NCBI GenBank assembly: GCA_009829735.1
Contig: CM020618.1
Location: 42,608,878-42,672,877 of the forward strand
Direction of reading: 5' to 3'
Length of the DNA stretch: 64,000 nt
DNA from: Pyropia yezoensis
Lineage: Eukaryota; Rhodophyta; Bangiophyceae; Bangiales; Bangiaceae
How positions within the stretch are numbered: position 1 is the first letter of the stretch; each line of letters opens with the position of its first letter. Of the stretch, positions 1 to 64,000 are shown piece after piece. Below the pieces are notes generated by a model. It had not been told where the DNA came from. It saw nothing but the letters and a program-made list of their open reading frames with translations, and did no database searches. The translations under genes were made by a program, and so were the position numbers.

Positions 1-350
1 CGGGGTCCACCAAGTCGCCCGTGGCGCTGCCCACAATGCCGTCCGAGCCGGCCAGCCACGGCCGGAGCGCGTCGGCGTTGGAAAAAACAATCAGCGCAAC
101 CGAGGTGAGGAAGGCGCCGACAATCAGAAACGGGCGGCGCCTCGCCAACGACAAGGTGCACGCATCGCTCGCAACGCCCGCAATCGGCTGCAAAAAAGAG
201 GCCCGACAGAGGTCCGGCCAGCCACGCCAGCGACGCGTGACGCTTATCGACGCCGAGCAGCTGGAGGGTGGAGGAGCCCCGGTTGATCTGCACCGAGTAG
301 CAGCACTGGACGCTGAGCATGGCGGACGTGAGGTTGATCAGCCGCCACCG
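1..350 (-). CDS. GPH/sucrose-type transporter, partial exon with frameshift
   Basis: Read on the minus strand from 350 downwards, the sequence encodes a membrane-transporter segment. A first stretch contains LAWLAGPLSGLF, followed one frame over by QPIAGVASDACTL and ARRRPFLIVGAF. The pattern 'WL-GP-SGL--QP--G--SD-C-----RRRPF' is the hallmark of transmembrane helices 2-3 of the glycoside-pentoside-hexuronide (GPH) family, which includes plant sucrose-H+ symporters and SLC45 carriers. A frame change occurs in a six-A run at 192-197; five bases would keep the frame, so this is a sequencing error or a real lesion. An in-frame TAG at 351-353 directly precedes the homology, and the bases there (ATTTAG before CGG) could be a 3' splice site, so this is probably an internal exon. 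The gene continues beyond base 1. The substrate cannot be told. Confidence 0.65.
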
Positions 351-1525
351 CTAAATGCCCGGATCCGCCACCCGCCGGCCGGGCTTGAGCGGCGCCCCAT
401 CACTGTCGCGCGTCACCGGCGAGCCGGGGTCGTACCAGGAGAGCGTCGAGGCGGTGGGATTACCGAAGGCTTGGCTAGCCCCGGGGCCGCCGCCTCCATA
501 GCAAACGCCGCTGTCCCCGCCCTTCACCGCCCAGTGCCGGGGGGAGCACGGAGGAGAGGGGGGGGAATGAAGGGAAGGGGGGCTGTGAGAGGGGGGGTGG
601 CCAAAAGCGAAAACCAATAATGCTCAGTGAGGCGATGCCCAGGAGCGGGGGGGCGCGGGGGGGGGGAGGGGCAGCGCGACAGCTGCTGGCTCACTCGCGG
701 GTCAAGGGTCCAGGCAGCCGTGGGCGGCTGGCCCTGCAAGAATTAAACTCGTGATATCGCGTGAATCGTACGATAGCTGGAGGGAGTCGGGATGCCTAAA
801 ATACGCAGACTTTATCGCATGACTAAAGCAAGAGAACACACACAAGCAGTGGGGAGAACCCCAAAGCACAGACAAGCCAAAGGGCGCCCGACAGGCTGCG
901 CGCAACAAAGCGCGGGGAGGAGAGAGGCGCGGGGCAAGCCAAAGAACGCTGCCGGCCGGGGGCGGGGCGGCCTCGGTCCTACCGGTGGCCCCCAAGTAGT
1001 GAGGGGCGCCGGCAGGCCGGTGCGGCGGGCGCGGTGGGATGACACCCGCCCGCCGGGAAGACGCCACGGCACTGCGATGGCGGCAGGGGCACAGCTGCCA
1101 CCAGGCCGCGAGCGCCAGACGAGAAAGGAGGGGGCACGCCCAGTTAAGGCCTGCTTTACGGGTCGGATGCTTTACACAGCTTTCAACTTATGTGGCGCCC
1201 GCACAGTGGCTCAGACTTGATTCGCGACCATATATCTTGGCCAATCTGTCGCCAATTGTCGCCACGCCCAGGGCACACTCTGGAGCGCGGTTGCCGACAG
1301 ACCACACCAAGGGTTTTTGATTTGTCGTCGAATTGATCTTCAGTGCACGCGGTGGCGCCTTCCGCCGCCTGCCCTCGCCGTTCCCACCGGTGGTGCACCA
1401 CCCCTCACCTGTCCCATCCTTTTATACCGACCTTGTGCCCCTCCATGAAGCCATCCCAGCAGTACAGCGCAAGCAACTGTGTGAACTGCTTCCCTTCCCT
1501 TCCGCGGAGCTACCCGTTCTATCCA
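351..1525. other. No recognisable gene; G/C-rich spacer
   Basis: This stretch holds long G runs (about 540-680) and no open frame with recognisable similarity. It may contain the upstream exon(s) of the transporter on the minus strand and the 5' flank of the transposase-like gene on the plus strand. I could not support either. Confidence 0.4.
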
Positions 1526-1717
1526 ATGGCGGATGCCGGCGCGATAGGTGCGGACCTCACCAAGGAGCAGGCTGCGCACGGTGCAATGTGCGTTGTGGGC
1601 AGAAGCTTCTCACGTGGGAGCCTGGACCAATGCGTGAATTGTACTACCACTTTTTGAGTGACTGCACAGTGACTGACGTACCCTTTCCGCTCTGGTGTCG
1701 CGTATCTTTCTTTTTTT

Positions 1718-3738
1718 ATGTCCCCCCTCCCCCCCCCCCCTAGTGATGATGCTATAAACGATGTTTTTCCCAACAGGAGCTTGGCCTTTGGCTGCTGTCG
1801 CTGCCTCAAACGGTTTTTAAAGCCGGGTGCCGCGTTGGCGGCCTGGCGCTCGACGGCCGGTGCAGGATCATCTCCGGCGGTGCTGGCGGTCGCGCGGCTG
1901 CCCGAGTTGAACAGCAAACAGGCGGCCGGAGTGACGGAGTCCGGCGTCCCCGCCGGCGTGTGCGAGCCGTGCTACACTCGGCACAGGCGCGCGTACGGCG
2001 CCAGCCCTGCGGCTCCGGGAGGGTCTTCGGGAGCTGTTGGAGAGCTTCCCATCCCCCAGGGCCTCGCGCTGGACGCGAGCGCGGTGGCCGCGCTGCGCGC
2101 CAGAGTGCGTGACGCTGAGCAGCAAGCCACAGGCGTCGGGCGAGAGCTTCAAAACGCGCTCCGCCAGCTGCGAGACGCCGCTACCGACCAATGTGCGCCC
2201 GAGGCGAACGGCACGACCGCACCCAACATCTCCCAACTACTACCGCCAAGTATAAAGGACTTCCGCGATGCACTTATTGGTGGCAAGTACGCTGAGGATC
2301 CGGGCAAGATCTACTTTATGGAAACTGCAGCGCCTATCCTGCTGGATCTAACTCCATCCGAGATTGTCACCAAGCACTCCAACGGCGAGCCGTGCAAGTA
2401 CGTCAAAGTCGCCGTTCCGCGCAAGGAAGATGTGCAGCCACGGCAGTCCAAGAGACGTCGTGCGGACGTTGAAGGCCTTCTCGGAGTGGGCGTGACTCAG
2501 CGCCCCTATGCCGCTGGGTCAGAGCAGACGGCGAGCGCTCCCGCCAGCGCCAGGGGGGGTGCACGAACCGGTGCGTGCCCTGCCGCTGTGCCAGTCGAGG
2601 CACAGGTTGGTTTGATTGCCTCCGCGGGCGTCAAGGCGACGCAGTTCAACAAGCTGCGGCTGGGCTTTGGCGGCTCGCGGAGCCCGATGGCGAGCAACCC
2701 AGACTTGCGCGCAGCCCGCATGCGCCTGGCGGCCGCGGAGGCGAAGAAGGTCGCCGTGACCAGCACCGGAGCGCACCTATCCTCTGTGAGACTGGCCATC
2801 CAAGAGGCGGTGGATGCCTTGGCGGCCTCCGGCCTCTTCATCGACCGGCTCCTCCGCGGCCCAGACGGAAAGGAGTACGCCCAGACGGACGCGTACACCC
2901 CGCCGGCCGCAGCGGACGAGGAGCTGTGGGCTGCCAGCCCGCCCGTCCACGTCAAGGACATCCACGTCTCCATTGGTGTGGACAAGGGCGGGTCGCCGAG
3001 CTCGGTTAAGATTGTTGCTGGAATTATCAACCAGAAACGTCCAAATTGGATTTCCAATACGATTTTGGTGGCCGTGTGCCCTGCGGCGAAGGACAAGCAT
3101 GCGCAGCTCACGGCCATGCTGGCGGAGCACCTTCTGCAGCTGCGGCAGCAGGTGCGTCAAGGTATTGTCGTGGCGGGCACGCGGCGGGCAGTCCGTCTTT
3201 TCGCCTCCGGCGACTACGAGGCGTTATGCGCCATCCGCGGCCGCAAGGGGCCGAATGCCAGTATGCCGTGCTTGTTGTGTTACAGCACGAGGGCGCCGAG
3301 TGCCGCCCAGGCCGCTCTGGACGCCCAGTTCGGCAAGCTGCAGGATCTTCAAGGGGTGCGGTTGCTGCGTACGGCCGCACACTTGCGCGCAATGCACGCC
3401 ACGCACTCGAGCGGCAGCGACGGGGCGCTCGTCCTTGCCGTGCACCGGTCGATTGCGCAGCGGCCGCTGATTGGTACTGATCCGCGTCAAGTGGTTCCAA
3501 TTCTATTGCACATCCTCTTGGGAGTTACGATTCGACTTCTGCGATTGGCGATTGACATCGTCATCCTCTGTAAGTCGCCGGCGATCGGGCGAGTTTATGC
3601 GGACGAATTGGCGGTCGAACTACGATTGGCTGTTCGTGTCGAGCCGACGCCCTACGACGGCGGCGTCTTCATCGGGCGTGACTGCCACGCCATCGCCGAG
3701 AAGAGCGACGTGGTCTGTGCGACGCTTGCGCCCCTCGT
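1718..3738 (+). pseudogene. DDE transposase-like ORF, 5' part, split by element A
   Basis: The open frame runs from ATG 1718 to the insertion point of element A at 3738 and resumes at 41815. The N-terminal part has two CxxC pairs (CCRC, CEPC), a likely zinc ribbon. The central part has VDKGG, then SGDYEALC and a second zinc-like PCLLC. The part beyond the insertion has PKLHALWCHAPDF and GLYGEQGIEAWH. The order DKGG, GDYE-LC, P-LC, PKLH and EQG-E is one I know from large uncharacterised transposon-like proteins in animals and algae. The two Asp and the Glu are candidate DDE residues. The true 5' end is unclear: good splice acceptors end at 1743 (C-run then TAG) and about 1774 (TTTCCCAACAG), and an upstream exon could start at ATG 1526. 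It is disrupted now, but the frame is otherwise open, so the split is recent. Confidence 0.6.
3734..3738 (+). repeat. Target-site duplication of element A, left copy
   Basis: CTCGT immediately precedes the TGTAGC end of the left LTR and recurs at 41815-41819 just after the right LTR. A 5-bp duplication is usual for Ty3/gypsy integrases. Confidence 0.9.
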
Positions 3739-4145
3739 TGTAGCATATCCGCCCCTTGTACCGAATTTCGGTATTTACTGGCTTGTAGCCCCCCTGACTG
3801 GTGGCCCCAGCCTTGTTGGCATGGGTCCGCTTGTGGCTCGCCCTTTGGGGGACTACTTTTGTTTTGTATTGTTTATCTGTCCTTGCCTTGGAGGGATCTT
3901 TTATATTGACTGCTATGCTCGTAGCGATCGGCCGTCCGGCCTCCGCTCGGTCGCTCGACCGGCATATTGTTTTCGCCCTTATCTGCGACGTGGGGACTCG
4001 CCGCTGCCTTCGGCCGGCTTGCTCCCCATCGAACGTCCAGGAGCTAAAGGTCTGTCTTCTTTGCCTCTACGGTAATAGCTTCCTCTTTGCCTTCCGGGCG
4101 CCGGTCGGTCCCATATCCTTTATATTGGGTAACACATATTCCACA
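3739..4145 (+). repeat. Element A 5' LTR
   Basis: The repeat starts TGTAGCATATCC and ends ATATTCCACA, and is repeated at 41408-41814. Differences seen include T/C near 3773, A/C near 3902 and C/T near 3978. It should contain promoter and polyadenylation signals; I see no single convincing TATA box. Confidence 0.9.
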
Positions 4146-4363
4146 TTGGTGGAGCAGCAGGGGATACTGCTCGTGTGCGGCGCTGCCGTACACTCGTACG
4201 TGTTCCTTGGTGCCTTGTGGCAGTTGTGTTGACGATCTCTTGATCGGGTGTTGCAGGGCGACATCACCGATCAGTGAAGGCTGGACGACGCCGGGCGTCG
4301 TGCCACGAGGACCTTTTGGTTGGCGACGCAGGGCGCGCCGACGCAAGTACGCCGGGTTGCGAT
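4146..4363 (+). promoter_or_regulatory. Element A primer-binding site and gag leader
   Basis: TGGTGGAGCAGCAG at 4147-4160 starts one base after the LTR, as expected for a tRNA primer-binding site (TGG pairs with the tRNA CCA end). The same 14 bases follow the 5' LTRs of B, C and D. The remaining ~200 bases to the first gag ATG are leader. Confidence 0.8.
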
Positions 4364-6109
4364 ATGGCTTCGGGAGCCCCTGATGGCGCTCGGCGCTCGA
4401 AGGGTAAGGGGATTGCCCTGCCTTCGGGTTACACGCCACCAGGCGGAGGGAGCGGAACAAGCCGCCGTCCGGCACCCGAGGTTACCCCCCCCAACCCCGA
4501 CGCGGAGGATATTCCTAACTCCAAGTTGGAGAGCTTGAAGGCGGTGGTGGAGGCACTTCGTGACCGTCTTGAGGCCCAAGAGGCCGCCAACAAGGAGTTG
4601 GAGAAGTCTAACACCAAACTGGTGACCACTCTTGAGGAGCTGAGAAAGCCACCCTCAAATGAGGCGTTTCGTCAACGGACGACGTCGAACCGACAGCCGG
4701 TGGGCAAGATGACCCGGGGACCTGCTCAAGGGGCGTCCCACGCCAGCCTGCCTATTGGCAATCTTCAGATGAAGAACCGTCGGATCCGCGCGTTGGAGCG
4801 CCAAGTCGAAGACCTAAAGGTCAGGGTCTCGACTAAGCGTTCGAACGCCCGGGAGGGAGGCGCATCATCCGCTGATGATGGGATGTCATCCGACAACTCG
4901 TCGTCCTCGTCTTCCTCGTCTTCGGACGAAACCTATGACGGTCGTTGGGACCCTTCCCCACCGTCAAGCCCGACCTCATCGAGCAGTGATTCCGTTACGG
5001 AAAGTTCGGACGCTCACCGTCGACGTGCGCGTCGTTTCCGGCGCCGACCGGCGCCGGCAGCTGAACTCACGGAGTTGGGTGACCGCAAGTTGGTCATTCG
5101 ACCCGGCAACAGTCGCTTTAAGTCACTCTTGGACTACAGGACCTACTTCCTTCTCCGACGGAGCACCAAGTATACACCATCGATGGTGAAAGATGCTAGC
5201 AAGATGAACAAGCGCCTAGACGGGGCGTTCCAGGGTCAAGAGACCTTTAACGGTGGCGACCCCCTCGGTGTTTTCACCTTCCTCACCACCTTTCGCAGAG
5301 CTTGCGACGCGGCAGGGCTGACCCACGGCCGGGCGTTCCCCTTGATCGCCTTCCGGCTGGCGGGAGCCGCCAAGCGCGCATTCGCCAGCGCGGCCAACAC
5401 GGTTGTCAGTGGCAAGCACTACGAGCTCACCACCTATGGTGAAGGAGTCAACTGGCTTCTCAAGAAGTACGCAACTCATGCCGGTTTGGCAACGGCCTAC
5501 CACGACATCATTACGATGAATCAAGCGGACACAGAGGTCCCGCGCGTGTTTGCCTCCCGCGTGGAGGCGGCGTGCGATCGCCTCTGTGGCCTGTTCTCCG
5601 CCCAAGACGTGAAGGATGTCTTCATCAACGGTCTTTCAGACCTCATCAAACCAAACGTCCGTGTTCTGGACAGTCAGTTCCCTGATCGCCCAATGGCGGA
5701 CACAGTGGCAGCTGCCCAAGGGTTTTGGGAAGGCGCCACGCGCCTGCGGCAGTCCATCAAGGCCAGCCGGCCAGCCATGATCAAGGTTAGTCAAATCGAC
5801 TCTACCCCTGAGCCCCCAGCGCGCACGGTCGATCGACCATTCGACCCCATTAGGGCTGTCCGCACGGACACGCCCAACCCGCGAGCGAACGACATCTGTT
5901 ACAACTGTAACGAGCGCGGACACTTTGCCTCTCGATGCCCTAAGCCCCGTCGTGAACGACGTCAGGCACGAGTGATGGCACTCATTGACGACTCGGTCCG
6001 CAAGCAGATCAATGCGATCGTCGAGAACGAAGTCCTGCCGGACTCGGACGACGACGACGTCGAAAGCAACGACGCCGGCGACGGCAAGGCCGACTCGAAA
6101 AACGAGTAA
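4364..6109 (+). CDS. gag: Element A Gag polyprotein
   Basis: This is the structural polyprotein that should form the virus-like particle and package element RNA. I chose ATG 4364 because the open frame further upstream begins only with a GTG. The N-terminal region is a charged coiled coil (about residues 55-110: LESLKAVVEALRDRLEAQ). It is followed by a Ser/Asp-rich linker and an Arg-rich patch, and then a capsid-like helical region with GDPLGVFTFLTTFRRACD. A CCHC zinc knuckle (CYNCNERGHFASRC) lies near the C terminus, followed by a very acidic tail. The TAA stop at 6107-6109 sits six bases beyond a slippery-site candidate. Pol is in the -1 frame and open across the stop, so Gag-Pol is probably made by frameshifting. 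Confidence 0.85.
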   Translation: MASGAPDGARRSKGKGIALPSGYTPPGGGSGTSRRPAPEVTPPNPDAEDIPNSKLESLKAVVEALRDRLEAQEAANKELEKSNTKLVTTLEELRKPPSNEAFRQRTTSNRQPVGKMTRGPAQGASHASLPIGNLQMKNRRIRALERQVEDLKVRVSTKRSNAREGGASSADDGMSSDNSSSSSSSSSDETYDGRWDPSPPSSPTSSSSDSVTESSDAHRRRARRFRRRPAPAAELTELGDRKLVIRPGNSRFKSLLDYRTYFLLRRSTKYTPSMVKDASKMNKRLDGAFQGQETFNGGDPLGVFTFLTTFRRACDAAGLTHGRAFPLIAFRLAGAAKRAFASAANTVVSGKHYELTTYGEGVNWLLKKYATHAGLATAYHDIITMNQADTEVPRVFASRVEAACDRLCGLFSAQDVKDVFINGLSDLIKPNVRVLDSQFPDRPMADTVAAAQGFWEGATRLRQSIKASRPAMIKVSQIDSTPEPPARTVDRPFDPIRAVRTDTPNPRANDICYNCNERGHFASRCPKPRRERRQARVMALIDDSVRKQINAIVENEVLPDSDDDDVESNDAGDGKADSKNE

Positions 6110-6138
6110 GTCGAGGACCACCGGGCAGTCTCCCCGAC
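6097..6138 (+). promoter_or_regulatory. Candidate -1 ribosomal frameshift signal, element A
   Basis: GAAAAAC (6097-6103) lies in the gag frame as ..G AAA AAC, followed by GAG TAA. After a 6-base spacer, a possible stem begins at 6110 (GTCG, mismatch, GGA) pairing with TCC and CGAC ending at 6138. The heptamer is not a perfect X XXY YYZ because X is G and the next bases are A. Homologous positions in B/C and D carry the canonical GGGAAAC. Confidence 0.5.
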
Positions 6139-9100
6139 GCACCCTTGCCTGCCCGACAAGATAGACCTAAGGTCACCAAGATACTGAGCAAAGCTCATCG
6201 ACATTATGAAATCGCCGCCTGTATAGGCACGGAGCTCGCGAACACGCGGAGTATGAGACCCATCCTCGATACCGGAGCTGGCGTCAACCTCATCCGGCCG
6301 GATGTTCTACCGCCACATTGGCGCGACTACGCCGACACGTTAACCAGTGCACCGCACATTGTTGATGCCAACGGGCAAACAATCAAGGCTCTCCAAGCCA
6401 TCCACTTGTTCATCGACACCGGAGGGGTTCAAGCCTTTGAACGATTTTACGTTACGCCCAACCTGTCGGTCAAGTGCATACTCGGGACCGAGTTCATCGA
6501 TAAGCACATCGAGGCAATCCTGCCCGCCCGCAAACGTATCGTTTGGCAAGGTGCTGAAAACCATTCGATCGGCCACTCCCCAATCCTGAGCATCCGTCAA
6601 GACGACGTCATGGAGCCCCAATGGGCCGGGGGGTCGACCAAGGTCCGTGCTTGCAAACAAACGCGCCTCAAGGGCAAGACCGAGGAATGGATTATCGTCG
6701 GATGTGACACGCCGGGACTGGTTACTCTTCAACCAAACGCACGATTGTGCCGACACAAGACCATGGCAGTCGCCCGCGGACTCGCCACCAACAAACCTGA
6801 CGAACCATTTCTGGTTAAGGTATGCAACTTCGGGCCAGACACGGCCATCCTGCGAAAGGGCTGCGTCCTCGCGTTTGCCGAGCCCCACCTCGGGCAAGTC
6901 CTCGCCGCCCCGACGGAGGATACGGGGTCAACCGACCCAGAGACCGAACAGCCCAAACCGTCACTTGACGACATCAACCTCGACGGGGCTCCCCAACATT
7001 TGCACGCGCAAATTAAGTCGATGTTGGCCAAGCATGGCAAGATGTGGGACGGGACCCTCGGGGTCATACACGCTACAGAGCACGCCATCGTCACCCCACC
7101 TGGGGTTGCCCCTATAAGGGCGCAGCCCTATCGAACCGGTGCGTTCAAACGGGCGATCATCGTCGATCAAATCAACAAGATGTTGAAGCTCAAGGTTATT
7201 AAACCAAGTCACAGTGACTGGGCCAGTCCGGTCGTCATCGTACCGAAGAAAAATGGGAAGGCCCGGTTTTGTGTCGATTATCGACGGTTGAACAGCATCA
7301 CTAAGAAGGATGCGTACCCCCTCCCGCGTATGGAGGACTGTCTCGACTCCCTCGGAGACGCCAAAGTATTCACCTCTCTCGACTGTACCGCTGCGTACTG
7401 GCAAGTGCCATTGCGGCAGGAGGACCAAGAAAAAACGGCCTTCACAACGCACTATGGCATCTTCGACTGGACAACGATGCCATTCGGCTTGACCAATGCC
7501 CCGGCGACGTTTCAACGTGCCCTGGATATTATACTCTCCGGACTCAAGTGGCAAGTCTGCCTCGTCTACTTAGACGACGTCATCATCTTCTCGGCAACCG
7601 CCAAACAACACATCCATGATGTAGACAAGGTCCTTACCCGACTACGGGAGGCCGGCGTGACTCTCAATCTTGAGAAGTGCAAGTGGTTCTCCAACGAGGT
7701 GGAGTACCTCGGCCACAGCATAACGCCTGGTAAACTCCACGTTCTTAACAAGAACACCGACGCCCTGCGTCAAGCAACGTTCCCCAAGACCAAGACCCAA
7801 CCCAAGAGTTTTTTCGGCATGTGCAACGTCTATCGACGGTTCGTGGTAGACTTTACCAAGAGAGCCCGACCGCTAAACGCGTTGACCAAGAAAGACGTCC
7901 CACCGGACCTGTCCCCACCCTCGACCGAGGAGTTGGCGTCCTTTGAGGACCTCCGTGACGCCTTGGTGCACCCACCAATCTTGGCCTTGCCTAAGGCTGG
8001 GCGTGAGCTAACGCTCGATGTCGACGCAAGTGCGTATCAACTCGGCTGCACGTTACTCCAAACGGACGACGATGGAAAACCACAGCCACTCGGCTACTGG
8101 AGCCGCGCTCTTAACGCAGCGGAGCTCAACTACTCCACAACGGAGCAAGAATGCCTTGGCATTGTGTGGGCTGTCCTCAAGTTGAGGCACTTCCTAGAAG
8201 GACAACACTTCATAATCCGATCGGACCATCAAAGCCTTAGCTGGATAAACAGCACTGCCGACTCTAGCGGTCGGTTGATGAGATGGCGTATGCGTCTCGC
8301 AGAGTTTGACTTCGAACTGAAATACAAGCCAGGTGCTAGTCACCACCTGCCCGACTTCCTGTCCCGCGCGGACAATAACGCGATGAACGAAACGATCAAC
8401 GATAACATACCATGTCTAGCGGTGGCCCAGACGGCACACGGCGTCCAAACGGACAGGTACACAGGCACAACCGACCCCAAGCCTCTTGACTTCTATGAAG
8501 TCATTAACAAGCAACAATCGGATGATTTCTGCAAGTCGATCATCGACAGCGTCAACAACGGAGGACACAAGTCATTCTACCTTGACGACAACAACGCACT
8601 GCGTCGCAAAACTGTGTATGGAGACCAACTGGTCATCCCCAAGTCGCAACAAGATGTCATCTTGAAGCTCCAACACATGGCCACCACGGCCGCCCACCCG
8701 GGCATGAACAAGATGTACTTCACTATGAGAACAAAGTTCTACTGGCCATCCATGATATCGGATATCCACAAGACCATCACCAATTGCACCACTTGTGCAC
8801 AGAACCGGCTAGCGTTGCGTAAGCATACGACGCCTCTGACCCTGTTCCCGGCGTCAGAACCACTGACGGAACTGTCGATCGACATCCTCGGCCCCTTGCC
8901 AGCAAGCAAAAGCGGAAATCGATTCATCTTGGTCATTACGGACCGCTTTGCAAAGCTTACAAAGTGCATCGCACTCAAGACCATCACGGCCATCTCCGTC
9001 TCATCCGCTGTTATTGAACACTGGATAGCCTGCTATGGCCCACCGGACAAGATCTTGTCCGACCAAGGACCCCAGTTCATGTCAAACTTTTTCATCGCCG

Positions 9101-9864
9101 TGATGAAGGTACTCGGAGTCGAGACGGTGCGCACCACCGCGTACCACCCACAGACCAACGGTCAAGTCGAACGGTACAATCGTACGATTGCTACACAACT
9201 GCGTAACTACGTGACCGAGGACCCCAAGCGCTGGGACGAGCTTCTGCCCGTCCTGACTATGGCTTACAACAGCCAACCACATCGGTCCACTGGACTAGCG
9301 CCATTCGAGCTTGTCATCCCACGACGTGTCCCTAACCTGTCGGTTCGTAACTTGCCACCAGGCACGTCCATATCCCAAAGAGGGACCCTCAATGAGGGAT
9401 CGCCGCTCGCGAGAAAGCGCGAGTTCATGGCCCGACTGCGGCTGCAGATCCCGGCCGTCATCAAGGCCCTCGCCAAGACTCAACAACATTACAAACGTAA
9501 CTTCGATGCCCACGTTGGGACGCGCAATCGTAAGATCAAGATCGGCGACTATGTCTATACGACAAACCATCAACGAGCTAACAAGCTGCAGAGCAAGGCC
9601 GTCGGGCCATTCATGGTCGTCGACGCCGACGACTCTATCTTCGTCATTGACGTCGATGGTATCGAGAAACGCATCAACAGCGATCATGCCACTGCGGCAC
9701 CCCGGCCGGACAACTCCAATGAGTCCACACCACACCCACTACTCGATGGGTTTGACAAACCACGGCCGGAGCCAACCGTCCACGACGAATACGTCATCGA
9801 AAAACTCATGTCTCACCGACGGTCTGGAGATTCGTACGAATTCAAAGTCCGATGGTATGATTAG
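6103..9864 (+). CDS. pol: Element A Pol (protease, RT, RNase H, integrase, start of chromodomain)
   Basis: The frame is open across the gag stop and has no suitable early ATG (the first start-like codon is TTG 6145), so it is probably expressed by -1 frameshift. Domains, numbered from 6145: aspartic protease DTGAGVNLI near residue 43; reverse transcriptase with FCVDYRRL near 375 and YLDD near 474; RNase H with DVDAS near 626 and the TTEQECLGI and RSDHQSL motifs; integrase with a HHCC zinc domain near 850-905 (CTTCAQNR) and catalytic D, D and E in DILGPLP, SDQGPQF and NGQVERYN. The last residues begin a chromodomain (FKVRWYD) that is cut by TAG 9862-9864. Homology continues in frame after that stop. 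Integrase plus chromodomain places it among the chromoviruses. Confidence 0.9.
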   Translation, partial: RVSRGPPGSLPDAPLPARQDRPKVTKILSKAHRHYEIAACIGTELANTRSMRPILDTGAGVNLIRPDVLPPHWRDYADTLTSAPHIVDANGQTIKALQAIHLFIDTGGVQAFERFYVTPNLSVKCILGTEFIDKHIEAILPARKRIVWQGAENHSIGHSPILSIRQDDVMEPQWAGGSTKVRACKQTRLKGKTEEWIIVGCDTPGLVTLQPNARLCRHKTMAVARGLATNKPDEPFLVKVCNFGPDTAILRKGCVLAFAEPHLGQVLAAPTEDTGSTDPETEQPKPSLDDINLDGAPQHLHAQIKSMLAKHGKMWDGTLGVIHATEHAIVTPPGVAPIRAQPYRTGAFKRAIIVDQINKMLKLKVIKPSHSDWASPVVIVPKKNGKARFCVDYRRLNSITKKDAYPLPRMEDCLDSLGDAKVFTSLDCTAAYWQVPLRQEDQEKTAFTTHYGIFDWTTMPFGLTNAPATFQRALDIILSGLKWQVCLVYLDDVIIFSATAKQHIHDVDKVLTRLREAGVTLNLEKCKWFSNEVEYLGHSITPGKLHVLNKNTDALRQATFPKTKTQPKSFFGMCNVYRRFVVDFTKRARPLNALTKKDVPPDLSPPSTEELASFEDLRDALVHPPILALPKAGRELTLDVDASAYQLGCTLLQTDDDGKPQPLGYWSRALNAAELNYSTTEQECLGIVWAVLKLRHFLEGQHFIIRSDHQSLSWINSTADSSGRLMRWRMRLAEFDFELKYKPGASHHLPDFLSRADNNAMNETINDNIPCLAVAQTAHGVQTDRYTGTTDPKPLDFYEVINKQQSDDFCKSIIDSVNNGGHKSFYLDDNNALRRKTVYGDQLVIPKSQQDVILKLQHMATTAAHPGMNKMYFTMRTKFYWPSMISDIHKTITNCTTCAQNRLALRKHTTPLTLFPASEPLTELSIDILGPLPASKSGNRFILVITDRFAKLTKCIALKTITAISVSSAVIEHWIACYGPPDKILSDQGPQFMSNFFIAVMKVLGVETVRTTAYHPQTNGQVERYNRTIATQLRNYVTEDPKRWDELLPVLTMAYNSQPHRSTGLAPFELVIPRRVPNLSVRNLPPGTSISQRGTLNEGSPLARKREFMARLRLQIPAVIKALAKTQQHYKRNFDAHVGTRNRKIKIGDYVYTTNHQRANKLQSKAVGPFMVVDADDSIFVIDVDGIEKRINSDHATAAPRPDNSNESTPHPLLDGFDKPRPEPTVHDEYVIEKLMSHRRSGDSYEFKVRWYD

Positions 9865-10155
9865 ACCCCCCAGGACGACACGTGGGAACCAGTGGAAAAC
9901 TTGCCACATAACCTTGTCATTCGACATTTGCGATCCAAAAAGGTAGAAATACCTGGATACACGTGGCGGAGGCCACGAAAGCCAACCACCAAGGTTGCTC
10001 TGGCAACTGGACTTGTTGCCCTCACTGGCGCAGCCGCCGCTATTTGGCAACCACACATACTCGCGGTCTACGTCGACCCATGGGGGGTAGTACAGGCTAA
10101 TGTCCAATGGGACAACGCAGACCGCTCGGTCCAGGAAAACATCCCTGTGTACTAC
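9865..10155 (+). pseudogene. pol: Element A Pol continuation: rest of chromodomain and start of C-terminal tail
   Basis: In frame after the TAG, the sequence reads TPQDDTWEPVENLP, the second half of a chromodomain (DDTWEP is typical). About 75 further residues follow, including a hydrophobic stretch VALATGLVALTGAAAAIW. The frame is open to 10155, where element B is inserted. The rest of this tail lies at 29939-30358 on the minus strand, in phase once the 27421-30363 segment is flipped. The TAG is either a copy-specific mutation or a readthrough codon. Confidence 0.7.
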
Positions 10156-10518
10156 TGTAGCACAATAGGGATCCGTCGCACGTCCACTCTCAGGGAACAC
10201 TCACCAAGGGGGATCGGCACCAACGTCACCGGGAGGCCAAGGTTGCTGTCCTTGGAGCGCAAGCCACGGGACCAAGATGGGAGCCCAAATGGGAGGGGTT
10301 TGTTGTTCTGCCTTGGCCGGCGGTGGATTCGCCACCGGCCCCCTCGTTATAAACCCTCGGAGACACTACTAACTACCCTCCACCCCAAGATGCAAGTCCC
10401 TCTGGTCATACGTAACTTATAGATACCGTGACCAGTACGAACTATCAAATTGAAAGTTAAGGGTTAGAAGTAGCCCCCCTGATATTAGGGTCACAATACG
10501 GACAACCATATTGCTACA
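10156..10518 (-). repeat. Element B 3' LTR
   Basis: 363 bp; on the minus strand it begins TGTAGCAATATGG and ends TTGTGCTACA, with perfect short inverted ends. It matches the LTRs at 27058, 30364 and 40826. The adjoining element side (10519-10530) is, on the minus strand, the purine run AAGGGGGGGA, the plus-strand primer tract. Confidence 0.95.
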
Positions 10519-11105
10519 TATCCCCCCCTTAGATTCGGCCCGTCCTCGGGTCGAGCTGCATTCGGGTTACCGAATGTAAGTGGGTCGCGTGACCGTTTAC
10601 CCGTCGGGTGGGGCTTTGCGCCCCGTCGCGACAGACACCCCTTTTCGAGGTTGTCTCAGGGGGGTGCCCCCCTTTGCGTGGTACACACAGACGATCCGTT
10701 TTCCGGACCGTTAAATTCCCGATGCGGGTTGCTGTTCACGCCCCCCCTTTCCGAGGGGTGGTGCAAGCGGATCCGCCACCAGGTGCCTGGTGGTAGGGGG
10801 GCCCCTCTCGTGTGGACGATTGAGTGGGGGGCGGGGGCTGCCCGCGTTGCGTGGGGGCGGTTGGGGGTGACCCCCCTTACTTACCCCGTGTGTGGGTGTG
10901 GCCCCGTCCCGCCCAGGTGCCTGGGTGGAGCGCGGTCGTAGCCCCGTGGGGCGCGGGTCGACCCGCGTGCCTGCGGCGCTTCTCGTGGCCGTTTGTGGTC
11001 ATAAGCGCGGGTGTCCGCGCTTCCCTGGCTCGTCCCGGTTATCCCACCGTACCGGGTTGTAGCCGTCGACGGCTTGTGGGCGCGGGGGACTCCGCACCCG
11101 TTATC
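10519..11105 (+). other. Element B: polypurine tract and leader of the antisense ORF
   Basis: The sequence between the 3' LTR and the antisense ORF is rich in C/G runs, with short direct and inverted GC repeats. An open frame continues upstream to a GTG at 10824, but no ATG occurs there. Any promoter for the antisense ORF should lie here or in the antisense strand of the LTR; I cannot identify it by eye. Confidence 0.5.
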
Positions 11106-13553
11106 ATGTCCTATCCCCAGGTGCTTGAAGAGGAGGAAGACCTCCTGATCGGGGAGGAGATGGAGGACGACGCGCCTGTCGGTCCCGACGCCGCGCGTTA
11201 CGGGGTGAGCTCGTCTGACGACGACGGGCCTGCGGTGTCCGTCCGTCTGTCGGCCGGAGGACTGTCGTCCGTGTGCAGCGGCACGACGGTGCCGTCGGCC
11301 GGAGGTCAACCCGGCGGTCAACCGCGCGTGGCGGCTTCTACCCCCTCTCTGCCGGCTGCCCGGATGGAGCCTGGTGCCGGTGCCGGCTCACCGCAGGTAC
11401 CTCAAGATGGTCCGCCCTGCGGCGGAGGTGGCGACCCGCAGCCGACTCCGGCTGGTCAAGGTGGTCCGGGTGTCCGGGCGGTGACTCCTCGAGGCGGTCC
11501 CGACGTTGACGCGGGTGGTGGTGGCGGTGCGACACCCGGTGCGGTGGGTCAAGACGGTGCGGGTGTCCGCACGGCCGGGGCTCCGGCTCCGGAGGCTGTC
11601 CAAGTGCCTTCCACTTCCGAGGCGGGGGCTACGCCGACGGGTGGTGCCGGCGCCGGTACCATACCTGCGGTGCCGCGGGTGTCGAGCGGTCAAGACGCTC
11701 CTTCTCCCATGGCGGTTGACACCGGGAGTTACTCCGGGCGGGCGCCCGCCCTTCTTCTTCCTCCTCGGCCTCGTCCATCTCCGACGTCGGCCCCTCTGCC
11801 GGTGGTGCGTCCCCCGGCGCTCCCGATTCTTCCTGGTCCTGCCCGGGTTGCCCCGTTGGGTGGCGGCGTCGCCGTGGCGGCGGGTCAACCCGCCATGTCG
11901 GTGTCCGACTTGGTGGCTCGGGTTCGAGGCCTCACGGTGCAAGAGTCGATGGAGTCCGATGGGCGTATGCGGGTGGACTTCCACCTGGTGCATCCCCGTG
12001 GAGAATCCTCCCGGCGCGTCAAGGTGGACCCGTGCTGGGAGCGGGAGTTGGTGCGGCTGGTCAACCAGCCGAACGCGGTCCGGGTGGAACACCATTGGAT
12101 CCTGAGTCAGCCGGACGACCGGCATGCGCAGCTCTGGCGCACCCGGGTGGGACGGGGTGAGGTCTACCTCGACCCCAACTTCGGGGTCTGCGACTTGATT
12201 GCCCCCGCGTTGCCGCGGGAGATTGACTACCCGGCTAGTGCTCGGGGGATTGCGGCGGCGGCGGAGCCGGTTGCGTTTGGGGAGACGGTGACCCGTACCG
12301 GTCGGTATCCCGACTTTGACTACTACCCGGGGGAACCCCCGTATCTGTCGTTGACGGCTCCCTACCCGCCCATGGCGTGGTTGAAGTCGGCGTCGAGTTG
12401 GCGACGTAACCATGGTGTCATGGCGGATGCGTTCCGCACGGATATAACGTGTGCGTTGCAGACCGGCAACGGTCGTGCTCCGGTATACACTCCCGTGCGC
12501 CCGCCGCTATGGCAGGAGGGGTGGGAACCCGCCCCTGCTTTCCGGTTTGACACCGGCTCCTGCCTTCGCTACTTCGGGAGTGTGTTGGCCTCGCGACCGG
12601 TCCACCCGTTGCAGGGTACCTTCACCCTTGAGGTTACCCTCGGGCAGGCTTCATCCTTCTTGCTGTCCGTCCGCCGGCAGGGTCGTCTGTTTCATCTTCC
12701 GACGGGTGTCCGTCGGCACATCGCGCAGTTGGGCGTGGATCTGATAGCCGCCAAGACCGGGTTGGCCCGGGAGTTCGAGGTTCTGCTGGCTGTTCACGAT
12801 GCCGTGAACTGGGCTGGGGTGTTGGACCTTCCCCCGTACCGGGACCCGCAGGCTGGGGCTTCCCCCTTGCCTCGTCACTCGTTGCGTGTCCGGCGTACTC
12901 AGCCGGGTGAGCCCAGTTGCCATGGGTGGGCATCCACCGAGGCTGTTGCTGACCTGGGTATTCCCATGGTTATCCATGACCCTCTTCAGGTCCTTGCTCC
13001 GTGGTTCGGTAACCCGATGCCGGCGGCGGTTGGCCGTCGTCCCCGAGAGTGGGGCTCTGTGGGTGGGGAGCGTGAGGTGTCCCGTCGTCGGGCGGAGTAC
13101 CGCCGTGGTTACGGTGGAGCCCCTTCGGTAGGGTTCTACCGGGCCTCGTATCAGGTGCCACCGGCTCCGGTGGTAGCCGTGCCGGCTCCTGTGGCTCCTC
13201 TGGCTGCGCCAGTGTCACCTCCCGCCCCTGTCCTACATGACGGGGGTCCCCGTCTCTGGTATGAAGGCGTTGACGCCCTTGTTACCCGCGCAATGCGTGG
13301 GGGTCTCTCTGTTAGCTGGGGGGATATCCCCCCAGGTGCTGCGCTGGTTGGGTCAGCGCGTTGCTTTGGTGGCGTGCTTGACCGCCTCCAGAAAGCTCTG
13401 GAGGACGTGGAGGCTGGCCGCAGCACCCTCGTCCAGCTATGCACCGAGGTAACTCGGGTGGTCGACCGTCGTGACATTGCCGACCGGTGGAGCACGGAGG
13501 TCTACGCGCTTACGCGTGAGTGGCCTCCCTCGGGCAGTGGGTCTACCCACTGA
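11106..13553 (+). CDS. Antisense additional ORF of element B
   Basis: This 815-codon ORF lies opposite to the B gag-pol and between pol and the 3' LTR. ATG 11106 (MSYPQVLEEEEDLL) is the first in-frame methionine of a longer open frame. It has an acidic N terminus and a Pro/Gly/Ala-rich low-complexity stretch of roughly 250 residues. A folded-looking region rich in Trp and Arg follows (RPPLWQEGWEP, FLLSVRRQGRLFHLP, VHDAVNWAGV), then a second Ala/Pro-rich hinge, and a C-terminal helix-rich stretch near GVLDRLQKALEDVEAG. I recognise no known family. Copy C encodes the same protein at 37791-40238 with only a few substitutions seen, so the frame is intact in both. Blocks can be aligned with the antisense ORFs of A and D/E. 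Function unknown. Confidence 0.75.
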   Translation: MSYPQVLEEEEDLLIGEEMEDDAPVGPDAARYGVSSSDDDGPAVSVRLSAGGLSSVCSGTTVPSAGGQPGGQPRVAASTPSLPAARMEPGAGAGSPQVPQDGPPCGGGGDPQPTPAGQGGPGVRAVTPRGGPDVDAGGGGGATPGAVGQDGAGVRTAGAPAPEAVQVPSTSEAGATPTGGAGAGTIPAVPRVSSGQDAPSPMAVDTGSYSGRAPALLLPPRPRPSPTSAPLPVVRPPALPILPGPARVAPLGGGVAVAAGQPAMSVSDLVARVRGLTVQESMESDGRMRVDFHLVHPRGESSRRVKVDPCWERELVRLVNQPNAVRVEHHWILSQPDDRHAQLWRTRVGRGEVYLDPNFGVCDLIAPALPREIDYPASARGIAAAAEPVAFGETVTRTGRYPDFDYYPGEPPYLSLTAPYPPMAWLKSASSWRRNHGVMADAFRTDITCALQTGNGRAPVYTPVRPPLWQEGWEPAPAFRFDTGSCLRYFGSVLASRPVHPLQGTFTLEVTLGQASSFLLSVRRQGRLFHLPTGVRRHIAQLGVDLIAAKTGLAREFEVLLAVHDAVNWAGVLDLPPYRDPQAGASPLPRHSLRVRRTQPGEPSCHGWASTEAVADLGIPMVIHDPLQVLAPWFGNPMPAAVGRRPREWGSVGGEREVSRRRAEYRRGYGGAPSVGFYRASYQVPPAPVVAVPAPVAPLAAPVSPPAPVLHDGGPRLWYEGVDALVTRAMRGGLSVSWGDIPPGAALVGSARCFGGVLDRLQKALEDVEAGRSTLVQLCTEVTRVVDRRDIADRWSTEVYALTREWPPSGSGSTH

Positions 13554-14033
13554 GGAGTGCTATTGTTTGTGAGGGAGAGGGCCCCGGCAACCCTTATGGT
13601 AGCCGGGTAGTAGTGAGTATAAACTCATCCCCCGCTGGGGGCATTGCTTGCCTCTGTTTGCTGCCCTGGGGAGTACCCCTTCTGGCTCAGTGGTGCCTTG
13701 CCTCCCGTCCAACTTCTTCCGGTTGGTTCATGCTTGGGGAGGTTATCCTCCCTCACTTTGTGTCTTGGCTTTGGGAGGTCATCCTCCCGTGTAAGCCCCC
13801 TAGTTACTTCGATATTATCGGAGTTAGCCTTTACCTTTAAGTTACCTTATTAAGGTTCAGGTTTTTACTTAGTTACCTAAGCTTAGCTCTACTTAGTTAC
13901 CTAAGCTTGGTTCGACTTAGAAACCTAAGTCTGATTTGACTTAGAAACCTAAGTCTGCCGTAACCATGTCACACCCTACTTAGTAGGTATAAGCCTCACC
14001 CCCCAACAGCCGAAGTCGGTGTCGGTTGGGTTG
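13554..14033. terminator. Convergent 3' region of element B with hairpin array (possible two-sided terminator)
   Basis: Four short palindromes repeat about every 24-25 bases from 13873 to 13960: two of the type CTTAGTTACCTAAG and two CTTAGAAACCTAAG, each a 5-bp stem CTTAG/CTAAG. A palindrome ACCTTATTAAGGT lies just before them. They sit between the converging stops of pol (14034) and the antisense ORF (13553). A role in 3'-end formation or insulation is inference. Confidence 0.5.
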
Positions 14034-17000
14034 TTACAGTAGGCGTCGTCGCCTCATGTAAGGCATGAGGAGTTGGCGGGGTATATTTGCCGCCTGTTCC
14101 CAGGTGGGTGAGTCGTATCCGACCCACATAACCTTGACGTACCAGGGTCCTGGTAGGTCCGGGTCGGTGTGTCCGACCACGCTCTCTACTTGGTATGGAA
14201 TCCCATCCGGTCCCACCGGGTCATCTGACCGGTGGGTTGTAAGAGCTTCATGTAGCAATTCAGCCGGTACCGGCTGAGGCTGTTCCGGCATCGGAGCAGG
14301 TGTGACATCATTCATGCTGATGCGTTGAATCTCCGTATCGGAGTGTAAGATAACAGAGTGGTCATCTCTGTGGAGGATCTGGTACGGTCCCTTGACCGGT
14401 TGCATAAGCTTGTTCCCTCGGAACTTCTGGTGTCTGATATAGACCCAGTCACCTGTTACCAGGGTTGCGTTGCGCACCCGTAGTCGGGCGTCGAAGTTCT
14501 TCTTATACCGAAGTTGTGTTCTGTCAAGGGCACCCTTGAGCTTAGGAATCATCCACGATAGCTTGGCCAACCAAGCTAGGTGGATGCGTTCGGCGGGTCG
14601 GCCCTTCGGTGTATCATACCGAGTGCACCTGCCGGGTGGCAGCGTCAGGTTACCGACGCCTAGTGGCATGACCCACTCCAGCGGAGCAATGTTTGTGCTC
14701 CGATGTGGCCTGGCATTGTATGCCAGGGTGAGTACGGACAGAAGCCTGTCCCAAGTGTTCGTGTGCTCGGCCACGTAGCACTGTAGCATCTTTACGATGG
14801 TGCGGTTGAACCGCTCCACCTGCCCGTTGGACTGCGGGTGGTAGTCGGATGCCCGACGTGGTTCGATACCGAACATGCCCAGGACCTTAGTGCAGAATGC
14901 CGACGTAAGGTTTGCTCCGTTATCGGAGAGGAGTTGCTTCATGACTCCGTATGCACTGATCCAGTGGTCAACCACTGCGTTCATGATCGTGTATGCCGTA
15001 TCATTCGGGATGGCTGCCGCTCTTGACAGCTTAGTGAAGCGGTCAGACATGACCAGGATGTACCTGTTCCCTTCTTCCGTTATCGGAAGTGGCCCGAGTA
15101 TGTCGATAGCGACTTGCTCGTTGGGCCCATCAGGTGGGAATAGCTTCATGGCAGACGCCCGCCTATGTAGACTCATGCGGTTACGTGCACAGGGGTGGCA
15201 TCCCCTTACGTGGTCGACCACGTCGACGGCCATTGCTGGCCAGTAGAAGAACCTTCGCATTGCTGCGAACATACGTGAACCCCCCGGGTGTCCGGCTGTA
15301 GGGTTCTCATGTTCTCGTTTCATGACGGCTTGCCGTAAGGACACGGGAACCACGACTTGATGTCGTCCGTCGGCGGGTGCCCGCCGGTATATGAGTCCGT
15401 CTTCGTTCTCGGAGAAGATGCCGGCCGTACCGGCCAGGAGGTTAGCACGATGACGTCTACAGTCATCGTCGTTGGCCTGTGCCTCGCGGAAGTCCGCGAG
15501 GGTCAATGGGCACGCAAGGTGTGCCATGGTATGGTCAGCCATACCCTGGGTAGCATTACCCACCATGCACACCGGTACCACCGGGATGTCCTCGTCCACC
15601 GGGCGGGTATCCCCGCTCGGGGTGTCGAGTCGAGACAACGCGTCTCCGAGGTGGTGGGTTGACCCAGCCTTATACACCGTGCGGTAGTCGTGCTCGGCCA
15701 TCTTCAGCCTCCATCGGGCTAGCCTCCCATGGCTATCGGAATCCTTGTCACCAAGGTTGAGGAGCCATCGTAGGGGTTCGTGGTCGGACCTCACGATGAA
15801 CCTGGAGCCCTCCAGGTATGGACGGAGCAGTTGCACTGCCCATATAACTCCGAGGCATTCACGCTCGGTGGCACTATAGTTCCGCTCAGCCGGGTTGAGT
15901 GTCCGGCTGAAGTACCCTACCGGACGTAGGTCCGGGATAACGTTGTCGGTACCTATCAACGTCTCTCCCTGTAACAGGGTGCATCCCACTTGTGTATCAC
16001 ACGCATCGACATCGATGACGAAGGTACCCCGTCTATGCGGTAACGCAAGGACGGGTGGGGCTAGTAGGGCTCGCTTCAGCGACTCGAATGCCTCCTCTTC
16101 GCTAGGCGAAGGGGGTTGGAGTACCTTGGGTAAGGTACTGCTCGTAAGAACCGTTAACGGTTTAGCTATCCGAGCGAAGTCCTTGACGAACCGTCGGTAT
16201 ACATTGCACATTCCCAGGAAGCTCTTGAGCTGCGTCTGGGTGTTAGGGAACCGGGCATCTCGGAGTGCCCGGGTATTGGCTTCGAGTACCCCTAGTTTAC
16301 CAGGGGTTATCTGGTGGCCCAGATATTCGACCGTCTGTTGGAAGAAGGCGCACTTCTTCAGACGCAGGGTTACCCCGGCGTTCCTCAAGAGGGTGAGTAC
16401 CTCGTCAACATGTTGTACATGGTCATCCATGTTACGCGAGAAGACGATGACGTCATCGAGGTACACTAGGCAGTTACGCCACTTCACCCCCGACAGTATG
16501 ATGTCGATAGCCCGCTGGAATGTAGCGGGGGCGTTGGACAATCCGAAGGGCATCCTTAGGAACTCGTACACTCCACTGTGACAGACGAATGCCGTCTTGG
16601 GGATATCCTCGTCCGCCACCGGGATCTGCCAGTATCCGGCATTGCAGTCGATGGTGGTAAACACCGTAGCCTCCCCCAGGGAGTCGATGCATTCATCCAT
16701 CCTTGGTAAAGGGTATGAGTCCTTCTTGGTAACCAAGTTGAGGCGTCGATAATCGATGCAAAACCGAGGGGTTTGATCCTTCTTCGGCACAATAACGACT
16801 GGGGCACCCCATTCCGACATCGAAGGTCGGATCACCTTAGCTTCACTCATCCTCTTCACTTCTCCATCAACGATCTCTCGTTGCATAGGTCCCGCTCGGT
16901 GCGGTTGTGAGCGGGCGGGTCGTGCGCCTGGTACCAGGTCTATACGATGTTGGGTTGCCCTAATGGTCCCCAAGGCCCCGCCTGTCCACATAACGTCATG

Positions 17001-18200
17001 CTTTCTTAGCATCCGTCGTACCCCTTCGGCTACCGAAGGGTGAAGGTGGTCGAGGTCAGCCTCGGCCAGTGCCTTCAAGGCCTCTTGGTCCTTTGGCGGC
17101 AGGTCCGCCGGCGCCGCCGATGGGTTAGGCTTCCCGTCATCGGGTTGCTGTCGCTCGGTGGTCTCGGCGACCGCCAGTACTTCAAGTGGTTCCACTTGAC
17201 CTTCCTTATCAGGGGTAAGGATATCTCCTTCGTAGAGTTCGGCAATCCCGAGGATAGTTCCCTTCGGGAGGGTGACTGCCTTACGGCGATAGTTCGCCAT
17301 CACTAGGAGGGACGACCCTCCTGCTGGGAGGTCTATGAGACCGTTGGCCATGGTCAACCCATGGCGCTTGTACGTCCGTAGGTTGGACTGGACTCTGCAG
17401 ATGCCTGCGAGGTCGCAGTTAACCGGGAGGACTGTCTCTGACAACGGCTCAAAGCGAGTTCGCTTGGCCAATCGAAGTGTCTTCGGCTCGACGCTAGCGT
17501 ACACCTCAGCCACGTTAACGTGGCTTCCTTGTAGCGTCAGATCCCTGACGATAGCCGTGTGTCCTCGCTTCGTCCCGTCGGCTTCTTGAAGCTCGACGGT
17601 CCTCCGGCCTGGCCGGATTGCATCAACGTGAACGTTGATGAAGGTGCACCCCAGTATGCAGGGCACCGATAGCGTTTCACATACCAAGAAGTCAACTTCC
17701 GTGGTGAGATCCCCGATGGTAACCCGCAGCGACATCGCTGCGGTCGTACGAATGAGTCGACCATTCGCGTCCTTGATGGTGGGTCCCCGAGTCACTCTGA
17801 CTCGTGGAAGCCACTTGTCCGGGAGGGTATCCTTCCGGATAAGGTTGGGTCCAGCCCCTGTGTCCAGTACAGGGTAGTACGATCGTGTCGACTGGGGGTC
17901 ATCCCCCAGTGTGGCTGATACCTTGAAGTTCTCCAAGGTAAACAACACATGTCCTACACCGAAATCCGGTGTAGCTCGGGCATCCTGAACAGGGCCCTTG
18001 TCTGGTTCGACGTGACGGGGCTTCCCGTCCTCTCCTCCCAACCTTGGAGGTTGGTCATCAATCCCCTGACGCCGTGTCGTCGGGGCCGGAAGGTGTACCC
18101 GGGGGTTGATGCGGCGTCGGCTCAACCGCGCTCTCCGTGGGGCTTTCCCCGCGGTACTCCGGGGTGGCTTGCTTGGGTAACCCCAGCGCCCCCCGGTCAT
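14034..18200 (-). CDS. pol: Element B Pol, intact reading (left contig)
   Basis: 1388 codons starting at ATG 18198-18200; the frame is also open upstream across the gag stop. Domains in order: protease DTGAGPNLIRK near residue 112; RT FCIDYRRL near 478 and YLDDVIVFS near 579; RNase H DVDAC near 730 and ATERECLGVIWAV; integrase zinc domain (CHPCARNR) and D, D, E in DILGPLP, SDNGANL and NGQVERFN; a C-terminal chromodomain-like segment (VKVMWVGYDSPTWEQ). It differs from copy C at very few residues (for example H versus R in VVD-WIS). The same gene is read again, with frameshifts, at 20476-24640 because of the assembly duplication. Confidence 0.9.
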   Translation of the reverse strand: MTGGRWGYPSKPPRSTAGKAPRRARLSRRRINPRVHLPAPTTRRQGIDDQPPRLGGEDGKPRHVEPDKGPVQDARATPDFGVGHVLFTLENFKVSATLGDDPQSTRSYYPVLDTGAGPNLIRKDTLPDKWLPRVRVTRGPTIKDANGRLIRTTAAMSLRVTIGDLTTEVDFLVCETLSVPCILGCTFINVHVDAIRPGRRTVELQEADGTKRGHTAIVRDLTLQGSHVNVAEVYASVEPKTLRLAKRTRFEPLSETVLPVNCDLAGICRVQSNLRTYKRHGLTMANGLIDLPAGGSSLLVMANYRRKAVTLPKGTILGIAELYEGDILTPDKEGQVEPLEVLAVAETTERQQPDDGKPNPSAAPADLPPKDQEALKALAEADLDHLHPSVAEGVRRMLRKHDVMWTGGALGTIRATQHRIDLVPGARPARSQPHRAGPMQREIVDGEVKRMSEAKVIRPSMSEWGAPVVIVPKKDQTPRFCIDYRRLNLVTKKDSYPLPRMDECIDSLGEATVFTTIDCNAGYWQIPVADEDIPKTAFVCHSGVYEFLRMPFGLSNAPATFQRAIDIILSGVKWRNCLVYLDDVIVFSRNMDDHVQHVDEVLTLLRNAGVTLRLKKCAFFQQTVEYLGHQITPGKLGVLEANTRALRDARFPNTQTQLKSFLGMCNVYRRFVKDFARIAKPLTVLTSSTLPKVLQPPSPSEEEAFESLKRALLAPPVLALPHRRGTFVIDVDACDTQVGCTLLQGETLIGTDNVIPDLRPVGYFSRTLNPAERNYSATERECLGVIWAVQLLRPYLEGSRFIVRSDHEPLRWLLNLGDKDSDSHGRLARWRLKMAEHDYRTVYKAGSTHHLGDALSRLDTPSGDTRPVDEDIPVVPVCMVGNATQGMADHTMAHLACPLTLADFREAQANDDDCRRHRANLLAGTAGIFSENEDGLIYRRAPADGRHQVVVPVSLRQAVMKREHENPTAGHPGGSRMFAAMRRFFYWPAMAVDVVDHVRGCHPCARNRMSLHRRASAMKLFPPDGPNEQVAIDILGPLPITEEGNRYILVMSDRFTKLSRAAAIPNDTAYTIMNAVVDHWISAYGVMKQLLSDNGANLTSAFCTKVLGMFGIEPRRASDYHPQSNGQVERFNRTIVKMLQCYVAEHTNTWDRLLSVLTLAYNARPHRSTNIAPLEWVMPLGVGNLTLPPGRCTRYDTPKGRPAERIHLAWLAKLSWMIPKLKGALDRTQLRYKKNFDARLRVRNATLVTGDWVYIRHQKFRGNKLMQPVKGPYQILHRDDHSVILHSDTEIQRISMNDVTPAPMPEQPQPVPAELLHEALTTHRSDDPVGPDGIPYQVESVVGHTDPDLPGPWYVKVMWVGYDSPTWEQAANIPRQLLMPYMRRRRLL

Positions 18201-18208
18201 CCTTCCTC

Positions 18209-19317
18209 TTACTCGTTTCCCGCCCCTGGTAGGGTGCTGTCCGCCGGGACATCCGGCTGAGGAGGTGCCCCCTCGACGGCCAGTACTCCACCTGGAGCTG
18301 GCTGCCTACCCGGTGCGGTTCCGGGTGCTCGGGCGGGATACCCCCCGGTAGATGCCTTGCGTTGCGCCGCTGCCCGCCGAGACTCCTCGGGGATGAGTGG
18401 GCAGGAAGACACCCAGTGCTGGGGGATCCCCACACAACATACACCCGGACGTGCCGGTCCCCCCTTGAGTTCGCATCGGGGTAGCCCCGTAGCTGCGGTT
18501 GCCTCCCTCGGGCACCCGAGTGCCAGCTCCCTGGTAGGCCTTGGGTCCTTGGGTCAACCGGAACATGGACTCCCCCAACCGGTTGGGTCGGCCCGCAATC
18601 TGCGGAGGTGCCTCCGTGCGCACCGCCCATGTTGGCAAGGGTTGGTGAGGGTTACCCGTCACCGGGGAGTACCCCGTAGTCCGCACATACGGGACGCGCC
18701 GTCCCGTTCCTTCGTTGACCTGGAACTGGGTTTCCAGCCGGGGCGATGTACGCTACCGTACCATGTTCATCAATCACCGGCGTCGCCGGTAGCAACAGGT
18801 GGCCCTGTTGGTCGACTAGAGGTTCATCCTCACCAATAGGGGTATGTTCGGTCGCCACCAGTACTGGTGCGGCCTTACGTTCCACCTTCTCTTGCCTCGG
18901 TACCGGGGTAAGACTGGGTTTGCCTCCCTCACCCTTGGGCTTCGGGGCCAAGGCACACTCCGGGTGTAGAACCGGTAGGCGTCCCCTAGGGACTTGCACA
19001 TATGCATCAGTCGACTGAAGTTCGTCCGTGCCGTATTGGCGCCCCGTGCGGATATCCGCACGTAGTTGGGTACTCCTGCGAACAGGATGGCCCGTAGCTC
19101 GCCTTCTCCGAGGAGCTTCCCCAGCTCGTAGTCGAGCTCTTGGATCCGGCGTCCAAACATCTCCTCGTCCTCAGGACTGGGCGGTGGCAGTGCGAAGGGC
19201 CCGATAGTGGTCCTCGCACTTGTCCTCACTGAGGTAGCTGCTCAGCAGCTCCTTCAATATCCCACGGTAATCCATGGGGGTGGCCGCGACCCTCATTCCC
19301 GGCATCGGAGATTCCTG
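18209..19317 (-). pseudogene. gag: Element B gag, partial, error-rich end of left contig
   Basis: This is the C-terminal half of Gag up to the N gap. Compared with 24649-25757 it has several single-base differences: an extra G near 18421, an extra T near 18732, one C fewer near 18972 and a missing CC near 19170. They break the frame. Their clustering beside the gap suggests poor consensus at a contig end and not real decay. Confidence 0.8.
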
Positions 19318-19817
19318 NNNNNNNNNNNNNNNNNNNNNNNNNNNNNNNNNNNNNNNNNNNNNNNNNNNNNNNNNNNNNNNNNNNNNNNNNNNNNNNNNNN
19401 NNNNNNNNNNNNNNNNNNNNNNNNNNNNNNNNNNNNNNNNNNNNNNNNNNNNNNNNNNNNNNNNNNNNNNNNNNNNNNNNNNNNNNNNNNNNNNNNNNNN
19501 NNNNNNNNNNNNNNNNNNNNNNNNNNNNNNNNNNNNNNNNNNNNNNNNNNNNNNNNNNNNNNNNNNNNNNNNNNNNNNNNNNNNNNNNNNNNNNNNNNNN
19601 NNNNNNNNNNNNNNNNNNNNNNNNNNNNNNNNNNNNNNNNNNNNNNNNNNNNNNNNNNNNNNNNNNNNNNNNNNNNNNNNNNNNNNNNNNNNNNNNNNNN
19701 NNNNNNNNNNNNNNNNNNNNNNNNNNNNNNNNNNNNNNNNNNNNNNNNNNNNNNNNNNNNNNNNNNNNNNNNNNNNNNNNNNNNNNNNNNNNNNNNNNNN
19801 NNNNNNNNNNNNNNNNN
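19318..19817. other. Assembly gap of 500 N
   Basis: Exactly 500 N, a round placeholder size. The two flanks are overlapping parts of one element and not adjacent sequences. Confidence 0.99.
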
Positions 19818-19999
19818 GGCGTGCTTGACCGCCTCCAGAAAGCTCTGGAGGACGTGGAGGCTGGCCGCAGCACCCTCGTCCAGCTATGCACCGAGGTAAC
19901 TCGGGTGGGTCGACCGTCGTGACATTGCCGACCGGTGGAGCACGGAGGTCTACGCGCTTACGCGTGAGTGGCCTCCTCGGCAGTGGGTCTACCCACTGA
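19818..19999 (+). pseudogene. 3' end of the antisense ORF, duplicate reading
   Basis: This repeats codons from GVLDRLQ onward of the ORF at 11106-13553. Indels shift the frame before the stop at 19997-19999. I treat it as the same gene seen twice and not as a second gene. Confidence 0.8.
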
Positions 20000-20475
20000 G
20001 GAGTGCTATTGTTTGTGAGGGAGAGGGCCCCGGCAACCCTTATGGTAGCCGGTAGTAGTGAGTATAAACTCATCCCCCGCTGGGGGCATTGCTTGCCTCT
20101 GTTTGCTGCCCTGGGAGTACCCTTCTGGCTCAGTGGTGCCTTGCCTCCCGTCCAACTTCTTCCGGTTGGTTCATGCTTGGGGAGGTTATCCTCCCTCACT
20201 TTGTGTCTTGGCTTTGGGAGGTCATCCTCCCGTGTAAGCCCCCTAGTTACTTCGATATTATCGGAGTTAGCCTTTACCTTTAAGTTACCTTATTAAGGTT
20301 CAGGTTTTACTTAGTTACCTAAGCTTAGCTCTACTTAGTTACCTAAGCTTGGTTCGACTTAGAAACCTAAGTCTGATTTGACTTAGAAACCTAAGTCTGC
20401 CGTAACCATGTCACACCCTACTTAGTAGGTATAAGCCTCACCCCCCAACAGCCGAAGTCGGTGTCGGTTGGGTTG

Positions 20476-23400
20476 TTACAGTAGGCGTCGTCGCCTCATG
20501 TAAGGCATGAGGAGTTGGCGGGGTATATTTGCCGCCTGTTCCCAGGTGGGTGAGTCGTATCCGACCCACATAACCTTGACGTACCAGGGTCCTGGTAGGT
20601 CCGGGTCGGTGTGTCCGACCACGCTCTCTACTTGGTATGGAATCCCATCCGGTCCACCGGGTCATCTGACCGGTGGGTTGTAAGAGCTTCATGTAGCAAC
20701 CAGCCGGTACCGGCTGAGGCTGTTCCGGCATCGGAGCAGGTGTGACATCATTCATGCTGATGCGTTGAATCTCCGTATCGGAGTGTAAGATAACAGAGTG
20801 GTCATCTCTGTGGAGGATCTGGTACGGTCCCTTGACCGGTTGCATAAGCTTGTTCCCTCGGAACTTCTGGTGTCTGATATAGACCCAGTCACCTGTTACC
20901 AGGGTTGCGTTGCGCACCCGTAGTCGGGCGTCGAAGTTCTTCTTATACCGAAGTTGTGTTCTGTCAAGGGCACCCTTGAGCTTAGGAATCATCCACGATA
21001 GCTTGGCCAACCAGCTAGGTGGATGCGTTCGGCGGGTCGGCCCTTCGGTGTATCATACCGAGTGCACCTGCCGGGTGGCAGCGTCAGGTTACCGACGCCT
21101 AGTGGCATGACCCACTCCAGCGGAGCAATGTTTGTGCTCCGATGTGGCCTGGCATTGTATGCCAGGGTGAGTACGGACAGAAGCCTGTCCCAAGTGTTCG
21201 TGTGCTCGGCCACGTAGCACTGTAGCATCTTTACGATGGTGCGGTTGAACCGCTCCACCTGCCCGTTGGACTGCGGGTGGTAGTCGGATGCCCGACGTGG
21301 TTCGATACCGAACATGCCCAGGACCTTAGTGCAGAATGCCGACGTAAGGTTTGCTCCGTTATCGGAGAGGAGTTGCTTCATGACTCCGTATGCACTGATC
21401 CAGTGGTCAACCACTGCGTTCATGATCGTGTATGCCGTATCATTCGGGATGGCTGCCGCTCTTGACAGCTTAGTGAAAGCGGTCAGACATGACCAGGATG
21501 TACCTGTTCCCTTCTTCCGTTATCGGAAGTGGCCCGAGTATGTCGATAGCGACTTGCTCGTTGGGCCCATCAGGTGGGAATAGCTTCATGGCAGACGCCC
21601 GCCTATGTAGACTCATGCGGTTACGTGCACAGGGGTGGCATCCCCTTACGTGGTCGACCACGTCGACGGCCATTGCTGGCCAGTAGAAGAACCTTCGCAT
21701 TGCTGCGAACATACGTGAACCCCCCGGGTGTCCGGCTGTAGGGTTCTCATGTTCTCGTTTCATGACGGCTTGCCGTAAGGACACGGGAACCACGACTTGA
21801 TGTCGTCCGTCGGCGGGTGCCCGCCGGTATATGAGTCCGTCTTCGTTCTCGGAGAAGATGCCGGCCGTACCGGCCAGGAGGTTAGCACGATGACGTCTAC
21901 AGTCATCGTCGTTGGCCTGTGCCTCGCGGAAGTCCGCGAGGGTCAATGGGCACGCAAGGTGTGCCATGGTATGGTCAGCCATACCCTGGGTAGCATTACC
22001 CACCATGCACACCGGTACCACCGGGATGTCCTCGTCCACCGGGCGGGTATCCCCGCTCGGGGTGTCGAGTCGAGACAACGCGTCTCCGAGGTGGTGGGTT
22101 GACCCAGCCTTATACACCGTGCGGTAGTCGTGCTCGGCCATCTTCAGCCTCCATCGGGCTAGCCTCCCATGGCTATCGGAATCCTTGTCACCAAGGTTGA
22201 GGAGCCATCGTAGGGGTTCGTGGTCGGACCTCACGATGAACCTGGAGCCCTCCAGGTATGGACGGAGCAGTTGCACTGCCCATATAACTCCGAGGCATTC
22301 ACGCTCGGTGGCACTATAGTTCCGCTCAGCCGGGTTGAGTGTCCGGCTGAAGTACCCTACCGGACGTAGGTCCGGGATAACGTTGTCGGTACCTATCAAC
22401 GTCTCTCCCTGTAACAGGGTGCATCCCACTTGTGTATCACACGCATCGACATCGATGACGAAGGTACCCCGTCTATGCGGTAACGCAAGGACGGGTGGGG
22501 CTAGTAGGGCTCGCTTCAGCGACTCGAATGCCTCCTCTTCGCTAGGCGAAGGGGGTTGGAGTACCTTGGGTAAGGTACTGCTCGTAAGAACCGTTAACGG
22601 TTTAGCTATCCGAGCGAAGTCCTTGACGAACCGTCGGTATACATTGCACATTCCCAGGAAGCTCTTGAGCTGCGTCTGGGTGTTAGGGAACCGGGCATCT
22701 CGGAGTGCCCGGGTATTGGCTTCGAGTACCCCTAGTTTACCAGGGGTTATCTGGTGGCCCAGATATTCGACCGTCTGTTGGAAGAAGGCGCACTTCTTCA
22801 GACGCAGGGTTACCCCGGCGTTCCTCAAGAGGGTGAGTACCTCGTCAACATGTTGTACATGGTCATCCATGTTACGCGAGAAGACGATGACGTCATCGAG
22901 GTACACTAGGCAGTTACGCCACTTCACCCCCGACAGTATGATGTCGATAGCCCGCTGGAATGTAGCGGGGGCGTTGGACAATCCGAAGGGCATCCTTAGG
23001 AACTCGTACACTCCACTGTGACAGACGAATGCCGTCTTGGGGATATCCTCGTCCGCCACCGGGATCTGCCAGTATCCGGCATTGCAGTCGATGGTGGTAA
23101 ACACCGTAGCCTCCCCCAGGGAGTCGATGCATTCATCCATCCTTGGTAAAGGGTATGAGTCCTTCTTGGTAACCAAGTTGAGGCGTCGATAATCGATGCA
23201 AAACCGAGGGGTTTGATCCTTCTTCGGCACAATAACGACTGGGGCACCCCATTCCGACATCGAAGGTCGGATCACCTTAGCTTCACTCATCCTCTTCACT
23301 TCTCCATCAACGATCTCTCGTTGCATAGGTCCCGCTCGGTGCGGTTGTGAGCGGGCGGGTCGTGCGCCTGGTACCAGGTCTATACGATGTTGGGTTGCCC

Positions 23401-24640
23401 TAATGGTCCCCAAGGCCCCGCCTGTCCACATAACGTCATGCTTTCTTAGCATCCGTCGTACCCCTTCGGCTACCGAAGGGTGAAGGTGGTCGAGGTCAGC
23501 CTCGGCCAGTGCCTTCAAGGCCTCTTGGTCCTTTGGCGGCAGGTCCGCCGGCGCCGCCGATGGGTTAGGCTTCCCGTCATCGGGTTGCTGTCGCTCGGTG
23601 GTCTCGGCGACCGCCAGTACTTCAAGTGGTTCCACTTGACCTTCCTTATCAGGGGTAAGGATATCTCCTTCGTAGAGTTCGGCAATCCCGAGGATAGTTC
23701 CCTTCGGGAGGGTGACTGCCTTACGGCGATAGTTCGCCATCACTAGGAGGGACGACCCTCCTGCTGGGAGGTCTATGAGACCGTTGGCCATGGTCAACCC
23801 ATGGCGCTTGTACGTCCGTAGGTTGGACTGGACTCTGCAGATGCCTGCGAGGTCGCAGTTAACCGGGAGGACTGTCTCTGACAACGGCTCAAAGCGAGTT
23901 CGCTTGGCCAATCGAAGTGTCTTCGGCTCGACGCTAGCGTACACCTCAGCCACGTTAACGTGGCTTCCTTGTAGCGTCAGATCCCTGACGATAGCCGTGT
24001 GTCCTCGCTTCGTCCCGTCGGCTTCTTGAAGCTCGACGGTCCTCCGGCCTGGCCGGATTGCATCAACGTGAACGTTGATGAAGGTGCACCCCAGTATGCA
24101 GGGCACCGATAGCGTTTCACATACCAAGAAGTCAACTTCCGTGGTGAGATCCCCGATGGTAACCCGCAGCGACATCGCTGCGGTCGTACGAATGAGTCGA
24201 CCATTCGCGTCCTTGATGGTGGGTCCCCGAGTCACTCTGACTCGTGGAAGCCACTTGTCCGGGAGGGTATCCTTCCGGATAAGGTTGGGTCCAGCCCCTG
24301 TGTCCAGTACAGGGTAGTACGATCGTGTCGACTGGGGGTCATCCCCCAGTGTGGCTGATACCTTGAAGTTCTCCAAGGTAAACAACACATGTCCTACACC
24401 GAAATCCGGTGTAGCTCGGGCATCCTGAACAGGGCCCTTGTCTGGTTCGACGTGACGGGGCTTCCCGTCCTCTCCTCCCAACCTTGGAGGTTGGTCATCA
24501 ATCCCCTGACGCCGTGTCGTCGGGGCCGGAAGGTGTACCCGGGGGTTGATGCGGCGTCGGCTCAACCGCGCTCTCCGTGGGGCTTTCCCCGCGGTACTCC
24601 GGGGTGGCTTGCTTGGGTAACCCCAGCGCCCCCCGGTCAT
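20476..24640 (-). pseudogene. pol: Element B pol, duplicate reading with frameshifts near the gap
   Basis: Identical to 14034-18200 from ATG 24640 down to about 21480, covering protease, RT, RNase H and the integrase zinc domain through the first catalytic Asp. An extra A near 21474-21477 breaks the frame, and further one-base losses near 21013, 20700 and 20654 break it again. The indels lie only toward the contig end, so I read them as consensus errors. The true B pol should be the uninterrupted version. Confidence 0.85.
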
Positions 24641-24648
24641 CCTTCCTC

Positions 24649-26832
24649 TTACTCGTTTCCCGCCCCTGGTAGGGTGCTGTCCGCCGGGACATCCGGCTGA
24701 GGAGGTGCCCCCTCGACGGCCAGTACTCCACCTGGAGCTGGCTGCCTACCCGGTGCGGTTCCGGGTGCTCGGGCGGGATACCCCCCGGTAGATGCCTTGC
24801 GTTGCGCCGCTGCCCGCCGAGACTCCTCGGGGATGAGTGGGCAGGAAGACACCCAGTGCTGGGGATCCCCACACAACATACACCCGGACGTGCCGGTCCC
24901 CCCTTGAGTTCGCATCGGGGTAGCCCCGTAGCTGCGGTTGCCTCCCTCGGGCACCCGAGTGCCAGCTCCCTGGTAGGCCTTGGGTCCTTGGGTCAACCGG
25001 AACATGGACTCCCCCAACCGGTTGGGTCGGCCCGCAATCTGCGGAGGTGCCTCCGTGCGCACCGCCCATGTTGGCAAGGGTTGGTGAGGGTTACCCGTCA
25101 CCGGGGAGTACCCCGTAGTCCGCACATACGGGACGCGCCGTCCCGTTCCTTCGTTGACCTGGAACTGGGTTCCAGCCGGGGCGATGTACGCTACCGTACC
25201 ATGTTCATCAATCACCGGCGTCGCCGGTAGCAACAGGTGGCCCTGTTGGTCGACTAGAGGTTCATCCTCACCAATAGGGGTATGTTCGGTCGCCACCAGT
25301 ACTGGTGCGGCCTTACGTTCCACCTTCTCTTGCCTCGGTACCGGGGTAAGACTGGGTTTGCCTCCCTCACCCTTGGGCTTCGGGGCCAAGGCACACTCCG
25401 GGTGTAGAACCCGGTAGGCGTCCCCTAGGGACTTGCACATATGCATCAGTCGACTGAAGTTCGTCCGTGCCGTATTGGCGCCCCGTGCGGATATCCGCAC
25501 GTAGTTGGGTACTCCTGCGAACAGGATGGCCCGTAGCTCGCCTTCTCCGAGGAGCTTCCCCAGCTCGTAGTCGAGCTCTTGGATCCGGCGTCCAAACATC
25601 TCCTCGTCCTCCCAGGACTGGGCGGTGGCAGTGCGAAGGGCCCGATAGTGGTCCTCGCACTTGTCCTCACTGAGGTAGCTGCTCAGCAGCTCCTTCAATA
25701 TCCCACGGTAATCCATGGGGGTGGCCGCGACCCTCATTCCCGGCATCGGAGATTCCTGGCGAAGAATGCCTCGCACCCGTTCATCAACAAAGAACGGGAG
25801 GATCTCCAGAGCCAGCCCCTCGTTAACGAGCGCCTTGTCTGCGGCTGCCTTGAAGCTAGTCAAGAAGCCGATGACTGCCAACGGGCGTCCGTTCGGCCCC
25901 CCGAACATAGGGACTCCCTTCATAAGGGTCTGCATAGAGCGGATCGCCCGATGCGACGTATTACGCATCGATTCCGATACGGTGGTAGAGCGGTCCTCCA
26001 AACGATAACGTTCCGGAGTGAGAACCGACCGGAAGACCTCGTTGACGATCTCCGTGTCAGCGTCCTGGATATCCAGTCGCTTAGCCAGTTGATGAGCGAA
26101 CTCATCGGACTCCATCCGCTTCAGTAGGCTCGCAGTTACCTGCGCGGTCATAGCTTCCACCACTGAAGATGGTACTTCAGGCGTCGGCACCTCGGGAACC
26201 CGCGTTGCCTGGCCTCCTTCGTCGTGGGGGTACTGCGAGAGGGTACCCCCTCCCCCATTAACCGACTCTCCCCCGGCGTACGTATCCGCCGGGTCGTGTC
26301 CGCGGAGTCCGCTTCGGGTGCTCCGAGCGTATCGCTCCGTGTGACTCCGTTCCAACTCTGCCGACGAGTCGGACCCATACCCCATTGTGTCCGGGGGTTG
26401 TCCAGGAGTAGCAACCCCGGGATTGACCCTGGTGGACTCCGAAAGTAGTCCGGCCGGTTCGAACCGTACCGGTGTGGGAGGAACACGACGGGGTCCCGTC
26501 GTGTGCCGTGTTGACATCAACACTGCCATTGCGTCCTCCGTCCGATCTTGACGGGCGTCGAGCCCGGAAAACCGGGCCTCGATGCGGGCCAGTGATGCCA
26601 TCAGGGAATCCCCTGGTGAAGGAGGCGGCGGAGTGAGGTCGGTCGACGACAGTTGAGGCGGGCCCCCGCCTCCTGCCGTCCGAGCCGTGCCAAACGTCGA
26701 TCCGGCACCGGAAAGCATTGGCGTCTCAATGTTATCGATCGGGTTCCCGATCTCGGTTCCCGTAGTCACCTCCGGAGTCGGCGTCGACGCCGATCCGTCA
26801 TCTTGAACGTTCCCCGTCTCTTGGGTAGACAT
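24649..26832 (-). CDS. gag: Element B Gag polyprotein
   Basis: The start is ATG 26830-26832; the open frame begins six bases earlier at a GTG. The N-terminal half is Pro/Thr/Gly-rich and disordered-looking, with an Arg-containing helix (ARIEARFSGLDARQDR). A helical capsid-like region follows, with ADKALVNEGLALEILPFF and DYELGKLLGEGELRAILF. One CCHC knuckle (CMLCGDPQHWVSSC) lies near the C terminus. The stop at 24649-24651 follows a GGGAAAC slippery heptamer (minus strand, 24655-24661). Copy C encodes the same protein with one clear difference (ILRQE versus ILRQA). Confidence 0.88.
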   Translation of the reverse strand: MSTQETGNVQDDGSASTPTPEVTTGTEIGNPIDNIETPMLSGAGSTFGTARTAGGGGPPQLSSTDLTPPPPSPGDSLMASLARIEARFSGLDARQDRTEDAMAVLMSTRHTTGPRRVPPTPVRFEPAGLLSESTRVNPGVATPGQPPDTMGYGSDSSAELERSHTERYARSTRSGLRGHDPADTYAGGESVNGGGGTLSQYPHDEGGQATRVPEVPTPEVPSSVVEAMTAQVTASLLKRMESDEFAHQLAKRLDIQDADTEIVNEVFRSVLTPERYRLEDRSTTVSESMRNTSHRAIRSMQTLMKGVPMFGGPNGRPLAVIGFLTSFKAAADKALVNEGLALEILPFFVDERVRGILRQESPMPGMRVAATPMDYRGILKELLSSYLSEDKCEDHYRALRTATAQSWEDEEMFGRRIQELDYELGKLLGEGELRAILFAGVPNYVRISARGANTARTNFSRLMHMCKSLGDAYRVLHPECALAPKPKGEGGKPSLTPVPRQEKVERKAAPVLVATEHTPIGEDEPLVDQQGHLLLPATPVIDEHGTVAYIAPAGTQFQVNEGTGRRVPYVRTTGYSPVTGNPHQPLPTWAVRTEAPPQIAGRPNRLGESMFRLTQGPKAYQGAGTRVPEGGNRSYGATPMRTQGGTGTSGCMLCGDPQHWVSSCPLIPEESRRAAAQRKASTGGYPARAPGTAPGRQPAPGGVLAVEGAPPQPDVPADSTLPGAGNE

Positions 26833-27057
26833 CGTCACAATCAGTCCACCGACGCAACGATCACCACGAATGAGAGAGCGAGGGGGTAGATTGGGGAGAG
26901 TAACAGTATGTCACAGTCACAGGTAAAATCTCAACACAATCGATCAGGTCGCAACACCACGAGTACAAGAAAAGGACCGGATCCCTATCCGTGTGCCAGG
27001 GCCGAAGACGGCGTCACCACAAGGGTGACGGAAACCCGTCCGCTGCTGCTCCACCAA
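26833..27057 (-). promoter_or_regulatory. Element B primer-binding site and leader
   Basis: On the minus strand, TGGTGGAGCAGCAG follows the 5' LTR after one base (27043-27056). The rest is gag leader with no ORF of note. Confidence 0.85.
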
Positions 27058-27420
27058 TGTAGCACAATAGGGATCCGTCGCACGTCCACTCTCAGGGAAC
27101 ACTCACCAAGGGGGATCGGCACCAACGTCACCGGGAGGCCAAGGTTGCTGTCCTTGGAGCGCAAGCCACGGGACCAAGATGGGAGCCCAAATGGGAGGGG
27201 TTTGTTGTTCTGCCTTGGCCGGCGGTGGATTCGCCACCGGCCCCCTCGTTATAAACCCTCGGAGACACTACTAACTACCCTCCACCCCAAGATGCAAGTC
27301 CCTCTGGTCATACGTAACTTATAGATACCGTGACCAGTACGAACTATCAAATTGAAAGTTAAGGGTTAGAAGTAGCCCCCCTGATATTAGGGTCACAATA
27401 CGGACAACCATATTGCTACA
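27058..27420 (-). repeat. Element B 5' LTR
   Basis: 363 bp, same family as 10156-10518. The right flank GGAGC (27421-27425) does not match the left flank ACTAC (10151-10155). It is the reverse complement of the right flank of element C. Confidence 0.95.
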
Positions 27421-27611
27421 GGAGCACTTGGCCGTCGGTCGGCACGTCTTTTGACGGGTGCCCCGGCTCGACCGTCGGTCGTGGCCGGTGGCTGGCCAGT
27501 TGGCTCGTTACGCCCCGCCGAGGGGCACTACGCGGCTGCCGTTGGCTGGCGGCCGAGATCGGCCTGTGCGGCTAAGGGGCCAGTGCGGCCGTGCGGCAGG
27601 CGTGGCGGCAC

Positions 27612-27976
27612 GGCAAGGGCGGCCACGCGGCGCGAGCGGTCAGGGGCGTCGGCCTGGCGGCAAGGGCGGCCACGCGGCGCGGTCGACCAAGGGCGTCGGC
27701 CGGGCGGCAAGGGCGGCCACGCGGCACGAGCGACCAAGGCCGTCGGCGCGGGGGCGGCCAAGTGCGGCCGTCGAACGGCAAGGGCGGCCAAGCGGCGCGG
27801 TCGGCCAAGGGGCACGAGTGGTCAAGGGCGTCGCGTCTTGCGGCAGGGGCTCTTACGCGGCACGAGATACCAAGGGCGTCAGGGCGAGGGCGGCCAAGTG
27901 CGGCCGTCGAACGGCAAGGGCGGCCAAGCGGCGCGGTCGGCCAAGGGGCACGAGTGGTCAAGGGCGTCGCGTCTTG
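27612..27976 (+). repeat. GC-rich minisatellite upstream of the element A antisense ORF
   Basis: A 47-bp unit starting GGCAAGGGCGGCCACGCGGC repeats at 27612, 27659 and 27706 with small changes. An 88-89-bp block starting GGGCGGCCAAGTGCGGCC occurs at 27752 and again at 27888 (136-bp offset). All three plus-strand frames stay open across it, so its apparent coding potential is a composition effect. It ends just upstream of the ORF start at 28012. Confidence 0.8.
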
Positions 27977-28011
27977 CCGGTTGGCGTCAGTTGCTTGTGG
28001 CTATTGCCAGT

Positions 28012-29898
28012 ATGGCAGACGAGGTTGCCCCGGTGGTGGGCGGTGGTGAGGCGGAGGCATCGCTTGATGAATGTGCGGGGGCCGCACGGCCGGTGGTGGG
28101 CTGGTATCGGAGCCCAAGGGCGACCTATATGTTTGACGGTGTCGGGTTCGTGGCGGACCCGCCGTTGATGGAGGCGGCGCGGACCAATCGGTCAATGGCT
28201 CTACAGCGTATCCGCGACGCGCGGTGGGCGTCGTTGCCCAACTTCCGGGACGCGTCAATCGACGGGCGGTTCTACGAGGGCGAGTCCGTGTCGGACGTCC
28301 ATGGTCATGCTGACTTTGGTCGTCAAGGGCCCGAACGGCAGGCGTACGAGGTGTTGTCGTTGTCCAACGAGTTGCTGCGGTACGGGGCGGCTGGTGGTCT
28401 TCACCCTTATCATCGGCGTCTGTACGCTTGGGCGCTTGCCTTACGTGTCGGGCAAGTTGAGACCTTTGTGGTCGCGGCCAACAACTTCGGCCGTCTTCGC
28501 CGGCTGTGGCCTTCGGCCGTGTTCTTGGCACGTGACTTGGCCGAGCGGCTTGATGTGCCTATCGCGGAGGACCATGGGCTAGAGGAGTATCTGGCCATGT
28601 TGGCTGACAAGGTTGCCCATGGGGTGCGTCCGGCGGGCGTCAAATTTGGTCCTGCGACCTGTTCGCTTCCTAACCCGTTCCGGGATCCGACGACGTCGAT
28701 TCGTCTTCGTAGGTCGTGGGACCTGGCGGCCTTTGAGCGTCGCGGCCTTTTGGCGCCGGCTTGGGCGTCCAGCCTGGGGCGCGCACGCCCGTTCTTCGAC
28801 CTGAAGCGTTGGCTTCCATCACGCCCATCGTGGTGGGTTGAGTACGGACCGTACATGGAGACGCCGGCGGCATTGTCGTACGTCGCCAGTGGGCTTAAGG
28901 ACGCAGATAACGCGGCTTGGGGCGTCGTGTACGACGAGTTTTTCTGCTTTGCCTTGGCGGCTTGGGTGCATTGGCTCGTCCATGACGGACTTTTTTGCTG
29001 GTTGCCGGACCAAGTGACCGAGTGGTTCGACGGGTTGGACGTGTCGCGGCTGGCCGATGGGCCCGGGGGTGAGGAGCGTCTTGCGACGTACCACCGTATG
29101 CGTGATGCACACGCCGTCTTCCCGTGGACAACCATTATCGCCGACGTCCGCCGACGTGATGAGCGCACCAAGGCGGCTCGCCAGGTGTACGTCAAGTTGG
29201 ACGCGACGGCCAAGTATGGCTTCGTTCTTCGTCAGCCGTGCGGCGCGTTTGATTGAAAGTATGACGCCTCGTGGGAGGGTGGTGACGAGTCGTCCGGACC
29301 GGGTCGTGGTCCCGGTCGTGGTCGTGAGACCGGTCGTCGGGTGCGGGACGCGTCTCGGTCGTTGTCGCCGGTGGCCGGTGCGGGGTCAAGTGACCGTGTT
29401 AACCTTGGTGTGGTTGCCCCTGTGTCCGGTGGGACCGGTGGCACGGAGCCGATCTGGCCGTCGGAGTGGGCCCGTGTGGGTGCTGTTGCCCTGTTGGGTA
29501 CTGACCGGGTGGGTGCCTTGGCTGGGCAAGTGGTGCCTCGTGGCGCAACGGCTGGGGCGTTGGCCATTGCTTAGTCTCGTCAGACCGTGGAGATTGATGA
29601 CGTTCTTCGTCGGGTCAGTGGGATGACTGAGTCGGAGGCCGTTGAGGCTTTGGTGTTGACGGTCTCCCGTTTGGCGGATCCGTCTCGCATTCGCGATAGC
29701 TTGCTCAGTGAGCTGCGTCGTACGCCCTCGGTGGAGGCTCGGGCTGCGAGTCCTCGTCGTGTTGACGTTGGTGCCATTCTTGGCGTTCGTCGTCGAAAGA
29801 TGTCGGATGACGAGGAGGAGGATGCGCCTCGTGCGCCGGCTCGGCGTGTGCGCTCGCGCAGTTCGTCTTTTGGCGAGGGCTCGCGACGTCGCCGTTGA
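28012..29898 (+). CDS. Antisense additional ORF of element A (now sense because of the inversion)
   Basis: From ATG 28012 (MADEVAPVVGGG) 414 residues are open to TGA 29254-29256. The same frame continues through a TAG at 29572-29574 to the stop at 29896-29898, and the later parts look coding (VEIDDVLRRVSGMTESEAV, then an Arg/Ser-rich tail RRVRSRSSS). The body is Trp/Arg-rich, with RPSWWVEYGPYM, WVHWLVHDGLFCWLP and RDAHAVFPWTTI, which line up with blocks in the ORFs of B/C and D/E. No known domain is recognised. In the restored element A it is antisense to pol and ends about 40 bases from the pol stop. The two internal stops are probably damage in this copy. A longer frame upstream (from 27451) runs through the minisatellite and is less likely to be coding. 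Confidence 0.65.
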
Positions 29899-29938
29899 GG
29901 GGGGGTTGGGAGGTGAGGGTGTTGCCGTACGGCTTGTG

Positions 29939-30358
29939 TTAGTCTTGTTTGTACTTGTGTTGGCCCTTTGGCTTGTTGTTTGTTTGTTCGTGTTTGAACA
30001 TGAAGGCAGCCCTGGCCCATTCTGTTGTCTTTTTGTCCGTTGTTAGGACTGGCCGGAGTATCTTCGACTCATGACAGAGCCGTTTGGCTTTTGAGAACCA
30101 TGAGGCATGTTCCCAGCGTGGGGTGACCAGGAGGGTGTCCTTTGGACTGGATTGTAGCTCTGTGACCACTTGGTCAAGCGTGTGGGTGGGGGATACCCTT
30201 AGGCAGATGCCTTGTGAGTTCTGCTCCGAGGCAGTGACATGCCTCTCCGGCTGGTAGCTCAACTGGCCATAGTGCTTGGTGAGTTCTGGGAGTTCCCAGA
30301 GTGGTCCCCATGTGGGGGAGGTGAAGTTCCGGCATGCCTCTGGCAGTGTTGACTTCAT
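29939..30358 (-). pseudogene. pol: Element A Pol, C-terminal tail (displaced by inversion)
   Basis: 139 codons, beginning exactly next to element C and in phase with the pol frame that stops being readable at 10155. It contains TLLVTPRWEHASWFSKAKR and ends in a Lys-rich stretch before the stop at 29939-29941. It lies beyond the chromodomain, where other gypsy elements usually have nothing, and has no counterpart in B/C or D. I do not recognise the domain. Confidence 0.65.
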
Positions 30359-30363
30359 GCAGT

Positions 30364-30726
30364 TGTAGCAATATGGTTGTCCGTATTGTGACCCTAATAT
30401 CAGTGGGGCTACTTCTAACCCTTAACTTTCAATTTGATAGTTCGTACTGGTCACGGTATCTATAAGTTACGTATGACCAGAGGGACTTGCATCTTGGGGT
30501 GGAGGGTAGTTAGTAGTGTCTCCGAGGGTTTATAACGAGGGGGCCGGTGGCGAATCCACCGCCGGCCAAGGCAGAACAACAAACCCCTCCCATTTGGGCT
30601 CCCATCTTGGTCCCGTGGCTTGCGCTCCAAGGACAGCAACCTTGGCCTCCCGGTGACGTTGGTGCCGATCCCCCTTGGTGAGTGTTCCCTGAGAGTGGAC
30701 GTGCGACGGATCCCTATTGTGCTACA
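30364..30726 (+). repeat. Element C 5' LTR
   Basis: The repeat begins TGTAGCAATATGG and ends TTGTGCTACA. A TATA-like TTTATAACG lies near 30530. The left flank GCAGT (30359-30363) does not match the right flank GCTCC, because of the inversion next to it. Confidence 0.95.
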
Positions 30727-30951
30727 TTGGTGGAGCAGCAGCGGACGGGTTTCCGTCACCCTTGTGGTGACGCCGTCTTCGGCCCTGGCACACGGATAGG
30801 GATCCGGTCCTTTTCTTGTACTCGTGGTGTTGCGACCTGATCGATTGTGTTGAGATTTTACCTGTGACTGTGACATACTGTTACTCTCCCCAATCTACCC
30901 CCTCGCTCTCTCATTCGTGGTGATCGTTGCGTCGGTGGACTGATTGTGACG
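30727..30951 (+). promoter_or_regulatory. Element C primer-binding site and leader
   Basis: TGGTGGAGCAGCAG at 30728-30741, one base after the LTR; shared with A, B and D. The remainder is leader up to the gag ATG at 30952. Confidence 0.85.
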
Positions 30952-33135
30952 ATGTCTACCCAAGAGACGGGGAACGTTCAAGATGACGGATCGGCGTCGA
31001 CGCCGACTCCGGAGGTGACTACGGGAACCGAGATCGGGAACCCGATCGATAACATTGAGACGCCAATGCTTTCCGGTGCCGGATCGACGTTTGGCACGGC
31101 TCGGACGGCAGGAGGCGGGGGCCCGCCTCAACTGTCGTCGACCGACCTCACTCCGCCGCCTCCTTCACCAGGGGATTCCCTGATGGCATCATTGGCCCGC
31201 ATCGAGGCCCGGTTTTCCGGGCTCGACGCCCGTCAAGATCGGACGGAGGACGCAATGGCAGTGTTGATGTCAACACGGCACACGACGGGACCCCGTCGTG
31301 TTCCTCCCACACCGGTACGGTTCGAACCGGCCGGACTACTTTCGGAGTCCACCAGGGTCAATCCCGGGGTTGCTACTCCTGGACAACCCCCGGACACAAT
31401 GGGGTATGGGTCCGACTCGTCGGCAGAGTTGGAACGGAGTCACACGGAGCGATACGCTCGGAGCACCCGAAGCGGACTCCGCGGACACGACCCGGCGGAT
31501 ACGTACGCCGGGGGAGAGTCGGTTAATGGGGGAGGGGGTACCCTCTCGCAGTACCCCCACGACGAAGGAGGCCAGGCAACGCGGGTTCCCGAGGTGCCGA
31601 CGCCTGAAGTACCATCTTCAGTGGTGGAAGCTATGACCGCGCAGGTAACTGCGAGCCTACTGAAGCGGATGGAGTCCGATGAGTTCGCTCATCAACTGGC
31701 TAAGCGACTGGATATCCAGGACGCTGACACGGAGATCGTCAACGAGGTCTTCCGGTCGGTTCTCACTCCGGAACGTTATCGTTTGGAGGACCGCTCTACC
31801 ACCGTATCGGAATCGATGCGTAATACGTCGCATCGGGCGATCCGCTCTATGCAGACCCTTATGAAGGGAGTCCCTATGTTCGGGGGGCCGAACGGACGCC
31901 CGTTGGCAGTCATCGGCTTCTTGACTAGCTTCAAGGCAGCCGCAGACAAGGCGCTCGTTAACGAGGGGCTGGCTCTGGAGATCCTCCCGTTCTTTGTTGA
32001 TGAACGGGTGCGAGGCATTCTTCGCCAGGCATCCCCGATGCCGGGAATGAGGGTCGCGGCCACCCCCATGGATTACCGTGGGATATTGAAGGAGCTGCTG
32101 AGCAGCTACCTCAGTGAGGACAAGTGCGAGGACCACTATCGGGCCCTTCGCACTGCCACCGCCCAGTCCTGGGAGGACGAGGAGATGTTTGGACGCCGGA
32201 TCCAAGAGCTCGACTACGAGCTGGGGAAGCTCCTCGGAGAAGGCGAGCTACGGGCCATCCTGTTCGCAGGAGTACCCAACTACGTGCGGATATCCGCACG
32301 GGGCGCCAATACGGCACGGACGAACTTCAGTCGACTGATGCATATGTGCAAGTCCCTAGGGGACGCCTACCGGGTTCTACACCCGGAGTGTGCCTTGGCC
32401 CCGAAGCCCAAGGGTGAGGGAGGCAAACCCAGTCTTACCCCGGTACCGAGGCAAGAGAAGGTGGAACGTAAGGCCGCACCAGTACTGGTGGCGACCGAAC
32501 ATACCCCTATTGGTGAGGATGAACCTCTAGTCGACCAACAGGGCCACCTGTTGCTACCGGCGACGCCGGTGATTGATGAACATGGTACGGTAGCGTACAT
32601 CGCCCCGGCTGGAACCCAGTTCCAGGTCAACGAAGGAACGGGACGGCGCGTCCCGTATGTGCGGACTACGGGGTACTCCCCGGTGACGGGTAACCCTCAC
32701 CAACCCTTGCCAACATGGGCGGTGCGCACGGAGGCACCTCCGCAGATTGCGGGCCGACCCAACCGGTTGGGGGAGTCCATGTTCCGGTTGACCCAAGGAC
32801 CCAAGGCCTACCAGGGAGCTGGCACTCGGGTGCCCGAGGGAGGCAACCGCAGCTACGGGGCTACCCCGATGCGAACTCAAGGGGGGACCGGCACGTCCGG
32901 GTGTATGTTGTGTGGGGATCCCCAGCACTGGGTGTCTTCCTGCCCACTCATCCCCGAGGAGTCTCGGCGGGCAGCGGCGCAACGCAAGGCATCTACCGGG
33001 GGGTATCCCGCCCGAGCACCCGGAACCGCACCGGGTAGGCAGCCAGCTCCAGGTGGAGTACTGGCCGTCGAGGGGGCACCTCCTCAGCCGGATGTCCCGG
33101 CGGACAGCACCCTACCAGGGGCGGGAAACGAGTAA
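30952..33135 (+). CDS. gag: Element C Gag polyprotein
   Basis: 727 residues from ATG 30952 (MSTQETGNVQDDG). It has a disordered Pro/Thr/Gly-rich N-terminal half, a helical capsid-like central part (roughly residues 230-470) and a CCHC knuckle CMLCGDPQHWVSSC near residue 640. A Pro/Ala-rich tail ends AGNE before TAA 33133-33135. It is nearly identical to the B Gag. As an RNA-packaging structural protein it should be made in excess over Gag-Pol, which fits the frameshift signal placed at its very end. Confidence 0.9.
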   Translation: MSTQETGNVQDDGSASTPTPEVTTGTEIGNPIDNIETPMLSGAGSTFGTARTAGGGGPPQLSSTDLTPPPPSPGDSLMASLARIEARFSGLDARQDRTEDAMAVLMSTRHTTGPRRVPPTPVRFEPAGLLSESTRVNPGVATPGQPPDTMGYGSDSSAELERSHTERYARSTRSGLRGHDPADTYAGGESVNGGGGTLSQYPHDEGGQATRVPEVPTPEVPSSVVEAMTAQVTASLLKRMESDEFAHQLAKRLDIQDADTEIVNEVFRSVLTPERYRLEDRSTTVSESMRNTSHRAIRSMQTLMKGVPMFGGPNGRPLAVIGFLTSFKAAADKALVNEGLALEILPFFVDERVRGILRQASPMPGMRVAATPMDYRGILKELLSSYLSEDKCEDHYRALRTATAQSWEDEEMFGRRIQELDYELGKLLGEGELRAILFAGVPNYVRISARGANTARTNFSRLMHMCKSLGDAYRVLHPECALAPKPKGEGGKPSLTPVPRQEKVERKAAPVLVATEHTPIGEDEPLVDQQGHLLLPATPVIDEHGTVAYIAPAGTQFQVNEGTGRRVPYVRTTGYSPVTGNPHQPLPTWAVRTEAPPQIAGRPNRLGESMFRLTQGPKAYQGAGTRVPEGGNRSYGATPMRTQGGTGTSGCMLCGDPQHWVSSCPLIPEESRRAAAQRKASTGGYPARAPGTAPGRQPAPGGVLAVEGAPPQPDVPADSTLPGAGNE

Positions 33136-33185
33136 GAGGAAGGATGACCGGGGGGCGCTGGGGTTACCCAAGCAAGCCACCCCGG
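33123..33185 (+). promoter_or_regulatory. -1 ribosomal frameshift signal, element C
   Basis: GGGAAAC (33123-33129) is a canonical X XXY YYZ heptamer in the gag frame (G GGA AAC), followed by GAG TAA. Pol is in the -1 frame and open through this point. Downstream sequence is strongly G/C rich; CCGGGG from about 33149 can pair with CCCCGG around 33180. That stem lies further from the slip site than usual, so the exact stimulator is uncertain. The same heptamer occurs in B (minus strand, 24655-24661 and 18215-18221). Confidence 0.7.
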
Positions 33186-36100
33186 AGTACCGCGGGGAAA
33201 GCCCCACGGAGAGCGCGGTTGAGCCGACGCCGCATCAACCCCCGGGTACACCTTCCGGCCCCGACGACACGGCGTCAGGGGATTGATGACCAACCTCCAA
33301 GGTTGGGAGGAGAGGACGGGAAGCCCCGTCACGTCGAACCAGACAAGGGCCCTGTTCAGGATGCCCGAGCTACACCGGATTTCGGTGTAGGACATGTGTT
33401 GTTTACCTTGGAGAACTTCAAGGTATCAGCCACACTGGGGGATGACCCCCAGTCGACACGATCGTACTACCCTGTACTGGACACAGGGGCTGGACCCAAC
33501 CTTATCCGGAAGGATACCCTCCCGGACAAGTGGCTTCCACGAGTCAGAGTGACTCGGGGACCCACCATCAAGGACGCGAATGGTCGACTCATTCGTACGA
33601 CCGCAGCGATGTCGCTGCGGGTTACCATCGGGGATCTCACCACGGAAGTTGACTTCTTGGTATGTGAAACGCTATCGGTGCCCTGCATACTGGGGTGCAC
33701 CTTCATCAACGTTCACGTTGATGCAATCCGGCCAGGCCGGAGGACCGTCGAGCTTCAAGAAGCCGACGGGACGAAGCGAGGACACACGGCTATCGTCAGG
33801 GATCTGACGCTACAAGGAAGCCACGTTAACGTGGCTGAGGTGTACGCTAGCGTCGAGCCGAAGACACTTCGATTGGCCAAGCGAACTCGCTTTGAGCCGT
33901 TGTCAGAGACAGTCCTCCCGGTTAACTGCGACCTCGCAGGCATCTGCAGAGTCCAGTCCAACCTACGGACGTACAAGCGCCATGGGTTGACCATGGCCAA
34001 CGGTCTCATAGACCTCCCAGCAGGAGGGTCGTCCCTCCTAGTGATGGCGAACTATCGCCGTAAGGCAGTCACCCTCCCGAAGGGAACTATCCTCGGGATT
34101 GCCGAACTCTACGAAGGAGATATCCTTACCCCTGATAAGGAAGGTCAAGTGGAACCACTTGAAGTACTGGCGGTCGCCGAGACCACCGAGCGACAGCAAC
34201 CCGATGACGGGAAGCCTAACCCATCGGCGGCGCCGGCGGACCTGCCGCCAAAGGACCAAGAGGCCTTGAAGGCACTGGCCGAGGCTGACCTCGACCACCT
34301 TCACCCTTCGGTAGCCGAAGGGGTACGACGGATGCTAAGAAAGCATGACGTTATGTGGACAGGCGGGGCCTTGGGGACCATTAGGGCAACCCAACATCGT
34401 ATAGACCTGGTACCAGGCGCACGACCCGCCCGCTCACAACCGCACCGAGCGGGACCTATGCAACGAGAGATCGTTGATGGAGAAGTGAAGAGGATGAGTG
34501 AAGCTAAGGTGATCCGACCTTCGATGTCGGAATGGGGTGCCCCAGTCGTTATTGTGCCGAAGAAGGATCAAACCCCTCGGTTTTGCATCGATTATCGACG
34601 CCTCAACTTGGTTACCAAGAAGGACTCATACCCTTTACCAAGGATGGATGAATGCATCGACTCCCTGGGGGAGGCTACGGTGTTTACCACCATCGACTGC
34701 AATGCCGGATACTGGCAGATCCCGGTGGCGGACGAGGATATCCCCAAGACGGCATTCGTCTGTCACAGTGGAGTGTACGAGTTCCTAAGGATGCCCTTCG
34801 GATTGTCCAACGCCCCCGCTACATTCCAGCGGGCTATCGACATCATACTGTCGGGGGTGAAGTGGCGTAACTGCCTAGTGTACCTCGATGACGTCATCGT
34901 CTTCTCGCGTAACATGGATGACCATGTACAACATGTTGACGAGGTACTCACCCTCTTGAGGAACGCCGGGGTAACCCTGCGTCTGAAGAAGTGCGCCTTC
35001 TTCCAACAGACGGTCGAATATCTGGGCCACCAGATAACCCCTGGTAAACTAGGGGTACTCGAAGCCAATACCCGGGCACTCCGAGATGCCCGGTTCCCTA
35101 ACACCCAGACGCAGCTCAAGAGCTTCCTGGGAATGTGCAATGTATACCGACGGTTCGTCAAGGACTTCGCTCGGATAGCTAAACCGTTAACGGTTCTTAC
35201 GAGCAGTACCTTACCCAAGGTACTCCAACCCCCTTCGCCTAGCGAAGAGGAGGCATTCGAGTCGCTGAAGCGAGCCCTACTAGCCCCACCCGTCCTTGCG
35301 TTACCGCATAGACGGGGTACCTTCGTCATCGATGTCGATGCGTGTGATACACAAGTGGGATGCACCCTGTTACAGGGAGAGACGTTGATAGGTACCGACA
35401 ACGTTATCCCGGACCTACGTCCGGTAGGGTACTTCAGCCGGACACTCAACCCGGCTGAGCGGAACTATAGTGCCACCGAGCGTGAATGCCTCGGAGTTAT
35501 ATGGGCAGTGCAACTGCTCCGTCCATACCTGGAGGGCTCCAGGTTCATCGTGAGGTCCGACCACGAACCCCTACGATGGCTCCTCAACCTTGGTGACAAG
35601 GATTCCGATAGCCATGGGAGGCTAGCCCGATGGAGGCTGAAGATGGCCGAGCACGACTACCGCACGGTGTATAAGGCTGGGTCAACCCACCACCTCGGAG
35701 ACGCGTTGTCTCGACTCGACACCCCGAGCGGGGATACCCGCCCGGTGGACGAGGACATCCCGGTGGTACCGGTGTGCATGGTGGGTAATGCTACCCAGGG
35801 TATGGCTGACCATACCATGGCACACCTTGCGTGCCCATTGACCCTCGCGGACTTCCGCGAGGCACAGGCCAACGACGATGACTGTAGACGTCATCGTGCT
35901 AACCTCCTGGCCGGTACGGCCGGCATCTTCTCCGAGAACGAAGACGGACTCATATACCGGCGGGCACCCGCCGACGGACGACATCAAGTCGTGGTTCCCG
36001 TGTCCTTACGGCAAGCCGTCATGAAACGAGAACATGAGAACCCTACAGCCGGACACCCGGGGGGTTCACGTATGTTCGCAGCAATGCGAAGGTTCTTCTA

Positions 36101-37310
36101 CTGGCCAGCAATGGCCGTCGACGTGGTCGACCACGTAAGGGGATGCCACCCCTGTGCACGTAACCGCATGAGTCTACATAGGCGGGCGTCTGCCATGAAG
36201 CTATTCCCACCTGATGGGCCCAACGAGCAAGTCGCTATCGACATACTCGGGCCACTTCCGATAACGGAAGAAGGGAACAGGTACATCCTGGTCATGTCTG
36301 ACCGCTTCACTAAGCTGTCAAGAGCGGCAGCCATCCCGAATGATACGGCATACACGATCATGAACGCAGTGGTTGACCGCTGGATCAGTGCATACGGAGT
36401 CATGAAGCAACTTCTCTCCGATAACGGAGCAAACCTTATGTCGGCATTCTGCACTAAGGTCCTGGGCATGTTCGGTATCGAACCACGTCGGGCATCCGAC
36501 TACCACCCGCAGTCCAACGGGCAGGTGGAGCGGTTCAACCGCACCATTGTAAAGATGCTACAGTGCTACGTGGCCGAGCACACGAACACTTGGGACAGGC
36601 TTCTGTCCGTACTCACCCTGGCATACAATGCCAGGCCACATCGGAGCACAAACATTGCTCCGCTGGAGTGGGTCATGCCACTAGGCGTCGGTAACCTGAC
36701 GCTGCCACCCGGCAGGTGCACTCGGTATGATACACCGAAGGGCCGACCCGCCGAACGCATCCACCTAGCTTGGTTGGCCAAGCTATCGTGGATGATTCCT
36801 AAGCTCAAGGGTGCCCTTGACAGAACACAACTTCGGTATAAGAAGAACTTCGACGCCCGACTACGGGTGCGCAACGCAACCCTGGTAACAGGTGACTGGG
36901 TCTATATCAGACACCAGAAGTTCCGAGGGAACAAGCTTATGCAACCGGTCAAGGGACCGTACCAGATCCTCCACAGAGATGACCACTCTGTTATCTTACA
37001 CTCCGATACGGAGATTCAACGCATCAGCATGAATGATGTCACACCTGCTCCGATGCCGGAACAGCCTCAGCCGGTACCGGCTGAATTGCTACATGAAGCT
37101 CTTACAACCCACCGGTCAGATGACCCGGTGGGACCGGATGGGATTCCATACCAAGTAGAGAGCGTGGTCGGACACACCGACCCGGACCTACCAGGACCCT
37201 GGTACGTCAAGGTTATGTGGGTCGGATACGACTCACCCACCTGGGAACAGGCGGCAAATATACCCCGCCAACTCCTCATGCCTTACATGAGGCGACGACG
37301 CCTACTGTAA
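33144..37310 (+). CDS. pol: Element C Pol (protease, RT, RNase H, integrase, chromodomain)
   Basis: 1388 codons from ATG 33144; with the frameshift the protein would begin about five codons earlier in fusion with Gag. Landmarks: protease DTGAGPNLIRK near residue 112; a long linker; RT FCIDYRRL near 478, NAGYWQIPV, and YLDDVIVFS near 579; RNase H DVDAC near 730 (the usual DVDAS position has Cys), ATERECLGV and RSDHEPLRW; integrase zinc domain and D, D, E near 1032, 1093 and 1128; chromodomain-like end VKVMWVGYDSPTWEQ near 1352. All catalytic residues I can check are present. It converges with the antisense ORF about 480 bases downstream. Confidence 0.93.
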   Translation: MTGGRWGYPSKPPRSTAGKAPRRARLSRRRINPRVHLPAPTTRRQGIDDQPPRLGGEDGKPRHVEPDKGPVQDARATPDFGVGHVLFTLENFKVSATLGDDPQSTRSYYPVLDTGAGPNLIRKDTLPDKWLPRVRVTRGPTIKDANGRLIRTTAAMSLRVTIGDLTTEVDFLVCETLSVPCILGCTFINVHVDAIRPGRRTVELQEADGTKRGHTAIVRDLTLQGSHVNVAEVYASVEPKTLRLAKRTRFEPLSETVLPVNCDLAGICRVQSNLRTYKRHGLTMANGLIDLPAGGSSLLVMANYRRKAVTLPKGTILGIAELYEGDILTPDKEGQVEPLEVLAVAETTERQQPDDGKPNPSAAPADLPPKDQEALKALAEADLDHLHPSVAEGVRRMLRKHDVMWTGGALGTIRATQHRIDLVPGARPARSQPHRAGPMQREIVDGEVKRMSEAKVIRPSMSEWGAPVVIVPKKDQTPRFCIDYRRLNLVTKKDSYPLPRMDECIDSLGEATVFTTIDCNAGYWQIPVADEDIPKTAFVCHSGVYEFLRMPFGLSNAPATFQRAIDIILSGVKWRNCLVYLDDVIVFSRNMDDHVQHVDEVLTLLRNAGVTLRLKKCAFFQQTVEYLGHQITPGKLGVLEANTRALRDARFPNTQTQLKSFLGMCNVYRRFVKDFARIAKPLTVLTSSTLPKVLQPPSPSEEEAFESLKRALLAPPVLALPHRRGTFVIDVDACDTQVGCTLLQGETLIGTDNVIPDLRPVGYFSRTLNPAERNYSATERECLGVIWAVQLLRPYLEGSRFIVRSDHEPLRWLLNLGDKDSDSHGRLARWRLKMAEHDYRTVYKAGSTHHLGDALSRLDTPSGDTRPVDEDIPVVPVCMVGNATQGMADHTMAHLACPLTLADFREAQANDDDCRRHRANLLAGTAGIFSENEDGLIYRRAPADGRHQVVVPVSLRQAVMKREHENPTAGHPGGSRMFAAMRRFFYWPAMAVDVVDHVRGCHPCARNRMSLHRRASAMKLFPPDGPNEQVAIDILGPLPITEEGNRYILVMSDRFTKLSRAAAIPNDTAYTIMNAVVDRWISAYGVMKQLLSDNGANLMSAFCTKVLGMFGIEPRRASDYHPQSNGQVERFNRTIVKMLQCYVAEHTNTWDRLLSVLTLAYNARPHRSTNIAPLEWVMPLGVGNLTLPPGRCTRYDTPKGRPAERIHLAWLAKLSWMIPKLKGALDRTQLRYKKNFDARLRVRNATLVTGDWVYIRHQKFRGNKLMQPVKGPYQILHRDDHSVILHSDTEIQRISMNDVTPAPMPEQPQPVPAELLHEALTTHRSDDPVGPDGIPYQVESVVGHTDPDLPGPWYVKVMWVGYDSPTWEQAANIPRQLLMPYMRRRRLL

Positions 37311-37790
37311 CAACCCAACCGACACCGACTTCGGCTGTTCGGGGGTGAGGCTTATACCTACTAAGTAGGGTGTGACATGGTTAAAGCAGACTTAGGTTTC
37401 TAAGTCAAATCAGACTTAGGTTTCTAAGTCGAACCAAGCTTAGGTAACTAAGTAGAGCTAAGCTTAGGTAACTAAGTAAAAACCTGAACCTTAATAAGGT
37501 AACTTAAAGGTAAAGGCTAACTCCGATAATATCGAAGTAACTAGGGGGCTTACACGGGAGGATGACCTCCCAAAGCCAAGACACAAAGTGAGGGAGGATA
37601 ACCTCCCCAAGCATGAACCAACCGGAAGAAGTTGGACGGGAGGCAAGGCACCACTGAGCCAGAAGGGGTACTCCCCAGGGCAGCAAACAGAGGCAAGCAA
37701 TGCCCCCAGCGGGGGATGAGTTTATACTCACTACTACCCGGCTACCATAAGGGTTGCCGGGGCCCTCTCCCTCACAAACAATAGCACTCC
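37311..37790. terminator. Convergent 3' region of element C with hairpin array
   Basis: Four hairpins at about 37390, 37414, 37439 and 37463: ACTTAGGTTTCTAAGT twice, then CTTAGGTAACTAAG twice, followed by palindromic ACCTTAATAAGGT. They occupy the gap between the pol stop and the antisense ORF stop. The symmetric stems read the same on both strands, so a bidirectional 3'-end or insulator function is plausible but unproven. Confidence 0.5.
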
Positions 37791-40238
37791 TCAGTGGGTA
37801 GACCCACTGCCCGAGGGAGGCCACTCACGCGTAAGCGCGTAGACCTCCGTGCTCCACCGGTCGGCAATGTCACGACGGTCGACCACCCGAGTTACCTCGG
37901 TGCATAGCTGGACGAGGGTGCTGCGGCCAGCCTCCACGTCCTCCAGAGCTTTCTGGAGGCGGTCCAGCACGCCACCAAAGCAACGCGCTGACCCAACCAG
38001 CGCAGCACCTGGGGGGATATCCCCCCAGCTAACAGAGAGACCCCCACGCATTGCGCGGGTAACAAGGGCGTCAACGCCTTCATACCAGAGACGGGGACCC
38101 CCGTCATGTAGGACAGGGGCGGGAGGTGACACTGGCGCAGCCAGAGGAGCCACAGGAGCCGGCACGGCTACCACCGGAGCCGGTGGCACCTGATACGAGG
38201 CCCGGTAGGACCCTACCGAAGGGGCTCCACCGTAACCACGGCGGTACTCCGCCCGACGACGGGACACCTCACGCTCCCCACCCACAGAGCCCCACTCTCG
38301 GGGACGACGGCCAACCGCCGCCGGCATCGGGTTACCGAACCACGGAGCAAGGACCTGAAGAGGGTCATGGATAACCATGGGAATACCCAGGTCAGCAACA
38401 GCCTCGGTGGATGCCCACCCATGGCAACTGGGCTCACCCGGCTGAGTACGCCGGACACGCAACGAGTGACGAGGCAAGGGGGAAGCCCCAGCCTGCGGGT
38501 CCCGGTACGGGGGAAGGTCCAACACCCCAGCCCAGTTCACGGCATCGTGAACAGCCAGCAGAACCTCGAACTCCCGGGCCAACCCGGTCTTGGCGGCTAT
38601 CAGATCCACGCCCAACTGCGCGATGTGCCGACGGACACCCGTCGGAAGATGAAACAGACGACCCTGCCGGCGGACGGACAGCAAGAAGGATGAAGCCTGC
38701 CCGAGGGTAACCTCAAGGGTGAAGGTACCCTGCAACGGGTGGACCGGTCGCGAGGCCAACACACTCCCGAAGTAGCGAAGGCAGGAGCCGGTGTCAAACC
38801 GGAAAGCAGGGGCGGGTTCCCACCCCTCCTGCCATAGCGGCGGGCGCACGGGAGTGTATACCGGAGCACGACCGTTGCCGGTCTGCAACGCACACGTTAT
38901 ATCCGTGCGGAACGCATCCGCCATGACACCATGGTTACGTCGCCAACTCGACGCCGACTTCAACCACGCCATGGGCGGGTAGGGAGCCGTCAACGACAGA
39001 TACGGGGGTTCCCCCGGGTAGTAGTCAAAGTCGGGATACCGACCGGTACGGCTCACCGTCTCCCCAAACGCAACCGGCTCCGCCGCCGCCGCAATCCCCC
39101 GAGCACTAGCCGGGTAGTCAATCTCCCGCGGCAACGCGGGGGCAATCAAGTCGCAGACCCCGAAGTTGGGGTCGAGGTAGACCTCACCCCGTCCCACCCG
39201 GGTGCGCCAGAGCTGCGCATGCCGGTCGTCCGGCTGACTCAGGATCCAATGGTGTTCCACCCGGACCGCGTTCGGCTGGTTGACCAGCCGCACCAACTCC
39301 CGCTCCCAGCACGGGTCCACCTTGACGCGCCGGGAGGATTCTCCACGGGGATGCACCAGGTGGAAGTCCACCCGCATACGCCCATCGGACTCCATCGACT
39401 CTTGCACCGTGAGGCCTCGAACCCGAGCCACCAAGTCGGACACCGACATGGCGGGTTGACCCGCCGCCACGGCGACGCCGCCACCCAACGGGGCAACCCG
39501 GGCAGGACCAGGAAGAATCGGGAGCGCCGGGGGACGCACCACCGGCAGAGGGGCCGACGTCGGAGATGGACGAGGCCGAGGAGGAAGAAGAAGGGCGGGC
39601 GCCCGCCCGGAGTAACTCCCGGTGTCAACCGCCATGGGAGAAGGAGCGTCTTGACCGCTCGACACCCGCGGCACCGCAGGTATGGTACCGGCGCCGGCAC
39701 CACCCGTCGGCGTAGCCCCCGCCTCGGAAGTGGAAGGCACTTGGACAGCCTCCGGAGCCGGAGCCCCGGCCGTGCGGACACCCGCACCGTCTTGACCCAC
39801 CGCACCGGGTGTCGCACCGCCACCACCACCCGCGTCAACGTCGGGACCGCCTCGAGGAGTCACCGCCCGGACACCCGGACCACCTTGACCAGCCGGAGTC
39901 GGCTGCGGGTCGCCACCTCCGCCGCAGGGCGGACCATCTTGAGGTACCTGCGGTGAGCCGGCACCGGCACCAGGCTCCATCCGGGCAGCCGGCAGAGAGG
40001 GGGTAGAAGCCGCCACGCGCGGTTGACCGCCGGGTTGACCTCCGGCCGACGGCACCGTCGTGCCGCTGCACACGGACGACAGTCCTCCGGCCGACAGACG
40101 GACGGACACCGCAGGCCCGTCGTCGTCAGACGAGCTCACCCCGTAACGCGCGGCGTCGGGACCGACAGGCGCGTCGTCCTCCATCTCCTCCCCGATCAGG
40201 AGGTCTTCCTCCTCTTCAAGCACCTGGGGATAGGACAT
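37791..40238 (-). CDS. Antisense additional ORF of element C
   Basis: 815 residues from ATG 40236-40238, antisense to gag-pol, intact and nearly identical to the ORF at 11106-13553 (differences include T/S in GETV-RTG and F/S in SVG-YRAS). It has an acidic N terminus, a long Pro/Gly/Ala-rich region, and a central Trp/Arg-rich region with motifs shared with A and D/E. No signal peptide or convincing transmembrane helix is seen, which argues against a simple envelope protein. No nuclease, helicase or methyltransferase motif is seen. An expressed accessory protein is inferred from the open frame in two copies and from its fixed place in three families. Confidence 0.8.
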   Translation of the reverse strand: MSYPQVLEEEEDLLIGEEMEDDAPVGPDAARYGVSSSDDDGPAVSVRLSAGGLSSVCSGTTVPSAGGQPGGQPRVAASTPSLPAARMEPGAGAGSPQVPQDGPPCGGGGDPQPTPAGQGGPGVRAVTPRGGPDVDAGGGGGATPGAVGQDGAGVRTAGAPAPEAVQVPSTSEAGATPTGGAGAGTIPAVPRVSSGQDAPSPMAVDTGSYSGRAPALLLPPRPRPSPTSAPLPVVRPPALPILPGPARVAPLGGGVAVAAGQPAMSVSDLVARVRGLTVQESMESDGRMRVDFHLVHPRGESSRRVKVDPCWERELVRLVNQPNAVRVEHHWILSQPDDRHAQLWRTRVGRGEVYLDPNFGVCDLIAPALPREIDYPASARGIAAAAEPVAFGETVSRTGRYPDFDYYPGEPPYLSLTAPYPPMAWLKSASSWRRNHGVMADAFRTDITCALQTGNGRAPVYTPVRPPLWQEGWEPAPAFRFDTGSCLRYFGSVLASRPVHPLQGTFTLEVTLGQASSFLLSVRRQGRLFHLPTGVRRHIAQLGVDLIAAKTGLAREFEVLLAVHDAVNWAGVLDLPPYRDPQAGASPLPRHSLRVRRTQPGEPSCHGWASTEAVADLGIPMVIHDPLQVLAPWFGNPMPAAVGRRPREWGSVGGEREVSRRRAEYRRGYGGAPSVGSYRASYQVPPAPVVAVPAPVAPLAAPVSPPAPVLHDGGPRLWYEGVDALVTRAMRGGLSVSWGDIPPGAALVGSARCFGGVLDRLQKALEDVEAGRSTLVQLCTEVTRVVDRRDIADRWSTEVYALTREWPPSGSGSTH

Positions 40239-40825
40239 GATAACGGGTGCGGAGTCCCCCGCGCCCACAAGCCGTCGACGGCTACAACCCGGTACGGTGG
40301 GATAACCGGGACGAGCCAGGGAAGCGCGGACACCCGCGCTTATGACCACAAACGGCCACGAGAAGCGCCGCAGGCACGCGGGTCGACCCGCGCCCCACGG
40401 GGCTACGACCGCGCTCCACCCAGGCACCTGGGCGGGACGGGGCCACACCCACACACGGGGTAAGTAAGGGGGGTCACCCCCAACCGCCCCCACGCAACGC
40501 GGGCAGCCCCCGCCCCCCACTCAATCGTCCACACGAGAGGGGCCCCCCTACCACCAGGCACCTGGTGGCGGATCCGCTTGCACCACCCCTCGGAAAGGGG
40601 GGGCGTGAACAGCAACCCGCATCGGGAATTTAACGGTCCGGAAAACGGATCGTGTGTGTGTACCACGCAAAGGGGGGCACCCCCCTGAGACAACCTCGAA
40701 AAGGGGTGTCTGTCGCGACGGGGCGCAAAGCCCCACCCGACGGGTAAACGGTCACGCGACCCACTTACATTCGGTACCCCGAATGCAACTCGACCCGAGG
40801 ACGGGCCGAATCTAAGGGGGGGATA
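40239..40825 (-). other. Leader of the antisense ORF and polypurine tract of element C
   Basis: Noncoding GC-rich sequence. AAGGGGGGGA at 40814-40823 lies two bases before the 3' LTR and should prime plus-strand DNA synthesis. On the minus strand this region would be the 5' leader of the antisense transcript. Confidence 0.7.
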
Positions 40826-41188
40826 TGTAGCAATATGGTTGTCCGTATTGTGACCCTAATATCAGGGGGGCTACTTCTAACCCTTAACTTTCAATTTGAT
40901 AGTTCGTACTGGTCACGGTATCTATAAGTTACGTATGACCAGAGGGACTTGCATCTTGGGGTGGAGGGTAGTTAGTAGTGTCTCCGAGGGTTTATAACGA
41001 GGGGGCCGGTGGCGAATCCACCGCCGGCCAAGGCAGAACAACAAACCCCTCCCATTTGGGCTCCCATCTTGGTCCCGTGGCTTGCGCTCCAAGGACAGCA
41101 ACCTTGGCCTCCCGGTGACGTTGGTGCCGATCCCCCTTGGTGAGTGTTCCCTGAGAGTGGACGTGCGACGGATCCCTATTGTGCTACA
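40826..41188 (+). repeat. Element C 3' LTR
   Basis: 363 bp, essentially identical to 30364-30726. It is followed by GCTCC (41189-41193), the reverse complement of GGAGC next to element B. Confidence 0.95.
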
Positions 41189-41407
41189 GCTCCGCGGCAC
41201 CGACGTGCCAGACACTTATAGTGCCCTGCCAACGAGGCGTCCGGCCAGGCATGCAAGTCAGCGCCCGACGGCCATACGGCCCGGTGCTTCCAGAACGACG
41301 ACGCGGACGTGACCCCTCCACCGCACGCTGGCAGGTAGCCACATCCGGCCGCCCGGCCGCACCGGATCGGACCTCGCCGGGACGGCTCGAAGCTCGCAAC
41401 GGGGGTA
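41189..41407 (+). other. Element A, last internal stretch before its 3' LTR
   Basis: 219 bases of noncoding GC-rich sequence ending in the short purine tract AACGGGGGTA before the LTR. In the restored element it is the leader side of the antisense ORF. Confidence 0.75.
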
Positions 41408-41814
41408 TGTAGCATATCCGCCCCTTGTACCGAATTCCGGTATTTACTGGCTTGTAGCCCCCCTGACTGGTGGCCCCAGCCTTGTTGGCATGGGTCCGCT
41501 TGTGGCTCGCCCTTTGGGGGACTACTTTTGTTTTGTATTGTTTATCTGTCCTTGCCTTGGAGGGATCTTTTCTATTGACTGCTATGCTCGTAGCGATCGG
41601 CCGTCCGGCCTCCGCTCGGTCGCTCGACCGGCATATTGTTTTCGCCTTTATCTGCGACGTGGGGACTCGCCGCTGCCTTCGGCCGGCTTGCTCCCCATCG
41701 AACGTCCAGGAGCTAAAGGTCTGTCTTCTTTGCCTCTACGGTAATAGCTTCCTCTTTGCCTTCCGGGCGCCGGTCGGTCCCATATCCTTTATATTGGGTA
41801 ACACATATTCCACA
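41408..41814 (+). repeat. Element A 3' LTR
   Basis: 407 bp starting TGTAGCATATCC and ending TTCCACA; matches 3739-4145 with about three substitutions. The CTCGT duplication follows at 41815. Confidence 0.95.
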
Positions 41815-42414
41815 CTCGTCCCCAAAAAGGACTCAGACGCGTATGCAAAAGCGTGGGAGCTGTGGCGGGGCGTGCGGTCGACTTTGAGCCGCGCGGCCGT
41901 TATCAGCCCGGAGGAGTCCGTGCGGTTTCGTGCGGACACGAGGGAGTTTGTAACCCTCCTGTGTCGCTCGTTCCCCTGGGTGCGCGTGTCTCCAAAGCTG
42001 CATGCGCTGTGGTGCCACGCACCAGACTTTCTCGACCGTTTTGGCAGTATTGGCCTGTACGGCGAGCAGGGAATTGAGGCCTGGCACGGGCACATGAACC
42101 AGCATGCGGACGAGTACCCGGCCGCGACCGAGCTGGAGTCCGCGTCAATGTATCTTCGGGCGATGGCGCTCGCTCGGGACGCGAGTGACTCCCATAGATC
42201 GCCGCATACGCGGCGGTCATCTGCGGCACCGGGGGCGAGGCGAGCTACCAAGCCGGGGGACGGACGACTCAAGGAGAACAAAGTCGCCGTACCCCTGTGC
42301 GACTCGACTGAGGAGCAGGCGGTCAAGGAGGGCGAGAAGTGGGCTGGCTCTCAGTTCGAAGAGGCCGATCGAATTGCGTCTTCGTTTCTCGGCCGCATTG
42401 CTGGTTCCATGTAG
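41815..42414 (+). pseudogene. DDE transposase-like ORF, 3' part after element A
   Basis: This continues the frame interrupted at 3738; removing element A and one CTCGT copy leaves the frame in phase. About 198 codons to TAG 42412-42414. It contains SPKLHALWCHAPDF and GLYGEQGIEAWHGHMNQ, the most conserved end of this family; the Glu of EQG-E is a candidate third catalytic acid. The tail is polar and probably disordered. The open frame suggests the gene, host or transposon, was intact until the insertion. Confidence 0.65.
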
Positions 42415-43723
42415 GAAACGTACAAACCTTCTTGCTTTCTCGAACCATTGGCTCAAAAAGCCCACCACAGCATGTCACCAGAGCTGTCCTGGCCGGGGTA
42501 GTCCCCTACACGTGGACATACTTTTCATATACATGAGCTTCTTGCATCTGAAGATAGAAACTTACTGACAGAGAGACGTGCAGCCACTCACACAAGAGAA
42601 TTGCAGGGCGATATCCAACCAGAGCGGACCTGAGACCTCGAAACCCGTAAGGCAAGGATCGGCCTCTGTTAACTAGGCGTGGGGGAGGGGCAAAACCGCC
42701 GCGCGCCAACACGCCGGTAGGCGCGGGGCGGCAACAAAACGGCCGCCCCCCCCCCCAGCGGGTAGCCGCCGCTGGGTGTGGGCGGCCCGAAAGAAAAAAC
42801 CGCCGAGGCAGCCAGGCGCCCCAGAGCAGCAGCGGCGGGCCCTCCGCGCCGCGCCGCCAAGCGGGGGGGGGGGGGAGGGGGGCGAGGCGGTATCGCCAGC
42901 GCTGAGCGCCAACCCCCCTCCCCCCTCCCCTGGCCGCGAGTCGCCCAAGGCCAGTGCCCACCAGCCGCTTGGCCCGCCGCTCCCGCCAGCGCCGCAAGTC
43001 CCCAAGTCCGCCCCGCCGCGGCCCGGTAACGCCCAGTTACCGAAATCGTCCGCAAAGGGGGGAAGAGGTGCAAAAATCGCGGACCCATCCCACGGCACCG
43101 TTGCTGGCAAGGGCTACCAAGGGGGGTTGATATGTATGTAGGCGGGTGCCTAAACATCGCGGGTCGACGAGGCATGTGATATGGTAGCTTCTCATCTCAC
43201 ACTCACGGGGCTTGGGCACAAACTGGGGAGTGCGTCGAAGCACAGCGAAACTTCTGCGGCTTATTATACATGCGCTTAGTTCCATTGCTCTCTGCATTCT
43301 TGCTTACGAAAACAGGTCGGTGAGGTGCATAAACGTGGTGCCTCAGTTCTTTCCTGTTCCCCCATTGCGACCACGCCTTTGCGTGTCGCTCACCGACTGG
43401 CTCCCGCCCGCCGATCCCCTTCGCTCTCGTAGGGTGGTGGTGGTGCTCTGCTCGTCCTCCCCAGCCCGCGGGCCCATTGTGCTCAGTGTGCCCCCTCCTT
43501 CGCCACCACCCCCCTCCCCCTCCCACCCCCCCCAGACGCCTCTGAGCGATGAACGATTCGGCAGAGCGGCGGCCGCGCGCCCTGGTCACGGCAACTGAGG
43601 GGGAAGTGAGCGCTCGACGGGCGCGGCTCTCGCCAGCGCGCTCGCGGGTGTGCGGCAGACCACGCGGGACTCAGAGGGGGGAGGTCGACGGCGCCCGCCC
43701 CCGAACCCCTGGCGTACAAGTCC
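42415..43723. other. No recognisable gene; C/G-rich low complexity
   Basis: 3' flank of the transposase-like ORF followed by G and C homopolymers (42740-42910, 43500-43530). Several open frames on both strands exist only because of the base composition; none has recognisable motifs. Confidence 0.4.
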
Positions 43724-44400
43724 ACCAGGCCCGGACGGTGCCGACCCACGAGCCCGACGCGATGACCCCGCCGTGGCCCGGCCGGAAGGCGACGGCCGAA
43801 GCGGCTCCCGTGAGGCCGTCGACGGTGTTGAGTAGCGCGCCCGTGTGCAGGCTCCACACGAGCAGGAGGAGCGGCAGCCCGCAGCAACCACATCGCCCGG
43901 CGCGTCCGCGGCAACGGTGCCCTGCTGCCGTGCGGGCCGCGGGCCGACCAGCATCCGGAATCATCAGCACCGGCGGACGCCGTACGCCCGGAACGCCCCG
44001 TCGGCCGGCCTGGAGAGCAACACGTCACGGGCCCTGAAGTGCAGCGCCGAAATCGGCGACGCCGTCGCGGGGTCGAGAAAGGTGGCCACCGCCGCCCCCG
44101 TCTCGGCGTCCCACAGCTTGACTCAGCCGTCCCCCCAGGTGGTCCCCCGGAGCCGCCCTTCGGGGGAGTAGGCCGCCGCCGACGGGGGCAGCAGGTGGGA
44201 CTGCCAGTTGAGGAAGTGATGTGCGACTTGGAGCGCCACTCCCACACCAGCAGCTGGCCCGCCGCGGCAGACGCGCGCGCCACCCACCCCCCGTCGGCCG
44301 ACACGTCAGCGGCGGAGATGGACCACGCCGCCACAGACAGGGTGTGCTGCAGGCGCAGCGTGCTCGCAGACGCTTCGTGGTCCCCAGCGTCGGGCCGGAT
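43724..44400 (-). pseudogene. PWP2/UTP1-like WD40 pseudogene
   Basis: Read on the minus strand in shifting frames, this resembles the middle of PWP2 (UTP1), a WD40 subunit of the U3 snoRNP/SSU processome. LQHTLSVAAWSIS, GGWVARAS and GQLLVWEWRS match the PWP2 segment around GQLLVWEW. After a frame change come AYSPEGRL, GDG-stop-VKLWDAETGA and PISALHF. Another frame holds LLVWSLHTGALLNTVDG and VIASGSWVGTVRAW. There is at least one in-frame TGA (minus strand at 44123-44125), further stops near 43970, and two or more frame changes. PWP2 is essential in yeast, so an intact copy should exist elsewhere. The decayed N-terminal part may extend to about 44545. Confidence 0.75.
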
Positions 44401-45649
44401 GGGGACCCACAGCCGCTCCCGCACCTTGACACCCGCATCGCCCTTGATGTCACCAGCAAAGAGGGCGGCGTCCCGGCCAGCGTCTTTGGTGGCGGGGTGC
44501 ATGTCCCGCGGAAGCTCGTACACACGGTGGGGGACAGGTATCCACCCATTTGCGTGAGAGTGCCAGGGGGGAGGGGGGGGACGCCCCGCCACGGGACGGC
44601 GCGTCACCGGCAGACGGCCCGTCCTCGTCACTGTCGCTGCTGTCGCTGCCGCTGTCAGTGCCACTATCGCTGCTGCTGGCACTGCTGCCGCTGCTGCCGC
44701 TGCTGCCGCTGCTGCCGCTGCTGCTGCTGTCACTGCGGCCGCCATCTCTGTCGTCACCGGCAACGGCACTGTCTGCCCCTCGTGCCCGTCCCCCGTCCGC
44801 GCCAGCTCCCCGCCCATCCAACCCTCACCCCCGCACCTGTGGGACGCTTCGCCAACGTCCCCCATCCCACCAACCGCCACCCTCCAGTCATCCTCCACTC
44901 CGCCGTGAGCCCCTCCCTCTCTGGCGCCACCGCAATCGCCACCGCCACCGCCTGGGCCTGACCGTCCTCGCGGCGGGCACGTCGGTCCCCGAAAAGAGAA
45001 CAAAAAAAAAAAAAAAACCGAAACAGCTACCCGCGCTTCCCCACCACCGCAGACGGATGCCTCGGCGCAGCGGCGGGGGTGCAGACGCCACCACCATCGG
45101 CGGCGGCGCCCAGTGGGCAGGAGAGCGCGCTGCCCTGCCCAATACCGCGCCCCGCGGGCGCTCCCATTGGGCAGGGGAGCGCGCTGCCCTGCCCAATACC
45201 GAGCCACGCGGGCGCTCCCATTGGACAGGGGAGCGCGCTGCCCGCCGAGGCCGACGGTGTTTTGAATGGGGCGCGCCGCCGCCGCCGTGCGGGGCGGCGG
45301 CAGCCGGGAAGGAGGAGGAGGCATCGGGCGGGCGGGGCGGGAAGGAGGAGGAGGCATCGGGCGGGCGGGGCGGCGATGAGTGAGGGTGGGGAGGGGGATG
45401 CAGCCACTTGCGTAGAGAATAGGGGAGGGATTGGGGGAGGGAGGGGGGGGTGGTGGGGGGGGGGGGGGAGGCGGTGTTGCGGGAACAGAGGCCATTTGTT
45501 CGTACGCGGGGGCGAGGGCAGTGTGCGTGTAGTCTGTGGCGCCCAGGCGGCCGGGCGGCCGCCGCCTGGCTGGCTCGAGGGCGGGGGAAGGGGGGTGGGG
45601 CGGGAAGGCGCCGCCGCCCCCATTGGCAGCACCCGCCGGCGGGCCGGCC
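44401..45649. other. Simple-sequence and tandem-repeat-rich spacer
   Basis: Contains a CTG/CCG triplet run (about 44650-44740), a 16-17-base A run at about 45002 and no supportable gene. Long frames on both strands are Ala/Pro/Gly/Arg composition artefacts. Confidence 0.5.
45114..45240 (+). repeat. 54-bp tandem repeat
   Basis: Units start at 45114, 45168 and 45222 (TGGGCAGG.GAGCGCGCTGCC), a bit over two copies with few changes. A second small tandem (33 bp, two copies of a GGAAGGAGGAGGAGGCATCG unit) follows at about 45307-45372. Confidence 0.8.
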
Positions 45650-46212
45650 GCCATCAACATCTTCCTTCTTCCCCGGGGGATCTCCCCGCCCCTGCCCCGG
45701 TGGCGTCCCGTTTGCCACACGCGCTACGACCTCGAGGCGGAGGTGGTGGCGGGGGTGGTGGCGCTGCCGCCGGGGGTGTACTGTGGGGAGGCGGTATTCG
45801 TGCCGCGGGGTGCGGGGCTGGGTGCGGCAGCGGCGGCGGCAGCGGCGGCGGCGGCGGCGGCGCCACCGAGCCGCCCGCTCCGTCCGCGCAGGGCGGGGGC
45901 CCTGGCTCGACAGGAGGCGACCCCACTGCGGGTGCCACCGCCGCGGCGGCCGGCGCCGAGGATGGGTACCTGATGATCTTTCCATGGTCGGCCGGCGCCG
46001 TGGCTGGTGTCAAAGGTGGCGCCTCCCACCTGGCCATCTTTGACGGAGCGACAATGGACAGCACGCTAGTGGCGCGACGGGACCTGGGGGGCGCACAAGT
46101 GCCCTACGGCTTTCGCGGCGCTTGGGTGCCCGCCGACGGCTCGCAGGGGTATCCGGAGGGGGTGGAGACGCCGGTGGAGCCGGGCGTTGATGCGGCGATC
46201 AACTGCCGGTGA
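45650..46212 (+). pseudogene. Carotenoid cleavage dioxygenase (RPE65 family) C-terminal fragment
   Basis: YDLEAEVVAGVVALPP..YCGEAVFVPRG (about 45724-45812) matches the '(S/G)GEP-FVPR' segment of carotenoid oxygenases. In a different frame, EDGYLMIFPW, SHLAIFDGATM and QVPYGFRGAWVP (45958-46130) match the C-terminal 'EDDGYLL ... PYGFHG' part, with a stop at 46210-46212. The frame change falls in the GGC triplet run near 45830-45860. The family normally has His in the last motif, the fourth iron ligand; here the codon is CGC (Arg). The upstream three-quarters of the enzyme, with the other three His ligands, is not recognisable nearby. I read it as a dead fragment, though a one-base assembly error in the repeat is possible. 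Confidence 0.65.
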
Positions 46213-47371
46213 ATGAATGGTGGGAGCGGGGAGGGTGCACGCCTCTCTTTTCACGTATAGGTCGAAGGGCTTGTTCGCGTCCATCTGGCTTTTCACCCCT
46301 CAGAGCAACGTGCAGCACGGAAGGTTGACAAGGATGTAAGACACCTTCCGGTAGCGACAGATGCGAACGCACGGAAGGGCCCCCGTCAGCACGAGAATAC
46401 AGCGCGCGCACCCGCACGGACAACGAGCAGCACCCCATCCTCATCTCCTGACACGCCTCGTGTCCACCGTGTCAGCTGATTGAGCCGCTCACTACGAGTA
46501 TACTCGTCCAATCTCGGACGACCATCTCCTCCCTACCCAACTGCGGTCACGCCGACCCTACCGTGGCATTATTTTCTCGCGGGACCGAGGGACGGACGAG
46601 TCGCATTGATTCCGTTGGCTTGGCTTCCGCTGCACCGCCACCGCCTGGCAGCGCGCTCTGTCTTGCGACCGACTCCCCCCCCCCCCACGTCGCCGTCTCG
46701 GTCGGCAACGCTGCCCTTCCCCACCGCCTCACCCGCCCCGCCGTTTTCCCCGTCTGCTGCTGGCAGCTGCCACCGCCACCCGCTGCCGTTTTTCCCCCAC
46801 CCATCCTGGCGGTCATGGACGAGGGGTGACCAAGCCCGCAGCTGGCGGTGTTCCCTTGTTTCCCGCCCCTCCCCCCCCCGCTTTGCCGTCGTTGCCGCGG
46901 CGGCCGCGCGCCCTGGCCGGGGGGGTACAAAATTTTCGGTGTGGCCGCCGGCGCCCCGCACGATGCCCTTGTACCGAATGAGCGTGTACTGCTATTGACA
47001 CTGACGGTGCCGGCGGAGGCAGGAGTGGGTGGGTACGGTGCAAGGGGCGGGGGGGGGGGGACGGTTAGGGCGGCTGGGAGGGGGGGGGGGAGTCCTTCGT
47101 CGTCACTGTGCTCGCCGCGGCGGTCGTTCTCAAAGGCGAGCGCCGGGGAGGGGGGGGGACGGGGAGGTGAGTCAAAGGCGAGCGCCCGAGAGGGGGGGGG
47201 GGGGCGGGGAGGTGAGGGAGAGCACCGTAACTCCGTGAGCCTCGCTTCATCGTCGGGATAGCGTTCTCCGCCCGCCCCCCCCCCGCCCTCATCCTCCCTT
47301 CCCCTTTCCCCATCTTCCCCATCCCCCGTATCCTTCTGTGGCTGGTGCGCCAGCCTTCTCGGCCGCCCGCG
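46213..47371. other. No recognisable gene; G-run repeats
   Basis: Contains two ~45-bp imperfect repeats (TCAAAGGCGAGCGCC followed by G runs) at about 47128-47215. A short island with normal composition at 46915-47030 gives YKIFGVAAGAPHDALVPNE on the plus strand, which I do not recognise. The end of the region is the upstream flank of the FkbM gene. Confidence 0.4.
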
Positions 47372-49486
47372 ATGGCGTCTCCCCCTCCCCTTGCGCACGG
47401 TGGGGGCGACGCCCGCGGTCACCGCCGGGACCACCACTACCGGAAAGACCGTTCCATCCGGCGGGCACGCGGCGACCCCCCGTCGACGGCGGCCAAGGCG
47501 GGTGGTCGCCTGGGCGGGTGCGCCTGTTGTGGCGGCGGCACGCGGCTGCCGCCGTGCGCTGGGGGGCCGACCGCGGCTGGCGCTGCCGCCGCCACTGGTT
47601 GCGGTGGTGGCAACGGTGGCGGCGGTGGGGGGGGGGGTCGTGGTGGCGGCAGCGCCCTGCTCGCGCCCGCGCGGGTGGCCACGGTGGCGGCGGCGGCGCT
47701 GTTTGCGGCAACCGCGGTGGTGGTGGTGATGGTGGCGGGGCCGGCGCGGCCACTGCTGACTGCCCGCCTGGCGCCGCTGGCGGCGGGGGGGGGGAGATGG
47801 GGCTGGACCGTCACGGGCGAGTCGGTGGCCGATTCGGGGGCGGCCACGTCGGCGGCGGCGTGTGGGGCGGCGGCCGCGGCGCTTCTCACCCCCGACCATG
47901 GGCAACGGTTTTGGGGGGAGGGCGGCTCAACGGGGTTCAAGCGGGTGCTCGGCACTGCCCGGGCCCGCTTGGCCGCTACGGACGGCCAGGGCCTTGCCGG
48001 CGGGGCCGAGCACACCCCACAGGCGGGTGCCGGCGCCGCCACCACCACCACCACCAATTCTACCACCACCACCGCCACCACCGCCGCCGCCGCCACCGCC
48101 ACCCCTGCCGCTGCCGCTGCGCCTGCCGCCGCCACGGCGACGGCCGTCGCCCACCGGGAGCGCCCTGTGGTGGTGGACGTTGGCGCCAATGAGGGCCAGT
48201 CTTTGAACGCGTGGCGCCGCGCGTACGCTGCCCCCCGCATCTACGCGGTGGAGGGCAACCCGGACACGGCCGAGCGCCTGGCTGCGACGCTGGCTCGGGA
48301 GGGAGTGGCCGACGCGGACGCTTTTGGGGGGGGCGCGGCGGGGGAGGAGCGCCGGGCGGGAGGGGTCACGCTCCTTCAGTCGCTTGTGGGTAACACCACC
48401 CGTGAGGCGACATTTCGGCGGTCACGGACGGCGGCGGAGAGCCAGGTAAGCGGCCTTTGGCCAGACGGGGCGGCCCAGCGGGACCGCCACAAATTTGACT
48501 ATATTGTACGTTGGGGCACTGTGGCGGCAGGAGGGTGGCGGTAGCACTGGTTGCTTGGGGGCAGAGGGTGACGGTGGGAGAAACTTGTGCGCGGGGGCGC
48601 AGCAGGCAGAGTGGGTGGAGCGCGGTGCTTCTCGGGTTGTCGTCGGGGCGGGACGCGGTGCCCCTCGGTGATGGTGGCGCGCGCACGAGCGGGTGGACGA
48701 GCGTGCGGGTGTGCCGGTCTGTCTGCGGCGGTCGGCCTCTGGACAGCTTTGTACTGGAATTGTGCGGTCGGCGAGCGGTTGATGGAGACCATTGCTGAGC
48801 TCCTGTCACTGACCACTTCAGGCATGGGTGGCGGCCGAAGGAACTCCGTTTCAGCCTTCGGTGCACTCTTTCCATTGTTCCCACTTACACTGTTGCATGT
48901 CCCTTTCCTTCTCTCTCCCCCCGTCACCCTCATCTTCCCCTTCTACTCACCCCCTTCTCCTGGTTCGCAGAAGATTCAAGTGAACACCCTGGACAACATC
49001 CTCGCGGCGGCCACAGCCGGCCTCCCCCCCTCCCAGCGGCTGCCAAGGCCCCCGTCGGGCACTCTCAGCGCCCGCACGTACTCGATTGACCTGCTTAAGA
49101 TTGATGTCGAGGGATGGGACGTGTCCGCCATGGCCGCCTCGCCCGCCACCCTCTCTGCCTCCCGGCTCGTCCTGTGGGAGTGTCACGCGCTGATGCAGGC
49201 TGCGGAGGGGGGGCCCGGGACCACCCACGATGCCGCAGCAGCGATGCTGGCGGGGCTGGGCTTTGAGAGCTACAAGCTCGGCCGTGGCTCCACCCTGCTG
49301 CGCTTTGACGGCGACTGGGGAAACGCGATGCTCGACGAGCCAAAGTACATGGGCTGGCACAACTGTCTTGCCATCCGGCGGGACGAGCCGCTTCGCGTGC
49401 CGCTGCTGCGGTCGCTGAGCAAAAACATCCAAGAATGTTTGGTGCCATGGGGGCTGCGGGAGGCGGCGGGAGGTGCCAAGCGCTGA
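47372..49486 (+). CDS. FkbM-type SAM methyltransferase, two exons
   Basis: Exon 1 is 47372-48445 and exon 2 is 48971-49486, joined by a 525-bp GT-AG intron (donor CAG/GTAAGC, acceptor TTCGCAG/AAG, phase 0), for about 529 residues. I chose ATG 47372; the frame upstream has only a GTG. Residues ~1-99 are Arg/Gly-rich. Residues ~100-123 form one hydrophobic helix (VATVAAAALFAATAVVVVMV), so a type II membrane anchor in the secretory pathway is likely. A Thr/Ala-rich stalk follows. The methyltransferase has SAM motif I VVVDVGANEGQS (~266-277) and the acidic ligand in AVEGNP. In exon 2, LLKIDVEGWDV matches the conserved FkbM 'DVEG' motif, followed by LVLWECHAL. FkbM enzymes O-methylate sugars or small metabolites; a lumenal glycan substrate is inference. 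No lesion is seen. Confidence 0.85.
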
Positions 49487-49903
49487 CTTTGGAGGGAAGG
49501 GGAAAGACGCAGGGAGGGGATGTGGGGAGGGGGAGGCGGGGAGGTGTCGGTGGCGGCGTATGCGATGAGAGAGGAGGCGCTCACGCGTGGTGTGTACGCG
49601 CCGCAGATCAGGGGTGGCACAGGTCACGAACCCTTTTTATTTGCTCGAGCGTGGTTGTGTCTGGATGTACTGTACTGCTCATACAGTGCATACATATATA
49701 CATGCGAGACGCCGACGTCTTGAGTACGTTCGTGCTGGTTCTCCCTCTTTCCGGCGTTGCATCCCGGGGCGGGGACGCTTGAAGCGTTGTGCATCTTTCA
49801 GCCACGTATGGAAATTTCCTGGTATGACACGACCCCCTCCCCATGTGGTCTTCCTGCGTGATTCGAGACTTTCAGCAAGTAGGATCTGGGTATGGTGTGT
49901 GTA
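49487..49903. other. 3' flank of the FkbM gene; nothing recognised
   Basis: Composition becomes less GC-rich. No ORF or repeat that I can support up to the start of the MITE. Confidence 0.4.
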
Positions 49904-50387
49904 TTGCAGTTTTCCGAACTTTGTCCGAACTACTGCAGTTATCCGAATTTTGTCCCATGTGGACAAGAGCAAGAGCAAGTGTACAAGAGCAACCAAGGGC
50001 CAATCGCATGCTCGCAGCAGAGGGCTGTCCAATGGCGTGCTGCAACACGTCTGTCGGAAGAACCTGATGATTGGCTATGGCCTCAACTGCTCTCGCAACG
50101 AACGCTGGTTGGTAAAAACACTCTTGTTTCTTCATCGGATCTCGCTGGTTGGCCCTTTATCTCATGTCATCTCTGTCAAGAACAGTCCGAAGCGCTCAGC
50201 CGGTGCTTGTTCTGCCCTCGAAGTGGTCAGAATTCCCAAGAGAACCCCCGATCACACTGTTCGTACAACAACGGACCCTCATGCAGAGCAGTCATTCGCC
50301 AGAGAGGCAGCATCTGAGTCATATCATTGGTCAAACACAGTTTGCTCTTGCTCTTGTCCACATGGGACAAAATTGGGAGAACTGCAA
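49904..50387 (+). mobile_element. MITE-like element, copy 1 (TA target site)
   Basis: 484 bp bounded by TTGCAGTT...AACTGCAA with TA on both sides (49902-49903 and 50388-50389), as in Tc1/mariner-type insertions. Inside lie long inverted repeats: AATTTTGTCCCATGTGGACA plus AGAGCAAGAGCAA near 49945-49978, and its complement near 50342-50374. The first 30 bases of the left end are imperfectly duplicated. No transposase is encoded, so it would need one in trans. Confidence 0.65.
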
Positions 50388-50389
50388 TA

Positions 50390-52120
50390 GACAAGAGCAA
50401 GAGCAAGTGTGCAAGAGCAAGGGCCAATTCATGCTCGCAGCAGAGGGCTTACCAATGGCGTGCTGCAACCATGGTTGGCAAAATGCATGCATTTTTTGAG
50501 TCGCCTTTGATTAAAGCATATTTGATTAAAGCATGCTTTAATTAAAGACATTTTTAATCAATCAACGATGTGTCATTTTTTATACCTTTCTTGACATTGA
50601 ACTAAGAACTAAATACCCCTGGACTTGTGCGCCTCCCACATTGCCCACCGTGAATAAGCGTGTGGTTGGGCGCCAACCAAGCAGCCGCCGTGCAACGTTT
50701 GAGTGCCAGTGACGTCCTCTTGGCGCGCCCTCTATCCCTCCCCCTTCCCACCGTGCCACGAGAAGAGCTTCGGGGGCCTACCGGACGGCAGTTAGGGGCC
50801 TCGCCGCTGTCGTCGCAGTCCCTGCGGCCGTCCGAGGCCATTGCCCCCCCCCCCCCACGCGCGCCACCGTGGCCGCAACGACGGCGTCCAGGGCGGCCAC
50901 CACCACCTCAACCCCCCCGGTCAGCGTCCAGTCGACCACAAGCGGGGAGCACCCGAGCGGCAGTGTAGCCTCTTGGGACAGCAGCCCGTGGCGGGTTGCG
51001 GCCGCCCCCGCCGCCCCACTCCCCGCCGGGTGCGCCCGCCACGCATCCAGCTGCACCCCCGCGACGCCGCGGTTGGCAACGGGCGTCATGAGCGGAGACA
51101 CTCCGGCGACAAGTGCCGAACAGGACGGAGCACGCAGGGAGCACCACGTGCAGCAGCCGGTGCTGCAGACAGCCGTGGAGCGGTCCACTCCACCCTCCAA
51201 AGCATCATCGGCACCGCCGTTGCCGCCATCGTCCGCTCCGTGGAACGCCTCGGAGCGCCTCCCCACGCCGGCGGTGCACCTCCAGCTGCGCGCAAGGCGG
51301 CGGCGCACCTCTTCTCCACCCCCCAGCGCCACAATCGCCGACAGGGCGGCCACCGCCGCGCCCAGTACCTTCTCGTCCACCTCCAAGGCCGCCGGGCGAT
51401 GGCCGCCAGAGCGGCCAGTGAGGTGCAATGAGCGACAGTTGTTCTGCGCGCAGCAGCGGCAGCGGTGGGAATTGTGCGTCCCGCAAAATGTGGACGTGCA
51501 CGGGTCGTGCAGTGTGGGTTTGATTGGTCAGTGGCCGATATTTGACATGATCACGACACGAGCACGTCCACTTCTTACGGGACGCACTGTACTCCGCAGC
51601 TTCGCATTCCAGCAAAAGAGTCCTCACTTATCAGGATTTTGTATACTTACTGCCGATAAGTGCTGTATGACTAATGCAACGGTCGGGCTCCGGGGTTCAA
51701 TTAATCTATGCTTTAATCTATGCTTTAATTTTGAAAAAAACATGCAGTGATTAAACTCGTGACAACCATGGGCTGCAACACGTCTGTCGGAAGAACATGA
51801 TGATTGGCTATGGCCTCAACTGCTCTCGCAACGAACGCTGGTTGGTAAAAACACTCTTGTTTTTTCATTGGATCTCGCCGGTTGGCCCTTTATCTCAGGT
51901 CATCTCTGTCAAGAACAGTCCGAAGCGCTCAGCCGGTGCTTCTTCTGCCCTCGAAGTGGTCAGAAATCCCGAGAGAACCCCCGACCACATTGTTTGTGCA
52001 ACAACGGACCCTCACGTAGAGCAGTCATCGGCCAGGGAGGCAGCATCTGAGTCATATCATTGGTCAAACACAGTTTGCTCTTGCTCTTGTCCACATGGGG
52101 CAAAATTAAAAGAACTGTAA
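50390..52120 (+). mobile_element. MITE-like element, copy 2, interrupted
   Basis: Parts 50390-50469 and 51772-52120 together repeat most of copy 1 in the same orientation (about 90 per cent similar by eye), ending with the same GCTCTTGCTCTTGTCCACAT terminal sequence. The outer left tip is missing. The copy is split by a 1.3-kb insertion at GCTGCAAC. Confidence 0.65.
50470..51771. mobile_element. hAT-like non-autonomous element with GC-rich core
   Basis: The insertion is flanked by the 8-bp duplication GCTGCAAC (50462-50469, 51772-51779), and the uninterrupted site is visible in MITE copy 1. The ends are inverted: CATGGTTGGCA at the left, complement of TGACAACCATG at the right. 8-bp duplications and CA..G ends are typical of the hAT superfamily. 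The ends are A/T-rich with repeated TTTAAAGCAT-like motifs, while the core (about 50640-51440) is very GC-rich with open frames (minus strand 50778-51428). That contrast suggests captured host DNA. I do not recognise the captured protein. Confidence 0.6.
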
Positions 52121-52221
52121 TGTATGACGTGACACGTTTGCAACGTACGGCCCTCTGACCCAGATCCGGTAAGCATAATGTGCCTATGCAGCCCTCTCTA
52201 CGGGGATGAATCTGGGTATGC

Positions 52222-52787
52222 TGTGGTATAAAACTCGATCCTCTCAGACACGTGTCAGTATCCCGCGGGGGAGAGGGACAGGTAGCACAAAAAAAGGAAC
52301 TACGAGAGTGGTATGCCTTGTGGCGGTATTGACCCCCAGGTACGGGGGCAACACGTGCCATGCAAGGGGCGGCAAGCCACTAGCCTGATCCGTTCCTCCC
52401 CCTGCATTTGGGTCCGTATTCCTTAAGTTTGGGATAGTTAGCTTAGTAGTAAATCCAACTTGGATTTGAGGGTTTTCTGCATTTATCGTCTTGAATTTTC
52501 GTGTGGCCCGGTGGGCAGGTGCTGGGGTGGAAGATTCTGAGTGGCGAGATTCTGAGGGGACCCTGGGGGGATAAGGGGAGGGACAGCGGGGCTTGGCCCT
52601 GCGTCCCCGTCCCGACCAAGAAACTGTTGGACCACACACCATCCTCTTGTTTGTCAGTGGGGGGTTTGCCCCACAACAGGGACAGAGTGTGTGCGACTTG
52701 CACTTCTTCCGGTTCCCCCGACACGGGAGGCAGCCCTTGTACACCGCCCCAACTTGGGTGTCGTGTGTGCAAGTGGTTTTTGCCACA
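52222..52787 (+). repeat. Element D 5' LTR
   Basis: 566 bp starting TGTGGTATAAAACTCG and ending TTTTTGCCACA (TGTGG/CCACA inverted ends). The start recurs at 63865, and an internal part recurs inverted at about 59530-59750. TATAAAA lies at the very beginning. Confidence 0.85.
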
Positions 52788-52905
52788 TTTGGTGGAGCAG
52801 CAGGGGACAGCGGTAAACTTTCATCCGGGTGCACCCGGGTGTAGGGGGCCCTCTGTCTCAGAGGATCGGTGGACTTGGACCGTGTCATACGGATCGTCAG
52901 CCAAC
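52788..52905 (+). promoter_or_regulatory. Element D primer-binding site and leader
   Basis: TGGTGGAGCAGCAG at 52790-52803, two bases after the LTR, same as in A, B and C. Confidence 0.85.
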
Positions 52906-54852
52906 ATGGCTAGTTCGGACCCCCCGTCGTCCGGGGAGTACACGGGTGACGCACGTACTTCAGTGCCTTTGAATACTGGTGAGACACAGGTGGGTTTACC
53001 TGGGGTCGCAGAGGGACTAGAGGTCCCTCAAGCCAGCAGGACTGGAAGTACGGGCGGGCAACAGGCCACCCCGACTCAGTCGGGAGTTCACTCGGGTGAC
53101 ACTTCTGATGTGGGTGGGCCGAAGTCTGGCCACCGTGTGGTATACTCAACGGGAACGTCCCAAGGGGTGAGGACTGTCCCCGCGGGTTCCACTCGGGTTG
53201 GAGCCAACTTTGGCTTGGAGCCGTCGCCAACTAGGCTTTCGGGGGACGGCGGACCTCCGTTGGTCGGCGATGGGCTCGCGCCCATGCCCCCGGTTGAGAC
53301 CCCTGAGGAACGTGGTTACCCCTCAGGTGGACTCCCGGAGGCGGACCGAGACTCAACTGGAGTCGTCAATCCACTCCTCGCGGAAACTGTCCGTCGGGAG
53401 GCGACCAATGTGTTGCGGCAGACTTTGCCGGACCTGGTGGTCACGATGACGAATACTATTCTGAATCAGATTGTGGCGAGTTTGCCAGATGGCCTTAATG
53501 TTCAGACCGGATTGGGGCTTTGGAGCCCGCAGGCGCAGGAGGAATCCCTCCTCACGCCTACCTCTGGTCGCCCCGAACAGGGGGCGACACCTGTGACTCC
53601 CAACGAGGGAGCCACACCATACTCGGTGGGGCATACGCCCTTCATGGGGGAGTTCCCCCCGGAAACGCCGGCGGCTACACCAAGCGCGCCGCGCCAGACT
53701 ATGGGCACTGAGGGTGAACTTACCCCAGTGCCACAGCAGGTGTTCCCTCAACGTGAGGTGCCGCCCAAGATCCAGGTAGCCAACCCGGTCTACCAGAGGA
53801 TCTTTGATTGTGAGACCTACGCCCTCCAGAACAAGTCGGTGGCGTATGGTCCTGACCAGGCCCGAGCCATGGGCCGTGCCAAGAAGAATGCACTTCACTC
53901 TTTTGGGCACAAAGCGGAGTGGGATGGAACTCCCCCCCTCCGTGTCTTTGAGTTCCTACGTCGTTTCACAAAAGCCTGTGACGACAATGCCATAAGTGAA
54001 GGCATGGCTTTTTACATGCTACAGGAGTTTACGAAGGGCGACCTGCGGACAGAACTTATGTCCGTCATGCCCAGCTCCGCAAGTGGAGGCGCTGGGGAGG
54101 TGACGTCCTATTTGGAGCTCGTCAACTAGTTGTTGAGGGCCATGGTTGATGAAGCGGCGTTGGCTTCTCAAGTCGAGGAGTTTACGCAAGCCCATCAGGA
54201 AGAGGCGGAGGACGAGTTGTCCTTTGCGGAGCGAGTCCGTAAGCTCAACAATCTTTGTGGGTTTCTTCATCCACAAGCTGTGGTGAAGAGTCAGTTTGTG
54301 GAGGGACTCCATTGGTCAGTCCGGATGGAGACCCGGGAGCATAACACTGCCCGGGCGACCCTGGCCGAGTTGGCCAGGTTCGCCTATCGCAGAGGCGAGG
54401 CCTACCGCAAGTTGCGGGAGGAACAACGCCAGGAGCGTCAGGCCGAGTTGGCCAAGGAACGTGCGGAGGCGGGCCAGGCCAGAGAGTTGAGAGAGGCACG
54501 CCGAATCCGCAAGGAGAGGGTGGTAGCTGCCGTGGGAACTTCCCAGGGTACCTCTTCGTCTTCCCCAGTCGGGAAGACCCCTCCCGGAACAGACAATCGG
54601 TGTTGGAACTGCAACTCCGATGGACACTGGGCATATGATTGCCCCAAGTTGAGTAAACGCATCCAACAACTTGTTCGGAATGCGAGTAAGAAGTCGGCTA
54701 CGAACGAAGTACGTTCACGCCGCGAGGGTGGGTCTCGACCGGTCGTCGCGGTCGCCACACCCTCGGCGGAGGAGGCGGACACGTCGTCCTCGGACTCGTC
54801 GTCTTCCTCCCCGCCCTCAGATTCGGACGCCAAGTCGGCGGGAAACGAATGA
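52906..54852 (+). CDS. gag: Element D Gag polyprotein (one internal TAG)
   Basis: The start is ATG 52906 (MASSDPPSSGEY). The N-terminal ~250 residues are Gly/Pro/Thr-rich. The capsid-like region begins near YETYALQNKS and includes EWDGTPPLRVFEFLRRF. The frame is broken by TAG 54127-54129, directly followed in the same frame by clear Gag sequence (MVDEAALASQVEEFTQAHQ). A Glu/Arg-rich coiled-coil stretch and the CCHC knuckle CWNCNSDGHWAYDC follow, then an acidic Ser-rich tail ending AGNE. The TGA stop at 54850-54852 follows the slippery site. The TAG is probably a point mutation in this copy. Confidence 0.82.
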
Positions 54853-54885
54853 CCGTTGGAGCTGGCCGTCCGAAGCTCACAACGG
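54840..54885 (+). promoter_or_regulatory. -1 ribosomal frameshift signal, element D
   Basis: GGGAAAC (54840-54846) in the gag frame, then GAA TGA. After a 6-base spacer a clear stem-loop starts: CCGTTG and GAGCT (54853-54863) pair with AGCTC and CAACGG (54874-54885), with one bulged A and a 10-base loop. Heptamer, spacer and stem all fit textbook -1 frameshifting. Confidence 0.8.
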
Positions 54886-55049
54886 CAGCCTCGGCCAAGT
54901 GGGCCAGGAGGACGAACCAACCGTGCCGGATACTGCGGCGACCTAAGGGAGTCCGCCCACCTCGGGTAGGACTCCCCAAGAACGTAAACCCACGTCGGGT
55001 CATCGCGGTACTGACGGGTGAGAACTTCCAGGTGGCTGGACGGGTGTAA

Positions 55050-58000
55050 CTTGCCCCCGGCCGCGCCTGTTGTGCCCGTATCGTACTTGATACCGGGTCA
55101 GGAGCCTCCTTGATACGCAAGTCGCTATTACCAAAGGAGGTGAAGCTCCAACGCTGGAGATCCAAAGCTGACCATCTGATCGATATCAATGGTGGGGTAC
55201 TTCCCATCGTTGGTGCCGCGACCCTCCCAATTAGGTTGGGGACCCATAAGGTCGACGTGACCTATGGAGTAGTTGAGAATATATCGTTACCCCTGCTTCT
55301 GGGTACCCCTTATGTTGTTACACAAGTGCCTTTGATTTGTGGCCCTGAGTATTTGGTCAAGTTGATGAATGGGGAAACCATCCCCATCCTTGGTAAGGGA
55401 AAGTCTGTGGCTCCTGTGACAGTCTCACAGTCGAAGCCTGTTTGCTCTGTGAGGGAAGGGTTTACTGCTACCCTGCGTTTAGCCCGTAAGGTCACGTTGC
55501 CCCCCAACTCGGTGGCGCACGTTGACGTTGTAACTGATTATACGGGGAACGGGTTGGTCCACCCTTACCCCCGTGTTGCTCGCAAGCACCAAGTGCATGT
55601 TGCCCTTGGCACGATGGACTCCAAAGCCGGAGTCCCGTGGAAGATCCAGGTGATGAACCTGACCTCGTCGCCCAAGTACTTCAAGTCGGGAGCCAAGTTC
55701 GGCTATATCGACCAACACGAGGGACCGGTAGTAGCGGTCACCCTCAACGCGGGCGCAAGTAGCGACCCGAAGCCCGGAAAGGAGACGCATCAAGCCAAGT
55801 CGGCCGCCTCTCTTCGGCCCCATGTGAACATGGAGGGTGTCCCACCCAGGTTGAGGGATCAAGTTGAACGCCTCTTGGACCAATATCACAAGTTGTGGGA
55901 TGGCCGATTGGGACTCATGAGAGCTACCCAACACCGGATCGAGTTGAAGCCCGGTGCACCCTCTATACGCCAACAACCGTATAGGGGAGGACCTCGTTCA
56001 AGGGCCTTCGTTAAGGAGCAAGTTGCTCGCATGGAGGCCCTCGATGTGATCGAGGCCAGTAACGCCGAGTGGGCGAGTCCGGTGGTTATCGTCCCCAAAG
56101 TTGATGGGACCCCCCGGTTCTGTATCGACTACCGTAAGCTCAACGAGAGCACGGTGAAGGACAGTTATCCCCTACCTAGGATGGACGACTGTCTGGACTC
56201 TCTGGGGGAGGCAAACGTGTTCTCTACCCTGGACTGTAACGCGGGGTACTGGCAAATTCCCATTGCCCCGGAGGACAGGCATAAAACTACCTTTACCTGT
56301 CACTGTGGTATCTACCAGTGCAAGCGTCTACCGTTTGGCCTGTGTAACGCGCCGGCAACTTTCCAGCGCGCTATGGACATGATTCTGGCCGGAGTACGGT
56401 GGCAGATCTGTCTCGTGTACCTAGACGATATCATTGTGTTCTCCCGAAGTCCGGAAGAACACATTGGCCATCTTGGCCAGGTGATCAAGCTACTTGCTGA
56501 CGCCGGTGTGTCACTGAAGGCGAGTAAGTGCCACCTCTTCACTCAAGAGGTGGAATACTTGGGACATGTTGTCCGTCCGGGGCGCCTCAGTGTCAACGAG
56601 AAAATCTTGAGGGCCATCCGTAAGGCTCAGTACCCCCGGACCCAGACCCAGATGAGGAGCTTCCTCGGGATGTGTAACGTGTACCGACGTTTCACCAAGG
56701 GCTTCGCCAAGGTGGCGAAGCCGTTGAATGAGCTAGTGAGCTCAACGCTACCGAAGAACCTGCCTCCCCCAAGTCGGGTGGAGCAGGAATTCTTTGAGAC
56801 TCTTCGGGACCTTCTGCTGAAGCCCCCCATCTTGGCTATTCCCAGGTTGGGAGGCCACTACATCCTGGATGTGGACGCTAGCTACGACCAACTTGGTTGT
56901 GTGTTGCTTCAGCAGCAGCCGGACAAGGAGTACTTGCCGGTGGGATACTTCAGCAAGGGGCTGAACTCGGCCGAGAAGAACTATGGAGTCACCGAGTTGG
57001 AAGGACTCGCAGTGGTGTGGGCAGTGACGTCACTTCGTCACTACCTAAAGGGTGAGAAGTTCCTCATCCGCTGTGACCACCGCGCGTTGCAGTTCATCTT
57101 CAAGACGGACTGTACGAACACTCGTCTCAACCGGTGGAGGGTGCGAGTGGCACCCTTCAACTTTGACATTGAGTACCGACCTGGCAGGCAACATGCCCTT
57201 GCCGACGGCCTCTCTCGGGTACCTACCGAGGGGCTGGACGCCAGCCCAGTCGATGAGGACATCCCCATCGGGGGGGTAGTCACGCGCTCGGGTCAGGCGT
57301 TGAACCCCGAGGCGCCAGGGAACAAGAAGTACTTGCCCCTGTCCCTGGACGAGGTGGTGAAGGCCGGGGCCGAGGATCCCTTCTGCAAGTCGCAGAGGGA
57401 TGCACTGGATACAGTGGCGGAGACGCGGTTCTTTCTGGGAGACGATGGCCTCCTCATGAGGAGGGGGGTATTCCAGGGGACCGAGCAACTTGTCGTCCCC
57501 GCATCCCTCAAGGACAGTATCCTTGAGAGGGAGCACAACGCTCCCACGGGTGGACACTTGGGTTCTAGTCAACTGTACCGGACCCTGAGGACCAGGTACT
57601 ACTGGCCGTCCATGGTGGTGGACATCTACAGTTGGGTGGCTGCCTGCACAGGTTGTGCACAGAACCGTCTGATGGAACGGCGGCCTACTACGGCTATGCT
57701 ATTGTTCCCGGTCACGGAGCCCTTCGCCGCGTTGGCGATGGATATCCTTGGGCCACTGCCAGTGACCGAGGAGGGCAACCAGTACCTCCTGGTCATCTGT
57801 GACCGCTTCACGAAACTTACGCGAGCGATCCCACTGGCAGAGATCACGGCCATGTCGGTCGTGTCAGCCTTCCTAGATCACTGGGTTGCCGCGTATGGCA
57901 TCACGGATAGTACACTATCGGACAATGGAGCGCAATTTGCGTCTGTACTGTTTCAGGGAGTGCTGGATATGTTGGGGGTGCGGGCAAACTATGCCACCCC

Positions 58001-58832
58001 CTACCACCCACAAACTAATGGGCAGGTGGAGCGCTTCAACAAAACTATTGTTAGGCAGCTGCGCCACTATGTGAGTGAGCACGTGAAAACGTGGGACCAA
58101 TACATTTCTATTCTTACCACTGCCTACAATTCGCAGGTTCACTCATCTACCGGGGAAGTACCCCTCGCTTTTGTGACCCCCCGTCGCGTGCGGTCTATAG
58201 CTGTGCGGCGGTCGCTCCCAACGAGGGAGGATGGCGGCAGTACGCCTACTCCTACTGAGAGTAAGGCGGAGTTCGCTGCTAGGCTCGAAAACCTCATCCC
58301 TAAAGTCATGGCTGAGATGGACAAAGCACAAAAGCGCTACAAGCGTACCTTTGAAAAAAAGGTGCGCAATGCTAAGCATGTCCCCGAGCAGGGTGACTGG
58401 GTGCTGGTACACTCGCACACCCCAACTGGGGGTAAGCTGGTATTCCAGACGAAGGGACCGTACCAGGTCCTTCGTACTGATGGGCGGCGCTTCACCATCG
58501 AAAGTGACGATGGGGTCCGCACAGTGAACGGACAGGACGTGGTCAAAGTTGCACCACCGCCTGCAGGCGACCCAGCTTGGGCGCGTGCGTTGGAAGCGTG
58601 GCGCCTCCCCTCGCTGCCTGCGGCCAAACAGGGCCCGCAGGAGTACGTGTTCGATAAGTTCATCGACCTCGGATGGGATGAAGACACTGACCGCCTCATG
58701 TTGAGGGTGCGTTGGTATGGCTACAAAGCCAAGGATGATACGTGGGAGTATGTGGAGGACCTTCCCGCTGAGAAGGTCCGGGCGTACTGTGCCCGGAATG
58801 AGATAGACCCTAAGAGCCCTCCCTCAACGTGA
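55050..58832 (+). CDS. pol: Element D Pol (protease, RT, RNase H, integrase, chromodomain)
   Basis: The -1 frame is open from the slippery site to a TAA at 55047-55049 (GENFQVAGRV then stop) and then from 55050 to the end; there is no ATG before the protease motif LDTGSGASLIRK (55086-55121). Numbered from 55110: RT FCIDYRKL near 336 and YLDDIIVFS near 437; RNase H DVDAS near 588, VTELEGLAV and RCDHRAL; integrase zinc domain with CTGCAQNR and D, D, E near 877, 938 and 974; chromodomain LRVRWYGYKAKDDTWEY near 1194-1220. Apart from the TAA all catalytic motifs are intact. It converges with the antisense ORF, whose stop is about 110 bases away. Confidence 0.9.
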   Translation, partial: LAPGRACCARIVLDTGSGASLIRKSLLPKEVKLQRWRSKADHLIDINGGVLPIVGAATLPIRLGTHKVDVTYGVVENISLPLLLGTPYVVTQVPLICGPEYLVKLMNGETIPILGKGKSVAPVTVSQSKPVCSVREGFTATLRLARKVTLPPNSVAHVDVVTDYTGNGLVHPYPRVARKHQVHVALGTMDSKAGVPWKIQVMNLTSSPKYFKSGAKFGYIDQHEGPVVAVTLNAGASSDPKPGKETHQAKSAASLRPHVNMEGVPPRLRDQVERLLDQYHKLWDGRLGLMRATQHRIELKPGAPSIRQQPYRGGPRSRAFVKEQVARMEALDVIEASNAEWASPVVIVPKVDGTPRFCIDYRKLNESTVKDSYPLPRMDDCLDSLGEANVFSTLDCNAGYWQIPIAPEDRHKTTFTCHCGIYQCKRLPFGLCNAPATFQRAMDMILAGVRWQICLVYLDDIIVFSRSPEEHIGHLGQVIKLLADAGVSLKASKCHLFTQEVEYLGHVVRPGRLSVNEKILRAIRKAQYPRTQTQMRSFLGMCNVYRRFTKGFAKVAKPLNELVSSTLPKNLPPPSRVEQEFFETLRDLLLKPPILAIPRLGGHYILDVDASYDQLGCVLLQQQPDKEYLPVGYFSKGLNSAEKNYGVTELEGLAVVWAVTSLRHYLKGEKFLIRCDHRALQFIFKTDCTNTRLNRWRVRVAPFNFDIEYRPGRQHALADGLSRVPTEGLDASPVDEDIPIGGVVTRSGQALNPEAPGNKKYLPLSLDEVVKAGAEDPFCKSQRDALDTVAETRFFLGDDGLLMRRGVFQGTEQLVVPASLKDSILEREHNAPTGGHLGSSQLYRTLRTRYYWPSMVVDIYSWVAACTGCAQNRLMERRPTTAMLLFPVTEPFAALAMDILGPLPVTEEGNQYLLVICDRFTKLTRAIPLAEITAMSVVSAFLDHWVAAYGITDSTLSDNGAQFASVLFQGVLDMLGVRANYATPYHPQTNGQVERFNKTIVRQLRHYVSEHVKTWDQYISILTTAYNSQVHSSTGEVPLAFVTPRRVRSIAVRRSLPTREDGGSTPTPTESKAEFAARLENLIPKVMAEMDKAQKRYKRTFEKKVRNAKHVPEQGDWVLVHSHTPTGGKLVFQTKGPYQVLRTDGRRFTIESDDGVRTVNGQDVVKVAPPPAGDPAWARALEAWRLPSLPAAKQGPQEYVFDKFIDLGWDEDTDRLMLRVRWYGYKAKDDTWEYVEDLPAEKVRAYCARNEIDPKSPPST

Positions 58833-58943
58833 GGGAAGGCCGAGCAACAGTGCCAAGAGAGTGCTTCAAGTCGAAGTGGTACGCAGAGTGGCTTTTAACT
58901 ACAGCCCTAACCCTCACACTCTCACAACAAAGGCAGCTACCAA

Positions 58944-59530
58944 CTAGGCACGCATGCTAGACTCTTCCACTCCACGGCCCTCGCCCTCACGTGGAGGCGA
59001 GCGGCGAGACCCACGCCGATAACGGTCTCCACTTGTTGGAGGGGGCGGCGGCTCCAAGTCGGAACCGTCGCGCCTCTCACGGTCGCGCAAGTGGCGCCGA
59101 CCGTGGCCACTCTTCTGCCTGGTCTTGCGCGCAAGTTGGCGACGCAGACGCTGGACAGACTGCGTCTCCGACGGGGTAGAGGACCTCGAGACGGAGTAAG
59201 ACAACTCGTCTTCCGACACGGAGGGAGAGCGCCGCGAGTGTCGGCGACGACGGCGAGGACGCGAGTATGCCCGGCTCGCGCGACGTTTGCCACGCCCAAG
59301 TGGGGCTGGCTGGGGCATAATAGCCCCAATGCGAGCCAACTCGGCTGTCATAAACTCCGCCAACGACAAGCAACTCGCGGTCGCCACAACAGTACGAACG
59401 CGCTCCTCAAGTTGAGGAGTCTCGGAACTTTGGAGGGTTGCGGTTGACGCGGCCAACCAGGAAATGGTACGCACCAACGTGGTGATCATCATCTCTGAGG
59501 TAAGAGGCGTGGGCGGCAACACCAACCTCC
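58944..59530 (-). pseudogene. Element D antisense ORF, C-terminal part only
   Basis: The minus-strand frame from the junction at about 59530 to the stop at 58944-58946 reads LTSEMMITTLVRTISWLAAS, LEERVRTVVATASCLSLAEF, and an Arg/Ser-rich tail (RRRRRHSRRSPSVSEDE, RLRRQLARKTRQKS). It is the homologue of the C-terminal region of the E ORF at 61440-61985 and lacks E's two stops (W and Q at those positions). The ancestral frame therefore ran through. The N-terminal part was lost at the D/E junction. Confidence 0.75.
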
Positions 59531-59750
59531 CACCCCAGCACCTGCCCACCGGGCAACACGAAAATTCCAGACTATAAATGCAGAAAACCCTCAAATCCAA
59601 GTTGGATTTACTACTAAGCTAACTATCCCAAACTTTGGGAATATGGACCCAAATGCAGGGGAAGGAACGGGTCAGGCTAGTGGCCTGCCGCCCCTTGCAT
59701 GGCACGTGTTGCCCCCCTACCTGGGGGTCAATACTGCCACACTCCCCTCT
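59530..59750 (-). repeat. LTR fragment (inverted) of the D/E family
   Basis: The reverse complement matches about 52330-52545 of the D 5' LTR, including TAGCTTAGTAGTAAATCC. Both LTR ends are missing. It is the truncated 3' LTR of E and marks the junction with D. Confidence 0.8.
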
Positions 59751-59759
59751 CGTCAGTTC

Positions 59760-61985
59760 CGACCGACCCGGTCGGCCCTGCGAGGGGGCGTAGAAACGCA
59801 CATCGCGGCGTTGGGGGCGCGACTTGCTGTTCCCCCCGGTACGTCACGTGGACGTGGAGGCGGTCACGTTGACCGCCCCTCTCCTCAAGCTTGCCCACTT
59901 GGCAGCTTGCTCTTATCGGTACTCACTTCACCACCACCAACACATCCTATTCACCTCACCCTGGGCCGCCCCACGCCGGGGAGGCCACCCATCTACCCGC
60001 GATCCGAGCCCCCCTCAACTCGAGGTGGGTCTCGGGCAGCTGCAACCGCGCTGCCTCTCTCTAACTCGGGGAGAGCCAGGGTGACCCCGGGGGTGGGGAC
60101 GGACTTCTTGGACGAACGTGTGGAGGATACGTCCTACGATGCAGCGCCCGCCGGGACTTCTGGCGGTGGCTCCCCGGTCGCTCCAGGGGATGGGATGCTC
60201 GCGTCACCCGACTTGGGGTTGGCGGCGGGATCTCCGCCGGAGACGGGCCGCGTTGTTCCACGGGAGGCCTTGGGGCGGTGGTTTTACCCAGCTTGGCCTC
60301 TGTATGAGGAGGGGTTGACGGTTCTCCGCTGTGGCCGACTTGGCACAGCGATGAGTCGCGTATGGGACCGCCGACGGGAGAAGTTCCCCCGTAGGGTCGG
60401 GCTTCCTCCTGACTGCCCGACGGACCAGTTTGCCTTCCTGCATGAGGACGAGGTCGAAGATGTGCAGCGGGCCAAGGCCATGGTGGACCGCGGGGGTACT
60501 ATACCGGGCACTGGCGACGTGCCAACCTTCACTTGGGACGTGGTGGCAACTCGCCCCCCGTACCTTCGCGACGTCGATCCGCACACTCATCACTTTGATG
60601 TGCGGATGGAGAAGGACTTCCGGCGAGGTCCCTACTTGGTAACCTCGGCTCAACTTGAGTTTCCGCAGCAGTCACCTGCTAGCAAGGAGCAGTATTACCC
60701 CAAGAAGCCCGAGTGGTGGCCTCAAGTTGAGGTCCCCTATGGGTTTCCGGCGTTGCTGCCACGGTTAGTCGACCACTTTGGCTCCACCATGTTGGTGGCT
60801 AGCCCGGACCACCTGGTGTTCGCCATGTTGGCAACCCAGTGGCTCCGTGAGGTCATGTCGACCTGGGTGTCTTGTGTCCAGCGGCGGGGGATGTTTTGGC
60901 ATCTATCCCCCCGGCTTATCCAAGGTTTGGAACAGCTCACCCCTCAGCTAGTTGCTGAGGGGTGCTCATCAGGACAACTCACTCTACTTGAGGAGATGCT
61001 CCGCCTTTACAAGTTCATCGAGTGGGAGAGCATTGAGCACAAGTTGCGCCGCCCCACTCGTGGGCCCAAGGACGATGGCGCACTTCGCCAGTTCGTCTGG
61101 GTCGGTCGTGAGCTTCACGACGGCCGTGTGGAGCTCCAAGAGGGGTTGGGCATCGGGGACTACCCGTATGCCCCGGGGATGAAGCGCCACACTGCGCCTC
61201 CCCCGGACAAGGCAATCATGGTGGACGTGGCCTCCCATGACGACTACATGGCTCAACCCACTGGGGGCGCCCCAAGTCGGGGTCGCAGTTACACCCGGGT
61301 CCCGCCACCTCGGCGTGCCCCTCCGCTTCCTCCTTTCCCATTCCAGCCGCATAGGGACATCCCCATAGGCGTTGCCGTTGAGTCGTCCACCCCGGTGTCC
61401 AACAGCTTGGGGGCCACCCTCCTCACGGTCTATCCCAAGTTGGTACTGCTGGCCACGCCCTTGACCTCCGAGATGATGATCATCACGTTGGTGCGCACCA
61501 TTTCTTAATTGGCCGCATCGGCTGCAACCCTTCAAGTTTCCGAGACTCCTCAACTTGAGGAGCGCGTTTGTACTGTTGTGGCGACCGCGAGTTGCTTGTC
61601 GTTGGCGGGATTCATGACGACCGAATTGGCTCGTATTGGGTCGATTGTGCCCTAGCCGGCCCAGCTTGGGCGCGGCAAGCGTCGGGCAAGCCGGGCATAC
61701 TCGCTTCCTTGCCGTCGTCGCCGTCACTCGCGGCGATCTCCCTCCGTGTCGGAAGACGAGTTGTCTTACTCCGTCTTGGAGTCCTCTACCCCGCCGGAGA
61801 CGGAATCTGTCCGGCGTCTGCGTCGCCAACTTGCGCGCAAGACCAAGCAGATTAGTAGCCGCGGTCGTCGCCACTTGCGCGACCGTGAGGGGCGCGAAGG
61901 TTTCGACTTCGAGCCGCCGTCCCCTCCGACGAGTGGAGAACGTTATCGGCGTGGGTCTCGCCGCTCGCCTCCACGTGAGGGCTAG
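59760..61985 (+). pseudogene. Antisense additional ORF of element E
   Basis: One frame carries the whole protein: a Pro/Arg/Gly-rich N terminus, then ALGRWFYPAWPLYEEG, RRREKFPRRVGLP, PKKPEWWPQVEVPYG, WVSCVQRRGMFWHLSP and LYKFIEWESI. The C-terminal region follows, interrupted by TAA 61506-61508 and a TAG near 61651-61653, ending in an Arg/Ser-rich tail with RRRRHSRRSPSVSEDE. I could not identify the start codon; the frame runs upstream into the LTR fragment. The gene is antisense to the pol of E, as in D, B, C and restored A. The blocks shared with those proteins are the best evidence for a common family. Function unknown. Confidence 0.65.
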
Positions 61986-62190
61986 GTCCGTGGTGTTGGG
62001 GAGTTCCAGCTTGCGTGCCTAGTTGGCAGCTGCCTTTGTTCTGAGAGTGTGTGGGTTAGGGCTGAAGTTAAAAGCGACTCTGCGTACCACTTCGACTTGA
62101 AGGACTCTCTTGGCACCGTCACTTGGCCTTCCCTTATGTTGAGGGAGGGCAGTTAGGGTCGATATCATTCCGGGCACAGTACGCCCGGAC

Positions 62191-63110
62191 CTATTCAGAG
62201 AGAAGATCCTCCACGTACTTCCACGTATCATCTTTGGCTTTATAGACGAACCAACGCACCCTCAACATGAGGCGGTTAGTGTTATCCCACCCGTGGTCGA
62301 TGAACTTTTCGAACACGTACTCCTGCAGGCCCTGTTTGGTCGCAGATCGCGAAGGCAGGCGCCACGCCTTCAGTGCACGCGCCCACGCCAGGTCGCCTGC
62401 AGGAGGTGGTGCAACTTTTACCACGTCCTGTCCGTTTACTGTGCGGATCCCATCATCACTTTCGATGGTAAACCGTCGCCCATCCGTACGAAGGACTTGG
62501 TATGGCCCCTTGGTTTGTAACACCAACTTACCCCCAGTTGGGGTGTGTGAGTGGACCAATACCCAGTCACCCTGCTCAGGGACGTGCTTGGCATTACGCC
62601 CCTTCTTGTCAAAAGTACGTTTGTAGCGCTTTTGCGCTTTGTCCATCCCAGCCCTCACTTTAGGGATGAGTTTCTCGAGCCTAGAGCCGAACTCCACCTT
62701 ACTCTCAGTAGGAGTAGGTGTACTGCCATTGGCCTCCCTAGTTGTGAGCGGCCGCCGTACGGCAATAGACCGCACACGGCGGGGGGTCACAAAAGCGAGG
62801 GGTACTTCCCCGGTAGATGAGTGAACCTGCGAATTGTAGGCAGTGGTAAGAATAGAAATGTATTGGTCCCACGTTTTCTCGTGCTCACTCACATAGTGGC
62901 GCAGCTGCCGAACAATAGTTTTGTTGAAGCGCTCCACCTGCCCATTAGTTTGTGGGTGGTAGGGGGTGGCATAGTTTGCCTGAATCCCCCTCCTCAAGAG
63001 GAGGCCATCGTCTCCGACGAAGAATCGTGACTTTGCGACGGTGTCCAGCGCCTCCCTCTGCGACTTGCAGAAGGGATGTTCGACCTGGGGAATACTCCTT
63101 GGAGCGTGAC
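62191..63110 (-). pseudogene. pol: Element E pol remnant: RNase H-integrase linker fragment fused to integrase/chromodomain end
   Basis: Minus strand 63110-62990 matches the D region around QRDALDTVAETRFFLGDDG. It is then joined directly to YHPQTNGQVERFNKTIV and the rest of the integrase C terminus and chromodomain (KAKDDTWKYVED), ending at a stop at 62191-62193. About 500 bases of D pol (57470-57980), including the first two catalytic Asp of integrase, are absent. Sequence further right (63110-63240) is too degraded to place. Confidence 0.75.
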
Positions 63111-63239
63111 GGACACAAACTGCGGTCCGATCTCTGAAAAGGTCCTGTCAGGGGTGCTACACGCAGAGGTAGTGCGGGACATCTCCACGCACCACTTGTG
63201 CATACAACAACCCATCCACATGCGTCACTTTCATAAGGG

Positions 63240-63864
63240 CCAGTAGTACCTGGTCCTCAGGACCTGTTGTAGTGTACTAGACCCGAGATATACACCCCAG
63301 GGGCGCTACGCTCCCGATCAAAGATACTTTCCTTGAGGGTGGCGCGGGTAAGAACTTGTTACGACCCCTGTCACAGGCTCGAGCCCATCACCGACGAGTG
63401 AAGGTCCGCCGTCCTCCACCCGCCTAGTTGGCGATGGCTCTACGCCGAACTTGAATCCAACCCGAGTGGATCTCGCGGGGACAAGCCTCTCACCTTCGGA
63501 CGTTCCCTTTGAGTGTACCAACCGGTGGCCGGAGTGCGAACCACCGGTCCGAGGAAGACCCTTAGGGTAAGCACCCGAGTTTGTCGGGGTGGCTTACCGC
63601 CCGCACCGATACCCACGGCCCTACTGGCTGGAGTGCCTCTAGCACCTCCGCGACCCCAGGTACACCCTGTGTCTGGCCAGTAATCAAAGGCGCCGGAGTA
63701 AAGTCGTCACCGGAGAGTTTCCCGAACGTCGGGGGGTCCGATGCAGCCGAGTTGGCTAACGATCCACACGACACAGTCCAAGACCACCGTTCCTCTGAGA
63801 CAGAGGGCCCCCTACACCCGGGTGCACCCGGAGGTAAAGTTAACCTCTGTCCCCTGCTGCTCCA
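63240..63864 (-). pseudogene. gag: Element E gag N-terminal remnant
   Basis: Minus-strand reading gives APGCRGPSVSEERWSWTVS and SLANSAASDPPTFGKLSGD, then in another frame STRVGFKFGVEPSPTR and GDGGPSLVGDGLEP-like blocks, all matching the first ~150 residues of D Gag and its leader. Frame changes and loss of everything after that block make it non-functional. Confidence 0.7.
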
Positions 63865-64000
63865 TGTGGTATAAAACTCGACCCTGTCAGACACGTGTCA
63901 ATATCCCTCGGGGGAAAGGGACTGGTAACACAGAAAGGGAAACTACGAGAGTGGTATGCCTGTTGCCTCACGTGCCTGCTCGCAGGGCAAACAGATACGC
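63865..64000 (+). repeat. Element F: start of another D-family LTR
   Basis: TGTGGTATAAAACTCG at 63865 begins an LTR in plus orientation that leaves the window at 64000. It abuts the primer-binding site of E, so it most likely is the 5' LTR of a further copy inserted there. CTCCA (63860-63864) would be its target duplication. Confidence 0.7.

Follow-up and report, generated by a model that had tools for sequence, protein, structure and literature searches.

Among retroviral antisense genes is ASP of HIV-1, and HBZ is a small leucine-zipper protein. HBZ is encoded by a minus-strand gene of the LTR element HTLV-1 and is described as nuclear (PMC11963269). The closest described arrangements are found in plant Ty3/gypsy elements, in which antisense ORFs (aORF-3R or eORF-3'R) are represented by gene23 of maize Grande, by rice RIRE2 and by the Transposase_28 protein TRP28 of Silene Retand; as described, most copies carry such an ORF downstream of pol, ahead of the 3' LTR and on the strand opposite to gag-pol, and its protein is nuclear in some cases (PMC7264820, PMC11963269). 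The function of extra ORFs in plant LTR elements has been questioned, and these ORFs are reported to be highly divergent (PMC6317226). Accessory ORFs common to divergent LTR elements are also described in bdelloid rotifers, where they encode GDSL, DEDDy or env proteins (PMC5408684). In the Cer1 element of Caenorhabditis elegans, the extra 3' protein CERV is nuclear and is needed for export of the genomic RNA (PMC10309623). Among the papers listed in a literature search, none names antisense ORFs of red-algal LTR elements in its title.

Here we analysed a window of 64,000 nucleotides from the red alga Pyropia yezoensis (contig CM020618.1), with a GC content of about 60%. The chromodomain Ty3/gypsy families A, B/C and D/E of the window and a fourth family, F (C1:34.41 Mb), have in common one homologous protein, roughly 600-1000 residues long, whose gene lies on the minus strand, tail-to-tail with pol. 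Antisense accessory ORFs are already known from flowering-plant elements, and the red-algal family is a further variant of them. Like the plant aORF-3R, the algal gene is antisense to gag-pol and occupies the interval between pol and the 3' LTR; unlike Retand, which is described as belonging to a flowering-plant non-chromovirus lineage with another domain (PMC11963269), it is one protein family common to four divergent chromodomain families, one of them over the Pfam cut-off and the others weak. It also differs from HBZ in its algal host, in its size, in lying clear of pol and in giving no zipper match in Pfam, and from the rotifer ORFs, whose enzyme and env domains are recognisable, in having no such domain.

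The initial annotation had reported, for A, B/C and D/E, a long ORF that follows pol, precedes the 3' LTR and runs opposite to gag-pol, and the coordinates and strands within the window bore this out (Table 1). For A, the orientation had been deduced by undoing an inversion, and the TSDs confirmed that this segment lies inverted between B and C. The window copies of the gene are broken in A and E and open in B and C. The B/C ORF, reported as intact with 815 residues, is indeed open in both copies, but its length is 814 codons. In A, homology continues to about 29.8 kb through two in-frame stops, and the longest open frame at E (59499-61508, plus strand) starts inside LTR sequence, outside the gene proper. 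Converging stops had been said to lie 40-480 bases apart, in agreement with the stop-to-stop distances that we found in C (480 nt), in the E copy L031 (111 nt) and in the A copy L043 (41 nt). Of 30 E loci, 29 have a pol that ends just past the stop of the antisense gene, and the same is seen in L043 and F; the A, C and F genes are placed like the E gene relative to pol, and the antisense gene and pol do not overlap.

Table 1. Features of the A, B/C and D/E elements in the window.
Feature	Positions	Strand	Remarks
A 5' LTR	3739-4145	+	TSD CTCGT
A gag	4244-6109	+	CCHC zinc knuckle
A pol	5989-9864	+	Window copy stops within chromodomain; compared with L043
B antisense ORF	11109-13553	+	Mirror copy of C, open
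Inverted A segment	27421-30363		Lies between B and C; TSDs fit after undoing inversion
A antisense gene	28012-29895	+	Broken copy, open to 29256, on inverted segment
C 5' LTR	30364-30726	+	
C gag	30874-33135	+	
C pol	33039-37310	+	PR-RT-RH-IN, weak chromodomain at C-terminus
C antisense ORF	37791-40235	-	814 codons, open; E-matching stretch is residues 381-572
C 3' LTR	40826-41188	+	
A 3' LTR	41408-41814	+	TSD CTCGT
D pol	55050-58832	+	Weak chromodomain match
D antisense gene remnant	58947-59528	-	3' part kept, residues 454-647 of family protein
E antisense gene	60081-62012	+	Broken copy, 3 in-frame stops
E pol, 3' part	62191-63147	-	Converges on E antisense gene

The host elements were assigned to Ty3/gypsy because Pfam RT is followed by integrase in the pol of A, C and D, and LTRs with short TSDs are present (A, C and B examined); with the inversion undone, C is flanked by GCTCC at either end, and the flanks of B, ACTAC and ACTGC, agree in four of five bases. 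Their description as chromodomain elements held for L043 of the A family, whose Chromo match of 38.3 bits exceeds the cut-off of 25.1, but A, C and D as found in the window stayed below the cut-off (E = 0.12, 0.074 and 0.0024, respectively), and F, with 21.4 bits, was also under it. Intact elements lacking the ORF had been named as evidence against a shared gene, and the survey of copies gave a mixed picture: 20 of the 29 E loci outside the window keep a frame 600 aa long or longer, but L044, one of the eight A-type stretches read, is without most of the gene and retains its first 48 residues. L044 has a 1522-aa open frame over its RT, and the combination of this long frame with the mere start of the gene suggests that an element may do without the gene in cis or may be served by it in trans. 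In two stretches from other element families, L041 and L042, the 5 kb read contained no match to the A, C or E proteins, which is weak evidence that the gene is absent there; the chromodomains of both and the kinship of L042 with L041 were judged by eye. In L041 the gag of another element starts 0.9 kb past pol, so an antisense gene could lie beyond it.

The Pfam search gave no trustworthy match for the A, C, E and F antisense proteins, in line with the earlier statement that no known domain was recognisable. Transposase_28 (PF04195) was not matched by 18 + 8 + 11 aligned members at E<=5 or by two F proteins at E<=1; it was not matched in the genome either, but there no positive control gave a signal. 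The proteins appear to have a helical core, and a small helical C-terminal domain is present in A and F and perhaps in C. Three families, A, E and F, have arginine-rich basic stretches, the best 80 residues containing 31 basic residues in F, 26 in E and 19 in L043 and P0013; no strong stretch was found in C and the A relatives P0015 and P0016 (15 in the best 80). Although the basic region looked SR-like by eye, an RS domain was set aside, given that the RS dipeptide counts in the most basic 80 residues of A, C, E and F were at most 0.5 above the shuffle mean. A C-terminal domain common to all families was likewise rejected: homology holds between A and F (an equally high score in 14 and 19 of 2000 shuffles) and is weak between P0015 and C (28 of 2000), whereas no pair with E (133-1950 of 2000) and no C-F comparison (442 and 1468 of 2000) passed the shuffle test.

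On the basis of the helical core, a stretch rich in arginine (A, E and F) and the small helical C-terminal domain, we consider it probable that the gene encodes a nuclear, nucleic-acid-binding accessory protein of the element. This architecture would also fit a protein that multimerises. CERV is, from its description, a candidate for a protein that works alike; unlike the algal gene, it is described as sense and as made from a spliced mRNA sharing gag sequence (PMC10309623). Alternatively, the protein could be a silencing suppressor or a transcriptional regulator acting on host chromatin or small-RNA defence, like the nuclear HBZ of HTLV-1. The position of the gene adjoining the 3' LTR and the arginine-rich stretches would suit such a role, and similarly arranged plant ORFs are discussed as regulators (PMC7264820, PMC11963269), but Pfam revealed no known suppressor or regulator domain, and we regard this role as unlikely. 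A second structural protein, encoded on the minus strand and incorporated into particles, is quite unlikely: the predicted order, with a basic stretch after a helical core, is reminiscent of capsid followed by nucleocapsid, but a gag is already present in these elements, that of A having a zinc knuckle, and the antisense proteins have no Pfam gag match. The fold search was no evidence either way on a capsid, because the one model that was finished, of an A relative, was poor (mean pLDDT 49; no Foldseek match at E<=0.001).

It is very unlikely that the gene is a captured host gene or a nested mobile element carried as a mere passenger. Extra ORFs can derive from host genes (PMC7264820), but the antisense proteins belong to no Pfam family, and their named relatives among the best 8000 candidates scored per search are all "hypothetical protein"; moreover, the gene sits in one place in four families and is under selection in the three that were measured. 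Homologous proteins elsewhere share 42-53% identity, and relatives in Pyropia vietnamensis are 48% identical to C and 53% identical to A. For E, one 96%-identical protein and no further relative was found among the best 8000 candidates.

Blocks of the A, B/C and E proteins had been aligned by eye, with kinship of the three expected to appear as profile-profile matches. With hhalign, the same blocks in the same register were recovered for A-E (P=6.3e-6) and C-E (P=1e-5 over 183 columns), but the direct A-C match was not significant (P=0.19), though in the same register; A and C are linked via E. The F protein matched A strongly (E=2.2e-16 over 332 columns) and E weakly (0.002), and no profile-profile match to C was found. 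In hmmsearch against 371 real proteins and 637 decoys (best decoy E 0.4), the A profile, beyond family A itself, best matched the E protein P0010 (0.0023), which was also the top match of the C profile (0.0078) when a C-like fragment beside an assembly gap was left aside. The E profile matched C members first (from 2.1e-4) and then the A relative P0022 (0.011); it scored the window A copy at 0.46, behind the top decoy, and a single unrelated frame of the window at 0.056. Separate acquisition of an ORF by each family at the same place, whether of related or unrelated origin, might be suggested by the lack of direct significant A-C and F-C matches and by plant extra ORFs being described as falling into many unrelated groups (PMC6317226). 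However, the A-E, C-E and A-F matches are in colinear order, orientation and stop-to-stop placement are the same, and the pol genes of A, C and D share 41-42% identity with one another versus 29-33% with the commonest RT family of the genome (alignments over 550 residues), which makes independent capture highly improbable.

The antisense protein is under purifying selection in A, E and F, the families covered by the dN/dS measurement. A maintained function had been proposed, with a dN/dS near 1 named as evidence against it, and the ratios between lineages of E, A and F were 0.18-0.25. Across 30 E loci, the antisense frame had a dN/dS of 0.234, compared with 0.33-1.96 in the other five frames and 0.43 for the pol C-terminus, and third positions held 58.7% of the changes. 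The ratio was 0.180 between L043 and L045, which represent two A subfamilies (dS about 1), and 0.194 among F copies. Taking the E, A and F measurements together, the remaining frames gave 1.0-2.5, except for the complementary frame (0.33-0.34). Recent A copies are just 3-22 changes apart and gave ratios of 0.7-2.8, as expected after insertion. The longest open frames, of 909, 611 and 588 codons, exceeded those in all 300 first-order Markov simulations of each of the three regions. The chance that the frame merely results from high GC or opposite-strand coding constraint, with no protein made, is practically negligible: long open frames are commoner than usual at this GC content and the simulated maximum in the A segment, 588 codons, is near the observed 611, but the gene is clear of pol, homologous proteins exist elsewhere, and the low ratio is frame-specific, the complementary frame alone being low as well and containing 697 stops across the 30 E loci.

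For the nuclear accessory protein that we favour, we propose a single acquisition of the gene by an ancestor of A, B/C, D/E and F, followed by inheritance with pol, as its identical place and orientation and the related pol genes suggest. Its expression would start at a promoter within the 3' LTR or just internal to it, the gene being on the strand that is not made as mRNA from the 5' LTR. Its target may be the genomic RNA of the element itself or the pre-integration complex, with nuclear retention or export, packaging and nuclear entry as possible tasks; by acting on the RNA or complex of its own element, the gene would be kept by selection among copies still able to transpose. More broadly, and tentatively, these elements may be true ambisense retrotransposons: a red-algal clade in which a minus-strand gene, from outside the known protein families and older than the divergence of the element families, is a standard part of the life cycle, serves in nuclear handling of RNA or chromatin, and parallels, by independent origin, the antisense genes found in complex retroviruses. 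With one protein family in four element families, and with dN/dS measured against an internal frame control, the function of such genes becomes testable far from flowering plants, and the related proteins allow conserved residues to be chosen for experiment. The selection on the antisense gene suggests that the elements need it.

The antisense genes of the chromodomain Ty3/gypsy families A, B/C and D/E, long frames opposite gag-pol between pol and the 3' LTR, had been proposed in the initial annotation to encode one protein family. Profile-profile comparison supported this proposal for A-E (P 6.3e-6) and C-E (P 1e-5); the direct A-C comparison was not significant (P 0.19), yet the register was the same as in the other pairs. 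Because the profiles contain few effective sequences, a decoy test was added, searching 371 real proteins together with 637 decoys made by reversing or shuffling sequences; in it, the best matches of the family profiles outside their own family were antisense proteins of the other families. The A profile retrieved the E protein at 0.0023, the C profile retrieved it at 0.0078, after a C-like fragment beside an assembly gap, and the E profile retrieved C at 2.1e-4 and the A relative P0022 at 0.011; the best decoy scored 0.4. The window A copy was a weaker member (0.46 with the E profile), and an unrelated window frame scored 0.056 with the same profile. In tblastn searches of the window, with E-values referring to this 64-kb target, the E gene was matched by two of four A-family queries (P0022, 8.8e-6; P0015, 1.4e-4) and by the one C-family query tried (P0005, 6.9e-4), and P0013, P0027 and the E protein matched their own families only.

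A fourth family, F, was reached through an RT-position search (C1:34412369; two further copies were read); beside pol it carries an antisense frame open for 995 codons. This frame aligned with A (E 2.2e-16 across 332 columns) and with the E family (E 0.002), and no match was found in its alignment with C. Pairwise identity among the pol proteins of A, C and D is 41-42%; F pol, compared over its last 463 residues, is closest to A (40%), followed by C (33%) and D (29%). Identity of A, C and D to the genome's commonest RT family is 29-33% in alignments of more than 550 residues, and up to 39% in shorter ones. Two stretches were read for that family, L041, which adjoins its member L004, and L042, a similar copy judged by eye; in these two, no antisense-protein match was found within 5 kb downstream, and in L041 another element begins shortly after. 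In L042, 2.2 kb separates pol from the next gag, with overlapping frames on both strands (1812-3096), one (+) frame having a C2H2-like finger by eye. In A and F, pol continues for about 200 residues past the chromodomain (L043 1-1747; L052 with L047). The A tail aligns to that of F, and by eye it may resemble a motif of DIRS-type RNase H tails; a Pfam scan of the A tail gave no match.

The three long antisense frames each exceeded 300 of 300 Markov simulations in length. The E protein has at least 66 scored matches in the genome, and 30 loci, including the window copy, were fetched. Outside the window, the frame was open for at least 600 aa in 20 of 29 loci (exactly 647 aa in 15); the window copy has three stops relative to the family protein. 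The pol C-terminus converges on the antisense gene in 29 of the 30 loci, the sole exception being L010, where a pol match was sought and none found. Three E genes lie in a row with 8452-base spacing (L016, L017 and L019; C2:19.156-19.176 Mb), the first two having a common LTR-sized repeat, and are likely a tandem array. In two longer E stretches (L039, L040), the antisense gene is open and pol is broken. Among eight further A-type stretches, compared over 590 residues, the gene was open throughout in L043, L046, L048 and L049, although the first ~30 residues in L043 are in a different frame. A single stop interrupts L045, frameshifts affect L050 and L051 (L051 also partial), and the match in L044 is limited to the first 48 residues.

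Selection was assessed in E, A and F with a scripted Nei-Gojobori method. All 30 E loci were used, intact or not; because they were picked by protein similarity to E, the sample is somewhat biased toward conservation. dN/dS was 0.234 in the gene's own frame and 1.35, 1.93, 1.05, 0.33 and 1.96 in the remaining frames, the value of 0.33 belonging to the complementary frame, whose third positions coincide with those of the gene and which contains many stops. The own frame contained 14 stops, in 11 of 30 loci, against 337-697 in the other frames. At these loci the C-terminus of pol gave 0.43, making it less constrained than the antisense gene. Comparison of L045 with five other A copies yielded 0.177-0.188, and F yielded 0.19; these values, none near 1, uphold the earlier suggestion of a maintained gene. 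Recent A copies gave 0.7-2.8, based on 3-22 changes. This pattern, in which constraint is strong between lineages and recent copies drift almost neutrally, is the one expected if selection acts on transposition.

Annotated protein relatives are present in Pyropia vietnamensis. Among the 8000 candidates with most words in common scored per query, C had five named relatives in this species (best 48% identity, 75% query coverage), A had 17, including one at 53% in P. vietnamensis, and E had one, 96% identical. No known Pfam domain was found in the antisense proteins of A, C, E and F. For the A relative from P. vietnamensis, a structure model (mean pLDDT 49) is mostly helical at residues 31-200 (pLDDT 50-88), with three helices at 511-570 (56-71); a fold search with it gave no trustworthy match. 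In the most basic stretch of 80 residues, basic residues number 31 in F, 26 in E and 19 in both L043 and P0013; C, P0015 and P0016 reach 15. RS dipeptides were no more frequent than composition predicts.

The genome comprises 107.5 Mb in 11 contigs, three of them large (43.6, 34.3 and 29.4 Mb); the window occupies C1:42608878-42672877. B and C are near-identical (99.7-99.8%). The inversion inside A that had been postulated was borne out by target-site duplications: with the segment between B and C reversed in silico, C is flanked by GCTCC on both sides and B by ACTAC/ACTGC. The duplication in B represents either two tandem elements meeting at the assembly gap or a collapsed array.

Features of the retrotransposon copies in the window
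Feature	Position	Orientation	Remarks
Element A LTRs	3739-4145 and 41408-41814		identical 5-base flank CTCGT
Element A pol frame	5989-9864		ends within chromodomain; relative L043 reads on
B and C within third element A	10151-41188	opposite	both nested in A
Element B	10155-27420	minus	contains 500-N gap
Duplication in B	13371-25758		6.44 kb, flanks 500 Ns (19318-19817); copies ~99.7% identical
Inverted segment	27421-30363
A antisense gene	28012-29256		open; homology extends to 29.8 kb, two stops
Element C	30364-41188	plus
C antisense gene	37791-40235		814 codons; 480 bases from pol stop
Elements D and E	52-64 kb	mutually opposite

Given the common place and orientation, the homology and the related pol genes, the simplest reading is that the antisense gene was acquired once, long ago. 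It would be expressed from a putative minus-strand promoter; from composition alone, we infer, for A, E and F only, that the protein may bind nucleic acids in the nucleus, and the E protein is possibly supplied in trans. Published accounts describe antisense ORFs in Grande and Retand of flowering plants, a comparable arrangement (PMC7264820, PMC11963269). A functional model for the algal protein is offered by CERV of Cer1, an extra protein encoded on the sense strand and reported to be required in genomic RNA export (PMC10309623). An antisense extra ORF is an arrangement already known; what is new here is the protein family, the host lineage and the occurrence across divergent chromodomain families.
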